64,000 nucleotides of DNA. Origin: Bacteroidaceae bacterium. Lineage in GTDB: Bacteria; Bacteroidota; Bacteroidia; Bacteroidales; Bacteroidaceae. Below the pieces are notes generated by a model that saw only the letters and a list, made by a program, of their open reading frames with translations, did no database searches and was not told the origin of the DNA. The position numbers and the translations under genes are program-made. Shown piece after piece: positions 1 to 64,000 of the stretch. The DNA lies in assembly GCA_017965425.1 (NCBI GenBank), contig JAGCPY010000007.1, positions 90,494 through 154,493 on the forward strand. The letters run 5' to 3'. How positions within the stretch are numbered: the stretch's first letter is position 1; each line of letters starts with the position of its first letter.

Positions 1-6
1 ATTGCC

Positions 7-14
7 TATTTTTG
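7..14 (+). promoter_or_regulatory. -7 box TATTTTTG, leaderless-type promoter
   Basis: The box matches the Bacteroidota -7 consensus TAnnTTTG and ends 4 bp before the ATG at 19. Transcription would be expected to start at or next to the start codon. The -33 region lies outside the window. Confidence 0.5.
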
Positions 15-18
15 CACC

Positions 19-330
19 ATGATTCTCTATAATACCACTTATCAGATGCCCGAAGCCGATGCCCGCGACTTCGTCATTTGGGTGCATCAGGTGATGTTGC
101 CACGCGTCAACGAGTTCGGGCACATGAAGCACGGACGCCTCTCGCGCATCCTCTCTCATAAGGAAGAAGGCACCGAATGCTTTGCGCTCCAATTTGAAGT
201 GGAGAGCACGGCACGTCTCCACTATTGGTTCGTCAAGCAGGGTAAACTATTGGGCGAAGAGATGCTGAAGACTTTCGGAAACAGGGTCATCGGCTTTTCG
301 ACCATGATGGAGGTGATAGATGGAGAGTGA
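19..330 (+). CDS. DUF4286 family protein
   Basis: This is a 103-residue protein with no signal peptide or membrane segment. It matches the small DUF4286 family of Bacteroidota, whose biochemical role is unknown. I assign it from the start '[10 protein letters not shown]', the length, and its position directly upstream of ruvC, which is a usual arrangement in this phylum. Its 3' end overlaps ruvC by 11 bp, so the two are probably translationally coupled. A TATTTTTG -7 promoter box lies at 7-14, only 4 bp before the ATG, so the mRNA may have almost no leader. The family call rests on recognition of the sequence, not on a search. Confidence 0.8.
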
Positions 331-883
331 ACGCATTATACTGGGCATCGACCCCGGCACCACCATCATGGGCTATGGCGTCATCAAGACCTGTGGCAAA
401 CGAGCAGAGATGATGGCGATGGGCGTGATTGACCTTCGCAAATACGCCGACCATTACCTCAAACTCGGACGTATCTTTGAACGCATCACGGGAATCATCG
501 AGAGCTATCTGCCCGATGAAGTGGCCATTGAGGCACCGTTCTTCGGCAAGAATGTCCAATCCATGCTGAAGCTCGGACGTGCACAGGGCGTGGCTATGGC
601 TGCCGCCATCAGTCGTCAGGTGCCTATCAAGGAGTATGCTCCTATGCAGATCAAGATGGCCATCACAGGACAAGGCTCGGCATCGAAAGAACAAGTGGCC
701 TATATGCTGCGCCAGATGCTGAAGATTCCTGAAGACGCCATGTTGCCTTGGCTGGACGCGACAGACGGATTGGCTGCTGCCTACTGTCATTTCATCGAGA
801 GCTCACGCCCAACCTCGTTAGGGAAAGCCAAGAATTGGAAAGAGTTTGCACGCCAAAATAAAGACAAGATTCATGGAATGTAA
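320..883 (+). CDS. ruvC: Holliday junction resolvase RuvC
   Basis: RuvC is the endonuclease that cuts Holliday junctions made by RuvAB during homologous recombination. The 187 residues are the usual family length. The RNase H-like catalytic acids are all visible: D11 in '[12 protein letters not shown]', E71 in '[10 protein letters not shown]', and D146/D149 in '[13 protein letters not shown]'. The start is the ATG inside the 3' end of the DUF4286 gene, and the 3' end overlaps the following ATPase gene. The compact overlapping trio suggests one transcript, although the ATPase has no known link to recombination. Confidence 0.97.
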
Positions 884-2306
884 GCCACTGATTTCCATTC
901 GTAATGGCGTTCCTCGCCATCCTGATTTCCGCATGAGGGAACCTGTGAACCTCAACATTCAGCAAGGTGAACAGGTGGCCATCATCGGGCCTAATGCTGC
1001 CGGCAAGACTCGGCTCGTGGAAATACTCACGGGACGATGGCCGCTACTCAGCACGGGCGAAATCAGCTACCACTTTCCCAACGCTCTACATCGGTTAGCG
1101 AGCGAGAACATCCGTCAGCTCTCTTTCCGTGACTCCTACGGCGACAGCGACCAAAGCTATTATCTTCAACAACGCTGGAACCAGCACGATATCGACGATG
1201 CCACACCCACCGTCGGTCAACTGCTCAAAGCTGTGAACGCAGACGAGGAACTGCGCGCACAACTCTACACGCTCTTCCAACTGGAACCGATGTTGGACAA
1301 ATACATCATCAGCCTCTCCAGCGGCGAACTGCGCAAGTTCCAGCTCACACGGACGCTGCTGACGGCACCCCGTCTGCTGATTCTTGACAACCCATTTATT
1401 GGATTAGATGTACACGCGCGCGAATTGTTGCGAAATCTGCTGGACAAACTGGTGCACGAAACCGACCTGCACCTTATTCTCGTCGTTACGCGAACACAGG
1501 ACATTCCCTTGTTTGTCAACCGCATCATTCGCGTGGAAGGTCTTCGAGTCATTGCCCAAGAGGACGACCAGCCTCATGAACCTCAAAAGACGCTGAAATC
1601 TCAATGTCCACAGAAGAACCTCCCCTCCTCCACCCCACCCATCCTCCGTTTCTCAAACGTCACCATCCGCTACGGCTCACACGTCATCCTGAAAGACCTC
1701 AGCTGGACCGTTCACCGTGGAGAGCGATGGGCGTTGTCGGGTGTGAATGGTTCTGGAAAGAGCACGCTCCTCAGCCTCGTATGTGCAGACAATCCACAGG
1801 CATACGCTTGTGACATTGAGCTATTTGGCAAGCGTCGGGGAACAGGAGAAAGCATCTGGGACATCAAACGTCATATCGGGTACGTCAGTCCCGAAATGCA
1901 CCGAGCTTACATGAAGGACTTGCCTGCCATAGACATTGTGGCCAGTGGGTTGCATGACAGTGTTGGTCTCTACGTCCGGCCACGTCCCGAACAGCGACAG
2001 ACGTGCATCGAATGGATGGAACGACTGGGCATAGCAAACTTGGCCGACCGCACTTTCCTACGTCTCAGCAGTGGTGAACAGCGATTATGTCTGCTGGCGC
2101 GTGCGTTCGTGAAAACGCCTGACCTGCTGATTCTTGACGAACCTTTCCATGGTCTTGATGACGAGAACCGCCTGCTCGTCACTGCTCTCATCGAAGCATA
2201 TTGCCGTCGCCAGGATGTCACCCTCATCATCGTTTCTCATTATGAAGATGAACTGCCGGCTTGCATCACTCATCGTCTGGAACTTCAGAAGCCTGAATGC
2301 AGCTGA
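873..2306 (+). CDS. ModF/PhrA-like tandem ABC ATPase
   Basis: A soluble protein with two ABC nucleotide-binding domains and no membrane segments, resembling E. coli ModF (about 490 residues), a molybdate-linked ATPase of unclear function. I start it at the ATG at 873 (477 residues), which overlaps ruvC by 11 bp; an in-frame ATG at 846 would add nine residues. Domain 1 has Walker A at 39-46, signature LSSGE at 148-152 and Walker B ending D172-N173, where the catalytic Glu is replaced by Asn and no H-switch His follows. Domain 2 has Walker A at 290-298, LSSGE near 399-402, LILDEP with E423, and a His switch. Only the second site therefore looks hydrolytically complete. The substrate cannot be inferred here: no modABC genes are nearby. 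Confidence 0.85.
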
Positions 2307-2332
2307 CGTCCGCCACACATGTTTTTCGTCTA

Positions 2333-2648
2333 AAATCCCTCAATCCCTCACCGTTTACGATAATCAGCTGAAAGAAAGCAGCTTGCAGGTGAGGGATTGG
2401 TGAGGGATTGGTGAGGGATGGTGAGGGATGAAGCATGAATGTCAGAAAAAAAGAAATCCCTCACCATCCCTCACCTATTCCTCACCAATCCCTCACCTGT
2501 AAATCACTGAATGACAATCCTGTAGCACAAACGGTGAGGGATTGAGGGTTTTTCGCCCTAAAATACATGTATGGGGGGAGTGATGAACCGAGTTTTGACA
2601 ATCTGATTGGAACGTGTACACCTTACTTGCGGAAGGTGTACACGTTCC
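2333..2648. repeat. Convergent-gap element copy 1 (nested inverted repeat plus GTGTACAC hairpin)
   Basis: Outer boxes (CCCTCAATCCCTCACC at the left, its complement at 2533-2548) are each separated by exactly 35 bp from inner arrays of GGTGAGGGAT boxes. The left inner boxes start at 2388, 2399, 2410 and 2420. The two inner arrays are complementary around a short loop. The two 35-bp stretches (2353-2387 and 2498-2532) are not complementary to each other. Sixty bp after the outer box comes a perfect 16-bp hairpin, GGAACGTGTACACCTT at 2609-2624 with its complement at 2633-2648. The copy lies between the convergent ATPase and yebC genes. A further 11-bp stem (GTGTGCACTTT, 2767-2777 with 2785-2795) sits just before the yebC stop. 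Nothing else is visible in the 2307-2824 gap. Confidence 0.9.
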
Positions 2649-2824
2649 TGACCATCAGTGTGTACCAGGTCATGTTTTGCGCTGCTCCAGACGGTTGTAT
2701 CCAGATGGATTCGACGTCAAAATGGCTGTTCTAAGACATAAAACATGCACATCTTGAATAAAAAACGTGTGCACTTTGCAGGTGAAAGTGCACACATCGT
2801 CAACAGCAGGTATTGTTGTTCCCG

Positions 2825-3553
2825 CTATTCTTCCGGTTTCATATTGGTGTAAACCGTTTGCACGTCATCAAATTCTTCCAGACGTTCCACCATCTTGTTC
2901 AAGCTTTCGCGCTGCTCAGGTGTGACGTCCTTGAGGTCATTGGGGATATAGGTGAACTCACCGCCCACTTCCTCGAATCCACTCTCTTCCAGGTGCTTCT
3001 GGATAGCGCCATAGGATTTTGGATCGCCGTAAATGGTCAGCGTGCCTTCTTCCTCATCCTCGTCGTATTCGTCTTCAACGCCGTAGTCAATGAGATCCAG
3101 AATCAGCTCGTCCATGTCTATGCCGTCCTTCTTCTTGAACGTGAAGACACACTTGTGGTCGAACAGGAAAGCGAGGCTTCCCATCGTACCCAGATTGCCT
3201 CCGAATTTGTTGAAGACGCTGCGGACGTCAGCAACTGTGCGTGTAGGATTGTCCGTGAGCGTATCGACGAAGACGGCAATGCCGTGAGGTCCATAACCCT
3301 CATAGGTCATTCCCTTGTACTCGCTCTGGTCTTTTCCCATCGCGTTTTTGATGGCACGATCAATGTTGTCCTTCGGCATGTTCTCACGCTTGCAAGTAGC
3401 GATGATGCCACGCAGTGTTGGGTTCATGTCGGGATCTGGCCCACCAGCCTTGACGGCGATGGCAATCTGCTTGCCCAGCTTGGTGAATGTCTTTGCCATG
3501 TGGCCCCAACGCTTCAGTTTGGCGGCCTTGCGGTATTCAAATGCTCTTCCCAT
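2825..3553 (-). CDS. YebC/PmpR (TACO1) family protein
   Basis: YebC-family proteins were long called transcriptional regulators; members of the TACO1/YebC group are now linked to relief of ribosome stalling at proline runs. The 242-residue protein starts 'MGRAFEYRKAAKLKRWGHMA' and has the conserved 'PTLRGIIATCKRENMP' region, the family's typical three-domain length and an acidic stretch near 175-190. It lies 148 bp downstream of pheT with a GC-rich palindromic repeat between them, so co-transcription with pheT is plausible. No signal peptide is present. Confidence 0.93.
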   Translation of the reverse strand: MGRAFEYRKAAKLKRWGHMAKTFTKLGKQIAIAVKAGGPDPDMNPTLRGIIATCKRENMPKDNIDRAIKNAMGKDQSEYKGMTYEGYGPHGIAVFVDTLTDNPTRTVADVRSVFNKFGGNLGTMGSLAFLFDHKCVFTFKKKDGIDMDELILDLIDYGVEDEYDEDEEEGTLTIYGDPKSYGAIQKHLEESGFEEVGGEFTYIPNDLKDVTPEQRESLNKMVERLEEFDDVQTVYTNMKPEE

Positions 3554-3578
3554 AACGATTAGAACTGCGGACCTTCCT

Positions 3579-3701
3579 CCTGCCCCTCCCTTGTAGGGCG
3601 CAGAGTAGAATCCTTTGAGTTTTTATAAGTTATTAATGATATGATTATTAATATTTGAAAGTGACTACTCCTTCCCTTCAAGGGAGGGCGGGTGGAGGGG
3701 C
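3579..3701. repeat. GC-rich palindromic repeat (ACCCCTCCC type), copy 1
   Basis: A left arm containing CCCCTCCCTTGTAGGG and a right arm containing CTTCCCTTCAAGGGAGGG flank about 65 bp of AT-rich sequence. The arms can pair with each other and internally. The right arm ends next to the pheT stop codon. It is a more diverged relative of the copies at 16721 and 19117 and lies between two co-oriented genes. Confidence 0.75.
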
Positions 3702-6209
3702 CTATCTCAACTCTGCATTAAGTTGTTTTGTCAGATTCTGAATCAGTTTCTGCATGATGCTGTCGATGGCCTTGTCATTGAGCGTCTTGGTTTCGTCTTG
3801 AAGGATGAAATTGACAGCGTATGATTTCTTGCCGGCAGGAAGATTCTTTCCTTCATAGACATCGAAGAGACGCACTTCCTTGAGGAGCTTGCGTTCTGTC
3901 TGATAAGCGATGGACTCGATGCGGGCGAACTCCACACTCTTGTCAACCAGCAAGGCGAGATCACGGCTGACAGCAGGGAATTTGGGCAACTCTGTATAGC
4001 TGACTTTCTCCTTGCGAATCAATTTCATCACTTGCTGCCAGGCGATATCGGCGAAATAGACTTCCGTCGGGATGTCGAAAGCCACCTGCAACCGCTTGGC
4101 CACAATACCCAGCTGTGCAATCACCTTACCACCACGATTTTCAATGAGAATGCTCTTCGAGAAAACATCGTTGGTTCCTTCCTTGAACACAAGTGCTCCG
4201 AAGGGAACGCCAAGACGCTGGAGAATATTCATCACATGTGCTTTCAGGACAAAGAATGATTGGTCTTCGTCTGGATGTGCCCAAGAACCGCTTGTGCGCT
4301 TGCCTGTAATCCACAGACCAAGATGATAGTCTTCGCTATAGGCATCGAGCACATGCTTGATCACTTCGGGATCACGGCTGGAACTAACACCTGGTATGAT
4401 GTCCGGGCACTTCTTGTCGGCATGGAAATAATAGCAGTTGCCAAATTCAAAGAACTGCACATCACCCCGACGGCGGTTGACGTTGCGGCTGATGCTTTCC
4501 AAACCACCAAACAACAATGTCTGACGCAGGACGCTCAAGTCTTGGCTCAACGGATTCAGCAAACGAACACAATGCTCGGCGGGGTAAGAAGAAAGGTTCT
4601 CGTAGTAGGCACTCTTCTGCAAAGAGTTGTTCAAGATTTCATTGAACCCAGCACCTGCAAGTTGTTCGGCTACAATGTTCTGTAGCTTATGGCTTTTATC
4701 TGGTTCACCTTTCACGGACAGGGCCGAATTGATGGACATCGGTATTTCAACATTGTTGTAGCCATAGATGCGCAAGATGTCTTCCACCACATCGCAAGGA
4801 CGTTGTACATCGACACGATAGGCAGGCACCGAGAGCTGCAAACCACCATCATCCTCGGCCTCAATCTTCATTTCAAGTGAAGCCACAATGCTCTTGATGA
4901 CATCGACAGGAATATGCTGACCAATGAGTCTATCCACATAATCGAAACGAAGGTTGACAGGGAAATCCTTGATGGGTTCGGGATAGACATCCACGATTTC
5001 CATCGAGACTTTGCCACCAGCCAACTCCTGACACATCTTGGCCGCCAGCTTTAAGGCATATATCTGACCATTCGGATCGATACCACGCTCGAAGCGGAAG
5101 CTGGCGTCTGTCTGAAGACCATGACGACGTGCACTCTTGCGAATCCAAGTGGGATTGAAATAAGCACTTTCGAGCAAGACATTCTTTGTCGTCTCATAAG
5201 TGCCACTGCCTTTTCCTCCATAGACACCGCCGATGCACATAGGAGCCTCGGTATTGCAAATCATCAGATCATGCTCACTAAGTTTGCGGTCAACTCCATC
5301 AAGCGTCTGGAACGGAGTCCCCTCTGGCATGGTCTTCACGATAACTTCTTTGCCCACAATCATGTCTGCATCGAAGCAATGCAAAGGCTGACCAAAAGCC
5401 ATCATCACATAATTCGTGATGTCCACGATATTGTTGATTGGACGCAAACCAATGGTTGTCAGATGTTCTTGCAGCCATTTAGGACTCTCTTTCACTTCAC
5501 AATCCGTTACCGTAACGGCTGCATAGCGAGGACATGCCTCGGTGTTCTCTACACGAATGGGGATTTGCAAGTTGTGGTTATCGACTTTGAAATCTTCGAC
5601 TGTTGGACGATGCAAAGCCGTCTTGTAACCATTCTGTAAAAGCCAAGCATAGAGGTCACGGGCAACCCCGTAATGCGAACATGCGTCTGCACGGTTAGCC
5701 GTGATATCTACTTCTATCAGATAATCACTTTCCAGCCCGTAGTATTCAGCGGCTTTCTGACCAACGGGCGTCTCTGCGGGCAAGACAATAATGCCGCTAT
5801 GATCTGTGCCGATGCCAATCTCATCCTCGGCACAAATCATGCCATTGGACTCGATGCCACGTAATTTGCTTTTCTTGATGACGAACTCCTGATCACCATC
5901 ATACAACTTAGTTCCCAGCGTTGCCACGATGACTTTCTGGCCAGCAGCTACGTTAGGTGCTCCACAGACAATCTGTTGGACTTCGCCTGTTCCAACATCG
6001 ACCGTGCAAACATGCATGTGATCGCTATTAGGATGAGGCTCACACGTGAGGACATGTCCCACAACAAGGCCCTCCAATCCACCACGAATACTTTGTACCT
6101 CTTCCACGCCATCAACTTCTAATCCAATGGAAGTCAAGGCAGCAGCTACTTCATGAGCCGTCAACTCCGTATCAACATATTCACGGAGCCATTTATAGGA
6201 AATATTCAT
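3702..6209 (-). CDS. pheT: Phenylalanine-tRNA ligase beta subunit
   Basis: This is the beta chain of the alpha2-beta2 enzyme that charges tRNA-Phe, acting in the cytoplasm. The 835 residues carry, in order, the EMAP-II-like tRNA-binding domain (about 40-155, 'VVGHVLTCEPHPNSDHMHVC'), the B3/B4 editing region, the B5 domain, the catalytic-like core ('RRGDVQFFEFGNCYY') and the C-terminal anticodon-binding FDX-ACB domain ('YTELPKFPAVSRDLALLVDK'). The length is complete. pheS is not in the window. A -7 box lies 31 bp upstream of the start codon. Confidence 0.97.
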   Translation of the reverse strand: MNISYKWLREYVDTELTAHEVAAALTSIGLEVDGVEEVQSIRGGLEGLVVGHVLTCEPHPNSDHMHVCTVDVGTGEVQQIVCGAPNVAAGQKVIVATLGTKLYDGDQEFVIKKSKLRGIESNGMICAEDEIGIGTDHSGIIVLPAETPVGQKAAEYYGLESDYLIEVDITANRADACSHYGVARDLYAWLLQNGYKTALHRPTVEDFKVDNHNLQIPIRVENTEACPRYAAVTVTDCEVKESPKWLQEHLTTIGLRPINNIVDITNYVMMAFGQPLHCFDADMIVGKEVIVKTMPEGTPFQTLDGVDRKLSEHDLMICNTEAPMCIGGVYGGKGSGTYETTKNVLLESAYFNPTWIRKSARRHGLQTDASFRFERGIDPNGQIYALKLAAKMCQELAGGKVSMEIVDVYPEPIKDFPVNLRFDYVDRLIGQHIPVDVIKSIVASLEMKIEAEDDGGLQLSVPAYRVDVQRPCDVVEDILRIYGYNNVEIPMSINSALSVKGEPDKSHKLQNIVAEQLAGAGFNEILNNSLQKSAYYENLSSYPAEHCVRLLNPLSQDLSVLRQTLLFGGLESISRNVNRRRGDVQFFEFGNCYYFHADKKCPDIIPGVSSSRDPEVIKHVLDAYSEDYHLGLWITGKRTSGSWAHPDEDQSFFVLKAHVMNILQRLGVPFGALVFKEGTNDVFSKSILIENRGGKVIAQLGIVAKRLQVAFDIPTEVYFADIAWQQVMKLIRKEKVSYTELPKFPAVSRDLALLVDKSVEFARIESIAYQTERKLLKEVRLFDVYEGKNLPAGKKSYAVNFILQDETKTLNDKAIDSIMQKLIQNLTKQLNAELR

Positions 6210-6239
6210 ACTTTATAGGTTGTTTTTCTATTTTGCGCG

Positions 6240-6247
6240 CAAAAATA
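6240..6247 (-). promoter_or_regulatory. -7 box of the pheT promoter
   Basis: TATTTTTG read on the minus strand, 31 bp upstream of the pheT ATG. It matches the TAnnTTTG consensus; no clear -33 box is seen. Confidence 0.55.
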
Positions 6248-6333
6248 CAAAAAACTTTGCACTTTTCACGGCTATACATCACTTTTTTTATGGAAGACAC
6301 CTTAATATAATGACTTTTACTCCTGTTTCGTTT

Positions 6334-7185
6334 TCATTTTGCCATATATTTCTCACCGTCTTGGATATAGACACCATTGTCTGGCTTGGCATTGAGCCGA
6401 CGACCATTCATGTCGTAGATGGCAGCAGAGCGAGAGGCCGTTTCTGCTGCCGGCGCTTCGGTGCGAGTCTCTACGTCGGTAAGGCTCTTATACTCCGCAA
6501 TAGCCTTCTTGAGCTGTGCCTGATATCCTTCGGTACATACGACATTGGCAAACATCGTAGCAGCCAGGAGCAGCGAAGCATCGGTGTCGGTCTTCCAGTG
6601 GTGACCGCAGATCACACGGTTGAGAGCATATTCTTGAGCACGCAGCATGATTTCCGTGGTATATTCCGGAGCTATCGTACACAATGCCAGGGCGAACATA
6701 TAGCCACGGGAAGAGTGACCGGAAGGATAACTCAAGGTCTTGCCCTCTTCGTCGTCTGTCCATGGCTTCAGCGACTCTTCCTTGAAGGTGAAGAACGGAC
6801 GCAGGCGCTGGTATTTGTTCTTCACTGCCGTATTAGCAATTTGGGCATCCGTGACGGCACGCTCGCACAGCAGAATAATCTCCGGCGTGGTCTCGTAGGT
6901 CAGATTGATGCCGATACATTTGCTCTCGCCAAACACCTCATAGAGCTCTGCCGACTCATCCCAAAGAGCCTGCTGGCTGACTTCCTGGTCCTCTCGCTGT
7001 TCACGTCCCCACTGATAGTAGTAGAAGTCATAGGCGAAAGCGCCACTGGTCAGTGGTGGATATTCCTTGATGAAATCATACTGCTTGGGACGTGTCTGCT
7101 CTGTGAGAAAGCCGTCAGGCCTCTGCCCCCAAATACTCGATGTAGTCAAGACGGTGGCTACAATTGCTAATAATACCTTTTTCAT
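6334..7185 (-). CDS. Secreted class A acid phosphatase (PAP2 superfamily) with C-terminal sorting-type motif
   Basis: This enzyme is likely to release phosphate from organic phosphomonoesters outside the inner membrane. It has a signal peptide (residues 1-20, cleavage after 'SIWG') and all three class A acid phosphatase motifs: K-x6-RP in 'KNKYQRLRP', 'YPSGHSS', and R-x5-H-x3-D in 'NRVICGHHWKTD', with Asn in place of the usual Ser before Arg. The last 30 residues ('YDMNGRRL' to 'GVYIQDGEKYMAK') match the short C-terminal motif seen in three other exported proteins of this window, which resembles a type IX secretion signal. Gene neighbours (pheT, dnaB) are housekeeping and unrelated. Confidence 0.9.
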   Translation of the reverse strand: MKKVLLAIVATVLTTSSIWGQRPDGFLTEQTRPKQYDFIKEYPPLTSGAFAYDFYYYQWGREQREDQEVSQQALWDESAELYEVFGESKCIGINLTYETTPEIILLCERAVTDAQIANTAVKNKYQRLRPFFTFKEESLKPWTDDEEGKTLSYPSGHSSRGYMFALALCTIAPEYTTEIMLRAQEYALNRVICGHHWKTDTDASLLLAATMFANVVCTEGYQAQLKKAIAEYKSLTDVETRTEAPAAETASRSAAIYDMNGRRLNAKPDNGVYIQDGEKYMAK

Positions 7186-7391
7186 TGACTTTAAGTTCTT
7201 TATATTATTGTTAATTCTTATCTAAGTTTCGGATTTCTATTCTTAACTAAGCTGAAACATTGTAAAGTTACTCATCTGTCTGAAACACACGCCCCCGCCC
7301 ATCCGTCCCCCTTATAGGTGAGGGGCTATGGTCATGGACGTATGTGAATCAAGTAGTTAACCTTCTTCAGCAACTTGAATGGCTTATATGT

Positions 7392-8987
7392 TTAGAAAGG
7401 CATATCTCCCATCGAAGGTGGAGGTCCAAAAGGTGTATTCTGGTCATCAGCTGGCGGCAAAGGCTCTCCTCCACCAACAGATTGGCTGGAAGGCAAGGGA
7501 GGGCCATCGGGTACATCGTTGGTGTTGAGGGCAGAACCGAAGGTGATCGTTTCTCCAGGCATGGGAATATAGGCATCTTCATCTGTATCTTGGAAGCGAG
7601 CGTATTCATTCCTGAACTTTAGCCGCACGGTATCCACTGCACCATTACGATGTTTGGCGATGATGAACTCAGCCATACCATGCATATCATGCCCTTTTTC
7701 GTCCTGATAAATCTTATAATACTCTGGACGATGAATGAAACAGACCATATCAGCGTCTTGTTCAATGGCACCCGACTCACGGAGGTCCGAAAGCTGCGGA
7801 CGCTTGCCATCATCACCTTCACGCTTCTCCACGCTGCGGTTCAATTGTGAAAGAGCAATAATAGGTATATTCAACTCTTTGGCCAGACCTTTTAATGAAC
7901 GGCTGATGTTGGAAACTTCCTCTTGACGAGAGCCGAAACTCATGCCAGAGGCATTCATTAACTGGAGATAGTCGATAAGAATGATTTTCACACCATGTTC
8001 ACGAACCAAACGTCGTGCCTTCGTGCGCAATTCAAATACGGAGAGAGAAGGTGTGTCATCCAAGTAGATTGGAGCATCATAAAGTTGGCGGATACGATTA
8101 TCAAGCTGTCCCCATTCATAAGGTTCCAGCTGTCCACTCTTGATTTTGTCGCCCGTGATTTCACAGACATTCACAATCAAACGGTTCACCAACTGCACAT
8201 TGCTCATTTCCAATGAGAACATGGCACATGGAACATGGTTGTCAACAGCAATTTTCTTGGCCATGGAGAGAACGAACGCCGTTTTGCCCATTGCAGGTCG
8301 AGCAGCAATAATAATCAAGTCTGAGTTCTGCCATCCACTTGTCAGTTTGTCTATATGCGGAAAACCGCTGGAAAGACCTGACAAACCATCACGACGCGCG
8401 GCGGCTTTCTGCAATAGCTCGTAGGCTTCATGGATAACAGGATTGATCTGCGTGTAATCCTTTTTCAGGTTCTGCTGTGAAATGGCAAACAGCTTACCTT
8501 CAGCCTCTTGCATGAGATCGTCAACATCAATGGTCGTGTCAAATGCTTTCTGTTGAACTTGACTGGAAAACGTGATAAGCTCACGAGCCAAAGCCTTTTG
8601 TGCAATGATGCGGGCATGATAATCGATGTGGGCAGAAGAGGTCACATTCTGAGACAACTGCATCAAGTAGATCGGTCCGCCTGCATCCTCTAAATGATTG
8701 GTACTTTCCAAATAATCGCGTACCGTCAGGATATCAACAGGTCGCTGTTGAGCATTCAAGGAACGAATCGCATCGAAGAGCAGCTGATGGCGATGATCGT
8801 AGAAGCTTTCTGGACGCAACACCTCACTGACTTGCGAATAGGCATCCTGCTCAATCATGAGCGCTCCCAGCACCGCCTGTTCCATTTCAAGGTTCTGCGG
8901 TTGCGGACGTCCGTAGGCATCTTCAACAGGAGCCGCTGTACGGTTAGTACGGTTGTTGGGTTTTCGGATATTGTTTGTGGTCGGCAT
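7392..8987 (-). CDS. dnaB: Replicative DNA helicase DnaB
   Basis: This is the hexameric helicase that unwinds the replication fork. The 531 residues comprise the N-terminal domain (about 30-135), a linker and a RecA-like core with Walker A 'ARPAMGKT' (GKT at 234-236), 'IILIDYLQLM' as Walker B, and 'HRPEYY' and 'IAKHRNG' regions. A Pro/Gly-rich tail (about 485-531) is probably disordered. No intein interrupts the gene. It starts 25 bp downstream of the kdsB stop and so is probably co-transcribed with kdsB. Confidence 0.97.
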   Translation of the reverse strand: MPTTNNIRKPNNRTNRTAAPVEDAYGRPQPQNLEMEQAVLGALMIEQDAYSQVSEVLRPESFYDHRHQLLFDAIRSLNAQQRPVDILTVRDYLESTNHLEDAGGPIYLMQLSQNVTSSAHIDYHARIIAQKALARELITFSSQVQQKAFDTTIDVDDLMQEAEGKLFAISQQNLKKDYTQINPVIHEAYELLQKAAARRDGLSGLSSGFPHIDKLTSGWQNSDLIIIAARPAMGKTAFVLSMAKKIAVDNHVPCAMFSLEMSNVQLVNRLIVNVCEITGDKIKSGQLEPYEWGQLDNRIRQLYDAPIYLDDTPSLSVFELRTKARRLVREHGVKIILIDYLQLMNASGMSFGSRQEEVSNISRSLKGLAKELNIPIIALSQLNRSVEKREGDDGKRPQLSDLRESGAIEQDADMVCFIHRPEYYKIYQDEKGHDMHGMAEFIIAKHRNGAVDTVRLKFRNEYARFQDTDEDAYIPMPGETITFGSALNTNDVPDGPPLPSSQSVGGGEPLPPADDQNTPFGPPPSMGDMPF

Positions 8988-9012
8988 GAATAGATAAAAT
9001 ACTGTTTACGTC

Positions 9013-9768
9013 TTATTTCATTTTCGTTTTCAATAACACTTCGGCACGTGCCAAATCCTCTGGTGTATCAATACTGATGGTTTCTTCTTGTGTAATACCA
9101 ACTTGTATGTGATAACCCGCCTGCAACCAACGCAGTTGCTCCAAACTCTCTGCCATCTCTAAAGGTGACGGTGGAAGTGCAGTAATCTCAGCCAAGACTG
9201 CCGGACGATAAGCATAAAGGCCGATATGTTTATAGAATGTTTGCATCGACAACCACTCGGAACGGTCAACATCTCTTAAATATGGAATCACGCTGCGACT
9301 AAAATAGAGTGCACGGCCAAAGTCGTCAAGTACTACCTTCGGAAAGTTAGGATTCTCCAATGCCGTCCATCCATCTAGAGACGTAAAAGGTTTCACCAAC
9401 GTGGCAATCTGCGTTTTTGGATGATCGAAACAATGTTGAATGGCTAGCAAGTGAGAGGGCTGAATGAGGGGTTCATCGCCTTGGATGTTGACGACGACAT
9501 CATATTCTTTGTCCCATTTCTTATAAGCTTCATCAACGCGGTCCGTGCCACTTTTATGATGAATACTGGTCATGACGGCCTTACCGCCAAAGGCCTTCAC
9601 GGCATCACAGATTCGTTCGTCGTCTGTTGCCACAACAGCTTCATCCAGCACGCTTTCGACGGCTTTGTACACATGTTCTATGACAGTCTTTCCACACAAC
9701 TTCGCCAATGGCTTGGCGGGAAAGCGCGTCGAAGCATAGCGAGCAGGAATAATACCAATAAATGTCAT
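9013..9768 (-). CDS. kdsB: 3-deoxy-manno-octulosonate cytidylyltransferase
   Basis: KdsB activates Kdo to CMP-Kdo for lipopolysaccharide inner-core synthesis in the cytoplasm. The 251-residue protein has the family start 'IGIIPARYASTRFPAKPL', the 'VVNIQGDEPLI' motif and a typical length. It is divergent from the FolK-like gene and leads into dnaB. Its presence shows a Gram-negative outer membrane. Confidence 0.96.
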   Translation of the reverse strand: MTFIGIIPARYASTRFPAKPLAKLCGKTVIEHVYKAVESVLDEAVVATDDERICDAVKAFGGKAVMTSIHHKSGTDRVDEAYKKWDKEYDVVVNIQGDEPLIQPSHLLAIQHCFDHPKTQIATLVKPFTSLDGWTALENPNFPKVVLDDFGRALYFSRSVIPYLRDVDRSEWLSMQTFYKHIGLYAYRPAVLAEITALPPSPLEMAESLEQLRWLQAGYHIQVGITQEETISIDTPEDLARAEVLLKTKMK

Positions 9769-9820
9769 ATAACTTATGTTAAAACTTTCTTCAAATGATA
9801 TACGTTTGTAAACTTTCCCC

Positions 9821-9828
9821 TACTTTTG
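9821..9828 (+). promoter_or_regulatory. -7 box next to the FolK-like start codon
   Basis: TACTTTTG ends 5 bp before the ATG at 9834, so a transcript from it would have almost no leader. This favours the start at 9834 over the upstream in-frame ATG at 9795. Confidence 0.5.
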
Positions 9829-9833
9829 TGGGC

Positions 9834-10229
9834 ATGAAAGAAATACATACCTTCTATATTGGCATTGGCACGAACCTATCAGCAGCAGGAATGATACTGC
9901 GTTGGACTCATCGGCAGTTGGAAAACACATTCCAAGGAAAAGCCCGATATAGCCGTCCGTTGCAAACCCGCCCTATAGACTTCCCGAATCCTGCGACTTT
10001 CACCAATCAGTTGGTGGTCTTTGAAACGCCGACTCCTCGTGAACAGGTCGAGACTTTGCTGAAAGACATAGAACGTCTGGCTGGGCGCACGACGACTGAC
10101 AAAGGACGTGGCATTGTGAGACTTGATCTGGACTTGCTGATGGCAGACGGTGAAGTCATCCGCCCCAAAGACTGGCAACGACCTTACATCCGCCAAGCTT
10201 TCGAAGAGCTGAATGGGCAAGAGATATGA
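9834..10229 (+). CDS. FolK-like protein (HPPK family), short
   Basis: The protein resembles 6-hydroxymethyl-7,8-dihydropterin pyrophosphokinase, which makes a folate precursor. Recognisable features are the start 'FYIGIGTNLSA' (normally GSNLG), 'YSRPLQTRPIDFPNP', 'TFTNQLVVFET' and 'IVRLDLDLLMADG', which corresponds to the IDLDIL motif. At 131 residues it is shorter than usual (about 160), and the W-G-P-R segment before the acidic motif is replaced by 'KGRG'. It may be a divergent enzyme or may have lost activity. The ORF opens at 9795, but the -7 box at 9821 supports the start given. It converges with the PBP gene, with only 29 bp between them. Confidence 0.7.
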   Translation: MKEIHTFYIGIGTNLSAAGMILRWTHRQLENTFQGKARYSRPLQTRPIDFPNPATFTNQLVVFETPTPREQVETLLKDIERLAGRTTTDKGRGIVRLDLDLLMADGEVIRPKDWQRPYIRQAFEELNGQEI

Positions 10230-10258
10230 ATCCCGTTCCTTCATATCGTTGATACTCA

Positions 10259-12598
10259 TCATTGTGGTGAATCGAAAAGGTCATCGAGTCCACCCACATC
10301 TTCTACAGACTCTTCTTCACTGATATTCATCGAGGTCTGACAGGGATCGAACCCAGCAGGCATGACAAAGTCTTCCGTAGGAGAATAGCCTAATTGAGGA
10401 TTGGCATACACCTTCTTGAGAAAAGCGGCACAGATGGGAAGAGCAGACGATGCACCTTGCCCGTAGGCCATGCTGTTGAAGTGTACGTCACGTTCGTCTC
10501 CGCCCACCCATGCACCAAATGCCATCGAGGGAGTGTATCCAACAAACCAGCCATCTGAATTATCATTGGTGGTGCCTGTCTTACCAGCCATCGGCGCTTT
10601 GATACCGTAGCGGAAACGCATACGCGAACCCGTTCCTCCGTCAATGACGCCACGCATGAGAACTATCATCTTTAATGCACTTTCTTCACTGATGACTTCA
10701 TTCATCGCCGGAGAGAACTCTCCCACTATATTACCGTCACTGTCTTCGATGTGCGTCACAAATAGTGGTGATGTTCGAATGCCGCCATTAGCAAATGCCG
10801 TATAGGCCGAAACCATCTCGATGACAGAAATGTCACACGGTCCGAGACACAAGGAAAGTGATGGATGGATATCTTGGTTCTTGATGCCGTATTCATGCAA
10901 CAGACGAACGAATGCAGACGGATTCAAATGACTCATCAAATAAGCGGAAATCCAGTTATTTGACTGAGCCAACCCCCATTTCAATGTAACCATTTCACCA
11001 TAGCGGGCTCGACTTCCATTGCGAGGTGTCCAGGTTTGGTCGCCAATATGATAGGTCTGTTGCACGTTCGGCACCAGGTCACACGGACTCCATCCATTCT
11101 CCATCGCCAATGAATAAAGGTATGGCTTGATGGTCGAACCCACTTGCCGACGCCCCATCCCGGCCATGTCGTACTGGAAATGTCGATAATTCAATCCGCC
11201 AACGTAAGCTTTTACCTGCCCCGTCCGCGTGTCCATGCACACAAATCCTGAACGCAGGAAACGCTTGTAGTATTTGATGCTGTCAAGAGGCGTCATCACC
11301 GTATCGATGTCGCCCTTGGCCGTATAGACAGTCATCTCCATCGGGGTGTTGAAAGCCTTTTCTATGGCAGCGGCGTCGAAGCCTGCCTGTTTCATCAAGA
11401 TGTAACGTTCGCTCTGATGCATGGCCCGTTGCAGGTTCTTCTTCACTTTGTCCATACCAATTTCAGCTGCATAGGGAGCGTTTGCCTTTCCTTTGCGTTC
11501 GGCATTGAAAAGAGGTTGCAAGAAGCCTGCCACATGGTCTAGCATGGCATCCTCAGCATAACGTTGCATCCGACTGTCAATGGAGGTGTGGATCTTCAGA
11601 CCGTCGGTGTAAATGTTATAATTGGATCCGTCTTTCTTCTTGTTTTTATTACACCATCCATACAGCGGGTCGGTTTCCCATGCCAGGCTGTCCTCATAGA
11701 ACTTCTGCTTTTGCCATGAAGCATATTGACTACGCTGAGGCTTTTTGGCCATCAAAATAGTTCGCAAGTATTCACGCAGATAGGTGGCTTCTCCCTCTTT
11801 ATGATCTACGCGTTGGAAGTTCAGTTCCACAGGTTTTTGTGCAAGGCTGTCAGCCTCGGCTTTGTTCAAGAAGCCAGCTTTCACCATCTGTCCAAGCACT
11901 GTGTTCCGTCGCTGAGTGGCCAGTTCTACATGGCGCACGGGATTATAGTATGAAGGATTCTTGCACATGCCGATGAGCATAGCACTCTCGTTAATCGTCA
12001 AATCCTTCGGTTCTTTGTTGAAATATGTCTTAGCGGCTGTCTTCAAACCCACTGCATTGTGCAGGAAGTCGAAGTAATTGAGATACATCGTGATGATTTC
12101 CTCTTTCGTGTAGAGACGTTCGAGCTGTACGGCAATCACCCATTCAATGGGCTTCTGCATCAAGCGTTCTTCCACGCTGCCAGCCTGCGATGAATAGACC
12201 TGCTTAGCCAGCTGTTGCGTAATTGTGCTACCTCCGCCCGCGTTCTTCTGGCGAAGCAAACCACGCTTGATAACGGCACGCATGAGTGCACGGAAGTCGA
12301 TGCCAGAGTGTTCATAAAAGCGAACATCTTCCGTGGCCACCAATGCCTGAACAGTCGAAGGGGCTATGTCTTCATAGCTCACGAATATGCGGTTGGCACG
12401 CTGGTAGCTCCACGTCCCCAACAGTCGTCCGTCTGCAGAGAGAACTTGCGAGGCAAACTTGTTGACGGGATTCTCCAGCTGATGCAAATCGGGCATATAA
12501 CCGATATAGCCTTTGGCGATAGCCCAAAATGCGGTGCCAGTGACAGCCACGACTATAAACAGTAGAACCCAAAGCACAATAAAAAACTTCTTTCTCAT
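10259..12598 (-). CDS. Class A penicillin-binding protein (PBP1A type)
   Basis: A bifunctional peptidoglycan synthase anchored in the inner membrane, with its domains in the periplasm. It has a membrane anchor at residues 5-27, a GT51 transglycosylase domain with catalytic E90 in 'ATEDVRFYEHSGID' and 'GGSTITQQLAKQ' at 122-133, and a transpeptidase domain with S488-T-I-K491, S546-N-N and K673-T-G. The 779-residue length is normal. The C-terminus is acidic. The gene stands alone with its own promoter. Confidence 0.96.
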   Translation of the reverse strand: MRKKFFIVLWVLLFIVVAVTGTAFWAIAKGYIGYMPDLHQLENPVNKFASQVLSADGRLLGTWSYQRANRIFVSYEDIAPSTVQALVATEDVRFYEHSGIDFRALMRAVIKRGLLRQKNAGGGSTITQQLAKQVYSSQAGSVEERLMQKPIEWVIAVQLERLYTKEEIITMYLNYFDFLHNAVGLKTAAKTYFNKEPKDLTINESAMLIGMCKNPSYYNPVRHVELATQRRNTVLGQMVKAGFLNKAEADSLAQKPVELNFQRVDHKEGEATYLREYLRTILMAKKPQRSQYASWQKQKFYEDSLAWETDPLYGWCNKNKKKDGSNYNIYTDGLKIHTSIDSRMQRYAEDAMLDHVAGFLQPLFNAERKGKANAPYAAEIGMDKVKKNLQRAMHQSERYILMKQAGFDAAAIEKAFNTPMEMTVYTAKGDIDTVMTPLDSIKYYKRFLRSGFVCMDTRTGQVKAYVGGLNYRHFQYDMAGMGRRQVGSTIKPYLYSLAMENGWSPCDLVPNVQQTYHIGDQTWTPRNGSRARYGEMVTLKWGLAQSNNWISAYLMSHLNPSAFVRLLHEYGIKNQDIHPSLSLCLGPCDISVIEMVSAYTAFANGGIRTSPLFVTHIEDSDGNIVGEFSPAMNEVISEESALKMIVLMRGVIDGGTGSRMRFRYGIKAPMAGKTGTTNDNSDGWFVGYTPSMAFGAWVGGDERDVHFNSMAYGQGASSALPICAAFLKKVYANPQLGYSPTEDFVMPAGFDPCQTSMNISEEESVEDVGGLDDLFDSPQ

Positions 12599-12622
12599 GT
12601 TTTTCGGTCAGGAAATGGGTTG

Positions 12623-12630
12623 CAAATATA
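12623..12630 (-). promoter_or_regulatory. -7 box of the PBP1A gene
   Basis: TATATTTG on the minus strand, 25 bp upstream of the ATG. It matches the TAnnTTTG consensus. Confidence 0.5.
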
Positions 12631-12684
12631 CGCCTTTTCTGCCGAAACTACTCACAAAAAAGAAGAAAAGTACTTTTTTTTATC

Positions 12685-12744
12685 TATCTTTGTAAACTAA
12701 CACCTCTTTGATGATGTTCGTTCCAGGGTTTTAACCTAAATTTG
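12685..12744 (+). promoter_or_regulatory. Two -7 boxes upstream of pyrB
   Basis: TATCTTTG (12685-12692) and TAAATTTG (12737-12744) both fit the consensus, 80 and 28 bp before the pyrB ATG. I see no clear -33 partner at 19-21 bp for either. Two alternative transcription starts would give different leaders, but no pyrimidine attenuator is evident. Confidence 0.5.
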
Positions 12745-12772
12745 CCTACGAAAAACAATGTAAGCAGAAAAG

Positions 12773-13717
12773 ATGAACAGAAGTTTCGTTACCATTGCCG
12801 AACATTCACGTGAGAAGATAGAGTATCTCATTCGTATGGCTGAAGAATTTGAGCGCCATCCGAATCGTCTTCTCCTTCAGGGACGCGTCGTGGCCACCCT
12901 CTTCTTCGAGCCCAGTACACGCACACGCCTCAGTTTTGAAACGGCAGCCAATCGCCTGGGGGCACGTGTCATCGGATTCGCTGATCCCAAGGTGACAAGC
13001 GGAACCAAAGGCGAGACGCTGAAAGACACCATCATGATGGTCTCTAACTATGCCGACATCATCGTCATGCGACACTATCTTGAAGGAGCTGCACGCTATG
13101 CCAGTGAGATTGCCCCCGTACCCATCGTCAATGCCGGTGATGGTGCCAACCAGCATCCTTCACAGACAATGCTCGACCTATATACAATCTATCAGACTCA
13201 AGGCACACTCGATCATCTGAACATCTATCTCGTCGGTGACTTGAAGTATGGACGCACCGTGCACAGCCTACTTATGGCCATGCGCCATTTCAACCCCACT
13301 TTCCACTTCATCGCTCCTGACGAGTTGGCCATGCCACAGACCTACAAGGACTATTGCCTACAGCATGGCATCCGATATGTGGAACATCAGGACTTTGATG
13401 CAGATGTAATTTCCGGAGCTGACATTTTATATATGACGCGCGTGCAACGTGAACGGTTCACAGATTTGATGGAATACGAGCATGTGAAAGACCGCTACCT
13501 CCTCAAGTTGGATATGCTCTCCAAGGCACGCCCGAACATGCGCATCCTCCATCCCCTGCCACGTGTGAACGAAATCGAGTATAGCATCGATGACGACCCT
13601 CACGCCTATTACTTCCAGCAGGCTCGCAACGGCCTCTTTACACGCGAAGCCATCATCTGCGATGCGCTCGGCATCACGCTCCAACAAGTCCAGAACGATT
13701 CTTCGATCATCCAATAA
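12773..13717 (+). CDS. pyrB: Aspartate carbamoyltransferase, catalytic chain
   Basis: PyrB makes N-carbamoyl-aspartate, the first committed step of pyrimidine synthesis. The 314 residues show the carbamoyl-phosphate loop '[11 protein letters not shown]' (STRT 48-51), the '[12 protein letters not shown]' region and the C-terminal 'HPLPRVNEI'. The next gene encodes the regulatory chain, so the enzyme should be the allosteric E. coli-type dodecamer. Confidence 0.97.
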
Positions 13718-13759
13718 CCTCTATACATGTCCGGCGGTTGCGCCGTCGGAATCATCTGT

Positions 13760-14215
13760 ATGAAACGAGAACAACTCATCGTCTCTGCCCTCGACCACGG
13801 CACCGTCATCGACCACATTCCATGCGACCGTCTCTTTGAGGTCATCAACCTCCTGCACTTGGAGCAAATGACTTCCAAAGTCACCATTGGTTTCAACCTC
13901 AAGTCCAACAAGATGGGCACCAAGAGCATCATCAAGATTGCCGACCGCTTCTTCACCGATGAAGAACTCAACCAATTGTCTGTGGTGGCACCAAACGTGT
14001 CGCTATCGATCATTCGCGACTATGAAGTCGTTGAGAAGCGAGAAGTCTGCCTGCCAGACGAACTGCGAGGCATCATCCTCTGCAACAACCCCAAATGCAT
14101 TTCCAACAACGAACCCATGCGCACGCTGTTCCATGTCACCAACAAGCAGCAAGGCATCGTCCGTTGCCACTATTGTAATCACGAACAACACATCAAAGAA
14201 GTAAAACTAGTATAA
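13760..14215 (+). CDS. pyrI: Aspartate carbamoyltransferase, regulatory chain
   Basis: PyrI binds nucleotide effectors and joins the catalytic trimers. The protein begins '[20 protein letters not shown]', which aligns with known PyrI starts, so I use the ATG at 13760 (151 residues); an upstream in-frame ATG at 13727 would add an unrelated 11 residues. The zinc site is complete: 'CNNPKC' and 'CHYC' give four Cys. It follows pyrB closely and ends 1 bp before the glyA ATG. Confidence 0.95.
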
Positions 14216-14216
14216 A

Positions 14217-15497
14217 ATGAAACGAGACAACACCATCTTTGAACTGATTGCGAAAGAACGTGCCCGTCAGGAACGGGGCATCGAACTCATCGCGTCCGAG
14301 AACTTCGTCAGCCCCCAAGTTATGGAAGCTATGGGGTCGCCGCTCACCAACAAATATGCCGAAGGCTACCCTGGCCACCGTTACTATGGCGGATGCCAAG
14401 TCGTGGACGAGGTGGAGCAACTGGCCATTGACCGTGTCTGCCAACTCTTTGGGGCCGAATATGCCAACGTCCAACCCCACTCCGGCGCTCAAGCCAACGC
14501 TGCCGTCTTCCTTGCCTGCTTGAATCCGGGCGACACCTTCATGGGACTGAACCTCGACCACGGAGGCCACCTCTCCCACGGTTCACTTGTCAACACCAGC
14601 GGCATCATCTATCGGCCTATAGGATATAATCTCAACCGCGAAACTGGTCGCGTCGATTACGACGAGATGGAACAGCTGGCACTCCAGCACAAGCCCAAGC
14701 TCCTCATCGGCGGCGGCTCTGCCTATAGCAGGGAATGGGACTATCGCCGAATGCGAGAGATTGCTGACAAAGTGGGGGCCATTTTTATGGTGGACATGGC
14801 TCATCCCGCAGGACTCATCGCAGCTGGCCTTTTGGACAACCCATTGAAGTTTGCCCACATCGTGACTTCAACCACCCACAAGACCCTGCGCGGCCCACGC
14901 GGAGGCATCATTCTTATGGGCAAAGACTTCGAAAATCCCTGGGGAAAGAAGACACCCAAGGGCGTTACCAAGATGATGTCCGCACTCCTTAACAGTGCCG
15001 TATTTCCTGGCATTCAAGGTGGTCCTCTGGAACACGTCATCGCAGCCAAGGCCGTGGCTTTCGGCGAAGCGCTCACTCCTGAGTTCAAAGCATACCAAAC
15101 ACAGGTTCAAAAGAACGCAGCAGTGCTGGCAGCAGAACTCATCAAACGTGGATTCCACATTGTCAGCGGAGGCACAGACAACCACTCGATGCTCGTCGAT
15201 CTGCGTCCTAAATACCCGGAACTGACGGGCAAAGTGGCTGAAAACGCACTCGTGGCAGCAGATATCACCGTGAACAAGAACATGGTGCCATTCGACAGCC
15301 GCAGTGCCTTCCAGACCTCTGGCATCCGACTCGGAACACCCGCCATCACCACGCGTGGAGCCAAGGAAGACCTCATGGTGAAAATTGCCGAACTGATTGA
15401 GTGTGTGCTCAATGCACCTGAAGACGAAACCGTCATCGCTGCCGTCCGTAACGAGGTCAACGGAATCATGAAGGAATATCCACTCTTCGCCTACTAA
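14217..15497 (+). CDS. glyA: Serine hydroxymethyltransferase
   Basis: GlyA interconverts serine and glycine and loads tetrahydrofolate with one-carbon units. It is a PLP enzyme of 426 residues with the signature '[14 protein letters not shown]', in which K222 should bind PLP, plus '[10 protein letters not shown]' and '[11 protein letters not shown]'. It is the last gene of the pyrB-pyrI-glyA unit, which is followed by a strong hairpin. Coupling to pyrimidine synthesis makes sense through folate demand for thymidylate. Confidence 0.97.
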
Positions 15498-15524
15498 GGC
15501 GCTGACTTGCTTCCTCCACATAAC

Positions 15525-15588
15525 GAACCTATGTTCGTGAACCTGTCAACAGAAATGAATCGGGTCACGAACATAGGTTCTCTTTTCG
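15525..15588 (+). terminator. Terminator hairpin after glyA
   Basis: A perfect 16-bp stem, GAACCTATGTTCGTGA (15525-15540) pairing with 15565-15580, has a 24-nt loop and is followed by TCTTTTC. It begins 27 bp after the glyA stop. It is independent of the large repeat that follows. Confidence 0.8.
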
Positions 15589-15734
15589 TCGGATAAAAAG
15601 TCTTCAACCTCCTTTTTTAGAAGGACTCAGCTATGTCAAAAAGCGCAGATTCACAAATCATTGAAACGTTCAATCCTTTTTGTAAACTGCCTCATTTGCT
15701 GTTAGCCAATGCCCATTCTCCTGTTTTTTCCATA

Positions 15735-16066
15735 AAAATCCCTCAATCCCTCACCTTTTGAAATAACCATCTGAAAGCAAAGCGATTGACGGTGAGACTT
15801 TGGTGAGGGATAGGTGAGGGATGGTGAGGAATAACGAGGTGTCGAGTTTATCTGCATGTATGATCAATCCCTCACCATCCCTCACCTATCCCTCACCAAA
15901 GTCTCACCTATAATATTCTGTTTTCCAATTAAATAGAACTAATGGTGAGGGATTGAGGGATTTTTGATGAAAAAGCGATGTATAGTGGGTGTGATGAATA
16001 ATTATTTCTAAACAATCTGCCTGGAACGTGTACACCCTACAAATAGAAGGTGTACACGTTCCAGGC
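15735..16066. repeat. Convergent-gap element copy 2
   Basis: The architecture is the same as copy 1. Outer boxes are followed by 35-bp intervals at 15756-15790 and 15909-15943, inner arrays of four boxes have 11/11/10 spacing, and T runs occur at both outer ends. After 'GATGTATAGTGGG' comes a perfect 18-bp hairpin, GCCTGGAACGTGTACACC (16019-16036) pairing with 16049-16066. It lies between the convergent glyA and rnfA genes, its hairpin ending 29 bp from the rnfA stop. I see nothing else in 15589-15734. Confidence 0.9.
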
Positions 16067-16095
16067 AAAACGTGTGCATGTTCTCGCGACTGGGG

Positions 16096-16719
16096 TCAGA
16101 TTCCGAAGACCTTGGCGAGACCGTTATCTACACCACCGAAGCCCATGAAGGCCATGGCCAAGAGGCCAGCGACGACGAGGGCGATGGGCATGCCCTGCAT
16201 TCCCTTGGGGACGTCCATCGTAGCCAGTTGCTCACGGATGGCAGCGAAGATGGTCAGTGCCAGGCCGAAGCCGAGGGCGGTGCTGACGGCATAGACGACA
16301 CCGGTGAGGAGATTGGGCTCGATGCCCTGGGAGTTGTAAGTGCCCTGTGCCACGAGGATGGCAACGCCGAGGATGGCGCAGTTCGTGGTGATGAGGGGCA
16401 GGAAGACGCCGAGGGCTTGGTAGAGGGCAGGCGACACCTTCTTCAGAATGATCTCCACCATCTGCACGAGGGCAGCGATGACGAGGATGAAGGCGATGGT
16501 CTGCAGGTATTCGAGGTTGTAGCTCTCCAAGAGACCTTGGATGAGGTAAGTCACGATGGTAGCTATCGTGAGCACGAAGGCCACAGCGGCGGACATGCCG
16601 AGGGCAGTGTCCACTTTCTTCGACACACCGAGGAAGGGGCAGATTCCGAGGAACTGCGAGAACACGATATTGTTGACGAAGATGGCCGAGAAGAATATTA
16701 AGAGATAAGCCATAATCAA
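16096..16719 (-). CDS. rnfA: Rnf complex membrane subunit RnfA
   Basis: RnfA is a membrane subunit of the ion-translocating ferredoxin:NAD oxidoreductase, in which RnfA and RnfE together hold an iron-sulfur centre in the membrane. The 207 residues have about six hydrophobic segments and the motifs 'NNIVFSQFLGICPFLGVSKK' near the N-terminus and 'TTNCAILG' about 115, each with a Cys. It is the last gene of the rseC-rnfBCDGEA order. An ATG two codons downstream is an alternative start. Confidence 0.96.
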   Translation of the reverse strand: MIMAYLLIFFSAIFVNNIVFSQFLGICPFLGVSKKVDTALGMSAAVAFVLTIATIVTYLIQGLLESYNLEYLQTIAFILVIAALVQMVEIILKKVSPALYQALGVFLPLITTNCAILGVAILVAQGTYNSQGIEPNLLTGVVYAVSTALGFGLALTIFAAIREQLATMDVPKGMQGMPIALVVAGLLAMAFMGFGGVDNGLAKVFGI

Positions 16720-16720
16720 A

Positions 16721-16876
16721 GACCCACCCCCCTGCCCCTCCCTTGTAGAGAGGGGAGTATAATGTATTAGCTATGGGGAGCTATTAGGGTCATTCTTTTA
16801 ATGATGTTTACTATTCTTATTGCATTTCTTGAAATGTAACCACTCCCTCCCTACAAGGGAGGGTGAGGGGTGGGTC
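16721..16876. repeat. GC-rich palindromic repeat, copy 2 (between rnfE and rnfA)
   Basis: The 156-bp unit has complementary ends: GACCCACCCCCCTG at 16721 and GAGGGGTGGGTC ending at 16876, each followed inward by CCCTCCCTTGTAG-type sequence and its complement. The 100-bp centre is AT-rich. Its last base lies in the rnfE stop codon. Folded in the mRNA, it would put a strong stem between two Rnf cistrons. Confidence 0.88.
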
Positions 16877-17460
16877 TAAATCTTCGCCGTCTTCTTCACG
16901 ATGGCAATCAGGTAGCCGAGGGCGATGAAAGCACCGGGGGCGAGGACGAAGAGGAGCATGCCGTAGTTCTCGGAGTAGAGGGTAGTGCCAAAGAGCTTGC
17001 CTGTGCCGAGGATCTCGCGGATGCCGCCAAGCAGTGTGAGGGCGATGGTGAAGCCGAGGCCGATGCCGATGCCGTCGAAGATGCTCTCCACAGGGCCGTG
17101 CTTGGCTGCAAAGGCTTCGGCACGACCAAGGATGATGCAGTTCACGACGATGAGGGGGATGAACAGACCGAGGGTCTTATAGACCTCGGGCGTGTAGGCT
17201 TGCATGAACATCTGCAGGGCAGTGACGAGGGAGGCAATCACGACGATGTACGAGGGGATGCGCACCTGATCGGGGATGAGGCTCTTGATGCACGAGATGA
17301 TGAAGTTGGAGAAGATGAGGACAGCCATCGTGGCCAGACCCATCGACATACCATTCACGGCGCTGGAGGTGGTTCCCAGCGTGGGGCACATACCGAGGAG
17401 AAGGACGAAGGTGGGGTTCTCCTTGAGGATGCCGTTCCACAAAATAGACAAGTATTTCAT
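16876..17460 (-). CDS. rnfE: Rnf complex membrane subunit RnfE
   Basis: RnfE is homologous to RnfA and forms the other half of the membrane electron-transfer core. It is a 194-residue polytopic protein with the motifs 'NPTFVLLLGMCPTLGTTSSA' near residue 15 and 'VVNCIILGRAEAFA' near 105, supplying the two conserved Cys. It starts 18 bp downstream of the rnfG stop. Confidence 0.96.
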   Translation of the reverse strand: MKYLSILWNGILKENPTFVLLLGMCPTLGTTSSAVNGMSMGLATMAVLIFSNFIISCIKSLIPDQVRIPSYIVVIASLVTALQMFMQAYTPEVYKTLGLFIPLIVVNCIILGRAEAFAAKHGPVESIFDGIGIGLGFTIALTLLGGIREILGTGKLFGTTLYSENYGMLLFVLAPGAFIALGYLIAIVKKTAKI

Positions 17461-17478
17461 AATCGTTTCTCCTTTAGT

Positions 17479-18144
17479 TTAGTTTTGGGATTGTCCCTCG
17501 GCAGAAACCTCGGGCACAGTGACTTCTTCAGGGGCGACTTTAGCGTGCTGCTGGGCAGAAGCTCCGCTTTGTGCATCAGCCTGTGCGGAAGCACCGGCGT
17601 AGGCATGGAAGGCCACGTTGACGGCACGGAGGAAGGCGCGTGAGGTGATGGTGGAAGCGGTGATGGCATCCACGTCGCCGCCGTCCTTGCTGACGGTGAG
17701 CTCCTTCTCGCCGGGGTTCTTGCCGATGATGTCGCCCTTCTGTCCCTTCTGGAACCAGTCGCCAGCCTTGGCACCGAGGCCCGGCGTCTCGGCATGTTCG
17801 AGGACGGTGTAACCCTTGATGGACCCCTCATCGGCAAAACCGACGAGCACACTCAGCTTGCCGCCGAAGCCATTGGGGTCGATAGCCTGCACGGCGACGC
17901 CTTTATCGGTGGCATAGATGATGACAGGATTGCCGTTGGCATCCTCGACCTCTTTGGTCTCCTGCACCTGGGCATCGGAAACGCCCAGCACGGTGTTGAT
18001 GCCTTCGGCAAGGGTGCGAGCCTTGTTCTCTTCAATAGGGCCTGCGGTCATCTTGTTGACATAGGCCAAAGCACCTGCGGCGATGACCGAGATGAGGGTC
18101 AGCACGCAAAGCATATTAGGTAGGGTTGATGGTAGTTTTTTCAT
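17479..18144 (-). CDS. rnfG: Rnf complex FMN-binding subunit RnfG
   Basis: RnfG carries a covalently bound FMN on its periplasmic side. The protein has one N-terminal membrane segment (about 8-29), an FMN-binding domain with 'AETPGLGAKA', and the flavinylation site 'DAITASTITS', in which T165 is the likely attachment residue. The C-terminal 35 residues are Ala/Gln/Glu-rich and look unstructured. The start overlaps the rnfD stop by 4 bp. ApbE, encoded at 27708, is the expected flavin transferase. Confidence 0.94.
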   Translation of the reverse strand: MKKLPSTLPNMLCVLTLISVIAAGALAYVNKMTAGPIEENKARTLAEGINTVLGVSDAQVQETKEVEDANGNPVIIYATDKGVAVQAIDPNGFGGKLSVLVGFADEGSIKGYTVLEHAETPGLGAKAGDWFQKGQKGDIIGKNPGEKELTVSKDGGDVDAITASTITSRAFLRAVNVAFHAYAGASAQADAQSGASAQQHAKVAPEEVTVPEVSAEGQSQN

Positions 18145-18632
18145 TTCTTTACCTCCCCAAAACGTTTAGGTTTGACATAGGTGTTGATGAGAGGTGTGAA
18201 GCCGTTCATGATGAGGATGGCGAAGCTCATACCTTCGGGATAGCTGCCGAAGTCGCGGATGAGGACGGTCAGCACGCCGATGGCACAGCCGTAGATGAGC
18301 TGACCCTTGGCCGTCATGGGCGAGGTGACATAGTCGGTGGCCATGAAGCAGGCACCAAGCATGAGACCACCGGAGAGGATGACCTGCACGGGGTTGGCAT
18401 AGCTGGGATCGATGAGGTGGAAGAGACCTGCCAGGACGAAGACCGAAGCGATGATGCTCACGGGGATGTGCCAGGTGATGATCTTCTTCCAGAGCATGTA
18501 GCAGCAACCGATGAGCAGGCAGAGGGCGCTGACCTCACCGAGAGAGCCACCGGTCTGACCGATGAGCATGTCAAAGGCCGAGGGGAGCTGGTTCAGCAAA
18601 CTGGAATCGCCCGTCTTGATGGCTTCCTTCAT
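18141..18632 (-). CDS. rnfD: Rnf subunit RnfD, C-terminal part (after in-frame TGA)
   Basis: This is the second half of RnfD, in the same frame as the ORF at 18672-19187 and separated from it only by an in-frame TGA (18672-18674). The frame right after the TGA reads 'YVDAETGATPLFIMKEAI', which is the conserved RnfD covalent-FMN site (T-G-A-T). If translation restarts at the first ATG (18632), that site would be lost. The segment has several membrane helices. Possible explanations are a base or assembly error, a real null mutation, or stop-codon readthrough. Confidence 0.85.
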   Translation of the reverse strand: MKEAIKTGDSSLLNQLPSAFDMLIGQTGGSLGEVSALCLLIGCCYMLWKKIITWHIPVSIIASVFVLAGLFHLIDPSYANPVQVILSGGLMLGACFMATDYVTSPMTAKGQLIYGCAIGVLTVLIRDFGSYPEGMSFAILIMNGFTPLINTYVKPKRFGEVKK

Positions 18633-18671
18633 GATGAAGAGCGGCGTGGCACCTGTCTCGGCATCGACATA

Positions 18672-19187
18672 TCACATCTGATGGCTGAGAGGCCAGGAAG
18701 TCATCTGCACGGGGAAGGAGATGAGCAGGAAAACACGTCCCACGAGGGCGGGGTTGAAGGGGTTGGTGCCCAAACCGCCGAAGGTCATCTTACCAATGCC
18801 GATAGCCACAAGGGCGCCGATGATGATAATCCAGATGGGCAGGTTCGAGGGCAGGTTGAAGCCGAGGAGCAGACCCGTGAGGACGGCACTGCCGTCGCAG
18901 ATGGTCAGACGCTCGCGGTCGAGGATGAAGCGTGTGATGGCCCACTCAAAGAACACACACGCAGCCACCGACGTAGCGAGGACGATGGCAGACCCCAGCC
19001 CGAAGAAATAGAGCGAAGCGATCAGGGCAGGCACCAAGGCGATGCATACGCCGTACATATTGCGCTGCACCGAGTCGCCGCCGTGGACGTGGGGTGATAG
19101 GGAAATGATGGGTCGGGACCCACCCCCCTGCCCCTCCCTTGTAGGGAGGGGAGTAGATACTTGTGAGGAATTACTCGTATTAGGCAT
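18672..19187 (-). CDS. rnfD: Rnf subunit RnfD, N-terminal part, with repeat-encoded N-terminus
   Basis: This is the first half of RnfD, a membrane subunit of the Rnf complex. The core starts 'IISLSPHVHGGDSVQRNMY', which is where other RnfD proteins begin. It is preceded here by about 26 extra residues, including 'STPLPTREGQGGGS', encoded by the left arm of the GC-rich palindrome at 19117-19273. The ORF ends at a TGA just before the FMN-attachment motif. Downstream sequence continues in frame, so the whole gene spans 18141-19187. Confidence 0.87.
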   Translation of the reverse strand: MPNTSNSSQVSTPLPTREGQGGGSRPIISLSPHVHGGDSVQRNMYGVCIALVPALIASLYFFGLGSAIVLATSVAACVFFEWAITRFILDRERLTICDGSAVLTGLLLGFNLPSNLPIWIIIIGALVAIGIGKMTFGGLGTNPFNPALVGRVFLLISFPVQMTSWPLSHQM

Positions 19188-19273
19188 AATCGTATGTCTC
19201 GTTAAATGAATGATGAAATCTATTCTTGAAGGGTGACCACTCCCTCCCTACAAGGGAGGGTAAGGGGTGGGTC
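19117..19273. repeat. GC-rich palindromic repeat, copy 3 (rnfC/rnfD junction)
   Basis: The 157-bp unit matches copy 2 at both ends: GACCCACCCCCCTG at the left and AAGGGGTGGGTC at the right, with inner CCCTCCCTTGTAGGGAGGGG. The AT-rich centre differs from copy 2. Its left arm contains the start codon and first codons of rnfD; its right arm ends 8 bp from the rnfC stop. Confidence 0.88.
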
Positions 19274-19280
19274 CTCCTTT

Positions 19281-20648
19281 TTACTTCTTTATCGCTTCCA
19301 TGTGCCTTGCCTTGATGATGCCCATGACGGTCTGCTTGGCGACACGGATGTTGTCGAGCAAGGGACGGTTGCTGGGGCAGGTGAAGGCGCAGGAGCCACA
19401 TTCGATGCAGGAGGTGACGTCGTTCTTCTCGCAGCCGTCCCAGTCCTTCAGACGGGTGTAGGAAGCGAGGAGGTACGGTTCGAGGCCCATGGGGCAGGCG
19501 CTGACGCATTTAGCACAGCGGATGCAGGGCGAAACCTCGCCGCGACGGCTCTCCTTCTCGGCCATCAGCAGGAGACCGCTGGAGCCCTTGGTGACAGGCA
19601 CTTCGAGCGACATCAGCGCACGTCCCATCATGGGTCCGCCACCGATAATCTTGCCTGTATCTTCGGGCAGACCGCCAGCCTCGTCGATGAGCTGCTGCAT
19701 GGGCGTGCCGATGCGGGCGAGGAAGTTCGAGGGGTTCTTCACGCTCTTGCCCGTCACGGTGATGATGCGCTCGATGAGGGGCTTGTGCTTCGTAACGGCT
19801 TCGTAGATGGCATAGACGGTGCCGACGTTCTGGACGATGGCGCCTACATTGATGGGCAGTGCGGGAGGGGCAGGCACCTGACGGCCGATGACGGCGTCGA
19901 TGAGCTGTTTCTCACCGCCCTGCGGATACTTGACCTTGAGGGGAACGACCTCGATGCCGGGGTACTGGGCTGCCTTCTCCTTTAATAAATCGGTAAGGAG
20001 CTTGATGGCATCGGGCTTGTTCATCTCGATACCGATGTAAGCCTTGGGGCAGTTGACGGCGTGCTTGATGAGCTGTATGCCTACGAGGATCTGCTCGGGT
20101 TTCTCGAGCATCAGACGATGGTCGGCCGTCAAATAGGGTTCGCACTCTACGGCGTTGACGATGATGGCCTCTGCCTTCGTGCCTGGAGGGGGCATGAGCT
20201 TGATGCCCGTGGGGAAGGTGGCGCCACCCATACCTACGATGCCAGCGGCCTTGATGCGATTGACAACTTCCTCGGCAGTGATGCCTCCGAGGTCCTTCAT
20301 GGTCACGAGTTTGTCGGAACGGTCGATGCTATCCTCCCATTCATCGCCTTCTACATCGACGATGACGGCCATGCGGCGTGTGCCACTGCTATCGAGCACG
20401 GCATCTACCTTGTTGACTTTGCCGCTGACGCTGGAGAAGACAGGAACGCTGAGCCCCTTGCCGGCCTCGCCGAGCAGGGTGCCTACCTTCACCTCGTCGC
20501 CCTTCTTGACGACAGGCACGGCGGGAGCACCGATGTGCTGGAACATCGAGAAGACGGCCTGCTTGGGAATAGCCGCAGTACGGATGGGCTCGGCAGCAGA
20601 GAGTTTGTTTTCGGCGGGATGTACACCGCCTATATGAAATGTCTTCAT
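19281..20648 (-). CDS. rnfC: Rnf complex subunit RnfC
   Basis: RnfC is the peripheral NADH/FMN subunit that passes electrons within the complex on the cytoplasmic side. The 455 residues show the N-terminal barrel-like region, a Rossmann-like 'GMGGATFPTGIKL' and 'NAVECEPYLTADHR' segment typical of NuoF/RnfC flavoproteins, and two [4Fe-4S] motifs: C375, C378, C381, C385 and C414, C417, C420, C424. It sits between rnfB and rnfD. Confidence 0.96.
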   Translation of the reverse strand: MKTFHIGGVHPAENKLSAAEPIRTAAIPKQAVFSMFQHIGAPAVPVVKKGDEVKVGTLLGEAGKGLSVPVFSSVSGKVNKVDAVLDSSGTRRMAVIVDVEGDEWEDSIDRSDKLVTMKDLGGITAEEVVNRIKAAGIVGMGGATFPTGIKLMPPPGTKAEAIIVNAVECEPYLTADHRLMLEKPEQILVGIQLIKHAVNCPKAYIGIEMNKPDAIKLLTDLLKEKAAQYPGIEVVPLKVKYPQGGEKQLIDAVIGRQVPAPPALPINVGAIVQNVGTVYAIYEAVTKHKPLIERIITVTGKSVKNPSNFLARIGTPMQQLIDEAGGLPEDTGKIIGGGPMMGRALMSLEVPVTKGSSGLLLMAEKESRRGEVSPCIRCAKCVSACPMGLEPYLLASYTRLKDWDGCEKNDVTSCIECGSCAFTCPSNRPLLDNIRVAKQTVMGIIKARHMEAIKK

Positions 20649-20678
20649 GTTTACGATTGACGATTTACAATTTACGAT

Positions 20679-21626
20679 TTATGCTTGCGCTTGGGAAGCC
20701 CCTGCGGCAGGAGCTGCGGGTTTTCCGACGGGAGAACTGTCGGACACACTATCGGAGGAAGCGACAGGCGCACTGGCTGGAGCTTCCACCTTCGGTTTCC
20801 TCGGCGGGAAGTTGAAAGCGAGGATAGCGTTCTGCGGGCATTCCTCTTCACACTTGCGGCAGAGCTTGCACTTCTCTGCGTCGATGTAGGCGAGGTTGGC
20901 CTCCACGGTAATGGCCTCGAACTTGCAGACCTTCACGCACTTCTGGCAGGCGATACAGCCTACGGAGCAAGCCTTGCGCGTCTGTGCACCCTTGTCCTTG
21001 TTGTTGCACAGGACCACGACACGGCGGTTTTTCAGTCCCTTCAGACGGATCTCGATGATGCCGCGTGGACAAGCCTTGGAGCAGGCACCGCAGGCGGTAC
21101 ACTTCTCATCGTCCACCTCAGGCAGACCCATCTCGGGATTCATGCGGATGGCGTCGAACTGGCAGGCAGCCACGCAGTCGCCACAGCCCAGACAGCCATA
21201 GACGCAAGCCGTCTCGCCCGAACCGAGCATGTTCTGTACGCGGCAGCTCTGCGCACCGTCGAACTCGGCAATGCGAGGACGGCTCTCGCACGTGCCGTTG
21301 CACCGCACGACAGCCACCTTGGGTGCCGAAGCCTCGGCCTTCATCCCAAGGATGTCGGCCACCTTCTCCATCACGGGCTGACCGCCTACTGGGCAGAGCA
21401 GTCCTTCGAGCGAACCTTTGTCGGCAGCCTTCACGCACGCTCCGGCAAAACCAGAACAGCCAGGGAAGCCGCAACCGCCGCAGTTGGCACCCGGAAGCAC
21501 CTCCTGCACCTGACCGATGCGCTCGTCTTCATGCACAGCGAACTTCTTGGCTGCAAAGAACAGGATGAGCGCTGCCACCAGCCCGATGCTGCCAAGAACA
21601 ATCACTGCAATCAGAATTACATTCAT
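20679..21626 (-). CDS. rnfB: Rnf complex ferredoxin-like subunit RnfB
   Basis: RnfB accepts electrons from ferredoxin. It has an N-terminal membrane anchor (3-25), an Fe-S motif with C49, C52, C57 and C78 ('GANCGGCGFPGC'), and ferredoxin-type clusters from four CxxCxxC sets: 'CLGCGDCVAAC', 'CTACGACSKAC', 'CIACQKCVKVC' and 'CKLCRKCEEEC'. The last 35 residues are rich in Ala, Pro and Ser. The 30 bp before rnfC contain short repeats of TTTACGATT. Confidence 0.95.
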   Translation of the reverse strand: MNVILIAVIVLGSIGLVAALILFFAAKKFAVHEDERIGQVQEVLPGANCGGCGFPGCSGFAGACVKAADKGSLEGLLCPVGGQPVMEKVADILGMKAEASAPKVAVVRCNGTCESRPRIAEFDGAQSCRVQNMLGSGETACVYGCLGCGDCVAACQFDAIRMNPEMGLPEVDDEKCTACGACSKACPRGIIEIRLKGLKNRRVVVLCNNKDKGAQTRKACSVGCIACQKCVKVCKFEAITVEANLAYIDAEKCKLCRKCEEECPQNAILAFNFPPRKPKVEAPASAPVASSDSVSDSSPVGKPAAPAAGASQAQA

Positions 21627-21666
21627 TAGTTTTAAAGTTTAAAGTTTATTGTTTATTATTTATAGT

Positions 21667-22086
21667 TTATAGTTTTATGCGGAATGAAAAGGTTTGCTGT
21701 AAGCGTTTACGGAAGAAGAGAAAGATGACAGCATAGTAAGCTACCAAAGTGAGAAGCGACCATAACGCCCCCACCGTCTCGCTGCCCGTCATCTGAAGAC
21801 CGACGACGAGAGCCAACAACAATAAAACAAGCGGAAGTCCATAGGCAATCATCGCTGCACGACGCCCGTCTGAGAGATGCCCTTCGAGCATCACCTCCTG
21901 CCCCACCCTATACCGATGCGCCTCAGACGTCATGACTTCCACCTCCTTCTCTTTGGCTTCGGCGCTGGAACACATCTGCTTAGCAGCACAGCCAGCACAG
22001 GCAGCAGCCTGAAGGATGCTCACACGAACGCGCTCACCTTCAATGGCTTTGACGACACCTTGATGGCTGATTAGTTGATCTCTCAT
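21667..22086 (-). CDS. RseC-like SoxR-reducing/Rnf-associated protein
   Basis: A small inner-membrane protein of the RseC/MucC family, which accompanies rnf genes. The ORF opens at 22158, but family alignment ('MRDQLISHQGVVKAIEGERV') and the -7 box at 22121-22128 place the start at 22086 (139 residues). The cytoplasmic part has 'CAGCAAKQMC' with three Cys, which could bind a metal or cluster, followed by two membrane helices (about 79-121). It is the first gene of the Rnf operon. Confidence 0.88.
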   Translation of the reverse strand: MRDQLISHQGVVKAIEGERVRVSILQAAACAGCAAKQMCSSAEAKEKEVEVMTSEAHRYRVGQEVMLEGHLSDGRRAAMIAYGLPLVLLLLALVVGLQMTGSETVGALWSLLTLVAYYAVIFLFFRKRLQQTFSFRIKL

Positions 22087-22120
22087 ATAGATTTGTAATG
22101 TTAGCTTTGCAAAAGCGCCA

Positions 22121-22128
22121 CAAAGATA
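22121..22128 (-). promoter_or_regulatory. -7 box of the Rnf operon promoter
   Basis: TATCTTTG on the minus strand, 34 bp upstream of the rseC start codon. It lies inside the longer ORF reading and so argues against the upstream ATG at 22158. Confidence 0.6.
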
Positions 22129-22187
22129 ATACATTATTTTCATAAAACACGCGCGCACGAGAGAAAATTTATTTTTCTGTCCTCAAA

Positions 22188-22219
22188 TTTGGATTTTAGC
22201 AAGAAATGTCGTATCTTTG
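22188..22219 (+). promoter_or_regulatory. Consensus promoter far upstream of the HU-related gene
   Basis: TTTG (22188-22191), 20 bp, TATCTTTG (22212-22219) is a full match to the Bacteroidota vegetative promoter. Transcription would begin about 200 bp before the next gene and run into the hairpin at 22282. Confidence 0.65.
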
Positions 22220-22281
22220 CACACAGAAGAGGACGGTTCCTTCAAGCCTATCAAGCGACAAAGGACTATCTCAACTAAAGG

Positions 22282-22356
22282 ATATTGCACGACGTGCGGC
22301 CATAGCGCCACGTCGTGCAATATTCGTTTCAAGGCGTGCAACGATGATTTCACGCC
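22282..22356 (+). ncRNA. Possible small RNA or attenuator with two hairpins
   Basis: A perfect 15-bp stem, ATATTGCACGACGTG (22282-22296) pairing with 22309-22323 around a 12-nt loop, is followed by a 6-bp stem GGCGTG/CACGCC (22333-22356). Both lie between two consensus promoters, the first upstream of the hairpins and the second serving the HU-related gene. No T run follows, so it is not a classical terminator. A leader structure or a short RNA is inferred only from this layout. Confidence 0.35.
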
Positions 22357-22362
22357 CGGAAA

Positions 22363-22394
22363 TTTGGCTATACACCTAAATCTTCTTATCTTTG
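22363..22394 (+). promoter_or_regulatory. Consensus promoter of the HU-related gene
   Basis: TTTG (22363-22366), 20 bp, TATCTTTG (22387-22394), 34 bp before the ATG. Both boxes and the spacing fit the consensus exactly. Confidence 0.7.
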
Positions 22395-22428
22395 TGGCCA
22401 GAATCATAGCTTTATACACCTAAGACCC

Positions 22429-23079
22429 ATGGCAGAATACTATAAGCGAGAGATTGCTGACCTCAACGAGACGGGCAAGAAACAATACCGCTATGAGCTG
22501 CGTTCGCGCGGGAGTGCTGGGCTGAAAGCACTCGCCAGACAGGTCCACAAGCGCTACCGTATGCTCGATGCTACCGAGCTGGAAGGCATCGCTGAGGACT
22601 TCATTGACGAGATGGCGGCCTTGCTGTCCGAAGGTTTCAGCGTGACGCTCGGCGACCTTGGTTCCTTCTCGCTGAGCATCGGATTGAGGAACAAGAAGCA
22701 TCTTGAACAGATGGAAGACGAGATAGAAGGAGAGCCCAACGCCCGCAGTCTTTGCGTGCGCGGCATCAACTTCAAGGCCAACAAGCGTTACGTCAGCGAC
22801 ATCAACAACAAATGCCACCTGCAACGTGAGTCTGGCGGCACGGCGCACCTGCACCCTTCGCCCTATAGCCTGGAACAGCGCATCGCACGTGCCGTGAGCT
22901 ACGTCCGCCAGAACGGTTTCCTGCGCATCGCCAACTACGCCGGCATCAACGGCATCTCCATCAGTGCAGCCAGCCGCGAACTCCGCCTGTTAGACGGCAC
23001 ACCCGACTTCCCCCTCAGAAGCGACGGCCGAGGACCCAGCAAGGTCTATCGGATGAAACAGGAACCATCTCAGGAATGA
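22429..23079 (+). CDS. HU-related DNA-binding protein with C-terminal extension
   Basis: Residues 1-120 match the HU-HIG (HU-related) domain of Bacteroidota, including 'ALLSEGFSVTLGDLGSFSLS', the part that normally forms the dimer core. The expected role is DNA bending or nucleoid organisation. Residues 140-210 form an extra domain ('IARAVSYVRQNGFLRIANYA', 'ISAASRELRLLDG') that reads like a helix-turn-helix. The gene has its own promoter. Confidence 0.83.
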   Translation: MAEYYKREIADLNETGKKQYRYELRSRGSAGLKALARQVHKRYRMLDATELEGIAEDFIDEMAALLSEGFSVTLGDLGSFSLSIGLRNKKHLEQMEDEIEGEPNARSLCVRGINFKANKRYVSDINNKCHLQRESGGTAHLHPSPYSLEQRIARAVSYVRQNGFLRIANYAGINGISISAASRELRLLDGTPDFPLRSDGRGPSKVYRMKQEPSQE

Positions 23080-23107
23080 CGATCACCCCTATCAAACGAC
23101 GACAACG

Positions 23108-24691
23108 ATGAAAAAGCCAGCACACATAGACGTCAGGGTTTCCGTGACGATGGCGACGGTGGCTGTCGCCATGGGCAGTCTTGAGGCACGGCCCTTGCAG
23201 GAGCAGAGACCGAACATCGTGCTGTTCATGGTCGATGACATGGGATGGCAGGACACGTCGGTTCCCTTCTGGACGCAACGTACCCGGCTCAACGACACTT
23301 ACGAGACGCCGAACATGGCGCGTCTGGCACGGCAGGGGATGCTCTTCACGCAAGCCTACGCCAGCCCTATCAGCTCGCCCAGCCGTTGCTCTCTGCTCAC
23401 GGGAGCCAATGCCGCCCGCCACCGCGTGACGAACTGGACGTTCCGCCGGAATCAGATGACCGACGAGGGCGATGACCTACTGACACCACCCGACTGGAAC
23501 TATAACGGCATCTGCCAACAGGAAGGAGTGGACAACACGTTCCATGCCCGTTCGTTCGTGGATATCCTTCGCTCAGCAGGTTACCGCACCATCCACTGCG
23601 GCAAGGCGCACTGGGGGGCAGAGGACACGCCGGGCGAGTCACCATTGCATTTCGGCTTCGAGGTGAACATCGCGGGTCATGCCGCCGGAGGACCTGCCAC
23701 GTACCTCAGCGAGCGCAACTACGGCCATGATGCCGAGGGACATCCCACCGCACAGTTCGCCGTCCCCGGCTTGCAGAAATATTGGGGCACAGGCACGTTC
23801 CTCACAGAAGCTCTGACCAGAGAAGCCCTGGCCGCCCTCGACAGCATCCGTTCTCCCCGCAACGCTCAGCAATCAACAGCCAGCCCACCACCCTTTTTCC
23901 TCTATCTCTCCCACTACGCCGTCCATGTACCCATCGACCGCGACCAACGTTTCTTCGAGAAATATCGGCATAAAGGACTCTCGGAGAAGGAGGCTGCCTA
24001 CGCCTCGCTGATTGAAGGGATGGACAAGAGCCTGGGTGACCTCCTTGATTGGCTCGACGTCAACGGCGAGACGGAGAAGACCATCGTCCTCTTTATGAGC
24101 GACAACGGCGGCTATGCCACAGGTGCGGAATGGCGCGACGAACCGCTCTACACGCAGAACGCCCCTCTGAGAAGCGGCAAAGGCTCACTGCTCGAAGGCG
24201 GCATTCGCGAACCGATGATGGTGCGCTGGCCAGGTGTCGTCGAGGAAGGCACGCGCTGCGAGAGCTACTTGTGTATAGAAGATTTCTTCCCCACGATACT
24301 GGAGATGGCCGGCATCCGTCGCTACGACGTGCCTCAAACCATCGACGGACGAAGCTTCTTGCCTCTGCTCAAAGGCAAAGGCGACACCTCACGCGGCCGC
24401 ACGCTCATCTGGAACTACCCGCACGTCTGGGGCAACAGAGGGCCGGGCATCGACCTCAACTGCGCCATCCGTGAAGGTGACTGGAAACTCATCTACAGCT
24501 ACAAGACCGGTCAGAAGGAACTTTACAACATCACCCTCGACATCGGCGAAGAGCACAATCTGGCGTCAGAACGTCCCGACCTTGTCCAGCGCCTCTCCCG
24601 CAAACTGGGCAGGCGGCTCCGTGCCATGAAAGCCCAGCGGCCTTCCCTGAAAGCCACCGGACAGCCTTGTCCCTGGCCAGACGAGAGGTGA
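23108..24691 (+). CDS. Secreted S-type sulfatase
   Basis: An arylsulfatase-family enzyme that probably removes sulfate from host or dietary glycans in the periplasm or outside the cell. An N-terminal hydrophobic segment (about 12-27) is likely to be a signal peptide. The active-site signature is S89-S-P-S-R93 ('ISSPSRCSLLTG'), so the residue to be converted to formylglycine is Ser, which needs an anSME maturase not present here. Metal ligands are seen in 'DDMGWQD' (D43, D44) and 'MSDNGGY'. The substrate is unknown. Confidence 0.9.
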   Translation: MKKPAHIDVRVSVTMATVAVAMGSLEARPLQEQRPNIVLFMVDDMGWQDTSVPFWTQRTRLNDTYETPNMARLARQGMLFTQAYASPISSPSRCSLLTGANAARHRVTNWTFRRNQMTDEGDDLLTPPDWNYNGICQQEGVDNTFHARSFVDILRSAGYRTIHCGKAHWGAEDTPGESPLHFGFEVNIAGHAAGGPATYLSERNYGHDAEGHPTAQFAVPGLQKYWGTGTFLTEALTREALAALDSIRSPRNAQQSTASPPPFFLYLSHYAVHVPIDRDQRFFEKYRHKGLSEKEAAYASLIEGMDKSLGDLLDWLDVNGETEKTIVLFMSDNGGYATGAEWRDEPLYTQNAPLRSGKGSLLEGGIREPMMVRWPGVVEEGTRCESYLCIEDFFPTILEMAGIRRYDVPQTIDGRSFLPLLKGKGDTSRGRTLIWNYPHVWGNRGPGIDLNCAIREGDWKLIYSYKTGQKELYNITLDIGEEHNLASERPDLVQRLSRKLGRRLRAMKAQRPSLKATGQPCPWPDER

Positions 24692-24804
24692 ATAATGACA
24701 GAAAACAAGACCTCTTGCCCTCATTCAATGGTTAAAATCCTTCAATAACGATGAGTAAGGTTTCATTTTTTATCTCAACTTGCTTATAATACCTATTTTT
24801 TATC

Positions 24805-24812
24805 TAAATTTG
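24805..24812 (+). promoter_or_regulatory. -7 box upstream of the DUF4199 gene
   Basis: TAAATTTG, 27 bp before the ATG. A TTG at 24780-24782 lies 22 bp upstream, slightly longer than the ideal spacing. Confidence 0.5.
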
Positions 24813-24838
24813 CAGCCGAATTTTTCAACTCAATAGGA

Positions 24839-25417
24839 ATGAACGATTCAACTCAAAACGCAACCGAAGGACAGCAGACGAAAGCCTATGCTGCATGGTA
24901 CGGTTTATGGATTGGAGTGTGCTGGGTGCTCAGCTTCGGGCTATCCATGTGGGGCCTGAAGGAACCTTTTGCCGGAAACTTCGGTTTGCTGGCAGGTGTC
25001 GGTTCCGTGCCATTAGCTATCTGGTTGCTTCGTGGTTTTAATGAAATGATATCACCACTCTCGCTACGTCGTGCCTGGCACATGGCGTGGCTGATGTTCC
25101 TCTATGCAGCCTTGTTGACAACGGCTGCACAGTACATTTATTTTGCCTACATGGATAATGGCCTGCTTGTGCGCACCTACACCGAAATGATCAAACAGCC
25201 AGAAATCCAAGATTTGATGGCTCAACTCATGCCTGGACAAGATGCTAACCGCTTATTTGAAGATGCCATTACCTTGTTCTCTACCACTCCCGTCTCACAA
25301 TTAACTTTACAATTCCTTTTCTGGAATGTCATACTGGCTACCGTTTTATCCATTCCCACAGCATTCCTGAGCTATAAGAAGAAACCGTCTTCCCAGACGC
25401 CGAAAGGAAAGGAATAA
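24839..25417 (+). CDS. DUF4199 family membrane protein
   Basis: A 192-residue protein with four predicted membrane helices (roughly 20-40, 46-66, 80-103 and 152-180) and a short basic tail. DUF4199 proteins of Bacteroidota often precede a GtrB-like glycosyltransferase, as here with a 22-bp gap, and may help it in the membrane. The function is unproven. Confidence 0.82.
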   Translation: MNDSTQNATEGQQTKAYAAWYGLWIGVCWVLSFGLSMWGLKEPFAGNFGLLAGVGSVPLAIWLLRGFNEMISPLSLRRAWHMAWLMFLYAALLTTAAQYIYFAYMDNGLLVRTYTEMIKQPEIQDLMAQLMPGQDANRLFEDAITLFSTTPVSQLTLQFLFWNVILATVLSIPTAFLSYKKKPSSQTPKGKE

Positions 25418-25439
25418 TCATTCCAAAGTAATTAAGTCT

Positions 25440-26456
25440 ATGCCCACAATGGATAAAGAACATTTCGTCAATACCTCATCCCCAACAACCAAACAAGAGG
25501 AACGAATTGACATTTCCGTTATCGTACCTCTCTACAATGAAGCAGAATCATTGCCCGAACTGCACGCCTGGATTCAACGTGTGATGAACGAGAACAGCTT
25601 CACATACGAGATTATTTTCGTCAATGACGGTTCCACCGACAGCTCGTGGGAAGTCATAGAACATCTGGCTGCAGATCATCCTGAAGTCAGCGGCATCAAG
25701 TTCCGTCGCAACTACGGCAAAAGTCCTGCGCTGTTTTGCGGATTCCGCCGTGCCAAAGGCGATGTCGTCATCACGATGGATGCCGACCTCCAAGACTCTC
25801 CCGACGAGATTCCCGAGTTGCGCCGCATGATTGTCGAAGACGGCTATGACCTGGTCAGCGGCTACAAACAGAAACGATATGATCCGCTCTCCAAGACCAT
25901 TCCCACCAAGCTTTTCAACGCAACAGCTCGCAAAGTAAGCGGCATCCACAATCTCCACGATTTCAACTGTGGGCTGAAAGCCTACCGTCGCGATGTGGTA
26001 AAGAACATTGAAGTCTATGGCGAGATGCACCGCTACATTCCCTATCTGGCCAAGAATGCAGGCTTCACGAAGATTGGGGAAAAAGTGGTACACCATCAGG
26101 CACGCAAGTACGGCACTACCAAGTTTGGCCTCGACCGCTTTGTCAACGGCTATCTTGACCTACTTTCCCTCTGGTTCCTCAGCCGTTTCGGGCTGAAACC
26201 CATGCATGTCTTTGGCCTTCTGGGCTCTCTCATGTTCCTGTTGGGCTTCGTGGCCGTAGTCGTTGTTGGTGCCAACAAGCTCTATGCCTTGGCAAACGAC
26301 ATTCCAGCCCGTCTGATAACCGATTCGCCTTATTTCTTCATCGCCTTGACCATGATGTTGCTGGGAACACAGCTGTTCGTGGCAGGTTTCTTGGGCGAAC
26401 TCATCACGCGTAACAGCGAACTGCGCAACAACTATCAGATTGAGAAAGAATTGTGA
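25440..26456 (+). CDS. GT2 family polyprenyl-phosphate glycosyltransferase (GtrB/DPM1-like)
   Basis: It likely moves a sugar from a nucleotide donor onto undecaprenyl phosphate at the inner membrane. The GT-A domain shows 'ISVIVPLYNEAESLPEL', 'VNDGSTDSSW', 'MDADLQDSPDEIPEL' (the DxD-type site) and 'NCGLKAYRRDVV'. Two C-terminal membrane helices follow (about 250-275 and 295-320), as in GtrB. The start at 25440 could also be the ATG three codons later. Confidence 0.92.
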   Translation: MPTMDKEHFVNTSSPTTKQEERIDISVIVPLYNEAESLPELHAWIQRVMNENSFTYEIIFVNDGSTDSSWEVIEHLAADHPEVSGIKFRRNYGKSPALFCGFRRAKGDVVITMDADLQDSPDEIPELRRMIVEDGYDLVSGYKQKRYDPLSKTIPTKLFNATARKVSGIHNLHDFNCGLKAYRRDVVKNIEVYGEMHRYIPYLAKNAGFTKIGEKVVHHQARKYGTTKFGLDRFVNGYLDLLSLWFLSRFGLKPMHVFGLLGSLMFLLGFVAVVVVGANKLYALANDIPARLITDSPYFFIALTMMLLGTQLFVAGFLGELITRNSELRNNYQIEKEL

Positions 26457-26466
26457 TGAATGCAGA

Positions 26467-26988
26467 ATGACGAATCCTAAGCTGTCATCTCTTCTGGCGA
26501 TTGTTTCCTTCGTCGCCCTCTCGTTGGTTTCCTGCGACAATCTCTCGTGTCCATTAGAGAACACCGTGGAGAGCGTCTATGGTTTCTATGCCACGTCGCG
26601 CACGGCCAACGGAACCTTTGAACCCGGAGCTGCCATTTCCATCGGCGACACCCTTACCATCTATGCAGCCAACCGAGACACCATCCTTGCAAACCGACTT
26701 ATCGGAAAGAGTTCCGTTAGTCTGCCCGTGAGCTACTATGCCGACGTGGACACCCTTCTCTTCGTCTTTTCCGATGCCGACGGACGTTCCACGAGTGATC
26801 TTGTTTACATCCACAAGCGCAACATCCACCATTGGGATGCCCCCTCCTGCCCTGTCCATCTTTGGCACGAGGTCACAGCCGTGGCATCTACCCACAACCT
26901 CATTGACACCATCCTCATCAGTAACCCACACATCAACTACGACGGAAATGAAAACTTCCAAATCTATTTCTATACCAATCTGGAATAA
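26467..26988 (+). CDS. DUF6452 family lipoprotein
   Basis: A small exported protein of a Bacteroidota family of unknown function. With the ATG at 26467, rather than the ORF opening at 26440, it gains a clean lipoprotein signal 'LLAIVSFVALSLVSC' with lipobox LVSC. The rest looks like a beta-rich domain. Its 3' end overlaps the DUF6048 gene, which is its usual partner. Confidence 0.8.
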   Translation: MTNPKLSSLLAIVSFVALSLVSCDNLSCPLENTVESVYGFYATSRTANGTFEPGAAISIGDTLTIYAANRDTILANRLIGKSSVSLPVSYYADVDTLLFVFSDADGRSTSDLVYIHKRNIHHWDAPSCPVHLWHEVTAVASTHNLIDTILISNPHINYDGNENFQIYFYTNLE

Positions 26989-27697
26989 GGTCATCCGTCT
27001 GCTGTGCATACTGACCCTGTTGGAGCTACCCATACAAACCACTTGGGGGCAGACCGACGACACGCCGCCTGCTGATGAACAAGCTGTGCTGGAAATCATC
27101 GAGCAGAAGACGTCGAGGAAACCCAAGTTCCTTGACGGAGCTGCCGTTGGGGTAGATCTTGTGGGCATAGGCATGAAGGTGGCTGGAACCGACTGGTCGC
27201 AGATGGAAGTCTTCGCCCGTCTCAATTTCTTCGATAAGTATTTCCCCATCTTTGAACTGGGTTTAGGCGAGGCCGACCACGAAGGTCCAGAACTTGAAAA
27301 CCACTTCAAGATCCGTGCTCCATACTTCCGTCTCGGAGCCGATTACAACTTTGCCAAGAAGCACAACGGCAACCGTATCTTCGGAGGGTTGCGCTACGGC
27401 TTCTCTGCCTATACCTACGATTTAGACTCTTCCATTCCTCTCACCGATCCCGTGTGGGGAACCTCTCAACCTTTCCATCAGCATAATCTCAGCGGCAACC
27501 TCCATTGGCTTGAAGCGGTTTTCGGAATAGAGACCAAACTGTGGAGCATCGTCCGCCTCGGATGGGATGTCCGCTTTAAGTTCCGACTCGCCCAGAAAGC
27601 CTCAGACATCGGACAGCCTTGGTATTTTCCTGGATATGGCAAAAACGGCGACGGTGTCGGTTGGGGAGGTACTTTCAAACTTGTTTTCGACATCTAA
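26948..27697 (+). CDS. DUF6048 family outer-membrane-like protein
   Basis: The true start is the ATG at 26948, which gives a signal peptide ('VIRLLCILTLLELPIQTTWG'). The longer frame upstream is a shadow of the DUF6452 gene. The 249-residue product is rich in alternating aromatic beta strands and ends in 'GGTFKLVFDI', as in small outer-membrane barrels. Function unknown. It overlaps DUF6452 by 41 bp and precedes apbE by 10 bp. Confidence 0.8.
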   Translation: MKTSKSISIPIWNKVIRLLCILTLLELPIQTTWGQTDDTPPADEQAVLEIIEQKTSRKPKFLDGAAVGVDLVGIGMKVAGTDWSQMEVFARLNFFDKYFPIFELGLGEADHEGPELENHFKIRAPYFRLGADYNFAKKHNGNRIFGGLRYGFSAYTYDLDSSIPLTDPVWGTSQPFHQHNLSGNLHWLEAVFGIETKLWSIVRLGWDVRFKFRLAQKASDIGQPWYFPGYGKNGDGVGWGGTFKLVFDI

Positions 27698-27707
27698 ACC
27701 ATCATCC

Positions 27708-28817
27708 ATGACTGATCCTCTCAACCCCATCAACCTCCAAGGACAGGACGAATCTGGCGACCAAGGCGATGCGGTAAAGTTTTCTCCGCTCACGCCAGAC
27801 GATGCACCGAAATCACAATGGCGCCGCTGGCATCTGCCTGTTCTGTTTCTTTTCGCCATTGCCACGTTCCTCATCATCCTGCGTCGCAATGCTCCTGCTC
27901 CCTTCCAGCACAACGAGGGAGCCATCTTCGGCACCTTCTACCATTTCACCTACCAAGCTGCAGACGATCTTCATGCTGAGCTAAAAGCCGAACTTAATAG
28001 AGTTGATAATAGCCTTTCAATGTTCAACCCTCAAAGCACCCTCAGCCGCATCAACCAAGGCGAAGACATTGAGGTGGATTCGCTCTTCCGTCGCGTCTTC
28101 ACGCTCAGCCAACAAGTCAGTGAAGCCACTGACGGAGCTTTTGACATCACCGTAGCTCCGCTCGTCAACGCATGGGGTTTTGGCTTCAAGGAAGGTCAGT
28201 TGCCGGACAGTCTTGCTGTGGACAGCCTGCGACAAAGTGTCGGCTACAGGACGATTTCCCTTACGCCCGACTGCCACCTCCATCGTGACGACCCTCGCAC
28301 CATCCTCGACTGTAGCGCCGTGGCCAAAGGCTTCGGTGTGGACATCGTGGCTGATTTCTTACGCGCGCGCGGAATCCTTAATTATATGGTCGAGATTGGA
28401 GGCGAAATCGTTGTCAGCGGAACCAATCCTAAAGGCCAGCCCTGGCACGTTGGCGTCAACAAGCCCGACGACGACCCCACCAGCCAAAACAGCCAGCTGC
28501 AGACGGTACTCAACCTGACAGATTGCGCCCTTGCCACCAGCGGCAACTATCGCAACTTCTACATCACCGAAGACGGACGGCGGCTTGCTCACACCATCGA
28601 CCCTGCTACAGGCTATCCTGTGCAGCACAGCCTTCTCTCTTCTACCGTCATCGCACCCACCTGTGCCTGTGCCGATGCTTTCGCAACCGCTTTTATGGTT
28701 CTCGGTATTGAACGAGCCAAGCAGGTGCTCAGCCACCATCCGGAACTGCAAGTTTATTTTATCTACGACTCCGCTGGCATTAACCAGACCTTCAGTACGA
28801 TCCCACTCCCAGAATAA
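27708..28817 (+). CDS. apbE: FAD:protein FMN transferase ApbE
   Basis: ApbE attaches FMN from FAD to Thr residues of RnfD and RnfG type proteins. The start at 27708 avoids overlap with DUF6048 and gives an N-terminal membrane anchor (about 42-61) with the domain outside the cytoplasm. Family motifs are present: 'ATDGAFDITVAPLVNAWGFG', 'DCSAVAKGFGVD', 'EIGGEIVVSGTN', 'ATSGNYRNF', 'HTIDPATGYPV' and 'CADAFATAFMVLG'. The Rnf operon lies only 6 kb away, so RnfD/RnfG are its probable targets. Confidence 0.95.
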   Translation: MTDPLNPINLQGQDESGDQGDAVKFSPLTPDDAPKSQWRRWHLPVLFLFAIATFLIILRRNAPAPFQHNEGAIFGTFYHFTYQAADDLHAELKAELNRVDNSLSMFNPQSTLSRINQGEDIEVDSLFRRVFTLSQQVSEATDGAFDITVAPLVNAWGFGFKEGQLPDSLAVDSLRQSVGYRTISLTPDCHLHRDDPRTILDCSAVAKGFGVDIVADFLRARGILNYMVEIGGEIVVSGTNPKGQPWHVGVNKPDDDPTSQNSQLQTVLNLTDCALATSGNYRNFYITEDGRRLAHTIDPATGYPVQHSLLSSTVIAPTCACADAFATAFMVLGIERAKQVLSHHPELQVYFIYDSAGINQTFSTIPLPE

Positions 28818-28818
28818 T

Positions 28819-29310
28819 ATGGAACAGAGCTTCACCTACGACCCGTCGCTCACCAAGGCCGAGCGATACCAACATTTCATCGACGACTATCGCCTCTTCA
28901 TCGAGGGTGAAACCGATCTCATCGCCGCCTTGGCCAACACATCTGCGGCTTTGCGCGAAGCGTTTGGGTTCTTCTGGGTGGGCTTCTACCTCGTCAAAGA
29001 TAGCCAATGGCTCTCGCTCGGGCCATTCCAAGGTACCGTCGCCTGCACCCGCATCCGCCGTGGACGAGGAGTTTGTGGCACTGCATGGGAAGAAAGAAGA
29101 ACCCTCGTCGTCCCTGATGTAGATGCCTTCCCCGGACACATCGCCTGCAGCAGCTTATCACGATCAGAAATTGTCGTACCCCTCGCAGACAAGAACGGTC
29201 ACATCCACGGTGTCCTCGACATTGACAGCGACCAGCTCTCCACTTTCGACGACACGGATCGCCAGTACCTGGAATGTGTTGTAAACGAGATGTCGTTCCT
29301 GTTCTTGTAA
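28819..29310 (+). CDS. Free methionine-(R)-sulfoxide reductase (GAF domain)
   Basis: It reduces free methionine R-sulfoxide in the cytoplasm using a single GAF domain. The 163-residue protein has the three family Cys in 'GTVACTRI', 'GRGVCGTAW' and 'GHIACSSLS', and 'HGVLDIDS' near the end. The gene begins 1 bp after the apbE stop; the longer reading frame upstream overlaps apbE and is rejected. Confidence 0.93.
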   Translation: MEQSFTYDPSLTKAERYQHFIDDYRLFIEGETDLIAALANTSAALREAFGFFWVGFYLVKDSQWLSLGPFQGTVACTRIRRGRGVCGTAWEERRTLVVPDVDAFPGHIACSSLSRSEIVVPLADKNGHIHGVLDIDSDQLSTFDDTDRQYLECVVNEMSFLFL

Positions 29311-29451
29311 TGATTCCCTGTTTAGGCTGTTGACAATCAGTGATTCTCATCGGAGTAAACTCATCGATAGAGATACTGATTTCTGTCTATGGGAGCAGAG
29401 ATGGGCACAAGTTCCAAGCACCTCCACCCCACTTCACATGGATTTCCCTTG

Positions 29452-29778
29452 AAAATCCCTCAATTCCTCACCTTTATTGATAATTATCTGAAAGAAAGTC
29501 GCTTGCAGGTGAGGGATTGGTGAGAGATAGGTGAGGGATGGTGAGGAATCATGGAGGAAGGTATTCTTCTGCTTTCATAAGAAATCCCTCACCATCCCTC
29601 ACCTATTCCTCACCAAAGTCTCACCCATAATGCGTTGTAGGACAAGTCAATGGCTTCGAAGGTGAGGGATTGAGGGATTTTTCGCGTCATAGAGCATGTA
29701 TAGAGGGGAATGGTGTGGCGCATCTTGACATTCTGCACAGAAGATGAACACCTTACGTGTGAAAGATGTACACGTTCC
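29452..29778. repeat. Convergent-gap element copy 3
   Basis: Outer boxes, 35-bp intervals at 29473-29507 and 29626-29660, and inner four-box arrays with 11/11/10 spacing are all present, with T runs at both ends. The GTGTACAC hairpin is damaged on the left side (GATGAACACCTT), while the right arm (AAGATGTACACGTTCC, 29763-29778) is nearly intact. It lies between the convergent fRMsr and DUF5686 genes. The stretches 29311-29451 and 29779-29929 show nothing else I can name. Confidence 0.9.
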
Positions 29779-29929
29779 AGGCCAATCGTATATGGATGTT
29801 CGCACCCATCAGCATGAATACCCCTCTTTTTGCTCTCATCCTCTGTTAGGTCGAGCCCTCGATGAAGGAAACAAATGCGGCTAATTCGACCCTTCACGCC
29901 AAAAAGAAGGTCAGTACGCTTGCAATCGT

Positions 29930-32317
29930 TCAGAAGTCGAACTGAAGAGCAAAGCGAAAACCGTGTTTCTTCACGCCGGGATAGTTAAGGTAGTTGATGC
30001 GGCGGACGTAGTCGAAACGGAAGATTTTGAGGACATTGTGGAGTCCTATGCTGGCTTCCATGTAGGGAGCGCCAGACATGGGATGGACAATGGATTGCCC
30101 ATCGCGTGAGGGCATGAAGTAGAGGTCTGGTGCGTCGGTGGTGTAGCTTTCCGTGCCGTCCGAAAGCGTCGTTGGGAAAAGGTGCCTTGATGGATTATTA
30201 CGGTCGGTGAGGTGGCTATAGAGCATCTTGAAACCAATGACCTCACGCCATTTCAGACGCTTAATGAGAGGTATGCGGTTGAGAATCTTTCCTGAGAGAT
30301 CCCACTCTACCTGGAAGGAGAGATAGCGGTCGCCGATGAACTCCAAGTTGTTAATCATGCAGAACATGTCGCGTGTGATGATGTACGAATTGTTGGCCAC
30401 GGGCATGAGCAGATGGGGGAAGGGGACACGATTCCATTGTGCAGCTGCACGCAGATGGAAATCGATGCGACCGTATGAGTTGAGCCAGAGTCGTTCGTAG
30501 GCGGTCAGCTCGGTGGTATTGTAACGCCATTCTCCTCCCAGAATTCCTTTGAAGCCGAAAGTGTGAGCCACGGCAAAAACTGGATTGTTATGGTTGACAA
30601 CATGGCGACGCTGTTTGGAGGTAATGATCTCTTCACCTGGTGCCCAACGCAGAGAGAGAAGAAGTTCGGTGGCGTTAAGGTGTTTTACAAAAGTTCCGTC
30701 AAGTCGCTTATAAAACAACGAACCACAAGGTGTCTGACGTGAAGCTCTCAGCTGAAGCTTGAAATCGAGATGATGATTGGTTTCCACCTCATAGCGCAAC
30801 AAGGCATGGCGACGGAAGAGCATGTGGTCAACGGTTTGGGTCTTAAACGAAACCCAGACATTGTCTTTGTCTCGACCATGTTGCCACATAAGGTCAGCTG
30901 GGCTGAAGACATCCTCCTGCCATTGTGCCGTGATGCTGTGACGCGGGTATTCAAGCTGAGAATGTTGTTTGCGGAGAAAAGAGTATTCGGCCTCGGCCAT
31001 GCCATACCAGCGGTGGCTGTTGACACCGTAGGCGGCATAGCCCTTGAAAAAGAAATGCGGGAAGAGTTTGGCTGTGGTCTGTCCGCCTACACGGAAGCGG
31101 TAACCGTCGATGAAATTATGAGAAATCATGGACATGACAGGTCCAATCTCTATGCGGCTCTGGTCTTGGGTGAGGTTGGTTTCAAAGTAGTTGCAAATGG
31201 CAGCACGAAAGAGGTACATGATCACATTGCCACGTGTCCGCTGGATCATGGTTGAAGCCATTTGTTGCAATCCACTCTCACCCCAAGAAAGGGTATCTAC
31301 ACGATGGCGTGCCCAAAAGGCACTGTCTTTGATGATGGTGGTGCCTTCGCGCAACTTATCACTTTGTGCAAAACGATCTGGCGGAATGGAATCGGTGGAA
31401 ATAGCGGTGTAGTTGGTAGAGCGGTGCACCATCATCATCCGCTGTCCTTTAATGATACCCAGTTCAGCAAAAAGATCGTCGGTCTGCAAGACACGTTGCC
31501 CGTTAGGAAGGTCGGTGAAACGTTGTTGGAGGACAAGGTTTGTAATGTAATTGACACTGGAACGGACAGGCAAATTGATATTGCACTTGTGGACGCGATA
31601 TGTGCTGTCATTTAAGATCCATAGACGCCCACTGAAGCCGAAGTCCTGCGGGTTCTGTGGAACAAAACTAAGCTGTATGCAGTTTTGGTTATCAACCTCC
31701 AAAGTATCTTCGATGAAAAATCGGAAGAAGGAGATGGCGGCTCTGCTGGAAAGAGGACTGGTGAACCGTCGTTCCAGCAACGTCAATTGGTCATCATAGA
31801 TGTTGACGTCGGTGAAGATACTGGAAATGACGGTATTGACGGTCTCTCCAATAGGCAGGAGATCGGTAATACCTTCCGAATTAGTGCCTAAGACATAGTT
31901 ACGTTCCTGCTTGGGTTGACGTCTGTAAAGATGCTGAATAGCGGTCTCGGTATAGTTCAGCGGCAGGATATACTTTCCTGTTTGGGGGCAGAACTCAATC
32001 TGACGCTTGAGAAGAGGCGACTGCAGAATCTTCATGGTGTCTGCCAGCCCTTGGGAGATGTTGTTCAAAGCAGCCGTGATGCGCTGGTACTTGTAGTAGC
32101 TCACAAAGTCGTTCCGACTCAAGTCATGCTCTCCCTTTGCAGCTATCACCTTCTGCATCAGTTCCACAGCCGGGTTTCCCTTGCGATGATAACGTTGTCG
32201 CTTAGGCTTGACCGTCACCTCCTTCATGTTGCGCTCTACATAGACATCATGCTGAGCATAAGCACCTATGCCCAAGGCAAGGAACGCAAGAAGCAAAAGG
32301 AATGATTTACGATTCAC
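29930..32317 (-). CDS. DUF5686 family outer membrane protein
   Basis: A large predicted outer-membrane protein of Bacteroidota. The reading frame extends to 32416 inside nadC, but a GTG at 32317 gives a normal signal peptide ('NRKSFLLLLAFLALGIGAYA') and leaves a 20-bp gap to nadC, so I choose that start. The core has the DUF5686 features 'VELMQKVIAAKGEHDLSRND' and a C-terminal half rich in beta strands that ends in Phe ('FALQFDF'). The N-terminal carboxypeptidase-like domain common in the family is absent. Function unknown. Confidence 0.82.
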   Translation of the reverse strand: MNRKSFLLLLAFLALGIGAYAQHDVYVERNMKEVTVKPKRQRYHRKGNPAVELMQKVIAAKGEHDLSRNDFVSYYKYQRITAALNNISQGLADTMKILQSPLLKRQIEFCPQTGKYILPLNYTETAIQHLYRRQPKQERNYVLGTNSEGITDLLPIGETVNTVISSIFTDVNIYDDQLTLLERRFTSPLSSRAAISFFRFFIEDTLEVDNQNCIQLSFVPQNPQDFGFSGRLWILNDSTYRVHKCNINLPVRSSVNYITNLVLQQRFTDLPNGQRVLQTDDLFAELGIIKGQRMMMVHRSTNYTAISTDSIPPDRFAQSDKLREGTTIIKDSAFWARHRVDTLSWGESGLQQMASTMIQRTRGNVIMYLFRAAICNYFETNLTQDQSRIEIGPVMSMISHNFIDGYRFRVGGQTTAKLFPHFFFKGYAAYGVNSHRWYGMAEAEYSFLRKQHSQLEYPRHSITAQWQEDVFSPADLMWQHGRDKDNVWVSFKTQTVDHMLFRRHALLRYEVETNHHLDFKLQLRASRQTPCGSLFYKRLDGTFVKHLNATELLLSLRWAPGEEIITSKQRRHVVNHNNPVFAVAHTFGFKGILGGEWRYNTTELTAYERLWLNSYGRIDFHLRAAAQWNRVPFPHLLMPVANNSYIITRDMFCMINNLEFIGDRYLSFQVEWDLSGKILNRIPLIKRLKWREVIGFKMLYSHLTDRNNPSRHLFPTTLSDGTESYTTDAPDLYFMPSRDGQSIVHPMSGAPYMEASIGLHNVLKIFRFDYVRRINYLNYPGVKKHGFRFALQFDF

Positions 32318-32337
32318 TATTTCAACTTTCAACGTTC

Positions 32338-33201
32338 TCAACAGGCTTTGAAGCTCATGTCGAGACCTTTGACGCTGTGAGTGAGGGCACCGACGGAAAT
32401 GAAATCGACCCCACACTCGGCGTATTCTCGCAAGGTGTCGAAAGTGATACCCCCACTCGATTCTGTCTCATAACGGCCACCTATCAGTTCCACAGCCTTG
32501 CGGGTGTCGGCGGGTGTGAAGTTGTCGAGCATGATGCGATCCACACCGCCGATGGCCAAAACACGGTTCAGCTCGTCGAAGTTACGGACTTCAATCTCAA
32601 TTTTCAGATCCTTGCCCTTTTCCTTCAGGTATTCGTGGCAACGTGTGATGGCATTCTCAATGCCACCTGCAAAATCTACATGGTTGTCTTTCAGCAGAAT
32701 CATGTCAAAAAGACCGATTCGGTGGTTGCAGCCTCCACCTATCTTGACGGCTGCCTTTTCCAGCATACGCATCCCTGGTGTCGTCTTGCGGGTATCCAGC
32801 ACTCGGGTCTTGGTACCTTCAAGACGCTCCACGTACTTGTGAGTCATCGTTGCAATGCCCGACATGCGCTGCATGATGTTAAGCATCAGACGTTCTGTCT
32901 GGAGCAGGCTCTGCACTTTGCCCGTGACAACCATAGCCACGTCACCTGGCTTCACGTGAGCACCATCCTGAATGAAAACTTCCACCTGCATCGTCGGATC
33001 GAAACGATGGAAGACTTCTTTAGCAATCTCTATGCCTGCAAGAATGCCATCTTCCTTGATGAGTAACTTACTCTTGCCCATCGCATCAGCTGGGATGCAG
33101 CAAAGCGTGGTATGGTCGCCGTCGCCTATGTCTTCGGCAAAAGCCAGGTCAATGAGACGGTCGTTCAGTTCTTTTTCCGTGAAATAATGTTCGTTCTGCA
33201 T
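32338..33201 (-). CDS. nadC: Nicotinate-nucleotide pyrophosphorylase (quinolinate phosphoribosyltransferase)
   Basis: NadC converts quinolinate and PRPP to nicotinate mononucleotide in NAD synthesis. The 287-residue protein contains 'QRMSGIATMTHKYVERLEGT', 'VLDTRKTTPGMRMLEKAAV', 'GGCNHRIGLFDMILLKDNH' and 'DFISVGALTHSVKGLDMS', which are the family's substrate-binding segments. It has a textbook promoter. nadA and nadB are not in the window. Confidence 0.97.
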   Translation of the reverse strand: MQNEHYFTEKELNDRLIDLAFAEDIGDGDHTTLCCIPADAMGKSKLLIKEDGILAGIEIAKEVFHRFDPTMQVEVFIQDGAHVKPGDVAMVVTGKVQSLLQTERLMLNIMQRMSGIATMTHKYVERLEGTKTRVLDTRKTTPGMRMLEKAAVKIGGGCNHRIGLFDMILLKDNHVDFAGGIENAITRCHEYLKEKGKDLKIEIEVRNFDELNRVLAIGGVDRIMLDNFTPADTRKAVELIGGRYETESSGGITFDTLREYAECGVDFISVGALTHSVKGLDMSFKAC

Positions 33202-33244
33202 GATGGTTATTCAATAGAAAAACTAATTATTAGAAACTTTTGTG

Positions 33245-33276
33245 CAAAAATACGCCAATTCCTTCATTGCCGCAAA
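33245..33276 (-). promoter_or_regulatory. Consensus promoter of nadC
   Basis: On the minus strand, TTTG (33273-33276), 20 bp, TATTTTTG (33245-33252), 43 bp before the ATG. A full match to the Bacteroidota vegetative consensus. Confidence 0.7.
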
Positions 33277-33317
33277 CTTTCACTAAACTTTTTGGAATAA
33301 TTTACAAAAGAGAGGAT

Positions 33318-34562
33318 TCACTCGAAACGCATGACCCGTGCAGGGTGTATGCGGGACACGAAGAAGCTCGGAATAATCAGCACCAACACAGTGAGAGCCA
33401 AAGTGGCAATGTTCAGAAGGAGGATGAGTGGCCACGAGAACTGAATGGGGACGGCATCTACATAATAAGTGGCAGGATCGAGCGAGAAAAGCCCCCATTG
33501 CTGTTGAACAAACGCAAGACCAATCCCTAACACATTACCCCAAAACATCCCCTGCCCCACCAACAATGCAGCAAAAGAAAGGAAGATACGACGCAGCTGT
33601 CCATTCGTCGCACCAAGGCTTTTCATCACCGCAATGAAGTTGGTACGTTCCAAGATGATGATGAGCAAACCTGCCGTCATGGTGAAAATAGAAAGACCTA
33701 TCATCAAGACAAGAATGACATAGACATTCGTATCCAACAGATCGAGCCATGAAAAGATTCCAGGATAAAGCTCAACGATAGAATGTACTGAATAAGAGGC
33801 TCCGTATGCGTCTTGCTTCTGGTTCACCAAAGCACGCACATCGTCTGCTGTCTTGTTCAGTTGTTCAAAATCACTCACAAACAACTCTGCACCTGAACAT
33901 TGATCATCTTCCCACCCTGCAAGCTTCCGAGTTGCATAAAGATCAGTGAAGACCAAGGACTTATCAAACTCTTTAAGATGGGTTTCATAGATGCCTGCCA
34001 CCAGATAGCGGCGTGCTTTCACTGTCTCGGAAAAGAAATAAGCATAGACTCTCTGCCCAACTTTCAATCCCAATTGACGAGCAATCAGATGAGACACAAC
34101 AATCTCGTCTGACGAATGTGAAGAAGAAAAGCGAGGCAAATGGCCGGCAATAAGATGTGATGAGAGGAAGGTCGTGTCATACTCTTCAGCTACGCCACGG
34201 AGGACAATTCCCTTAAATGCGTCTTCGGTCTTCAACATACCCGTCTTTGTACAGAATCGTTGAACATGGGCAATACCCTGTACGTGCGAAAGACGGTGCA
34301 TGAGCAGACTATCCATCATGATAGGCTGAGATTCAGCGCTAAAGAGGGTGCGATAGTTGATTACCTGAACATGACCTCCAAAGCCAATGACCTTCCGACG
34401 AATCTCACCCTTGAAACCAAGGATGATACAAACCGAAAGTATCATGACCGCAAGTCCGACAGACACGCCCCACTTAGCAATGGTGACGGCTGGGCGCGAA
34501 ATGCGACGCATGTCGTCACGATGTCCAAACAGGCGGCGTGCTATGGAAAATTCGAAACTCAC
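33318..34562 (-). CDS. LolC/E-like ABC transporter permease
   Basis: A FtsX-fold permease resembling LolC/LolE, which releases lipoproteins from the inner membrane. It has one N-terminal helix (about 30-50), a large periplasmic domain, and three C-terminal helices ('VILVLMIGLSIFTMTAGLLI', 'FLSFAALLVGQGMFWGNVLG', 'ILLLNIATLALTVLVLIIPS'). The frame opens at 34625 within the aminotransferase gene, but a GTG at 34562, 4 bp after that gene's stop, gives the expected N-terminus 'SFEFSIARRLFG'. Its ATPase partner is not adjacent. Confidence 0.85.
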   Translation of the reverse strand: MSFEFSIARRLFGHRDDMRRISRPAVTIAKWGVSVGLAVMILSVCIILGFKGEIRRKVIGFGGHVQVINYRTLFSAESQPIMMDSLLMHRLSHVQGIAHVQRFCTKTGMLKTEDAFKGIVLRGVAEEYDTTFLSSHLIAGHLPRFSSSHSSDEIVVSHLIARQLGLKVGQRVYAYFFSETVKARRYLVAGIYETHLKEFDKSLVFTDLYATRKLAGWEDDQCSGAELFVSDFEQLNKTADDVRALVNQKQDAYGASYSVHSIVELYPGIFSWLDLLDTNVYVILVLMIGLSIFTMTAGLLIIILERTNFIAVMKSLGATNGQLRRIFLSFAALLVGQGMFWGNVLGIGLAFVQQQWGLFSLDPATYYVDAVPIQFSWPLILLLNIATLALTVLVLIIPSFFVSRIHPARVMRFE

Positions 34563-34566
34563 GACC

Positions 34567-35769
34567 TTAGCTTTCCTTACGTCCGGGATAAGCTTCCAAT
34601 GCTTTCCGAAGGACGAACAAGGCACGAGTGAGATCTTCTTTCTTCAACACATAGGCTAAACGGACTTCATTGCGTCCCAAACCTGGTGTCGTGTAGAAAC
34701 CAGCAGCGGGTGCCATCATCACGGTTTCGCCCTCATAGTTAAAGTCGCGCAAACACCACGCACAGAAATCTTCTGCGTCATCAACTGGCAATTTGGCTAC
34801 TGTGTAGAATGCACCCATTGGGATGGGGCTATAGACTCCTGGGATGCGGTTGAGACCGTCAATAAGACACTTACGTCGTTCCACATACTCGTCATAGACC
34901 TCACGTGCATATTCTTCACCAGCATCCAAAGAAGCTTCAGCTGCAATCTGACCGATAAGCGGAGGAGAAAGGCGTGCCTGACAGAACTTCATCACTGCCT
35001 TGCGCACTTCGGCGTTCTTTGTAATGAGCGCTCCAATGCGAATGCCACACTCGGAATAGCGTTTCGAAACAGAGTCTATCAGCACGACATTCTCCTCAAT
35101 ACCTTCAAGATGACAGGCAGAAATATAAGGCGAACCCGTGTAGATGAACTCACGATAAACCTCATCGGAAAAAAGGTAGAGATCATACTTCTTCACCAAA
35201 TCACGAATTTGGTTCATTTCACGTCGCGTATAGAGATAACCTGTCGGGTTATTAGGATTACATATAAGTATCGCGCGCGTACGTTCATTTATAAGTTCTT
35301 CAAATTTCTCAACCTTAGGTAGTGAGAAACCTTCCTCAATGGTGGTTGTGACTGTGCGTATGACAGCCCCTGCCGAGATGGCGAACGCCATGTAATTAGC
35401 GTAGGCTGGTTCCGGCACAATGATTTCGTCTCCAGGATTCAAACATGAAAGGAAAGCGAAGAGCACGGCTTCAGATCCGCCACTGGTAACAATGATGTCA
35501 TCCGCAGTAACATCAATATTATATTTCTTATAATAATCCACAAGCTTCTCGCGGTAGCTCTTATAGCCTTGCGAAGGTGAATATTCCAAAATAGAACGGT
35601 CGATGCCACGGATGGCATTGATAGCAGCCTTGGGTGTGGGCAAGTCAGGCTGTCCTATATTCAGATGATAGACATGGATGCCCCGTTGTTTGGCATCATT
35701 AGCCAGCGGAGCAAGTTTGCGGATAGGCGAAGCTGGCATCTCGTGCCCGCGAACAGAAATTTTCGGCAT
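34567..35769 (-). CDS. Pyridoxal-phosphate aminotransferase (class I/II)
   Basis: A fold-type I aminotransferase of the aspartate aminotransferase group, 400 residues. It shows 'NIGQPDLPTP', 'TSGGSEAVLFAF', 'CNPNNPTGYLY', 'SDEVYREFIY' and the PLP lysine in 'DSVSKRYSECGIRIGA'. Substrate not certain: aspartate or an aromatic amino acid are possible. The permease gene follows almost directly. Confidence 0.9.
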   Translation of the reverse strand: MPKISVRGHEMPASPIRKLAPLANDAKQRGIHVYHLNIGQPDLPTPKAAINAIRGIDRSILEYSPSQGYKSYREKLVDYYKKYNIDVTADDIIVTSGGSEAVLFAFLSCLNPGDEIIVPEPAYANYMAFAISAGAVIRTVTTTIEEGFSLPKVEKFEELINERTRAILICNPNNPTGYLYTRREMNQIRDLVKKYDLYLFSDEVYREFIYTGSPYISACHLEGIEENVVLIDSVSKRYSECGIRIGALITKNAEVRKAVMKFCQARLSPPLIGQIAAEASLDAGEEYAREVYDEYVERRKCLIDGLNRIPGVYSPIPMGAFYTVAKLPVDDAEDFCAWCLRDFNYEGETVMMAPAAGFYTTPGLGRNEVRLAYVLKKEDLTRALFVLRKALEAYPGRKES

Positions 35770-35802
35770 GAGTGAAAATCGTTGATGAGGTTAATTCGGG
35801 TG

Positions 35803-35810
35803 CAAAGATA
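35803..35810 (-). promoter_or_regulatory. -7 box of the aminotransferase gene
   Basis: TATCTTTG on the minus strand, 33 bp upstream of the ATG. No -33 box at the usual spacing. Confidence 0.5.
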
Positions 35811-35862
35811 ATGCAATTCGGCCAAATTCTGAAGTCTTTTCACATTTTTTTAGCCAAAAGGC

Positions 35863-35893
35863 TTGTTCGGCTGAAGACTTTTAGCTACATTTG
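35863..35893 (+). promoter_or_regulatory. Promoter of the galactose operon
   Basis: TTG (35863-35865), 20 bp, TACATTTG (35886-35893), 33 bp before the galM ATG at 35927. This also rules out the in-frame ATG at 35891, which lies within the -7 box. I see no obvious operator. Confidence 0.65.
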
Positions 35894-35926
35894 CGCTATC
35901 AATGTCGAATTTTAAACACTTTACCG

Positions 35927-37063
35927 ATGAAAGTAAGCAAGCTTTCGGGGCTGAAACGTGAAGATTTTCAGTCCACTATCCAAGGCAAGCAGACGGATTT
36001 GTACACGCTTGTCAACAAGCATGGCCATGAGGTATGTATCACCAACTATGGAGGTGCACTCGTGGCCATCATGGTACCCGACCGTAATGGCAATATTGCC
36101 AATGTCATCCAAGGACACGACAACATTAAGGATGTCGTGGGGAGTCCAGAACCTTTCCTCTCCACCCTTATCGGACGTTATGGCAACCGCATCTGCAAGG
36201 GTAAGTTCCAAATTGATGGCATTGAGTACAGCAAACTGGCCATCAACAACGGCCCAAACCACCTGCACGGAGGACCTACTGGATTCCATGCACGTGTCTG
36301 GGATGCTGAACAGAAAGATGACCAGACGCTGGTGCTCCATTATCTGTCCAAGGATGGCGAAGAAGGCTTCCCTGGAAACTTAGATGTCATGGTGGGATAT
36401 CGCTGGTCTGATGACGATGAACTCATCATTGAATACAGAGCCTTCACGGATAAGCCCACCATCGTAAACCTTACCAACCACGGTTTCTTCTCGTTGGCAG
36501 GTATTGCGAACCCCACGCCCGACATCATGGACTTGCAATGTTACATCAACGCAGACTTCTATGTACCTATTGATGAAACGAGTATTCCCACAGGAGAAAT
36601 CCGCAAGGTGGCTGGCACCCCGTTTGACTTCACCAAGATGCATGCCGTGGGCGACATGATTGATGCCGATGACGAGCAGACACGCAACGGTGCTGGATAT
36701 GATCACAGTTTCCTCATCAATAAACAGGAATTCGGTGAGATAGCCTACGCAGCTAAAATCTATGAGCCTCATAGCGGTCGCTCTATGGAAGTCTATACTT
36801 CTGAGCCTGCCGTGCAGGTTTATACGGACAATTGGGCTACGGGCTATCCTGGCCAGTGTGGCAGCACATTCCCCCGCCGCTCTGCCATCTGCTTCGAGGC
36901 TCAACATGCTCCTGACACCCCCAATCAGACCCACTTCCCGACCTGTGTCCTCAGGCCAGATGAAGAGTACTGGCAACTGACCGTTTATAAATTCGGGACC
37001 GACAGCAGTCAGGCCGAGAGCGGACTCTCCAGCGTAGCAACAGGAGAAAGAATCTTGGATTAA
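35927..37063 (+). CDS. galM: Aldose 1-epimerase (galactose mutarotase)
   Basis: GalM interconverts the alpha and beta anomers of galactose and so feeds GalK. With the start at 35927 the protein has 378 residues and no signal peptide. The catalytic His/Glu regions are visible: 'NGPNHLHGGPTGFHARVW', 'VNLTNHGFFSL' and 'CFEAQHAPDTPNQTHFP'. It is the first gene of galM-permease-galK. Confidence 0.95.
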   Translation: MKVSKLSGLKREDFQSTIQGKQTDLYTLVNKHGHEVCITNYGGALVAIMVPDRNGNIANVIQGHDNIKDVVGSPEPFLSTLIGRYGNRICKGKFQIDGIEYSKLAINNGPNHLHGGPTGFHARVWDAEQKDDQTLVLHYLSKDGEEGFPGNLDVMVGYRWSDDDELIIEYRAFTDKPTIVNLTNHGFFSLAGIANPTPDIMDLQCYINADFYVPIDETSIPTGEIRKVAGTPFDFTKMHAVGDMIDADDEQTRNGAGYDHSFLINKQEFGEIAYAAKIYEPHSGRSMEVYTSEPAVQVYTDNWATGYPGQCGSTFPRRSAICFEAQHAPDTPNQTHFPTCVLRPDEEYWQLTVYKFGTDSSQAESGLSSVATGERILD

Positions 37064-37106
37064 ATGAAATCAACCTAACCCAATAAACACAACCATTTCA
37101 ATTATT

Positions 37107-38396
37107 ATGAGTAATCAACAGAAACAATGGGGTGCTATCATCGTGATGATAGCCCTCTTCGCCATGATTGCTTTCGTGACGAACCTCTGTTCGCCAATGG
37201 GCGTCATCGTGAAAAACCAGTTCGGTACGACCAACTTCATGGCCATGATTGGCAACTACGGCAACTTCATGGCTTATTTGATTATGGGTTTCCCCGCTGG
37301 CATGTGCATCAAGAAGTACGGCTACAAGAAGACAGCCCTTTTCGGCCTTCTCGTCGGTATCACTGGTATTCTCGTCCAGTGGGCATCCGGCTGGGGCGGC
37401 ATGGTCGTCTATCTGATAGGCGCACTCATTTCAGGTTGCTGCATGTGCATCCTGAATACAGTTGTCAACCCGATGCTGAATTTGCTCGGTGGTGGCGGCA
37501 ACAAAGGTAACCAGCTCATTCAGACGGGCGGTGTATTCAATTCCACAGCAGCTGTGGCTGTTTACATCATCATGGGCGCCCTCATTGGCGATGCTGCCAA
37601 GGCCAAGATTTCCGATGCCACACCCGCACTGATGATTGCACTTGCCATCTTCGTTGTTGCGTTCATCGTCATCCTCTTCACCAGAATTGATGAACCCCAG
37701 CAGGCCGTAGAAACCAAGAAGGGAGAGAAAGATCCTTATAGTGCATTCTCCTTCCGTCACTTCAACCTCGGCATCCTTGCCATCGGCCTCTATGGAGGCG
37801 TCGAGATGGGCATTCCTGGCTACATTCTTCAATACTTGACAGCGACTCCCGAAGCAGCCACACCGGGTCTCGGAATGGACGCAGGTTACGTGGGCACGTT
37901 AGCATCCATCTATTTCCTTTTCATGCTCATCGGTCGTTTCATCGGTGCTTCAGTAGGTGGAAAGGTCAGCACCAAGAGCATGATCACCTTCGTAGCTTCT
38001 TCAGCTGTCATCCTTACCCTGCTTGGAATCTATCTGCCGACAACAACCACCGTCAGCGTGCCAGGCATCGACTATGTCAACATGGCCATTCTCTGGGGTG
38101 AAGTTCCCGTGGGCATTTTCTGCTTCCTGCTCGTCGGCCTCTGCGCCAGCGTGATGTGGGGTGGCATCTTCAACCTTGCCACCGAGGGTCTTGGCAAATA
38201 TACCGCCATCGCTTCCGGTGCCTTCATGACAATGGTCTGCGGCTTCGCCATCATGGTGGGCATTCAGGGTCTCGTAGCCGACTGGACAGGCAGCTACCTC
38301 ATCAGCTTCTGGGTACCATTGCTTTGCGCAGCCTATATCCTCTACTATGCACTCTGGGGTTCCAAGAACGTGAACACCGACATCCCCGTAGATTAA
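37107..38396 (+). CDS. FHS-family sugar:H+ symporter (galactose/glucose permease-like)
   Basis: A 12-helix major facilitator protein of the fucose-galactose-glucose:H+ symporter (FHS) family. Its position between galM and galK makes galactose the likely substrate. Features include 'VTNLCSPMGVIVKNQFG' in helix 1, 'LNPQ'-like 'VVNPMLNLLGG' in the N-half, and a central loop near residue 205. It lies 43 bp after galM. Confidence 0.92.
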   Translation: MSNQQKQWGAIIVMIALFAMIAFVTNLCSPMGVIVKNQFGTTNFMAMIGNYGNFMAYLIMGFPAGMCIKKYGYKKTALFGLLVGITGILVQWASGWGGMVVYLIGALISGCCMCILNTVVNPMLNLLGGGGNKGNQLIQTGGVFNSTAAVAVYIIMGALIGDAAKAKISDATPALMIALAIFVVAFIVILFTRIDEPQQAVETKKGEKDPYSAFSFRHFNLGILAIGLYGGVEMGIPGYILQYLTATPEAATPGLGMDAGYVGTLASIYFLFMLIGRFIGASVGGKVSTKSMITFVASSAVILTLLGIYLPTTTTVSVPGIDYVNMAILWGEVPVGIFCFLLVGLCASVMWGGIFNLATEGLGKYTAIASGAFMTMVCGFAIMVGIQGLVADWTGSYLISFWVPLLCAAYILYYALWGSKNVNTDIPVD

Positions 38397-38435
38397 ATCT
38401 AAACTTATTCTTTAACCAATAAATCTTAAACTATT

Positions 38436-39596
38436 ATGAAACTTACGATTGACGACGTTCGCAGCCGCTTCATCAAACACTTCGACGGCAGCACAGGAAA
38501 TGTCTATGCTGCTCCCGGCCGCATCAACCTCATTGGTGAACACACCGACTACAATAACGGTTTTGTGTTCCCAGGTGCCGTGGAGCAGGGCATGATTGCA
38601 GAAATCAAGCCTAATGGCACCCGCAATGTGGATGCCTACAGCATCGACCTCAAGGACCGCGTACAGTTCTCTCTCGACGATCCCGCAGGTCCCAAAGCCA
38701 CTTGGGCACGCTACATCTTCGGAGTCTGCCGCGAGATGATGGCTCTCGGTGTACCCGTCGAAGGCTTTAATACGGCTTTTGCTGGCGACGTACCCCTCGG
38801 CGCAGGCATGAGTTCCTCGGCTGCTTTGGAAAGCTGCTTCGCCTTCGGTCTCAACGACCTTTTCGGCGGCAACAAGATTGACCGTCTCGAACTGGCTAAG
38901 GTCGGACAGCGCACAGAGCATAAGTACATTGGCGTAAACTGTGGCATCATGGACCAGGCTATCAGTTGCCTTGGCAAGGCCGGACACCTCATGCGCATGG
39001 ACTGCCGCAGCGGTGAAGTGGCTTACTTCCCTTGGAACCCGAAGGGCTACAAACTCGTGCTTGTCAACAGCAACGTAAAGCACGCCCTCGTCGGTTCACC
39101 TTACAACGACCGTCGTCTCAGCTGTGAGCGCGCAGCTGCTGCCATCCACGAGATTCATCCCGAAGTGGAAAGCTTGCGCGACGCAAGCTACGAGCAGCTC
39201 GACGAAGTAAAGAGCAAGATCAGCGAGGAAGACTACAAGCGTGCACGCTATGTCATTGGCGAACGCGAGCGCGTCCTCACCGTCTGCGATGCACTGGAGA
39301 AAGGCGACTATGAATTGGTCGGCAAAATGATGTACGAAACCCACCACGGTTTGTCCAAGGAGTACGAAGTCAGCTGCGAAGAGCTAGACTTCCTCAACGA
39401 CATTGCCAAGGAGCAGGGCGTCACCGGCTCCCGCATCATGGGTGGAGGCTTCGGCGGCTGCACCATCAACCTCGTCGATGAGCACTACTATGACAGCTTC
39501 GTCAAGGCTGCCAAGGAGCAGTTCAAAGCCAAGTTCGGCAAGGAACCCGTCATCATTGACGTCGTCATTGGCGACGGTGCTCGCAAGCTCTGCTAA
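38436..39596 (+). CDS. galK: Galactokinase
   Basis: GalK phosphorylates galactose to galactose 1-phosphate, entering the Leloir pathway. It is a GHMP kinase of 386 residues with 'GRINLIGEHTDYNNGFVFPG', the ATP motif 'PLGAGMSSSAALE' and the C-terminal 'GGGFGGCTINLV'. galT and galE are not in this window. It is the last gene of the operon. Confidence 0.97.
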   Translation: MKLTIDDVRSRFIKHFDGSTGNVYAAPGRINLIGEHTDYNNGFVFPGAVEQGMIAEIKPNGTRNVDAYSIDLKDRVQFSLDDPAGPKATWARYIFGVCREMMALGVPVEGFNTAFAGDVPLGAGMSSSAALESCFAFGLNDLFGGNKIDRLELAKVGQRTEHKYIGVNCGIMDQAISCLGKAGHLMRMDCRSGEVAYFPWNPKGYKLVLVNSNVKHALVGSPYNDRRLSCERAAAAIHEIHPEVESLRDASYEQLDEVKSKISEEDYKRARYVIGERERVLTVCDALEKGDYELVGKMMYETHHGLSKEYEVSCEELDFLNDIAKEQGVTGSRIMGGGFGGCTINLVDEHYYDSFVKAAKEQFKAKFGKEPVIIDVVIGDGARKLC

Positions 39597-39625
39597 ACTC
39601 AGCACCGCACTCTTTTTTCATCACG

Positions 39626-39655
39626 CAGGAGGACGCTCAACCGAACGTCCTCCTG
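39626..39655 (+). terminator. Hairpin after galK
   Basis: CAGGAGGACG (39626-39635) pairs with CGTCCTCCTG (39646-39655) around a 10-nt loop, 29 bp after the galK stop. It lacks a following T run, so its role in termination is uncertain. Confidence 0.45.
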
Positions 39656-39718
39656 TGTCGCATAACGACAATCCTTGTCCCAACATCAACGCCCTTCCTG
39701 AATTTTGGCAAAAAAAGT

Positions 39719-40165
39719 CTCAATCCCTCACCTTTGTCGATACCATCCTGGCTATGAGCGACTTGATGGTGAGAGATTGGTGAGGGATAGGTGAGGGATG
39801 GTGAGGGAAAACGCCAATCTCATGCTTTTCTTTCAATAGTGTCTATATGTTTAGTTCTATAAACATCTGTTTATCAACGATTCCATTTCCTCTGGCAGGT
39901 TCCTCGGTTTGTCACCCAATCCCTCACCGTCAACGTTTGAGGGCGAATTCCTCACCATCCCTCACCGATCCCTCACCGATCCCTCACCATCAAGTCGCTC
40001 ATAGCCAGGATGGTATCGACAAAGGTGAGGGATTGAGGCATTTTCGTCCAAAAACGTAGTTACGTGCGGATTAGTGAGCCCTCGAAAAGGTATTGACCTC
40101 ATGGCGGGAGGTGTACACGTTCATGACGGAAAGTGTACACATTCATGGCAGAAGGTGTACACGTT
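39719..40165. repeat. Convergent-gap element copy 4 (near-perfect 88-bp inverted repeat)
   Basis: The arms 39719-39806 and 39950-40037 are each 88 nt and complementary with only three mismatches. The first 55 positions, including the whole 35-bp interval (39733-39767 against 39989-40023), match perfectly. The loop is 143 bp and includes two further boxes. To the right, GGTGTACACGTT-type boxes start at 40110, 40132 and 40154, an exact 22-bp direct period. The nhaC stop codon (40143-40145) abuts the second of these boxes. The copy separates the convergent galK and nhaC genes. Confidence 0.92.
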
Positions 40166-41597
40166 CTCGGTGAATGTCCGCCCCTTTGACACGATGTCTA
40201 TTTGCTTTATCACCACCCTTCACACGTCCAGAGGCAGCGACAATAACACTGGTGACGGGTGAAAGGAAATTGAAGAAACAGTATGGGAGATAGGCCAGTG
40301 TGGCAACGCCGAGGACAGTACTCTGCACGAGCCCGCAGGTGTTCCAGGGGACGAGGACGCTGGTGACGGTGGCTCCGTCCTCACAAGTGCGGCTCAGAAG
40401 ACGCGGCTCGTAACCTCTTTCACGATAGACATCCTTGAACATCGAACTGGTGAGGATGATACTGAGGAACTGGTCGGAAAGTGCTATGTTGCAGAAAATG
40501 CCTGTCAGAGCCGTGGAAGCCACGAGTGAAGCTGTCCCGTGAACGAAATGCAAGATAATCTGCATCACATCGCCGAGAACACCCGTAGCTGTGACGACAC
40601 CCCCAAAGACCTGTGCACAAATGATGAGCCACACGGTAGGCATCATGCCTGCCATGCCATTGGTGTGGACAAGTTGGTCCAAATCCACGGCTCCTGTCTG
40701 CAACTGCGTGGAGCCATAGATGACCTTCATGATGCTTTCGTACCAGCTGTTTTCAGCAATCTGGGACAGCAACGCCGGTTGCCACACGACTGCCACGACG
40801 GCGGCCATCATGGCGGCCAGAAACAGCACGACCATCGCTGGCCAACGGCGGGCAATCATCACGCCAGTCACCACAGGAACCAACAACAACCACGGCGAAA
40901 TCATGAACGACTCCTTCAGCTGATGGAGAAAGCTCACCTCGCCGCTTCCCGACACTTTCATCAACAAACCCGCCATCGTGAAGATGAGCAGAGAGATTAG
41001 GAAAGTGGGGATGGTGGTCTTCATCATATAGCGAATGTGCGTGAACAATGGCGTTCCCGAAACGCTGGAAGCCAGCACTGTTGTGTCAGACAGCGGCGAA
41101 AGCTTGTCACCGAAATAAGCTCCCGTGATGATGCTGCCTGCCACCCAACCGTCGTCAAAGCCGTGGGCGCGACCGATGCCCATCAAAGCCACGCCGATGG
41201 TGGCCACCGTCGTCCACGACGACCCCACCATGAGGCTGACCAATGCACAAAAGATGCTGCTGCTGATCAGGAACCACTCCGGACGCAACACCTGTACGCC
41301 ATAGTAAATCATCGTAGGCACGATGCCCGAAACCATCCAAGTGCTGCCAATGGCTCCAATCAGAAGCAGGATGATGATGCTGGGCATGCAGCTGGCAATC
41401 TTGTCTGTCATCTCTCGCTCCAGCAATTCCCATTCGACACGCCCCATCAAGTAACCAACCAGCACACAGACAGCTGACGCGATGAGCAAAGACACTTGTG
41501 TGGCACCCTCCAAGGCTTCCGTTCCGAAGACAGACACACAGGTGGCAATCAGCGCAATCAGCGCCGCAAAAGGAATCAGGGAAAGATACTTTTTCAT
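40143..41597 (-). CDS. nhaC: NhaC-family Na+/H+ antiporter
   Basis: A 484-residue inner-membrane antiporter with about twelve helices. Family motifs include 'GSWTTVATIGVALMGIG'-like helix 4, 'GAYFGDKLSPLSDTTVLASS' with the conserved Asp and Ser/Thr residues, and 'PWNTCG' near 440. The C-terminal tail, about ten residues ending 'HRERVHLLP', is encoded by a GTGTACAC box of the neighbouring element, so the original stop has probably been replaced. Confidence 0.92.
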   Translation of the reverse strand: MKKYLSLIPFAALIALIATCVSVFGTEALEGATQVSLLIASAVCVLVGYLMGRVEWELLEREMTDKIASCMPSIIILLLIGAIGSTWMVSGIVPTMIYYGVQVLRPEWFLISSSIFCALVSLMVGSSWTTVATIGVALMGIGRAHGFDDGWVAGSIITGAYFGDKLSPLSDTTVLASSVSGTPLFTHIRYMMKTTIPTFLISLLIFTMAGLLMKVSGSGEVSFLHQLKESFMISPWLLLVPVVTGVMIARRWPAMVVLFLAAMMAAVVAVVWQPALLSQIAENSWYESIMKVIYGSTQLQTGAVDLDQLVHTNGMAGMMPTVWLIICAQVFGGVVTATGVLGDVMQIILHFVHGTASLVASTALTGIFCNIALSDQFLSIILTSSMFKDVYRERGYEPRLLSRTCEDGATVTSVLVPWNTCGLVQSTVLGVATLAYLPYCFFNFLSPVTSVIVAASGRVKGGDKANRHRVKGADIHRERVHLLP

Positions 41598-41712
41598 AGG
41601 CTTTCAAGAAACTGTCGTGTCATCTGGTGATGCGGCCCTTTAGCATCTTGTCTTGGCACCGCATTCTATTCAATTGCAGCGGGTTCAGCTCTTCTAAATC
41701 ACGTTTCGTCAG

Positions 41713-41743
41713 CAAAAGTAACGACTTTTATCTGAATGGCAAA
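41713..41743 (-). promoter_or_regulatory. Consensus promoter of nhaC
   Basis: On the minus strand, TTTG (41740-41743), 19 bp, TACTTTTG (41713-41720). It would leave a leader of about 110 nt before the nhaC ATG, long enough for a regulatory structure, but I identify none. Confidence 0.65.
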
Positions 41744-41764
41744 GGAAAAACACAGAAAAATCTG

Positions 41765-41772
41765 TAACTTTG
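41765..41772 (+). promoter_or_regulatory. -7 box of the DUF4298 gene
   Basis: TAACTTTG, 22 bp before the ATG, divergent from the nhaC promoter. Confidence 0.5.
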
Positions 41773-41794
41773 TCCCGCAAAACTTCAAAGACAC

Positions 41795-42082
41795 ATGATG
41801 ATGCAGAAAAGAATACAAGAAATGGAAGAACGGTTCGACAAGTCTCTACAAGCTGTGGCCGAACTTTCGACAGCCTTAGAACATTATGTGGCCGTGCAAG
41901 CCGATCTTGCAGAGCTTCAGCATTACTACAACAGCGGAGCGTGGCGCCGTGATTATGAGGCCGACGAAGCGGGTCTGCTGCCATCGGACCTGAAGCGGGG
42001 CGTGTTGTCTGAAGACGGTCTTTGGAACCTGCTGACAGTTCAGGACGAATTGCTGCAACAAATGAGGGAGCTGTGCTCATAG
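41795..42082 (+). CDS. DUF4298 family protein
   Basis: A 95-residue cytoplasmic protein, mostly helical, with 'LQHYYNSGAWRRDYEADEAG' followed by 'LKRGVLSEDGLWNLL', which is the DUF4298 pattern. The function is unknown. Methionines at positions 1-3 leave the exact start open. The next gene begins 77 bp later with its own promoter. Confidence 0.82.
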   Translation: MMMQKRIQEMEERFDKSLQAVAELSTALEHYVAVQADLAELQHYYNSGAWRRDYEADEAGLLPSDLKRGVLSEDGLWNLLTVQDELLQQMRELCS

Positions 42083-42132
42083 TGTATTGCTTTTTCTTGC
42101 CTGTTTTATAGATGAGTCTCATAAAAAAGATA

Positions 42133-42140
42133 TATCTTTG
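42133..42140 (+). promoter_or_regulatory. -7 box upstream of the fusion gene
   Basis: TATCTTTG, 19 bp before the ATG at 42160. No -33 match at the usual distance. Confidence 0.5.
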
Positions 42141-42159
42141 CGCCATCAAACAAGGATAA

Positions 42160-44274
42160 ATGGAAATAGTTCAATACACCAATCTGCTTTCGGAAGCCTG
42201 GAACGCCTTTGTGGGTGAGTCGAAAAACGGTACGTTTCTGTTGGAACGCGGTTTCATGGATTATCATTCAGACCGCTTCTCGGATTGTTCTTTGATGATC
42301 TATGAAGACAGGGAGCTGTTAGGGCTTTTCCCTGCAAACTGGGACGAAGAGACGCGAACGGTTTATTCGCACAAAGGTCTCACCTACGGCGGGTTGATTC
42401 TGCGTCGCGAGTCCACGGAACACGAAGTCATGGCCATGCTTCAGCAGATTCTGCTGTGGTGCATAGACTTCTTGCAGGCAGAGCACGTGGTTTACAAGCC
42501 AATACCCTATATCTACAGCGACTATCCTTCGGAGGAAGACCTGTACGCGCTGTTTCGTGCGGGTGCAAAGCTGAAGACACGCGGCGTGAGCAGCGTCATT
42601 GCCATGGATAATCCCCTGAGGATGCGCAACCTGCGTCTTCGCGGAGCACGAAAAGCCATTGACAACGGATTGTACATCGACCGCATGACGGAAAACGACT
42701 GGGAAACGCTGGAAGATTTTTGGGACATCCTCACCGACGTCTTGAAACGCTACCATGGAGTGCGTCCGGTTCACACACTGGAGGAAATGCGACTGCTCAT
42801 GTCGCGTTTCCCTCAGCAAATCAAGCTGTATCTGGTTCGCCAAGAACGAAAAGTCGTCGCCGGATGCATGGTCTTTGTGATGCGCCATGTGGCACATATC
42901 CAGTACATCGCAGCTGGAGACGAGGGACGAGAGTTGGGCGCGCTGGATCTGCTGTTCCGCAATCTGATCAACGAGCGTTTCAAAGGGATGCGCTATCTGG
43001 ACTTTGGCATCTCGACCGAAGAGGGCGGTCGCATCTTGAATGAGGGACTGATTTTCCAAAAGGAAGGTTTTGGCGGACGGGCCGTATGCTACGACTGCTA
43101 TGAGATAGAGCTCAACCGGTCCGTCATCGAACAGATGTTGCCAATGGAAGCGAGGAAAGACGATTCCATCAAGTTCCTTGACTTGAAACGCTTGAATGCG
43201 AGCTTCGAACCACAGTTGACGGAAGAAGTTACACGCGTCATGCGCAGTGGATGCTACCTGCAAGGAACGTCCGTGAAGACGTTTGAGCAGCACTTCGCAG
43301 CGTACATTGGTGTTGGCCACTGCGTGCTGTGCGGCAATGGATTGGAGGCCTTGACGTTAATCCTTCGTGCCTGCAAGCTGTTGAACTGGTGGGCCGACGA
43401 CAGCGAAGTCATCGTCCCCGCAAACACGTTCATCGCCACGATTCTGGCCGTGAAAGAGGCAGGGTTGAAGCCTGTGCTCTGTGAGCCTTCACTCGACGAC
43501 TACCTCATGAATGTTCGACAGTTGCCCTCGCTGCTCACAGAGCGGACGGTGGCCGTCCTTCCGGTGCATCTCTACGGTCGTGTCTGCGACATGGGTGCTA
43601 TCAATGCCTTTGCCAAGGATCACCATCTGCTGGTCATCGAAGACGCCGCACAGGCACATGGTGCAAGGCTGGATGGCCGCAAGGCTGGAGCACTGGGTCA
43701 TGCTGCAGGCTTCAGTTTCTATCCGGCAAAGAACCTTGGAGCGTTGAGCGATGCTGGTTGCGTCACCACCGACGATGCCACGCTGGCCGAGACTGTACGC
43801 AAGATGGCCAACTACGGCTCATCTGTGAAGTACGTGCATGAACTTTCCGGCATCAACTCCCGCACGGATGAGATGCAGGCAGCAATCCTGGACGTGAAGT
43901 TGGAAAGACTGGACACCGACAACGAACGCCGCCGACAGATTGCACGTCAATACATCCGAGGCATAGACAATCCACTGATCATGACTCCCCTCATGCCGAA
44001 GGACGAGCAGGAGAATGTCTTCTACGTGTTCCCCATCCGCACGGGGTATCGCGAACAGCTGATGAAATGGCTGAAAGAGCGTGGCATCGAGACGCTCATC
44101 CACTACCCCATCCCACCGCATCGTCAACAGGCGCTGTCCGAGTTGAGTGGCCTTTGCCTGCCTGTCACAGAGCAAATCCACCGCGAGATTCTTAGCCTTC
44201 CCATCTCTCCGCTAATGACAGAAAGCGAAGTCAAGCGCGTCATCGAAGCCATCAATCTGTTCAATCCTTCTTGA
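42160..44274 (+). CDS. Fused FemAB-like acyltransferase and DegT/DnrJ/EryC1 aminotransferase
   Basis: A 704-residue two-domain protein. Residues 1-320 resemble the FemAB/GNAT-like acyltransferase group ('[17 protein letters not shown]', '[20 protein letters not shown]', '[19 protein letters not shown]'). Residues 340-704 form a sugar aminotransferase with '[20 protein letters not shown]', '[11 protein letters not shown]' (D495) and PLP lysine K524 in '[16 protein letters not shown]'. Such aminotransferases act on NDP-4-keto or 3-keto sugars, so the protein may aminate and then acylate a nucleotide sugar used by the glycan operon that follows on the other strand. The substrate is unknown. Confidence 0.88.
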
Positions 44275-44289
44275 GCATAAATAGGTATC

Positions 44290-44377
44290 TGTACACACGT
44301 ATATACATGATCGCGTTTACGTATACACGTGTTGGCCTGCACGTATATACGTATCGGGCAGAATGTGCATACGTATC
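44290..44377. repeat. Cluster of ACGTATATAC/GTATACAC boxes
   Basis: Within the 132-bp convergent gap, four related boxes occur: GTACACACGTATATACATG, ACGTATACACGTG, ACGTATATACGTATC and GCATACGTATC, each partly self-complementary and spaced about 23-26 bp. They resemble the GTGTACACGTT boxes that accompany the convergent-gap elements but lack the GGTGAGGGAT arrays. Confidence 0.6.
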
Positions 44378-44406
44378 TAAAAGAGCAGAAAAACGTGGGA
44401 GGCGGC

Positions 44407-45375
44407 TTATTTAGAGAGTTTGCTGAGAAGGCTCATCCCTACCCTGCTTCTCATCAACAGACAAAAGGCATTATACTTGAATCCGTAGGCCCGTTGGTAT
44501 GGCAACGGGAAGAGTCCTCTTTGCCGCAGGCTGGGCAGATAGTCATCCATGACGGTATTCACGTCTTCGGTCTGGAAAAGCCGCCGCAAGTAGTCGATGA
44601 CATAGAATCTGCACTTGCGACGCAAGCCGCGTGCACTCTCTGCCGGTTCGCTGTGCATCATATTGTTGAGAGCCAAAAGGTTGTCCCAGTGGCGGCTTAC
44701 AAGTTCCTCCTGATGGGGCTGTTCATCGAGACGGACAATGGAGTCGGGACGCTGGAAGTAGGCATAGACCTTCAGCGAGGTGACGACGACGGTGCGGGCG
44801 ACATGATGCAGACGAACCGTAAAGAGAGAGTCCTCGAGGAAAACGTTCTCCTCGAACACGATTCCGTGATTGGTTGCCAAGTTGAGCCGGAAGGCATAGA
44901 AACAAGCTGAGTCATAGAGATTCGTTGCTTCCATCAGCTGTCGGCCTGTCTCGAAAGTCTTGAATGCGAGAGGCTTCTGACGAACGTGTTTTCGGCTGAA
45001 GCCTGTAACCGCCTGAAAACCGAAGCGCAGGATGTCTGGCTGTTTTGTTAGCAGCATCTTCCACAATGTGTTCAGGGTTCCGTCGAAAAGATAATCGTCG
45101 GCATCTACAAAGAGTACATAGGTGCCTTGTGCCTGCCGCATCCCATTGTTGCGTGCACCGCCCAATCCACGGTGTTCCTGAACAACAAGCCTCGTCAGCG
45201 GATGCCGACGACAGACTTCGGCGGGAGATTCTGGCGACGCATCGTCCACCACGATGACCTCCCAGGCCTGTTTGTCACTCAGTTGTTCCGTGATGCTGGA
45301 GAGGCAGCGGTCCAACAACGATAGCTCGACTTTGTAGAAAGGAATGATGATAGAAAGAAACAAATTATCTTGCAT
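44407..45375 (-). CDS. GT2 family glycosyltransferase
   Basis: A cytoplasmic GT-A glycosyltransferase, last in the glycan operon. 'LSIIIPFYKVELSLLDRCLS', 'VVDDASPES' and the DxD-type 'LFVDADDYLF' are present. I start it at the ATG at 45375, which overlaps the preceding gene by 11 bp; the ORF opens nine codons earlier. The donor and acceptor are unknown. Confidence 0.9.
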   Translation of the reverse strand: MQDNLFLSIIIPFYKVELSLLDRCLSSITEQLSDKQAWEVIVVDDASPESPAEVCRRHPLTRLVVQEHRGLGGARNNGMRQAQGTYVLFVDADDYLFDGTLNTLWKMLLTKQPDILRFGFQAVTGFSRKHVRQKPLAFKTFETGRQLMEATNLYDSACFYAFRLNLATNHGIVFEENVFLEDSLFTVRLHHVARTVVVTSLKVYAYFQRPDSIVRLDEQPHQEELVSRHWDNLLALNNMMHSEPAESARGLRRKCRFYVIDYLRRLFQTEDVNTVMDDYLPSLRQRGLFPLPYQRAYGFKYNAFCLLMRSRVGMSLLSKLSK

Positions 45376-46351
45376 AGAAAGAAAGATGATAGTTGATGCC
45401 AAGAAGTGAAAGAGTCAAGTTCTTCAGCTTATCGTGGCTTGGGATGGGCAGCATAAGCAACTGTGTGAAGGTGGGACGCATCAAGTCTATGGCTTCCGAC
45501 AATTCGCGCTGGAAGTCTGGCCGCAACGACCATCCCTCTAGCCTGCCGGCTCTTTGCGCGTCAATCATGCGGTTTGCCACGCGCAGGGCGTACAGATGTC
45601 TGTCTTTCACAGCAACCGAAGGCGAGGCGATGGCTTCATGTGCCAGCAGGAGCATGGCTTCCAACTGGGATTCGATGTCACGGAAACGGGCTTGCACCGT
45701 GATGGATTGTTGGCGATAGCGATAGAAATAGGTTGCATCGGGATGGGATGTACAGGCATACCCCCGACAGGCTTTCAACACGGGCAGTATGAAGTGCAAG
45801 TCCTCGAAGGTCTTGCCAACGGGGAAACGCAGAGCGGCTATTGCCGAACGCCGATAGATTTTGGTTTGGGCGTATGCTCGTACATAGCCTTCACGAGAAA
45901 ACCATGCAGAGAAGATGTCGTCCGAGCTGCCCTTTACAACTTCATCACCAGGCACATAGCGCTTGGCATTCGGTGTGTTGAAGCGACTCATCAACGGCAT
46001 TTCCACAACATCAATGTCTGGATTGGCGGCTGCGACTTGAAGCGCGACCTCGAAGAAGCGAGGAGAAATCAGGTCATCGCTGTCCACGAAGCCAATCCAT
46101 TCGCCCCTGGCCGCCTCCATGCCTGCATTGCGGGCGGCACTGAGCCCTTGGTTGGTCTGATGAAGAACACGGATGCGGCTGTCACGGGCTGCATAGTCAT
46201 CGCAAATGGCGGGGCTGTTGTCCGTCGAACCGTCATCTACAAGAATCACCTCCATCGGACGACAGGTCTGGCAGAGCAAGCTGTCCACGCACTCGCGAAG
46301 GCAGTCTTCGACCTGATAGACAGGCACGATGACGCTCAGCAATTCACTCAT
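45365..46351 (-). CDS. GT2 family glycosyltransferase
   Basis: A GT-A enzyme with 'LLSVIVPVYQVEDCLREC', 'VDDGSTDNSPAICDDYA', 'GLSAARNAGMEAARGEWIGF' and 'VDSDDLI'. The ATG at 46351 overlaps the preceding stop in an ATGA arrangement, which favours it over the frame opening at 46372. It probably adds one sugar to a lipid-linked oligosaccharide. Confidence 0.92.
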   Translation of the reverse strand: MSELLSVIVPVYQVEDCLRECVDSLLCQTCRPMEVILVDDGSTDNSPAICDDYAARDSRIRVLHQTNQGLSAARNAGMEAARGEWIGFVDSDDLISPRFFEVALQVAAANPDIDVVEMPLMSRFNTPNAKRYVPGDEVVKGSSDDIFSAWFSREGYVRAYAQTKIYRRSAIAALRFPVGKTFEDLHFILPVLKACRGYACTSHPDATYFYRYRQQSITVQARFRDIESQLEAMLLLAHEAIASPSVAVKDRHLYALRVANRMIDAQRAGRLEGWSLRPDFQRELSEAIDLMRPTFTQLLMLPIPSHDKLKNLTLSLLGINYHLSFYAR

Positions 46352-47457
46352 GACAGTTTCGATTTGGTCCAAAATTCCACATACTTTGACGCCACTCGAA
46401 GGTGGTCATGGTGGCGGCGGATGTATTCGACGCTGTCTCGCTGCAACTGCGCCACATCTTCCTGCCCACTGAGCAGACGTTGCTCGATTTGCGTGAAGAC
46501 GTCCTCCTCAGTAGGTTGGACGTTGATGATCGGACGCAATTCACGTTCGCCCAGCAACTCGTATGACTCCTCCTCGCCGCCACCGACGACGACGAGTCCC
46601 TTGGCCATTGCCAAGAGCGCATTCATTCCCGGTGTGTAGCTGTAAAGCTGGTCGAGGAGAACGTGACTGCCATTCATCAGCTGCTGATAGTCCACGAACG
46701 GGACGTTCTCGGCCTTGACTATTTCCATGCTTTCGGCATACTTTTCCTTCAGATGTTCAAGCGCGCTGAGCATGATGTCTGTTCCTTTATAGGAAGAGCG
46801 ACTTCGCTGAATGCCAATAAAGAAACGCAACGGCTTTAAAGCGAAAGTTGAAGCAGGCGTAATGGAAGAAAGGCGGATGGGGAAAGGGATGAAGCGTGTC
46901 TTTTCCGGATAAAAAGGACGATAACTCATCTCGTACTCATAGAGCCCCGTGATGATGCCGTCGCAGTCCTCAGCTATTCGCCTGTTCAATGTTCCCTTTG
47001 GTCCTTCGAGCCAATCGCGCACCATCTCGTCCATGAAGGGATAGGAGCGCAAGTGGTTGCCGAAATTGAAATCGCTGTAGCGGAACGTGCGGCAATCCAT
47101 GCCTACCTTGACCCAATAGTGGTCGATGCCAAATGCACCGAGGAAGACGCGTGCATTATGGCGGCGCAGGAAGCGGTAGAAAGGCCAGATGCGTTCAGCC
47201 CTGAGGTCGATGAAAACCGGATTGATAAGTTGTACGACGTCGTAGCCGCGAAGCGTCGGCCACAGACGTGCAAGGTCGAAGAGATAACGAAGGCTGCCGC
47301 CAAGACCAAGGCTGCGCCGACGAAGGTCCACGTTGCGGCGGTAGTTCTTCCAGCCGTCACCATCGGACACGACGGTCACGTCGTGCCCCAAGGCAGCCAG
47401 CCCTTCAGCCAACGTCCAATGAACATTGCTGTACTCGCCAATCAACAGAACCTTCAT
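46348..47457 (-). CDS. GT4-like (GT-B fold) glycosyltransferase
   Basis: A 369-residue GT-B type enzyme: N-terminal 'MKVLLIGEYSNVHWTLAEGL', and a C-terminal donor domain with 'FFIGIQRSRSSYKGTDIMLS' and 'GMNALLAMAKGLVVVGGGEE', matching the E-x7-E region. It lies 11 bp downstream of the glycosidase gene. It is more divergent than the GT2 neighbours. Confidence 0.85.
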   Translation of the reverse strand: MKVLLIGEYSNVHWTLAEGLAALGHDVTVVSDGDGWKNYRRNVDLRRRSLGLGGSLRYLFDLARLWPTLRGYDVVQLINPVFIDLRAERIWPFYRFLRRHNARVFLGAFGIDHYWVKVGMDCRTFRYSDFNFGNHLRSYPFMDEMVRDWLEGPKGTLNRRIAEDCDGIITGLYEYEMSYRPFYPEKTRFIPFPIRLSSITPASTFALKPLRFFIGIQRSRSSYKGTDIMLSALEHLKEKYAESMEIVKAENVPFVDYQQLMNGSHVLLDQLYSYTPGMNALLAMAKGLVVVGGGEEESYELLGERELRPIINVQPTEEDVFTQIEQRLLSGQEDVAQLQRDSVEYIRRHHDHLRVASKYVEFWTKSKLS

Positions 47458-47468
47458 CGCAGCACAAA

Positions 47469-50400
47469 CTACTTGAAGAAGACTTTGCGACCACGGACGA
47501 TGAACACGCCCGAACGTACTGCCGGATAGGGAACGGGACGACCAGATAAATCGTAAATGGTGTTGTCATCAACAAGTTGCATGGCAGAGGGCAGACGGAC
47601 ATCGGTATGTCCTTCGGGGATGGAGGTGAGTGTGAGTGCAAAGTGATCGACACTCCACCAAGCCGTGGCCGAAGCTTCTACGTCGAGCTTCAGGGTGAGG
47701 ACTTCACCTTTACCCACTTGCACCGGTTCGGTCGTCACAAGTTGCCAACCCTGTGGATAAGCGGCCCCTTCAGGCGAAACATTTCCTATGCCCTGGAACG
47801 ACTTCGAGGCCGAAGCCGTGGGTGTGGAAGCCGTGAGCGTCATTGTAGCTGTGTTCTGACCGCGCAGGAGAGCACTGAATGCGTAAGTGCCTTCAGGTAA
47901 ATGCGGTATCTCCTGCGACATGGACGAAGAGAAGCTGCCGCTTTTCCAGATATTCCAATAGGAATTGGAGGCATCGCCATCATAGGCTTCGGCATCGGTC
48001 TTGTATTCCACATTCTTCGTGGTCCATCCGTAGCTGTTCTTGCGGTTGCAATCAGGGTTGACGATGAAACGTGTAGCATCGCGGCTGCTCGCGTCTTCAC
48101 CTGTGAAGGGCATCAGGTCGTAGAGAGCGTAATCTGCTTCGACGTGAGCGGCGTTGAGGTCTGCTCCCTTTAGGTCGCCCGTGCGGACGAGCAGGAAGTT
48201 GTCGCCACCCGCCCAACGTGCAGACATGGTGCCGAGGTTGCGGATGCCTACACGTAGCTTGCCATCGGTTACCACAATCTGGTCAATGATGTTGACGCGA
48301 GTCGTGTCGAGTTCAGAGTCTTCGGTGACAGGGCTGAAATAAAGTTGATCTGTTGTCTGCGCGTACAGACCCACGGCACCGTTGACGGTAGCTCCTTCGA
48401 CTCGGTTGGTGGAGTTAAAGACATTGGCAGTCAGACGATAGAGTCCATTGTCAAGATCCGACAGCTCTTGATAGTAGTCGAACTGGATTTGCGCAGCATT
48501 AGGATCCCAGACTTCCAAGTAAGTGTCGCCAGACGCCTCTTTGGTGAAACCGTTTTGAGCTTCCTTCGTACATGTCCATCCCTCGACGGTCGTCTTTGAA
48601 TTGGTCTCAATAGAAGGATTCACGAGCAAGCCACGAGCGTCGCCGCTGTAAACGGTAGCACCCGTGAGCGTGATCACCACCACGCGGAAATGATCGTTCT
48701 CCAAGTCAAGACCTTCACCGCTGACACCTGTGATGCTGACAGTCTGGCTCTCCAGTTTCGAGCGGTCTTCCATGCGTGCAATTTCCGTCCAACGTCCATC
48801 CGCTCCAAGTTTTTCAACATACAATTCATCGGTCATGTCTTGATTTGGATTGGTAATCGTGAAAGAAATCGTGCCGTTGGTATTCGTCTTCACCTTGAGC
48901 GCAGGCACCTTGGCAGACGGAGCCCACCACGTGGGCGTCTTCGTGTATTTGGAATTATATGCAAAGGTTGAACGATGATCGCGATACACCTGTCCGGCAG
49001 GAGTGAGTCCTTTGCTGGGGTTGTACTCATAGAACATAGCTGTCTGCCACATATCAACGCCGTAGATGCAGTAACGTTCAACCCACGGACTTTCCTCCAA
49101 CTTCTGTAAAAGCACTTGCAGATACTTACGGTTCTGTTCATAGCTGGTCACTTTGTTGCTGTTCCATGAAGCACTTATCTCCATCTCAGTCAGCCATAGC
49201 GGTCTTCCTGTATTGTTCCAGACGCTCTTGCATTTAGTGTCGCAGAACCAGTTGGCGTAGTCAGTCTCGTTATATCCAGCCAAATCCCAGTAGGCATGAG
49301 TAACTGCGAAGTCACATCGCGATGCCATGTCGTCAACGTGGCCACAGAATTCAGTAAGATAGCTTAGTTCTGTCGGCTGTGGCGAACCGATGCGTCCGCC
49401 ACCAGGTAAAAAGTCTTTATTGATGGTGTATGCCGTCCACGCATTGATGGTTCCTCCGCAAGAGCATTGTTGATTAGTATGTTGCTCGCTGTGCTCAGGC
49501 TCGTTGAGGGAGAGCGATGCAGACGCTGTCTTGTTATTGACATCGGAGGCACTGGGCCAGTACAGATGCTGGCGGCAGGGGACGTACTCGAGATTGGTGG
49601 TAGAGCTATATCCGGCGCTCCACGACCAGAACCATGTGGCTCTCAACTGGTCTGCGCCGCTGGTGCCGCTGGTATTCCCCCATCCTTTCTTGGACAGGTA
49701 CTGCCAGGGTTTGATGAAGACCGAGCTGACACGCTTGGCAAGCGCTTTGGGCAGGACGACTTCAAGGTCAGCATGATCGGCCACATAGACGCGGCTGTGT
49801 CCGCTGCCCTTGGTGCCGCTGGCAACTGTGGCCATGTAGCCACGACGAAGTGTGAACGATGTCATCGTGTTCGAGCGTTTGCTCAAATCGGCATGGTTGG
49901 CAACAGCAAGAGTAAACTCTCCGTCGGTTCCTTGGCACGTCATGGGTGCTTTGGGGATAGGGATGACGGCGGCACCGTTCAGGAAGATAGCCACACGGCA
50001 ATTGCTGTTGTTGCTGGCACGCTTGCCCTCGATAGTCACATATTTAAGATAATTGCTGACAACGTCTGACGGTGTCAGGTTGTCGATGATGAGCCAAGTG
50101 CGGTCACTGCCAAGGTTGATCTTTGTCGTGCCTTGAATGGGCTTGTCATTGGCAGAGACGTGGATGTCGATGGCATCGTCGCGGTCAATCTGCAGGTTTT
50201 TCATCAGGCAATAGTCGATTTCCCTGACACCCTGTTCGTTGGTATAGACCTCGGATACGAAGGCTGCACGTGCCTCGTCCCACGTCGAACCGTTGGCAGG
50301 TATGGCAGAGAACTGTGAATGGCTGCCTTTTGGCTTGTCATAATAGACGCTCACATAAGCGGAGCCTTTGTTCGCTCCATCCACGCCTAAATATTTGCCG

Positions 50401-50771
50401 TTCTTCTTGTTGACCAAATAGGTATAGACGCTTTCGTCCACTTTCCAGCAGAAACGGTCTTCGGTGGAACGGGCGTTCTCGAAGACGACGCTGTAGGAAT
50501 TGGAACTGCTGGCAGCCAGATAGCGTCCACTAACCTTCTGTCTCAAAAGGACGTAGCCGCTTTTGCCCGAATTTTCGGCCACGAAAACGTAGGTTCCGGC
50601 GTCGTTCTTTGCAAAGGCAGAAAGGGCTGGGGCATCGCCCGCCTCGTTGTTTCCGAGCAGTTTCTCGTAGATGTTCAGCCAAATGTAGTATTCTTGATTG
50701 GCGGTAAGCGTGGCCGCATGGAGCGTTGCCATCATCCATAAGGCCAAAAGGAGCAAAAACGATTTCTTCAT
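47469..50771 (-). CDS. Secreted GH128/Asl1-like glycoside hydrolase with C-terminal sorting-type motif
   Basis: An 1100-residue exported protein. It has a signal peptide (1-19), a lectin-like N-terminal part (about 25-155), a middle region, and a catalytic TIM-barrel core of the 'glycosyl hydrolase catalytic core' type (about 375-610) with E424 in 'LNEPEHSEQ' as likely acid/base and E529 in 'LWLTEMEIS' as likely nucleophile. Beta-sandwich modules follow (about 720-880 and 900-1060), then the C-terminal motif 'IYDLSGRPV...GVFIVRGRK'. Its place inside a glycan-assembly operon suggests it trims or releases the polymer made there. The GH128-like assignment comes from motif pattern only. Confidence 0.72.
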   Translation of the reverse strand: MKKSFLLLLALWMMATLHAATLTANQEYYIWLNIYEKLLGNNEAGDAPALSAFAKNDAGTYVFVAENSGKSGYVLLRQKVSGRYLAASSSNSYSVVFENARSTEDRFCWKVDESVYTYLVNKKNGKYLGVDGANKGSAYVSVYYDKPKGSHSQFSAIPANGSTWDEARAAFVSEVYTNEQGVREIDYCLMKNLQIDRDDAIDIHVSANDKPIQGTTKINLGSDRTWLIIDNLTPSDVVSNYLKYVTIEGKRASNNSNCRVAIFLNGAAVIPIPKAPMTCQGTDGEFTLAVANHADLSKRSNTMTSFTLRRGYMATVASGTKGSGHSRVYVADHADLEVVLPKALAKRVSSVFIKPWQYLSKKGWGNTSGTSGADQLRATWFWSWSAGYSSTTNLEYVPCRQHLYWPSASDVNNKTASASLSLNEPEHSEQHTNQQCSCGGTINAWTAYTINKDFLPGGGRIGSPQPTELSYLTEFCGHVDDMASRCDFAVTHAYWDLAGYNETDYANWFCDTKCKSVWNNTGRPLWLTEMEISASWNSNKVTSYEQNRKYLQVLLQKLEESPWVERYCIYGVDMWQTAMFYEYNPSKGLTPAGQVYRDHRSTFAYNSKYTKTPTWWAPSAKVPALKVKTNTNGTISFTITNPNQDMTDELYVEKLGADGRWTEIARMEDRSKLESQTVSITGVSGEGLDLENDHFRVVVITLTGATVYSGDARGLLVNPSIETNSKTTVEGWTCTKEAQNGFTKEASGDTYLEVWDPNAAQIQFDYYQELSDLDNGLYRLTANVFNSTNRVEGATVNGAVGLYAQTTDQLYFSPVTEDSELDTTRVNIIDQIVVTDGKLRVGIRNLGTMSARWAGGDNFLLVRTGDLKGADLNAAHVEADYALYDLMPFTGEDASSRDATRFIVNPDCNRKNSYGWTTKNVEYKTDAEAYDGDASNSYWNIWKSGSFSSSMSQEIPHLPEGTYAFSALLRGQNTATMTLTASTPTASASKSFQGIGNVSPEGAAYPQGWQLVTTEPVQVGKGEVLTLKLDVEASATAWWSVDHFALTLTSIPEGHTDVRLPSAMQLVDDNTIYDLSGRPVPYPAVRSGVFIVRGRKVFFK

Positions 50772-51787
50772 GATGAGGTATCTTTTTGATATAGTTTTTC
50801 TTGTTGACGTTTAACGAACAGGTAGAGCCGCTGTTGAGCATCGAAGCGTCGGAGACTGAGCGTGAGCCAATAACCGGGACGCCATCTGAATGACCAGGGC
50901 AGACGCGAGGGACGGAACGTGTGCAGTACCGTCTGAAAACGTTCTTTCAACGGTGCCAGTTCATTCTCGGGAATATCCTGAATATGATTCAGGTAAAGGC
51001 GATAACATGCAATGAATGTCATCCAGCGTGAACCCTCGAACCGTCGCATCACTGGGCGTGAGATGTTTTCTTTCTTCAGGCTCAGCAGCAAGCTCAAGTT
51101 GGCTTCCATGTAATCAAAGCGTCTTAGGCTGAAAGCTATAGTCATGGAAGCTGGATGCTTCATATAATAATATGTACCCGTGCACGCGCGAACTTCACGG
51201 CTGTGCAGATAATGGAGCCGGCTTGTGTTGTCATCGCTATAAAGGCGTGTCGCAGTGTCGAAAGGAATCTGTCGGTGAAGTTCTGCACGAGTGACGTAGA
51301 GACCGTGAAGCTGCCAACCGTCGAGGCACAATTCAAATGCTTCGGCTCCTGTGAGTGCTTCCCCCAACTCCAACGGGGCTGGCAGGGGGTAGTCTTCCTG
51401 CCGCCCGTCCTGCTCGTAACATTCTACCAATCGAAACAGACAGCAATCGGTTTTGGGGTGAAGGTGAAAGACCTCCACGGCTTTCTCCAACGCGTCGGGA
51501 GACAACCAGTCGTCTGCATCGACCATGCAGACCAACGGAGCTTTCATTTTGGTCAAAGCCAGGTTGCGCGCAACGGCTTGCCCGCTGTTGACAGGGGTCT
51601 GAAGAACCTCTATGCGCGCATCCATCTTAGCGCGGTTTTCCAAGATGTCAAAGGTCTCGTCCGTTGAGCAGTCATCTACACACAGAATCTGAATGTCGGC
51701 AAGGGTTTGACGACAGAGAGAATCCAGACATCGGGGAAGCGTTGAAGCTGCATTGTAGGCGGCCACAAGAACGGAAACGGAAGTCAT
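50768..51787 (-). CDS. GT2 family glycosyltransferase
   Basis: A GT-A enzyme of 339 residues: 'VSVLVAAYNAASTLPRCLDS', 'CVDDCSTDETFDI', 'GQAVARNLAL' and 'VDADDWLSPDALEKA'. It overlaps both neighbours by 4 bp (ATGA type) and is therefore tightly coupled with the flippase before it and the glycosidase after it. Confidence 0.92.
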   Translation of the reverse strand: MTSVSVLVAAYNAASTLPRCLDSLCRQTLADIQILCVDDCSTDETFDILENRAKMDARIEVLQTPVNSGQAVARNLALTKMKAPLVCMVDADDWLSPDALEKAVEVFHLHPKTDCCLFRLVECYEQDGRQEDYPLPAPLELGEALTGAEAFELCLDGWQLHGLYVTRAELHRQIPFDTATRLYSDDNTSRLHYLHSREVRACTGTYYYMKHPASMTIAFSLRRFDYMEANLSLLLSLKKENISRPVMRRFEGSRWMTFIACYRLYLNHIQDIPENELAPLKERFQTVLHTFRPSRLPWSFRWRPGYWLTLSLRRFDAQQRLYLFVKRQQEKLYQKDTSS

Positions 51788-53262
51788 AGGCGCAATCGGT
51801 TTCTTATTTTCTCAATGAACGTGGTCTCACGTGCCAATATCTGATAGCTTCGCCAGGCGGAGAGGCCGAACAAAGGAACGCCGACGGCGTATGGCCAACC
51901 AGACGGCAACATCATGCAGGCCATTAACGTGACACCCACGAGGAGTGCTTGTATAAAAGCCAGTTGCCATGTTGCCGGCGAAATACGCACATGATACTGG
52001 CGACCATAGACGATGCTCAACATGAACACATCGAACAAAGACGAGAGCGAAAGGCCGATACCTGCACCCACAATGCCCCAAAGGCTGAAGCATCCGACCG
52101 TCAGGCACAACGACACAAGGTCATAGATGACTTCCATGAGCAGATAGAGCTTCGAATCGCCACGGGCAAGCGCCATGTAGCCAATGGGAAGCGAAATGCC
52201 ACGAAGGAAAATATAGAAAGACGTGCAGATGGCCATGCCGGAAGCAGGAAGGAAGTCGCTCGACGAGAGAATGCGTATGACAATCGGCATGGCTGTCATC
52301 ATGGCAATCAGCAAAGGAGCCATCAACAGGAGGCATACGCGAATTTGCTGGTTGATGGTCTCGTTGCAACGCGCCACGTCATGATTGACGCTGGAGAGAC
52401 GGGGGAAGTAATCTGCCTCGAAAGTGGCATAGACGAAACCCGCGTAAGTAGCCATCAGACTATAGCCTATGCGATAATATCCCACGTCGTCCTGAGACCC
52501 GATACGCTTCATCAGTCCCAGCAGCAGCATCGACACGGCAGCCCCGGCAATGCCAGCGAGCACGTAAGGAACGCCGGTGCGAATCATCTTCCATCCTTCT
52601 TGGAAAATGCTTCGTGAGAAAGGAGCAATCTTCCAGGAATAAAGCGGCAACGTGTAGGAAAGGTGTATCAACATCATGGCAACGGAACTGACATCCAATG
52701 CCACGATGATACCCCTCATGCCCCATGCCCACAGAAAGGGAATCGTGAGTAGCAGGGTTGTGATGGCACCAATGACGGATATCGCCGCCACCCGGCGCAG
52801 GCGTCGCAACCCCTTCAAGATGGAAATCTCTCCGCCCGTGATGCTCAACGCGGCCACCATCGGAACAAGGCCGACAATGCTCAACACGTCATGGCTATCC
52901 CCCTCGAAGAACCATTGCCCCAACAGGGGAGCTGCAGCCGAACAAACCAACGCGGCCAGCAAAGCCGTCCAACACGCCCACGTGCGGACAACACAGACGA
53001 AATGACGCTTGGCCGCGTCGCTGCCCGTTTCAAACAGCTCGGACATCCGGCGGACCGACGAAAAAGGTATGCCGAAGTTCGTGCTGTTGTTCACGAACTC
53101 CGAGATGCTCATATAGATGGCCATCAGCCCATAGCCAGCCGTGCCCAGAAACCTTGTGGCTAACTTGGTACGGACGAAGCCTATCAGGACCATCAATCCC
53201 TGCACGCCGCCGAAGACGCCGGTGTATTTCAGCGCATGATCTAATGTCGAAGACTTTTTCAT
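51784..53262 (-). CDS. Wzx-like oligosaccharide flippase (MOP superfamily)
   Basis: A 492-residue inner-membrane protein with about 12-14 helices that resembles polysaccharide flippases moving lipid-linked oligosaccharides to the periplasm. 'FVRTKLATRFLGTAGYGLMA' near residue 30 and a duplicated helix pattern support the call. It opens the glycan operon and has its own -7 box. No Wzy polymerase is present in the window. Confidence 0.9.
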   Translation of the reverse strand: MKKSSTLDHALKYTGVFGGVQGLMVLIGFVRTKLATRFLGTAGYGLMAIYMSISEFVNNSTNFGIPFSSVRRMSELFETGSDAAKRHFVCVVRTWACWTALLAALVCSAAAPLLGQWFFEGDSHDVLSIVGLVPMVAALSITGGEISILKGLRRLRRVAAISVIGAITTLLLTIPFLWAWGMRGIIVALDVSSVAMMLIHLSYTLPLYSWKIAPFSRSIFQEGWKMIRTGVPYVLAGIAGAAVSMLLLGLMKRIGSQDDVGYYRIGYSLMATYAGFVYATFEADYFPRLSSVNHDVARCNETINQQIRVCLLLMAPLLIAMMTAMPIVIRILSSSDFLPASGMAICTSFYIFLRGISLPIGYMALARGDSKLYLLMEVIYDLVSLCLTVGCFSLWGIVGAGIGLSLSSLFDVFMLSIVYGRQYHVRISPATWQLAFIQALLVGVTLMACMMLPSGWPYAVGVPLFGLSAWRSYQILARETTFIEKIRNRLRL

Positions 53263-53279
53263 TGGTCGTCTTTGGGCGG

Positions 53280-53287
53280 CAAAGTTA
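53280..53287 (-). promoter_or_regulatory. -7 box of the glycan operon
   Basis: TAACTTTG on the minus strand, 17 bp before the flippase ATG. It is divergent from the panB promoter. Confidence 0.5.
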
Positions 53288-53404
53288 ATCTAAATTTACG
53301 GATTTACGCAGGTTTGATTCACTTTTTTCACGTTTGCCCTGCCTATTTTCAGCCTTTCATGCAGAAAAAGTAAAATGTAAATCCTTAAATCGGTAAATAA
53401 TGCT

Positions 53405-53412
53405 TACCTTTG
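53405..53412 (+). promoter_or_regulatory. -7 box of panB
   Basis: TACCTTTG, 34 bp before the panB ATG. No -33 box is clear. Confidence 0.5.
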
Positions 53413-53446
53413 CGCCCAAATAACCGACCCTAAACAAACAATTAAA

Positions 53447-54268
53447 ATGGCAGGATACTTAGTAGATGACGCCCGCAAGGTGACGACGCATCGTCTTTTT
53501 GAAATGAAACAGAGTGGCAAGAAGATTGCCATGCTCACCTCTTACGACTATTCGATGGCTCGCATCGTGGACGGCGCTGGCGTCGATGTGATTCTCGTCG
53601 GCGACAGTGCCTCCAACACGATGGCCGGCAACGTGACGACCTTACCCATCACGCTCGACCAGATGATTTATCACGCCCGTAGCGTCATGCGCGGTGTCAC
53701 GCGCGCCTTGGTCGTCTGCGACATGCCTTTCGGCACCTATCAAGTTGATCCTCAAGATGCCGTCCGCAACGCCGTCCGCATTATGCAGGAAAGCGGTTGC
53801 GATGCCGTGAAGATGGAAGGTGGCGTAGAGATTATCCCTGCCATCAAACTGATTCTTGACGCTGGCATCCCCGTGATGGGACATCTGGGTCTGACCCCTC
53901 AGAGCATCAATAAGTTCGGCACCTACGCCGTCCGCGCCAAGGACGAGGAAGAGGCCGAAAAACTGCGCTCCGATGCCAAGGCGCTGGCCGACGTGGGATG
54001 CTTTGCCATTGTTCTGGAGAAGATTCCCGCCAAGCTGGCCACCGAAGTGGCAGAAAGCATCAGCATCCCCATCATCGGCATCGGAGCCGGAGGAGGATGC
54101 GACGGACAAGTGCTTGTCGTTCACGACATGCTCGGCATGAACAAAGGTTTCTCGCCCAAGTTCCTACGTCGCTATGCCGACCTCAATGCCGTCATGACCG
54201 ACGCGATTGGCCAGTATGTCACTGACGTGAAGAGCTGCGACTTCCCTAACGAAAACGAACAATACTAA
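53447..54268 (+). CDS. panB: 3-methyl-2-oxobutanoate hydroxymethyltransferase
   Basis: PanB makes ketopantoate, the first step towards pantothenate and coenzyme A. The 273 residues contain '[20 protein letters not shown]', '[12 protein letters not shown]', '[11 protein letters not shown]', '[16 protein letters not shown]' and '[20 protein letters not shown]', which are the metal and substrate-binding segments. Normal length. Confidence 0.97.
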
Positions 54269-54283
54269 ACGCCCCACTCTCCC

Positions 54284-55585
54284 TTGAGAACGATTCATCT
54301 GCTTCTTGTGTCAGCCCTTCTGTTGCTGACCTCATGCACGAAGACCAGCTTCGTCAAGACTTCGGGAAGCCAGTTCATCCTCGACGGCAAGCCCTATTAC
54401 TATATCGGGACCAATGCATGGTATCTGCCCATCCTGGCCAGCGATGGAGCTGGTGGCGACCACCAGCGACTGACCCGCGAGCTGGATGCCCTTGACCAAA
54501 TGGGCGTACGCAATGTGCGTGTCCTCGTTGGTGCTGACGGCGTGCCGACAGCCCGCAAGGTGCAACCCGTCTTGCAAACGGCCCCAGGTATCTACAACGA
54601 CACCCTGCTCGTCGGTCTCGACCGCCTCATGACAGAGCTGGAAAAACGCGGGATGAAAGCCGTTCTTTATCTCAACAACTCATGGTCATGGAGCGGAGGC
54701 TATGCAGCTTATCTTCGCTGGTCAGGCACGTTTGAAGAAGAACCCGTTGATTCCATGAATTGGGTCAAGTGGTGTGCAGCCGCTGCCCACTTCGCACAAG
54801 ACCCTGAAGCCCATCGCCTCTTCCTGTGCCACGTAGAGCGTATGGTCAGCCGGCGCAACACCATCACAGGGCGACCCTACGCTGAAGATCCGACCATCAT
54901 GGCATGGCAAATCGGCAACGAACCACGCGCTTTCTCTGATGCCAGCAAGGAGCCTTTTGCTCAATGGGTGGCCGAAACCGCAGCCCTCATCAAGCGCCTC
55001 GATCACAACCACCTCGTGTCTGTGGGTAGCGAAGGAACTGTAGGCTGTGAACAAGACAAGGACCTCTATGAACGTCTGCACGCAGACCCCAACATCGACT
55101 ATCTGACAGCTCACATCTGGCCGCAGAACTGGGGTTGGGTGGAACGCGGAAAGGTGGCAACAAAGGAACAGGACAGCCTCATGCAGCAACAACTTGAAGC
55201 TGTCAATAATGAAACAGAAGCCTACATCCGCATCCACACAGACCTGGCACGAACTCTCAACAAACCATTGGTTATTGAGGAGTTCGGCTATCCGCGCGAT
55301 GCCAACCAGTTCAGCCACCAGGCATCCACCTGTGCCCGCGACATCTATTACCGTTTCATGTTTCAACATGTCATCGACAGTAAAAAAGCGTCCGATGTGC
55401 TGGCCGGAGTTAATTTCTGGGGATGGAACGGAGAAGCACGGGCACGCCACCTTTGGTGGGAACCATACGACCCCTACATGGCCGACCCCGCGCAAGAAGA
55501 ACAAGGACTTTACGGTGTCTTCGACAGCGATTCCACGTGTCTGATCATCCGTGAGGCCGTCTCTGCACTTGACTCCAGCGAGTAA
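54284..55585 (+). CDS. GH5-type (mannanase-like) lipoprotein, TTG start
   Basis: A 433-residue predicted outer-surface lipoprotein. The start is a TTG 15 bp after the panB stop; it gives a clear lipoprotein signal 'LLLVSALLLLTSC' with the lipidated Cys at 18. The TIM-barrel has the clan A catalytic pair: E213 in 'WQIGNEPRAF' and E333 in 'VIEEFGYPRD'. The overall pattern ('YYYIGTNAWYLPIL', 'NVRVLVGADG', 'LNNSWSWSGGYAAYLRW') resembles GH5 subfamily 7 beta-mannanases. It follows panB closely without a functional link. Confidence 0.85.
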   Translation: MRTIHLLLVSALLLLTSCTKTSFVKTSGSQFILDGKPYYYIGTNAWYLPILASDGAGGDHQRLTRELDALDQMGVRNVRVLVGADGVPTARKVQPVLQTAPGIYNDTLLVGLDRLMTELEKRGMKAVLYLNNSWSWSGGYAAYLRWSGTFEEEPVDSMNWVKWCAAAAHFAQDPEAHRLFLCHVERMVSRRNTITGRPYAEDPTIMAWQIGNEPRAFSDASKEPFAQWVAETAALIKRLDHNHLVSVGSEGTVGCEQDKDLYERLHADPNIDYLTAHIWPQNWGWVERGKVATKEQDSLMQQQLEAVNNETEAYIRIHTDLARTLNKPLVIEEFGYPRDANQFSHQASTCARDIYYRFMFQHVIDSKKASDVLAGVNFWGWNGEARARHLWWEPYDPYMADPAQEEQGLYGVFDSDSTCLIIREAVSALDSSE

Positions 55586-55654
55586 GACAAGATCTCTGCA
55601 ACCCCGAAAAAGCAATCATAGCTTCCTCTATACCCCAATCCCTCTTTTTCATGA

Positions 55655-55828
55655 AAAACCCCTCAATCCCTCACCCATAAATCACTGAATGACAATCTGA
55701 TGAGTCAAGAGGTGAGGGATTGAGGGATTTTTCACCAAAAAGACATGTATAAAGAGGAATTTTGGCCATGTCCTGACAAAAAAACCGGAACGTGTACACG
55801 TAAAGAGTGGAAGGTGTACACGTTCCGG
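55655..55828. repeat. Convergent-gap element copy 5 (minimal form)
   Basis: Only the outer boxes remain: CCCTCAATCCCTCACC (55660-55675) and its exact complement (55711-55726), with exactly 35 bp between (55676-55710). T runs flank the stem on both strands. Sixty bp later comes the perfect 15-bp hairpin CCGGAACGTGTACAC (55785-55799) paired with 55814-55828. It lies between the convergent GH5 and flavodoxin genes. Nothing else is visible in 55586-55970. Confidence 0.88.
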
Positions 55829-55970
55829 ACAAATCGACCGTATGTTTACGTTTTCAGCTTTTCAAGTCTGAGCATTCCAGAAGAAATATCAACGCTTAAC
55901 ATACACTAAAAACGCTCTTTCAGCACACAGTAGAGAAGAATATGACCTACATCTGAGGTGTTTTCAGGCA

Positions 55971-56486
55971 TTACAGTTTGCCGGCCAAGGCAACGACCTT
56001 CTGCTTGGTGTCCTCGGTCTTCTGCTCGTCGATCTTAGCCGTCACCACCCCCATGTTTTCAGCTTCCCAGTAGTTGCAGATGTCGCGGAATTCGGCTGTG
56101 GTACCGTCATAGACCCCAGGCGAGTAGGAAGAAACGAGCAACGCCATCTTCTGCACCTTGGCAGGCTTGTTCACGCAGTACATGCGCTGAATGGGTGCCT
56201 GGATCTGTGCATTGAGCGTAAAGTAATAGATGGGAGCGGCCAGCACTAAAGCCTCAGCTTCGGCCATCAGCGGATAAAGTTCTTGCATGTCGTCCTTCTG
56301 GATGCAGGCTCCATTGCCTTTGCCGTGGCAATATTCGCAAGCCAGACAGCCTGCTATCTTCTTCTTCGACACATTGACCAGTGTCACTACATGACCAGCT
56401 GCTTCAGCTGCCTTCTTGTACTCTTCCGCCATCCAGGCGGTGTTGCCGTTCGCACGTGGCGAGGCTTGTAAAATCAGAACTTTCAT
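55971..56486 (-). CDS. Flavodoxin-like NAD(P)H-dependent FMN reductase with four-Cys motif
   Basis: A 171-residue flavodoxin-fold protein: 'ILQASPRANGNTAWMAEEY' binds the FMN phosphate and 'LAAPIYYFTLNAQIQAPIQR' lies next to the isoalloxazine ring. C47, C50, C53 and C61 fit the CX2CX2CX5-7C motif of iron-sulfur flavoproteins, so a [4Fe-4S] cluster is possible. It is 17 bp downstream of the cation efflux gene. Confidence 0.86.
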   Translation of the reverse strand: MKVLILQASPRANGNTAWMAEEYKKAAEAAGHVVTLVNVSKKKIAGCLACEYCHGKGNGACIQKDDMQELYPLMAEAEALVLAAPIYYFTLNAQIQAPIQRMYCVNKPAKVQKMALLVSSYSPGVYDGTTAEFRDICNYWEAENMGVVTAKIDEQKTEDTKQKVVALAGKL

Positions 56487-56503
56487 TGTTGAACTGTTTA
56501 TAA

Positions 56504-57607
56504 TTACTCACTATAGTTATGATCCACCACGATGACAACTTGCATGTTGGGCACCAGGGGTTGAATCTCTCTGCTAAGCTCACGGGCAAAGGCCATATCG
56601 TCATGGATGGAAATATCAGGAACAACATCGACGGAGAGCATACGGTCCTTCTCTGAAAAGTAGAAACCGTGCACCTGAATGATGTCTTTATGGGCTGCGA
56701 GGGTCTGCATCACCTGCGCCTGCAACTCAGCCCGGCGGTTGTCGCCGGTAGCAACCGCATATACGCCAACGGTCATGATGATGCCGTGGCGTTCTATCAT
56801 CTGCATGGTTATCTTGCGTGTGAGACCGTGAATCTCGTAGGCCGACATGGTATCATAGACGTTGATGTGGAGCGAGCCAATCTTGAGGTCGGGGCCGTAG
56901 TTGTGAAGGATTAAATCATACACGCCATGTACACCCTCGAAGTCGGAAACCTCTTTTACAATCTGCTTGGTCAGTTCTGCCGAAATGCTGGATCCCAGCA
57001 ACTCATTGACGGGCGACGCCAGCATCTCGATACCGGCCTTGATGATAACCAATGAGATTAGGGCACCGAGGATGCCGTCGAGCGATACGCCCCACAGCAA
57101 CATGACGCCCGCAGAAACCAACGTGGCCAAGGTGATGACGGCATCGAACAGAGCATCCGAGCCCGAGGCTATCAGCGCGTCGCTCTTCAGTTGCTTGCCT
57201 TTCTGCTTGACATACTGGCCGAGGATGAGTTTCACGAAAATGGCCACCACGATGACCACGAGGGTCGTTGTAGTGTAATTCGGTTCCGAGGGGTTGAAGA
57301 TTTTCTTGACCGACTCGAAGAGCGAGGTGACACCTGCCGACAACACGATGACGGCGATGATGATGGCGCTGAAATACTCGATGCGACCAAAGCCAAAAGG
57401 ATGCTTGCGGTCGGCTGGCCGTTGCGAGAGCTTTGTGCCGACGATGGTGATGACGCTTGAAAGTGCGTCGCTTAAGTTGTTGACGGCATCCATCACAATG
57501 GCCAACGAACTGGCCAGAATGCCCACGGCGGCTTTGAAGCCAGCCAGCAGCACGTTGGCGACAATGCCAATCCAACTGGTGCGAATGATTTCCTGACTGC
57601 GATCCAT
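56504..57607 (-). CDS. Cation diffusion facilitator transporter
   Basis: A CDF efflux protein of 367 residues that likely exports Zn2+, Fe2+ or a similar ion in exchange for protons. Six helices lie in the first 215 residues, with metal-site Asp residues in 'AVNNLSDALSS' and 'ASGSDALFDAVIT'. The cytoplasmic C-terminal domain follows, and the extension beyond residue 290 is longer than in short CDF proteins. The preceding 57-residue winged-helix gene may regulate it. Confidence 0.93.
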   Translation of the reverse strand: MDRSQEIIRTSWIGIVANVLLAGFKAAVGILASSLAIVMDAVNNLSDALSSVITIVGTKLSQRPADRKHPFGFGRIEYFSAIIIAVIVLSAGVTSLFESVKKIFNPSEPNYTTTTLVVIVVAIFVKLILGQYVKQKGKQLKSDALIASGSDALFDAVITLATLVSAGVMLLWGVSLDGILGALISLVIIKAGIEMLASPVNELLGSSISAELTKQIVKEVSDFEGVHGVYDLILHNYGPDLKIGSLHINVYDTMSAYEIHGLTRKITMQMIERHGIIMTVGVYAVATGDNRRAELQAQVMQTLAAHKDIIQVHGFYFSEKDRMLSVDVVPDISIHDDMAFARELSREIQPLVPNMQVVIVVDHNYSE

Positions 57608-57609
57608 TG

Positions 57610-57783
57610 TTATTTAGCCGGTTCCCACTTGCAACGGACGGGCGACACGATAGCACCCTCCTTCTTCAACTCGGCGAATGCCTTGTCCACTTCTTTACGG
57701 TCGGCACCCAGTGCCTTGGTCACGTCGCCTGCCGACACGGGCTTTCCAGCCTCGCGCATGGCCTGTAATACTTGCTCTTTCAT
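57610..57783 (-). CDS. Small winged-helix-like protein (57 aa)
   Basis: A short gene that gene callers can easily miss: 'MKEQVLQAMREAGKPVSAGD' at the start, then 'VTKALGADRKEVDKAFAELK' and 'KEGAIVSPVRCKWEPAK'. The helix pattern (predicted H1, H2 and recognition helix 'DRKEVDKAFAELKKEG', then a beta wing) fits a minimal winged-helix DNA-binding fold. It ends 2 bp before the CDF start codon and has its own -7 box, so it may regulate this small operon. I know of similar short proteins in Bacteroidota but no tested function. Confidence 0.75.
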   Translation of the reverse strand: MKEQVLQAMREAGKPVSAGDVTKALGADRKEVDKAFAELKKEGAIVSPVRCKWEPAK

Positions 57784-57832
57784 AGTTGTTTACTTGTTTA
57801 GTGGTTTGTGAATGATCGCTTAAAAGCAGTTG

Positions 57833-57840
57833 CAAATATA
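57833..57840 (-). promoter_or_regulatory. -7 box upstream of the small winged-helix gene
   Basis: TATATTTG on the minus strand, 49 bp before the ATG at 57783. The sequence lies between that gene and the amidohydrolase remnant. Confidence 0.55.
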
Positions 57841-57901
57841 CGGAAAGAATCCCAAAGCAAAACATATTCGCCTTGGGACTTATCATTTTTTAAGTTTTTT
57901 A

Positions 57902-58117
57902 TCACTTCAGCTTGTCATAAGCCTCATCCATCCACCTCAAGTGACTCTCCACGTCATATCTTGGCAAGGGGACCCCCCCGTCCATCTGTCGGCCCTCCAA
58001 TCTAAGAGAAGATACGAACTCAGGCGTGATAAGGTGGCTATGTAAGTCTATCACTCCCTGAGCAAATGCTGTCGCAGTTAATACCATTGATATGAATGTT
58101 ACCGTCAAACGCTTCAT
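57902..58117 (-). pseudogene. Truncated amidohydrolase (N-terminal remnant)
   Basis: A 71-residue frame with a signal peptide ('MKRLTVTFISMVLTATAFAQ') followed by 'GVIDLHSHLITPEFVSSL', which is the first metal-binding HxH motif of the amidohydrolase superfamily (ACMSD-like branch). It stops after 'DEAYDKLK', where a full enzyme would need about 250 more residues. Downstream sequence is AT-rich and carries the promoter of the next gene, so the rest seems deleted. It lies 10 bp after the alpha/beta hydrolase stop, in the same likely operon. Confidence 0.8.
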
Positions 58118-58127
58118 AGGCTTGGCT

Positions 58128-59303
58128 TTATTCCAGATGTTCGGCGAAGAACTCGGCCAACTTGTCCCAGGGAATGAGGTTCTTTGGCTCTCCCTCGCCC
58201 ATAAGCTCGGTGTACCCGCCGTCGTAGAGGTCGCAATGCGAGGCACCGGGGATGATGAGCAGCTGTTTGTTCTCGGGGTTGGGGTTGGGTTCGCCCATGA
58301 ACTTGTAACCCTCAGCCTTGCCATCGACCATATAGTGATAGGCCGCTTCACCGAAGTAACGGGAGTGAGCCTTCTCGCCGTGCATCACGAGCACGGCAGA
58401 ACGAATTTCGTTGATATAGTAAAGGAAACGGCTATTGGCGTATGCCTGTGTGCCTATCGTGCGCCAGCCGTCGTTGGAATTACCGCTGCGTTCGTGGTAG
58501 CCGCGTCCGGTCTTATAGTAGTCGAAGTAATCCTTCACGAACTGGGGAGCATCCTCTGGCAGCGGGTCGATGACACCTCCTGCCATAGCCATAGGGTCAG
58601 AGAGACGCTGACGGGAGAGTGCCTCGCGGGCGACATGACGCGACTCCTCCTTGTCCTCGCTGTCAAAGTAGCCATTGCCGCTCACACGGGTCATGTCGTA
58701 CATCGTAGAGGCCACAGTAGCCTTAATGCGTGTGTCGGCTGCAGCAGCGTTCAGAGCGATACCGCCCCATCCGCAAATGCCGATGATGCCTATGCGATTG
58801 GCATCCACATTCTCGAGCTGCGAAAGGAAATCCACAGCTGCCATGAAGTCCTCCGTATTGATATCGGGCGATGCCGTGCGACGAGGCTCACCGCTGCTTT
58901 CACCTGTGTACGAGGGGTCGAAGGCCAGCGCCACAAAACCTCGCTCGGCCATCTGCATGGCATAGAGTCCACTGCATTGCTCCTTCACAGCTCCGAAGGG
59001 ACCAGAGACAGCGATGGCAGGCAAGGACCCCTCTAAGGCCCCCTCTAAATCTCCCCGTAAGGGGAGACTCGCGTTTCCGCTTGTCTCTGTCTTCGGCATA
59101 TAAAGGTCTGCAGCCAACGTCAGGCCATACTGTGTCCGAAACGTAACCTTCTCGTGGTTTACCTTATCGCTCAGCGGGAACACCTTGTCCCACTCCTGCG
59201 TCAGTTGCAATTCTTGTTCCATATTCTCGTTTGTCGTTTGTTTGTTTGTGCAAGCCGTGAGCATTCCACCCAGCAGCAGTGCTGTTAATATAACGTTTTT
59301 CAT
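58128..59303 (-). CDS. Alpha/beta hydrolase lipoprotein with Cys nucleophile motif and repeat-encoded insertion
   Basis: A 391-residue predicted lipoprotein (lipobox 'MLTAC', C18) with the alpha/beta hydrolase fold. The nucleophile elbow reads G-I-C177-G-W-G, so Cys replaces the usual Ser, as in dienelactone-hydrolase-like and YcjY-type proteins. The acid and His ('GASHCDLYDG') are in place. Residues about 74-93 ('TSGNASLPLRGDLEGALEGS') are encoded by a GC-rich palindrome (59023-59073) and look like an insertion between two conserved strands. It is 2 bp from the GH43 gene. Confidence 0.85.
   Translation of the reverse strand: MKNVILTALLLGGMLTACTNKQTTNENMEQELQLTQEWDKVFPLSDKVNHEKVTFRTQYGLTLAADLYMPKTETSGNASLPLRGDLEGALEGSLPAIAVSGPFGAVKEQCSGLYAMQMAERGFVALAFDPSYTGESSGEPRRTASPDINTEDFMAAVDFLSQLENVDANRIGIIGICGWGGIALNAAAADTRIKATVASTMYDMTRVSGNGYFDSEDKEESRHVAREALSRQRLSDPMAMAGGVIDPLPEDAPQFVKDYFDYYKTGRGYHERSGNSNDGWRTIGTQAYANSRFLYYINEIRSAVLVMHGEKAHSRYFGEAAYHYMVDGKAEGYKFMGEPNPNPENKQLLIIPGASHCDLYDGGYTELMGEGEPKNLIPWDKLAEFFAEHLE
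59023..59073. repeat. GC-rich palindromic insertion in the alpha/beta hydrolase gene
   Basis: GACCCCTCTAAGGCCCCCTC followed by the stem CTCCCCGTAAGGGGAG. It keeps the reading frame open and adds about 17 residues. It is similar in base composition to the ACCCCTCCC repeats of this window but has a different arm sequence. Confidence 0.75.
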
Positions 59304-59305
59304 AC

Positions 59306-61741
59306 CTATTTTATTATCTTCTTTCCGTCCTTGATATAGATGCCTCTCGAAGGCTTCATCACTCTACGGCCGCTGAGGTCATAGACGGTGTCATCTTGTT
59401 CCTTTTGGCTGGTTACAGCCTCTTGGATTCCTGTTGAATTATCACTTCCCAAGTACTTCAGCTGGAAATTGTCCCAAACGACCCATTGGGCTGTGGCTGT
59501 GCCACGGATGCCCAAGGTGAGGGGACGTTGGCCGTCATAGTAGAACAGGAGGGGTGCGATGGTGTATCGTTTGGCGGTGAACGATGCGGAGGCATCTTCC
59601 ATGGAATTTTCGCCGTGCGAATTGCTGGTGAGTGGTACGGTGTTGTCGCCGATGAAGAACACAGGCGGCTGCTCGGTCCTGCCCTCGTCCTGACGATAGA
59701 AGCCCTGTGCCGTGAGGGCATAAGTACCAGCGGGAGCATCTTGAAGGGCTTGGCTGATGGTGAAGGGCGAGTGGAATGACTCGGCACAGTTGTTGGTGTT
59801 GTTGCCGCCGGAGAGGGTGCTGTTGGTGCAATCGCCGCTGATATTCCAAGCCGAGACGCGAGTATCGTTGCGCCCAAAGCCGGGGCACTGGATGAGGAAG
59901 CTGGCATTGACGGGAGCGTCGGGCGTGGCAGCGGAGAGTTCATCCAGCAGGTCGTCGCGCGTCAGCACTTCCCACTGCGCTCCCCTTGCCGAGGCATTAG
60001 TCATGGATGTGCTGACGATAGTGCCGCCCGTGCTACCCCAGTAGTGGGTGTCATCGGTGGTGAGAGTAACGGCGTGCTCGTCCACGTGTCTGATGGTGAA
60101 TGGTGTGAGGCCACTGTCGAGATATCCATTGTTGCCGGCATAGTGATTGAGAGAGCCGTTGCTGATGCGGGTGTCAATGGCATATTTGCCATCTGACAGC
60201 GCTACAAGGCGCAGATCGAGGGGCAGGTTGGAGAGAATGGCCTGCGTGCCCCACGACTGCCCGGCATTGAGGAACTTACCATCTCGTCGGTTGCGCAGAA
60301 ATATGTTGGCTGTGCGCTGTGCATCTTCTATTTCTTCGGCAGTCAGTTCGGTTTCGCCGTAGTAGTTGATGAAAACATTGTCGATGCCCATCCAGCGGAA
60401 ATTTTTCTTCACGGATGCGATACCGAAACGCAGATGACCATCGGTGACGTGCACCGTGACGCTGTAGTTTTGAGGAGTGGTGTTATCGACCAGCACACGC
60501 TCGTTGTTAGCAAACAGATACACCGCCTCTGCATCCTGCCTGCCGCCGCTGATGAGCTGGCTGCGGAAGGCCGCGGCCGTCAGCTGGTAGGTGCCGTTGG
60601 GAACCGCCTTCTCCTGATAGATTTCTCCTGTGAAGGAATTGGCATCCCAGCTCTCGAAGAAGTTGCCTGTAATGGCTCCGCCCTGATTGTGGGCTATGAG
60701 CTGGTTGTGTTCACCGGTCGTGCAGGTCCAGCCCAGCTTGCCGTACTCAAACTCGGGGTTATCGACCATGACGCGTGCCGGATTGGCCGCTCCGATGTTT
60801 ACCTTGTATTCCATCACGGTACGCAGACGATCGCCGCTGTCGTCCATAACGAAAAGCACAGGGTGACGCTCAAAGTGCTGAGCATCGAGATTGATGTTGC
60901 GGTGGCTGTGGATGGACATGAGCAGCTGGCCCTCGAAGGTGCGGAAGAGCATGCCGTGGCCGTAGTTGTCGGGCGTGATGGGCAGCGGCTCGTGCTTCCA
61001 GGGTCCGTTCAGTTTACCCGTTGATGAGTAAGCCACGCCTTGCACATAGCGGTCGCCATGCCAGGAGGTCCATATCATGCCAAGCCGTCCTGTCTGAGTA
61101 CGGAAAAGATAAGGACCATCCGTCACGGGGCTGGTGTTCCATGTTGCGTCGTGTGCCCGTGTCATCACCACGCCTTCGCCTACGGTACCCTTCATGTCCG
61201 GCCTCAGTTCAATGTATTCTATAGTTCCATTGCCGTTCTGAATCCATTCGTGGCAATAGATGAGATAGCGCTTGCCGTCGGTGTCCTCGAAATAAGAGGC
61301 ATCGAGCGTCGTCTTCTCAGCCGGCACGTAGGTGGCGTCACCCCCGCTGATGAGCGTGTATTTGCCCTCGGGCAAGGTGCTGCTCATGATGTGTACGGCG
61401 CGTCGTGGATGTCCGTCGCTGTCGATGGTGATGTTGCCGTTGGTCAGGGTCGAGAAGTTGTAGTACTTTCCGTCAATGGCATGAATCTCCGCAGCCCACA
61501 CCTGCGGGCTGGCTCCCATCCAGGCCGCCTCGTTGAACTGCAAGGGGAAACCCAGATAGGTCCACACTTCCAGGTCGCCGCTCCGCCATAGTCCGCCGCC
61601 TGTACCCGTCATGTAGTACTGCTGTGACCTTGCGTCAGCCATGATGAATGGGTCGCTAAGGCCGATGTCGCTGCGCAGCTCCTGGGCAGACGATGGAAGT
61701 AAAGAGGTGAAAGTGAATAGAAGAAAGGTAATACGCTTCAT
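59306..61741 (-). CDS. GH43-like secreted glycosidase with added carbohydrate-binding-like modules
   Basis: An 811-residue exported protein. It has a signal peptide (1-19) and a five-bladed GH43-type domain (about 22-335) with base D30 ('LSDPFIMAD') and D147 ('TTLDASYFED'). At the usual general acid position the sequence reads 'TDGPYLF' (D208) where most GH43 enzymes have Glu. Beta-sandwich modules (about 345-465 and 630-770) and a lectin-like stretch (470-600) follow, and the end carries the 'VYDLSGRRV...GIYIKDGKK' motif. Alpha-arabinosidase or beta-xylosidase activity is possible. Confidence 0.78.
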   Translation of the reverse strand: MKRITFLLFTFTSLLPSSAQELRSDIGLSDPFIMADARSQQYYMTGTGGGLWRSGDLEVWTYLGFPLQFNEAAWMGASPQVWAAEIHAIDGKYYNFSTLTNGNITIDSDGHPRRAVHIMSSTLPEGKYTLISGGDATYVPAEKTTLDASYFEDTDGKRYLIYCHEWIQNGNGTIEYIELRPDMKGTVGEGVVMTRAHDATWNTSPVTDGPYLFRTQTGRLGMIWTSWHGDRYVQGVAYSSTGKLNGPWKHEPLPITPDNYGHGMLFRTFEGQLLMSIHSHRNINLDAQHFERHPVLFVMDDSGDRLRTVMEYKVNIGAANPARVMVDNPEFEYGKLGWTCTTGEHNQLIAHNQGGAITGNFFESWDANSFTGEIYQEKAVPNGTYQLTAAAFRSQLISGGRQDAEAVYLFANNERVLVDNTTPQNYSVTVHVTDGHLRFGIASVKKNFRWMGIDNVFINYYGETELTAEEIEDAQRTANIFLRNRRDGKFLNAGQSWGTQAILSNLPLDLRLVALSDGKYAIDTRISNGSLNHYAGNNGYLDSGLTPFTIRHVDEHAVTLTTDDTHYWGSTGGTIVSTSMTNASARGAQWEVLTRDDLLDELSAATPDAPVNASFLIQCPGFGRNDTRVSAWNISGDCTNSTLSGGNNTNNCAESFHSPFTISQALQDAPAGTYALTAQGFYRQDEGRTEQPPVFFIGDNTVPLTSNSHGENSMEDASASFTAKRYTIAPLLFYYDGQRPLTLGIRGTATAQWVVWDNFQLKYLGSDNSTGIQEAVTSQKEQDDTVYDLSGRRVMKPSRGIYIKDGKKIIK

Positions 61742-61837
61742 ATTGCATTAGTTTTTGATGATGATTTCGAGGCCTCACTTCACGTGGAGGATGATGCTGT
61801 GCATGATCCATATAGTACAGCATCCCTGTGAACCCGA

Positions 61838-62374
61838 CTATATTTTTTCCCCTAATTCAAAAGCCTCCTGCAGCTTGGCATTGCCTTCTATCTCGCGGGC
61901 ATCGTTCACGCCTCCACAGAAGAGGTGGGCAGCGAGGTGAGACTTAGGATAGCAATCTATCCAACCCGTCAGACCGATCTCAGCACGCTTCGGAGTCTCG
62001 GTCTCGTCCTCGGCAGCCGTCGTCAGCAGATAGACGTCGCGGAACTGATAGTCCTGCTCGTACATGGCGTTCATGCGGTCGATGAGGGTCTTCATCTGTC
62101 CGCTCATCTCATAATAATATATAGGTGTAGCCCAGCAGACAACGTCAGCCTGCAACACCTTGGCCATGATGTCGTTCACGTCGTCGTTGATGACACAACG
62201 ACCCAGCTTCTGACAACCGAAGCAGCCCTTGCAAAACTGAATGTTCTTGCCGACAAGCGAAATCTTCTCCACTTCGTTTCCGGCTACCCTTGCACCTTCG
62301 GCGAACTGGTCAGCGAGCATGTCGCTGTTAGACCCCTTGCGCAGGCTCGTAGAAATAACAATAACCTTTTTCAT
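61838..62374 (-). CDS. Flavodoxin-like NAD(P)H-dependent FMN reductase with four-Cys motif
   Basis: A 178-residue flavodoxin-fold protein with 'VISTSLRKGSNSDMLADQFA' and 'WATPIYYYEMSGQMKTLIDR'. C48, C51, C54 and C60 form a CX2CX2CX5C motif like the protein at 55971, so it may also hold a cluster. It lies between the GH43 gene and the flavodoxin-cyclophilin gene. It probably reduces quinones, nitro compounds or flavin; the substrate is unknown. Confidence 0.87.
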   Translation of the reverse strand: MKKVIVISTSLRKGSNSDMLADQFAEGARVAGNEVEKISLVGKNIQFCKGCFGCQKLGRCVINDDVNDIMAKVLQADVVCWATPIYYYEMSGQMKTLIDRMNAMYEQDYQFRDVYLLTTAAEDETETPKRAEIGLTGWIDCYPKSHLAAHLFCGGVNDAREIEGNAKLQEAFELGEKI

Positions 62375-62395
62375 AAGTCGGATGGTATTTTGATT

Positions 62396-62429
62396 CTCTA
62401 GATTTTCTAGATCCTCTAGATTTTCTATA
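62396..62429. repeat. Tandem TCTAGATTTTCTA repeat
   Basis: Two copies of TCTAGATTTTCTA spaced 18 bp, each containing the palindrome TCTAGA, lie between the flavodoxin-like gene and the preceding stop codon, which they overlap. They could be an operator or chance low-complexity sequence. Confidence 0.45.
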
Positions 62430-63543
62430 ATGCTATCTTTTTGCCGTCTTTAACATAAATCCCCTTTGTTGGATTCTTCACCCTCTGCCCATTTATGGAG
62501 TATATACTCCCCTCTCCCGTTGGAGAGGGGTCGGGGGTGAGGCTCGCTCTTATGCTCGTCATATTATCCAGCGCCAGCCTCACGTTGATATTACTCTCGC
62601 CTGCTTTGAGGAAGGTTCTCAGCTCGCTCTCCGAGAGTCCGTCGATCTTGCCTAAGCGTGTATAGCTCCAAGAGTTAGAGCCATAGAACAGGCATATGTT
62701 ACTGCCGTTATAGAGGATGACATCGCCTGCTTCGGCTGTCATCTGCTCGTTGCTTATAGGCAGGGAGAAGCCTAATGCTCCCCAGATCTCAAAGCCGCCG
62801 CTGCTGTTCAGCGTCACGGTGACGGGTCTCTGCTTCAGTTTCTCTACCAGCGCCCGTGTGGCGACGTTATCGACCAGTGTCACGCTTTGCGTCTGTTCGC
62901 CGATGGTGATGTACATTTTATCCATAGATGTTTCTTCGTTAGAGAAATTCAGTGTCTTGAGCCAGTCTTCTATCAACGAGGCACGGTTTGCATGGTTGCT
63001 GGCGTTGATCCACAGGGCATCGCCCATCCATGTGACATTGGGTAACAATCGCTTGGCATCGCTGACCACTCCGCTGATGCCACTCGAATGGCTCGATACG
63101 ATCATCCCAACGTGCTTGCCTGCCATCTGCGCAGCACTCTGAAATAGGTAGGTCTGCATGATGGCAGCCATCTGGCTCCACCACAGCGGCGTCACGATGA
63201 TGATGTTCTGATAGTCGGCGATCGAAGTCGCTACAGGGTCGATAGCGGGATAGCTGCTGATATCATTGGGATTCGCCTTGATGGAGTTCAGCAGCTCTGT
63301 GCCTAAGGCATAGCCGTTGGCCTCGTACTTCAGCCCTTTTTCAGCAGGCTGAATCTCAAGGACGTCCGCTTCAATCTGACCGGTCAGCGTGGTCACAATC
63401 TCGCGGCAGTTGCCTGTGTAGCTGTAATACACCACAAGCGTCTTGCCTGTGTGGGCTGGCAACTCAGCCTTCACTTCGTTATCCGACGAGCAGCTGCAGA
63501 ACAGCAGCAGAGAGAAGAATAAGATTTTCATTCCTGTTTTCAT
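62425..63543 (-). CDS. Flavodoxin/cyclophilin-like fusion lipoprotein with C-terminal sorting-type motif
   Basis: With the start at 63543, rather than the frame opening at 63600 in a repeat, the protein has 372 residues and a lipoprotein signal ('ILFFSLLLFCSC'). Residues about 30-200 form a flavodoxin domain ('LVVYYSYTGNCREIVTTL', 'IIVTPLWWSQMAAIMQTYL'). Residues about 208-305 form a cyclophilin-like domain ('YITIGEQTQSVTLVDN', 'GDVILYNGSNICLFYG'). A repeat-encoded 'LTPDPSPTGEGS' near 345 precedes the C-terminal motif 'IYSINGQRV...GIYVKDGKK'. A membrane-attached redox role is likely, but the partner is unknown. Confidence 0.82.
   Translation of the reverse strand: MKTGMKILFFSLLLFCSCSSDNEVKAELPAHTGKTLVVYYSYTGNCREIVTTLTGQIEADVLEIQPAEKGLKYEANGYALGTELLNSIKANPNDISSYPAIDPVATSIADYQNIIIVTPLWWSQMAAIMQTYLFQSAAQMAGKHVGMIVSSHSSGISGVVSDAKRLLPNVTWMGDALWINASNHANRASLIEDWLKTLNFSNEETSMDKMYITIGEQTQSVTLVDNVATRALVEKLKQRPVTVTLNSSGGFEIWGALGFSLPISNEQMTAEAGDVILYNGSNICLFYGSNSWSYTRLGKIDGLSESELRTFLKAGESNINVRLALDNMTSIRASLTPDPSPTGEGSIYSINGQRVKNPTKGIYVKDGKKIAL
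62506..62543. repeat. GC-rich palindrome inside the flavodoxin-cyclophilin gene
   Basis: CTCCCCTCTCCCGTTGGAG followed by AGGGGTCGGGGGTGAGG. On the minus strand this reads 'LTPDPSPTGEG', a peptide known from similar repeats in many bacterial genomes. It inserts in frame just before the C-terminal motif. Confidence 0.8.
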
Positions 63544-63550
63544 TTTCGTT

Positions 63551-63585
63551 CTACTCCCCTCCTCAGGGAGGGGGCTGGGGTGGGC
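63551..63585. repeat. GC-rich palindrome in the leader of the flavodoxin-cyclophilin gene
   Basis: CTACTCCCCTCCTCAGGGAG and following GGGGCTGGGGTGGGC form a short stem 8 bp upstream of the chosen start codon. It creates the longer in-frame ORF (from 63600) whose extra residues read 'HPSPLPEEGS'. Confidence 0.75.
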
Positions 63586-63600
63586 TTTTTTCGTTTTCAT

Positions 63601-64000
63601 TTTCTGGCTGCAAAGGTACGCAAAATAAATAATATAGGTGTTACAAATATTAGCTGATTATATACCAATTTCGCAGACAGAGCCTAAAGAAAATATATTA
63701 ACTACCATTTTTTTGCATAAGTGACACACATCTGCTTTACGTATGGACATATCGTTTTCTGACAGTTGTAACTTTTTCTCGTTACGCAGAAAGACTGCAC
63801 ATTGTACCTTTGCACCCGAAATGACGGAACAGCGAGAACAGAACTGAATTTACTCAGGTTATAAACTGCCCGTTTCATGATATCCATTGTCTTACGATTG
63901 TATGAAGGATAGTATTGTTCCTCCAATGGTATCTCTCGTGAGTAACGATGTTGCAAGCTTGATTGCTCTCGCTGCTCTTCAGACTCGCTTCGCTCGAAGA
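63601..64000. other. Terminal non-coding stretch with a possible promoter and an open frame at the edge
   Basis: AT-rich sequence without a convincing gene. A + strand -7 box TACCTTTG (63805-63812) is followed by ATG at 63821 but that frame stops after eight codons. On the minus strand a frame is open from the window edge through about 63702, including 'REIPLEEQYYPSYNRKTMD'; it could be the 3' end of a gene lying mostly outside. I cannot identify it. Confidence 0.4.

Follow-up and report, generated by a model that had tools for sequence, protein, structure and literature searches.

PDB entries 7pds and 7ola, the staphylococcal PriRep1 and SaPI5 primase-helicase replication initiators, represent proteins that belong to cassettes and phage satellites carrying recombinases or integrases. 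Genes for BT4734-like primases and VirE (VapE) helicases occur on mobile elements according to the part of PMC5862659 drawn on here. In REP/BIME systems, as characterized in the cited part of PMC2817692, a genome contains over 100 extragenic copies, which are species-specific and regularly occur as inverted pairs; the RAYT gene is flanked by two inverted REPs, and the REPs have been proposed to be its non-autonomous dependants. Two repeats of Bacteroidales also are relevant, again as described in the portions of the sources used here. PINSR is a 188-bp repeat of the Prevotella intermedia group, with 177-184 copies, reported without terminal inverted repeats and with no parent gene named (PMC4755523), and BrickBuilt and other MITEs of P. 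gingivalis have 12-bp IS5-type ends and 23-nt tandem units and are present in 19 copies (PMC4596501).

The repeats analysed here, denoted VapE-arm repeats, resemble the REP/BIME-RAYT system in their many extragenic, inverted-paired, species-specific copies and in a gene flanked by two inverted repeats (PMC2817692). However, that gene encodes a VapE-type helicase with a DUF3874 domain rather than a tyrosine transposase, and the units are about 100 bp long, consist of phased boxes that enclose an interval of fixed length, and are accompanied by an array of 22-bp-spaced palindromes. The gene-bearing element, about 1.7-3 kb in size and with no recognised recombinase, differs in these respects from the cassettes and phage satellites of PriRep1 and SaPI5. 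The gene of one relative (G030) combines BT4734-like_N (PF08800) and VapE (PF05272) domains, as in the BT4734/VirE genes, whereas the part of that account available to us presents no inverted arms, arrays or gene-less copies (0 matches to "inverted repeat"; PMC5862659). Like PINSR, the repeats are high-copy, intergenic, lineage-limited in Prevotella and judged non-coding, but they possess inverted arms; the comparison is with the published description of PINSR, which is a possible relative (PMC4755523). With BrickBuilt they share an intergenic location, tandem repeats within inverted ends and occurrence in Bacteroidales, but not the 12-bp IS5-type ends or the 23-nt units (PMC4596501). Among the literature matches listed (titles and beginnings of abstracts), none describes this family, with PINSR as a possible exception.

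The window, that is, the whole analysed stretch of 64,000 nucleotides, comes from the genome of a rumen bacterium in which these gene-free repeats are sited between genes in large number. All five copies proposed in an earlier sequence-only reading were recovered, through 24 box matches (up to 3 mismatches) compared to 0.55 expected from shuffled sequences (Table 1). Copies 1-4 each consist of two arms, and copy 5 is a single unit; copy 4, which had been placed at 39719, starts at 39717. Each of the five copies is followed by a tail of palindromes that was absent from the earlier description. The copies are only 63-83% identical, and no VapE gene, or remnant of one above the null, was found with them; they are treated solely as gene-less relatives. 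Within the long middle part of copy 4, a further box-like site (39913) has no partner at 25-45 bp. The galactokinase gene adjoining this copy has, as judged by eye, its own terminator-like hairpin ahead of the element.

Table 1. Positions of the repeat copies and their parts in the window
Feature	Positions	Strand	Parts
Copy 1, two-arm core	2337..2548	+	outer box 2337-2352; N35 2353-2387; inner boxes 2388-2429; spacer 2430-2455; inner boxes 2456-2497; N35 2498-2532; outer box 2533-2548
Copy 1, tail	2610..2647	+	16-bp palindromes at 2610-2625 and 2632-2647; 22-bp step
Copy 2, two-arm core	15740..15959	+	outer box 15740-15755; N35 15756-15790; inner boxes 15791-15832; spacer 15833-15866; inner boxes 15867-15908; N35 15909-15943; outer box 15944-15959
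Copy 2, tail	16024..16083	+	palindromes from 16024 and 16046; degenerate third from ~16068, seen in one of two scans; 22-bp step
Copy 3, two-arm core	29457..29676	+	outer box 29457-29472; N35 29473-29507; inner boxes 29508-29549; spacer 29550-29583; inner boxes 29584-29625; N35 29626-29660; outer box 29661-29676
Copy 3, tail	29740..29777	+	palindromes 29740-29755 and 29762-29777
Copy 4, two arms with long middle	39717..40039	+	outer box 39717-39732; N35 39733-39767; inner boxes 39768-39809; middle 39810-39946; inner boxes 39947-39988; N35 39989-40023; outer box 40024-40039; N35s identical, inverted
Copy 4, tail	40085..40166	+	palindromes from 40107, 40129 and 40151; palindrome-like 16-mer from ~40085, seen in one of two scans; 22-bp step
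Copy 5, single unit	55660..55726	+	box 55660-55675; N35 55676-55710; inverted box 55711-55726
Copy 5, tail	55788..55825	+	palindromes 55788-55803 and 55810-55825

The nine intervals in the window that had been reported as 35 bp long are exactly of this length even when 25-45 bp are permitted. Over 483 kb of this genome, a looser arm detector (30-40 bp permitted) returned 35 bp in 105 of 106 arms, the single 38-bp case being located at a place without proper boxes. The pattern CCTCACC-N25-45-GGTGAGG occurs at 171 sites in the genome, compared to 1 for the reversed control, and all matches listed among these are N35. When lengths of 10-66 bp were scanned over the 483 kb, only 35 (n=134), 46 (n=105) and 57 (n=87) were found, the latter two recurring because the next boxes sit at +11 and +22; freely varying intervals, which would have contradicted selection on geometry, were not seen in this genome. 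As proposed, the two intervals of copy 4 are identical and inverted (35/35 positions agree) and the right interval of copy 1 resembles that of copy 5. The contents, thought to be variable, are indeed mostly distinct (98 of 100) but are not free, and they have the core YTG-N5-CAR in common. In the 70 arms of 35 oriented non-palindromic elements, T17, A25 and T32 are invariant and A10 is present in 67; across all 100 arms, where the orientation is partly wrong, the counts are 96 for T17, 96 for A25 and 94 for T32.

The elements of this genome are polar, with the order arm, spacer, arm, followed by one-sided 16-bp palindromes every 22 bp (one-sided in 41 of 43 pairs). The steps between inner boxes are 11-11-10 in 81 of 86 arms, and the lengths of the middle parts display a 10-bp period. 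An arm profile matches 34 of 138 genomes of the same genus, and the copies examined in these relatives have different boxes arranged according to the same plan, with an interval of 28 or about 40 between TCA and TGA landmarks; the two classes are one DNA turn (11 bp) apart, and the whole difference lies on the outer side. The letters of the boxes thus change between species under constant spacing rules, although the steps in relatives were counted with a detector that admitted only outer steps of 8-9 and inner steps of 10-12. The earlier proposal that a fixed interval reflects selection on geometry is supported, and the spacings follow DNA turns.

The sole DUF3874/VapE helicase gene found in the draft genome (C94) sits between two arms, both with N35, with space for one gene between them and palindromes just upstream of the gene. 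The repeats in the window match the ends and the palindrome array of this gene-bearing element in build. A VapE-DUF3874 gene lies between inverted arms also in four relatives (G125, G108, G132 and G030). Pfam searches with five ORFs from the gene-bearing elements of four relatives identified VapE, DUF3874, DUF5906, BT4734-like_N and DUF6078, as well as a sub-threshold match to DUF2535, and recognised no transposase, integrase or nuclease. The gene-less copies share with MITEs their short length, lack of genes, multiple copies, intergenic location and inverted ends in common with a gene-bearing element, but the transposase gene of a MITE parent has no counterpart in these five ORFs. Transposition-like ends, which the earlier reading had named as a possible refutation, were found in part: a gene-bearing element ends in these arms, but its product is a VapE helicase and not a recognised transposase. 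The integrase and phage-dependent packaging genes of a phage satellite (SaPI/PICI/P4) were not seen; the element of this genome has room for one gene, and the relatives' five ORFs contain no integrase domain.

Pairs of 16-bp palindromes at the 22-bp step precede the gene at 5 of 18 loci, including the one in this genome (null 3.6%), and triples at 7 of 24 VapE loci, with no other lag in the range 17-35 except 33; the remaining VapE loci did not satisfy the pair or triple rules. In sequence, this is an iteron-like layout of repeated sites at helical spacing adjoining a putative initiator gene. The palindromes lie outside one arm in the gene-less pairs of this genome but between the arms in the gene-bearing element, so that simple internal deletion does not account for the order of parts. 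No VapE remnant scored above the null beside the 105 arms examined in this genome (top score 38, null 44). Among 30 VapE loci selected by gene, 21 have no arm by a strict rule and 15 by a generic one (false rate 2.35%), although the latter count misses real arms because the generic rule overlooked the C94 element itself. In viral contigs, 11 pattern matches to VapE yielded 0 confirmed cases, and plasmid and phage records contained only relatives with less than 60% identity.

Taken together, the elements in the window are probably MITE-like and gene-less relatives of an element that encodes VapE-DUF3874. The gene-bearing form comprises an arm, 16-bp palindromes every 22 bp, the gene and an inverted arm; in some relatives it also has a gene for DUF6078 and, at the N-terminus, a domain of the BT4734 type. 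The VapE protein, a putative replication-initiator helicase, would use the palindromes as iterons, contact the phased boxes via its C-terminal domain, or both; the fixed intervals and the 8/11/11/10 steps would let several subunits occupy the same face of the DNA to either side of the YTG-N5-CAR core. The VapE-type protein could then spread gene-less copies in trans, in the way proposed for RAYT transposases and REPs. Copies are enriched in convergent intergenic regions, sites at which an insertion does no harm and at which the A-run/hairpin/T-run ends could terminate transcription in both directions. The data point to a little-studied kind of self-spreading DNA. More tentatively, and with somewhat greater doubt than confidence, these repeats may define a class of minimal selfish DNA in Bacteroidales, a helicase-based counterpart of REP-RAYT. 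Its core protein would be a replication-initiator helicase (VapE-DUF3874), whether or not a primase domain is present, and it would need no dedicated recombinase to spread via paired arms of kept helical geometry and changing letters, leaving many gene-less copies in genomes. The family would link VapE/BT4734 with DUF3874, a gene that is common in Bacteroidales but poorly explained, to the DNA sites of its probable action, would account for a class of species-specific intergenic repeats of gut and rumen bacteria, and would be a case of repeat dispersal through a replication initiator and not a transposase. Because the geometry stays while the letters are exchanged, co-evolution of protein and site can be tested directly.

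An unlikely alternative is that the elements are host regulatory DNA: between convergent genes they would act as intrinsic terminators in both directions or as RNA hairpins, and the interval would form a structured RNA loop. The predicted hairpins are indeed very strong (z -15.4 as RNA and -16.2 as DNA), A-runs and T-runs flank the outer boxes, elements are enriched in convergent gene pairs (22/54 compared to 27/239 other pairs, p 1.8e-6; 5/5 in the window, p 3.1e-6), and the left and right inner boxes within one element agree at 37.1 of 42 positions compared to 36.0 of 42 after shuffling (p 0.0002). However, no base-pair covariation was detected within the interval, a candidate hairpin inside N35 (positions 12-17 with 25-30) was rejected because its pairing is about what column composition predicts, and RNA stems in the tail were likewise dismissed given that the palindromes vary and lose pairing without compensation. 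The one-sided shift of interval classes by a DNA turn, the association of arms with the VapE gene and the hairpin already present at the galactokinase gene also argue against this possibility. An Rfam scan produced no match at gathering thresholds. Thus, between the two options raised initially, a protein bridging boxes on DNA is favoured over an RNA loop of fixed size, which is unsupported. Termination could still be a side effect.

Least probable is that the elements are ordinary MITEs that depend on a DDE-type insertion sequence, or REPs that depend on a Y1 (RAYT) transposase. DNA of a transposase-like ORF remnant lies beside an arm in 3-6 long copies (in 2 detectable as protein), but no intact copy was found in this genome, and a DDE parent was rejected. 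Two Y1 genes are present, one about 370 bp from an element; however, palindromes of a different family (GCCCTGAAAGGGC and CAGGGCAGCGCCCTG types) border both loci, the second lacks any box of the VapE-arm family, and RAYT was accordingly rejected as the cognate gene at both. Furthermore, none of the five scanned ORFs from gene-bearing elements is a transposase. It is also improbable, if less so, that VapE genes merely have the arms and palindromes as their regulatory ends and that the scattered copies are immobile, host-adopted binding sites with a BIME-like role in chromosome organisation. The convergent enrichment, the high copy number and the conserved positions within old copies would fit such sites, but the turnover of boxes between species would not, nor would the similar copies at 10 loci in G090, which look like a spreading element. 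Several G090 copies have a further one-sided repeat in common, so that their flanks are not all independent; target duplication was not clear in these copies, and a single attempt with one of them gave no clean empty site, the relative's upstream gene being 96% identical and the next gene different. An otherwise gene-less copy in G125, apparently a deletion derivative, retains the last VapE codons and also speaks for a mobile element.

The 35-bp interval (N35) was measured in the window and 40 further stretches of G000, the 3.73-Mb draft genome (95% complete) to whose contig C78 the window belongs, 483,463 bases together, the fetched stretches being picked mostly around arms and elements. With lengths of 10-79 bp allowed, facing boxes are spaced by 35 (134 pairs), 46 (105), 57 (87) and 67-68 bp (97), the latter three being the distances to the next boxes beyond N35, and 8 pairs fall at 72-79 bp. 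A looser box rule (30-40 bp allowed) yields 105 intervals of exactly 35 bp and a single one of 38 bp, at a place that lacks proper boxes, in line with the invariant spacing seen in the sequence-only reading. When own loci are read by TCA/TGA landmarks (15-60 bp allowed), 71 intervals measure 39 bp, equivalent to N35, neighbouring boxes account for 46 at 47, 86 at 50 and 56 at 58 bp, and the remaining 26 matches are spread over 20 other lengths (1-3 each). The pattern CCTCACC-N25-45-GGTGAGG occurs at 171 sites in G000 versus 1 for the control. In the GTDB r220 collection scanned, which may leave out the window's own genome, the exact pattern was found in two stretches, both on one contig of a yak rumen MAG (Bacteroidales bacterium isolate RGIG10247), and nowhere else; the locus fetched by pattern is 100% identical to contig C63 of G000 over 8 kb.

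An arm begins on the outside with a T-run/A-run; then come two partial boxes at a step of 8 bp (CCCTCAATCCCTCACC), N35 and four GGTGAGG boxes, whose steps are exactly 11, 11 and 10 bp in 81 of the 86 arms of 43 paired elements (two arms facing each other over a spacer). The lengths from one N35 to the other show a 10.0-bp period (40 of the 43 lengths, those below 260 bp; Rayleigh 0.62), equalled by none of 5000 jittered sets but reaching only p = 0.036 with each length counted once. A tail of 16-bp palindromes lies on exactly one side of 41 paired elements, on both sides of none, and is missing from two. The palindromes, of which 104 were read with a tolerance of 4 mismatches, follow the consensus GAASGT-N4-ACSTTC; one position of the half-site is either G or C, independently of the partner half-site. 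The step is 22 bp in 51 of 56 neighbouring pairs, and of the 69 pairs with this step in the stretches, which were mostly picked around arms, 64 have an arm within 350 bp. Near-identical N35s in both arms (32-35 of 35 positions) characterize six of the 43 paired elements, all with long middles (221-425 bp). Close perfect palindromes are unstable, and the long middles fit this, as if short-spaced perfect palindromes had been lost.

The interval content, previously described as variable, is indeed distinct in 98 of 100 intervals, but it is not free: T17, A25 and T32 are present in all 70 arms of 35 oriented non-palindromic elements, A10 in 67 and G18 in 64 (T17 and A25 in 96 and T32 in 94 of all 100 intervals, some of which are wrongly oriented). 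The centre reads YTG-N5-[CA]AR; in 58 of 97 own intervals its distances to the outer and inner landmarks are exactly 17 and 11 bp, compared with about 0.2 per position in a shuffled-letter control. Base pairing between interval positions does not exceed the expectation from column composition.

The 138 same-genus genomes contain 0-5 exact box patterns each, mostly chance-like, apart from a few genomes that carry a variant. A sequence profile built from 37 arms, with stricter filters and at most 28 candidates scored per genome, has matches with E values of 0.01 or lower in at least 34 of the 138, a lower bound in which weak matches were only partly read. Applied to loci of 29 relatives, the TCA/TGA rule matches at least once in 25, a few of these matches being chance-like (13 matches across ten 64-kb shuffles). 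The boxes differ (TCCCTCA, ACCGTCA, TCCGTCA, CTCGTCA, TCTGTCA, AATATCA and more) and the plan is unchanged. Among 50 distinct intervals, under a rule that admits only intervals of 24-46 bp, outer steps of 8-9 and inner steps of 10-12, the lengths are 28 (18 cases), 40 (16), 27, 30 and 42 (3 each), 37 (2) and 29, 35, 38, 39 and 41 bp (once each); the outer step is 8 in 44 and 9 in 6, and the inner step is 11 in 26, 12 in 22 and 10 in 2. In 15 of the 18 intervals of the 28-bp class the core is 6 bp away from the outer landmark, and in 8 of the 16 of the 40-bp class 17 bp, whereas its distance to the inner landmark is constant at 11-12 bp; the longer class has one extra 11-bp turn, on one side only. 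The sequence-only reading had attributed the fixed geometry to selection, with a protein dimer bridging two boxes or an RNA loop of fixed size as examples. A one-sided turn would be natural for proteins on one DNA face and hard to reconcile with an RNA loop, which favours the protein suggestion.

Membership of the repeats in a family of VapE-DUF3874 elements is well supported. A VapE (PF05272)-DUF3874 (PF12990) gene is enclosed by arms in four relatives (G030, G125, G108 and G132), with an additional BT4734-like N-terminal domain in G030; a DUF6078 ORF was detected by Pfam in G108 and by eye in G030. The only DUF3874 match in G000 sits between two arms: on the left, an arm with N35, tandem boxes and a promoter-like TAnnTTTG motif of the Bacteroidetes type, followed by the palindromes GAACGTAAACACCTTC and GAATGTGCACACCTTC, 22 bp apart, and the 397-codon gene, with the right arm, also with N35, beginning 5 bp past the stop. 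Palindromes lie between the arms in this gene-bearing element and outside arm B in own gene-less pairs; half-elements (e.g., L021 and L022) have the palindrome order of the gene-bearing element. The 30 DUF3874 loci with the highest scores were selected by their gene; just downstream, 9 of them have an arm under the strict and 15 under the generic rule, compared with rates of 0.2% and 2.35% in control windows around galactokinase genes, which are mostly coding. Of 95 loci retrieved through an arm match, 11 have a VapE match, representing 7 distinct places. Among these places is a 0.4-kb element of G125 whose middle consists of the palindromes fused to the last ~24 VapE codons (score 98), a deletion derivative; scores beside the other arms in relatives stay within the null (up to 34 versus up to 38; 71 rows in total).

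Distant VapE genes (35-42% identity) in five Bacteroides and Parabacteroides records, annotated as BT4734/BF3469, VapE or DUF3874, are preceded by lag-22 palindrome triples in three records; arms there were judged by eye only. Across 24 upstream regions, triples occur at lag 22 in 7, lag 33 in 3 and at no other lag from 17 to 35 (control windows, 0.67% at lag 22). When pairs were counted in 18 loci, lag 22 occurred 5 times and lag 33 3 times, and each of the other lags 0-2 times (null, 3.6%). The 22-bp arrays are found at L270 (Bacteroides finegoldii, upstream of a DUF3874 gene), L271 and L272. An HU gene is located near three of the five fetched distant genes.

Copies in G000 reach 82-90% identity in a younger subfamily. 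In G090, copies at 10 loci are 77-93% identical to the one in locus L174, which is at the same place in G031 and G007; most begin with ACCGTCACTCCGTCACC and their right ends are variable; the flanks differ, but several copies have an additional repeat in common on the left. No empty site emerged for the one G090 copy checked, and no clear target duplication among the G090 copies. In the most likely mechanism, the VapE-DUF3874 protein would mobilise the elements in trans, with the palindromes serving as iterons and the boxes bridged helically. Among the papers listed by the literature searches, which reached a minority of subscription papers, none describes arms, arrays or gene-less copies of this kind.

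All five window elements occupy convergent gaps, of which there are 6 among 49 (p = 3.1e-6). In the fetched stretches, which were selected around elements and had their genes called by a simple script, both neighbours were called for 54 elements. The neighbours are convergent for 22 of these, versus 27 of the 239 remaining gene pairs (p = 1.8e-6), co-directional for 24 and divergent for 8.

Coordinates of inverted elements, transposase-related genes and a further repeat family
Feature	Location	Loci or source
Near-perfect inverted arms, long middle	copy 4, window 39717-40039	L016, L017, L034, L049, L055
Y1 (IS200-like) transposase genes, two	G000, C21:58693-59031; C49:41537-41758	L036, L037, L047:2900-3700
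Transposase-like ORF remnant (..KWFLGFKLHIVCQEKGG..)	G000, C86:25699-25909; C61, C54, C63, C96, C78	L096, L097, L101
Further short repeat family, CTCCCTTGTAGGGAGGGG type	window 3569-3701, 16721-16876, 19117-19273	repeat finder (D6, D7)

Both Y1 genes are bordered by a different palindrome family, of the CAGGGCAGCGCCCTG and GCCCTGAAAGGGC types, which is also inserted within some box elements; together they look like a separate REP-RAYT system of G000. The transposase-like remnant, no intact copy of which was found in G000, adjoins the outer box of a few long elements that are among the youngest. Beside long elements in L103 and L101 lies a repeat end, ACGTGAGTTCGGTGTAAG, that resembles the published end of P. 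gingivalis MITE239, ACGTGAGTTCGATATAAAGGAA.
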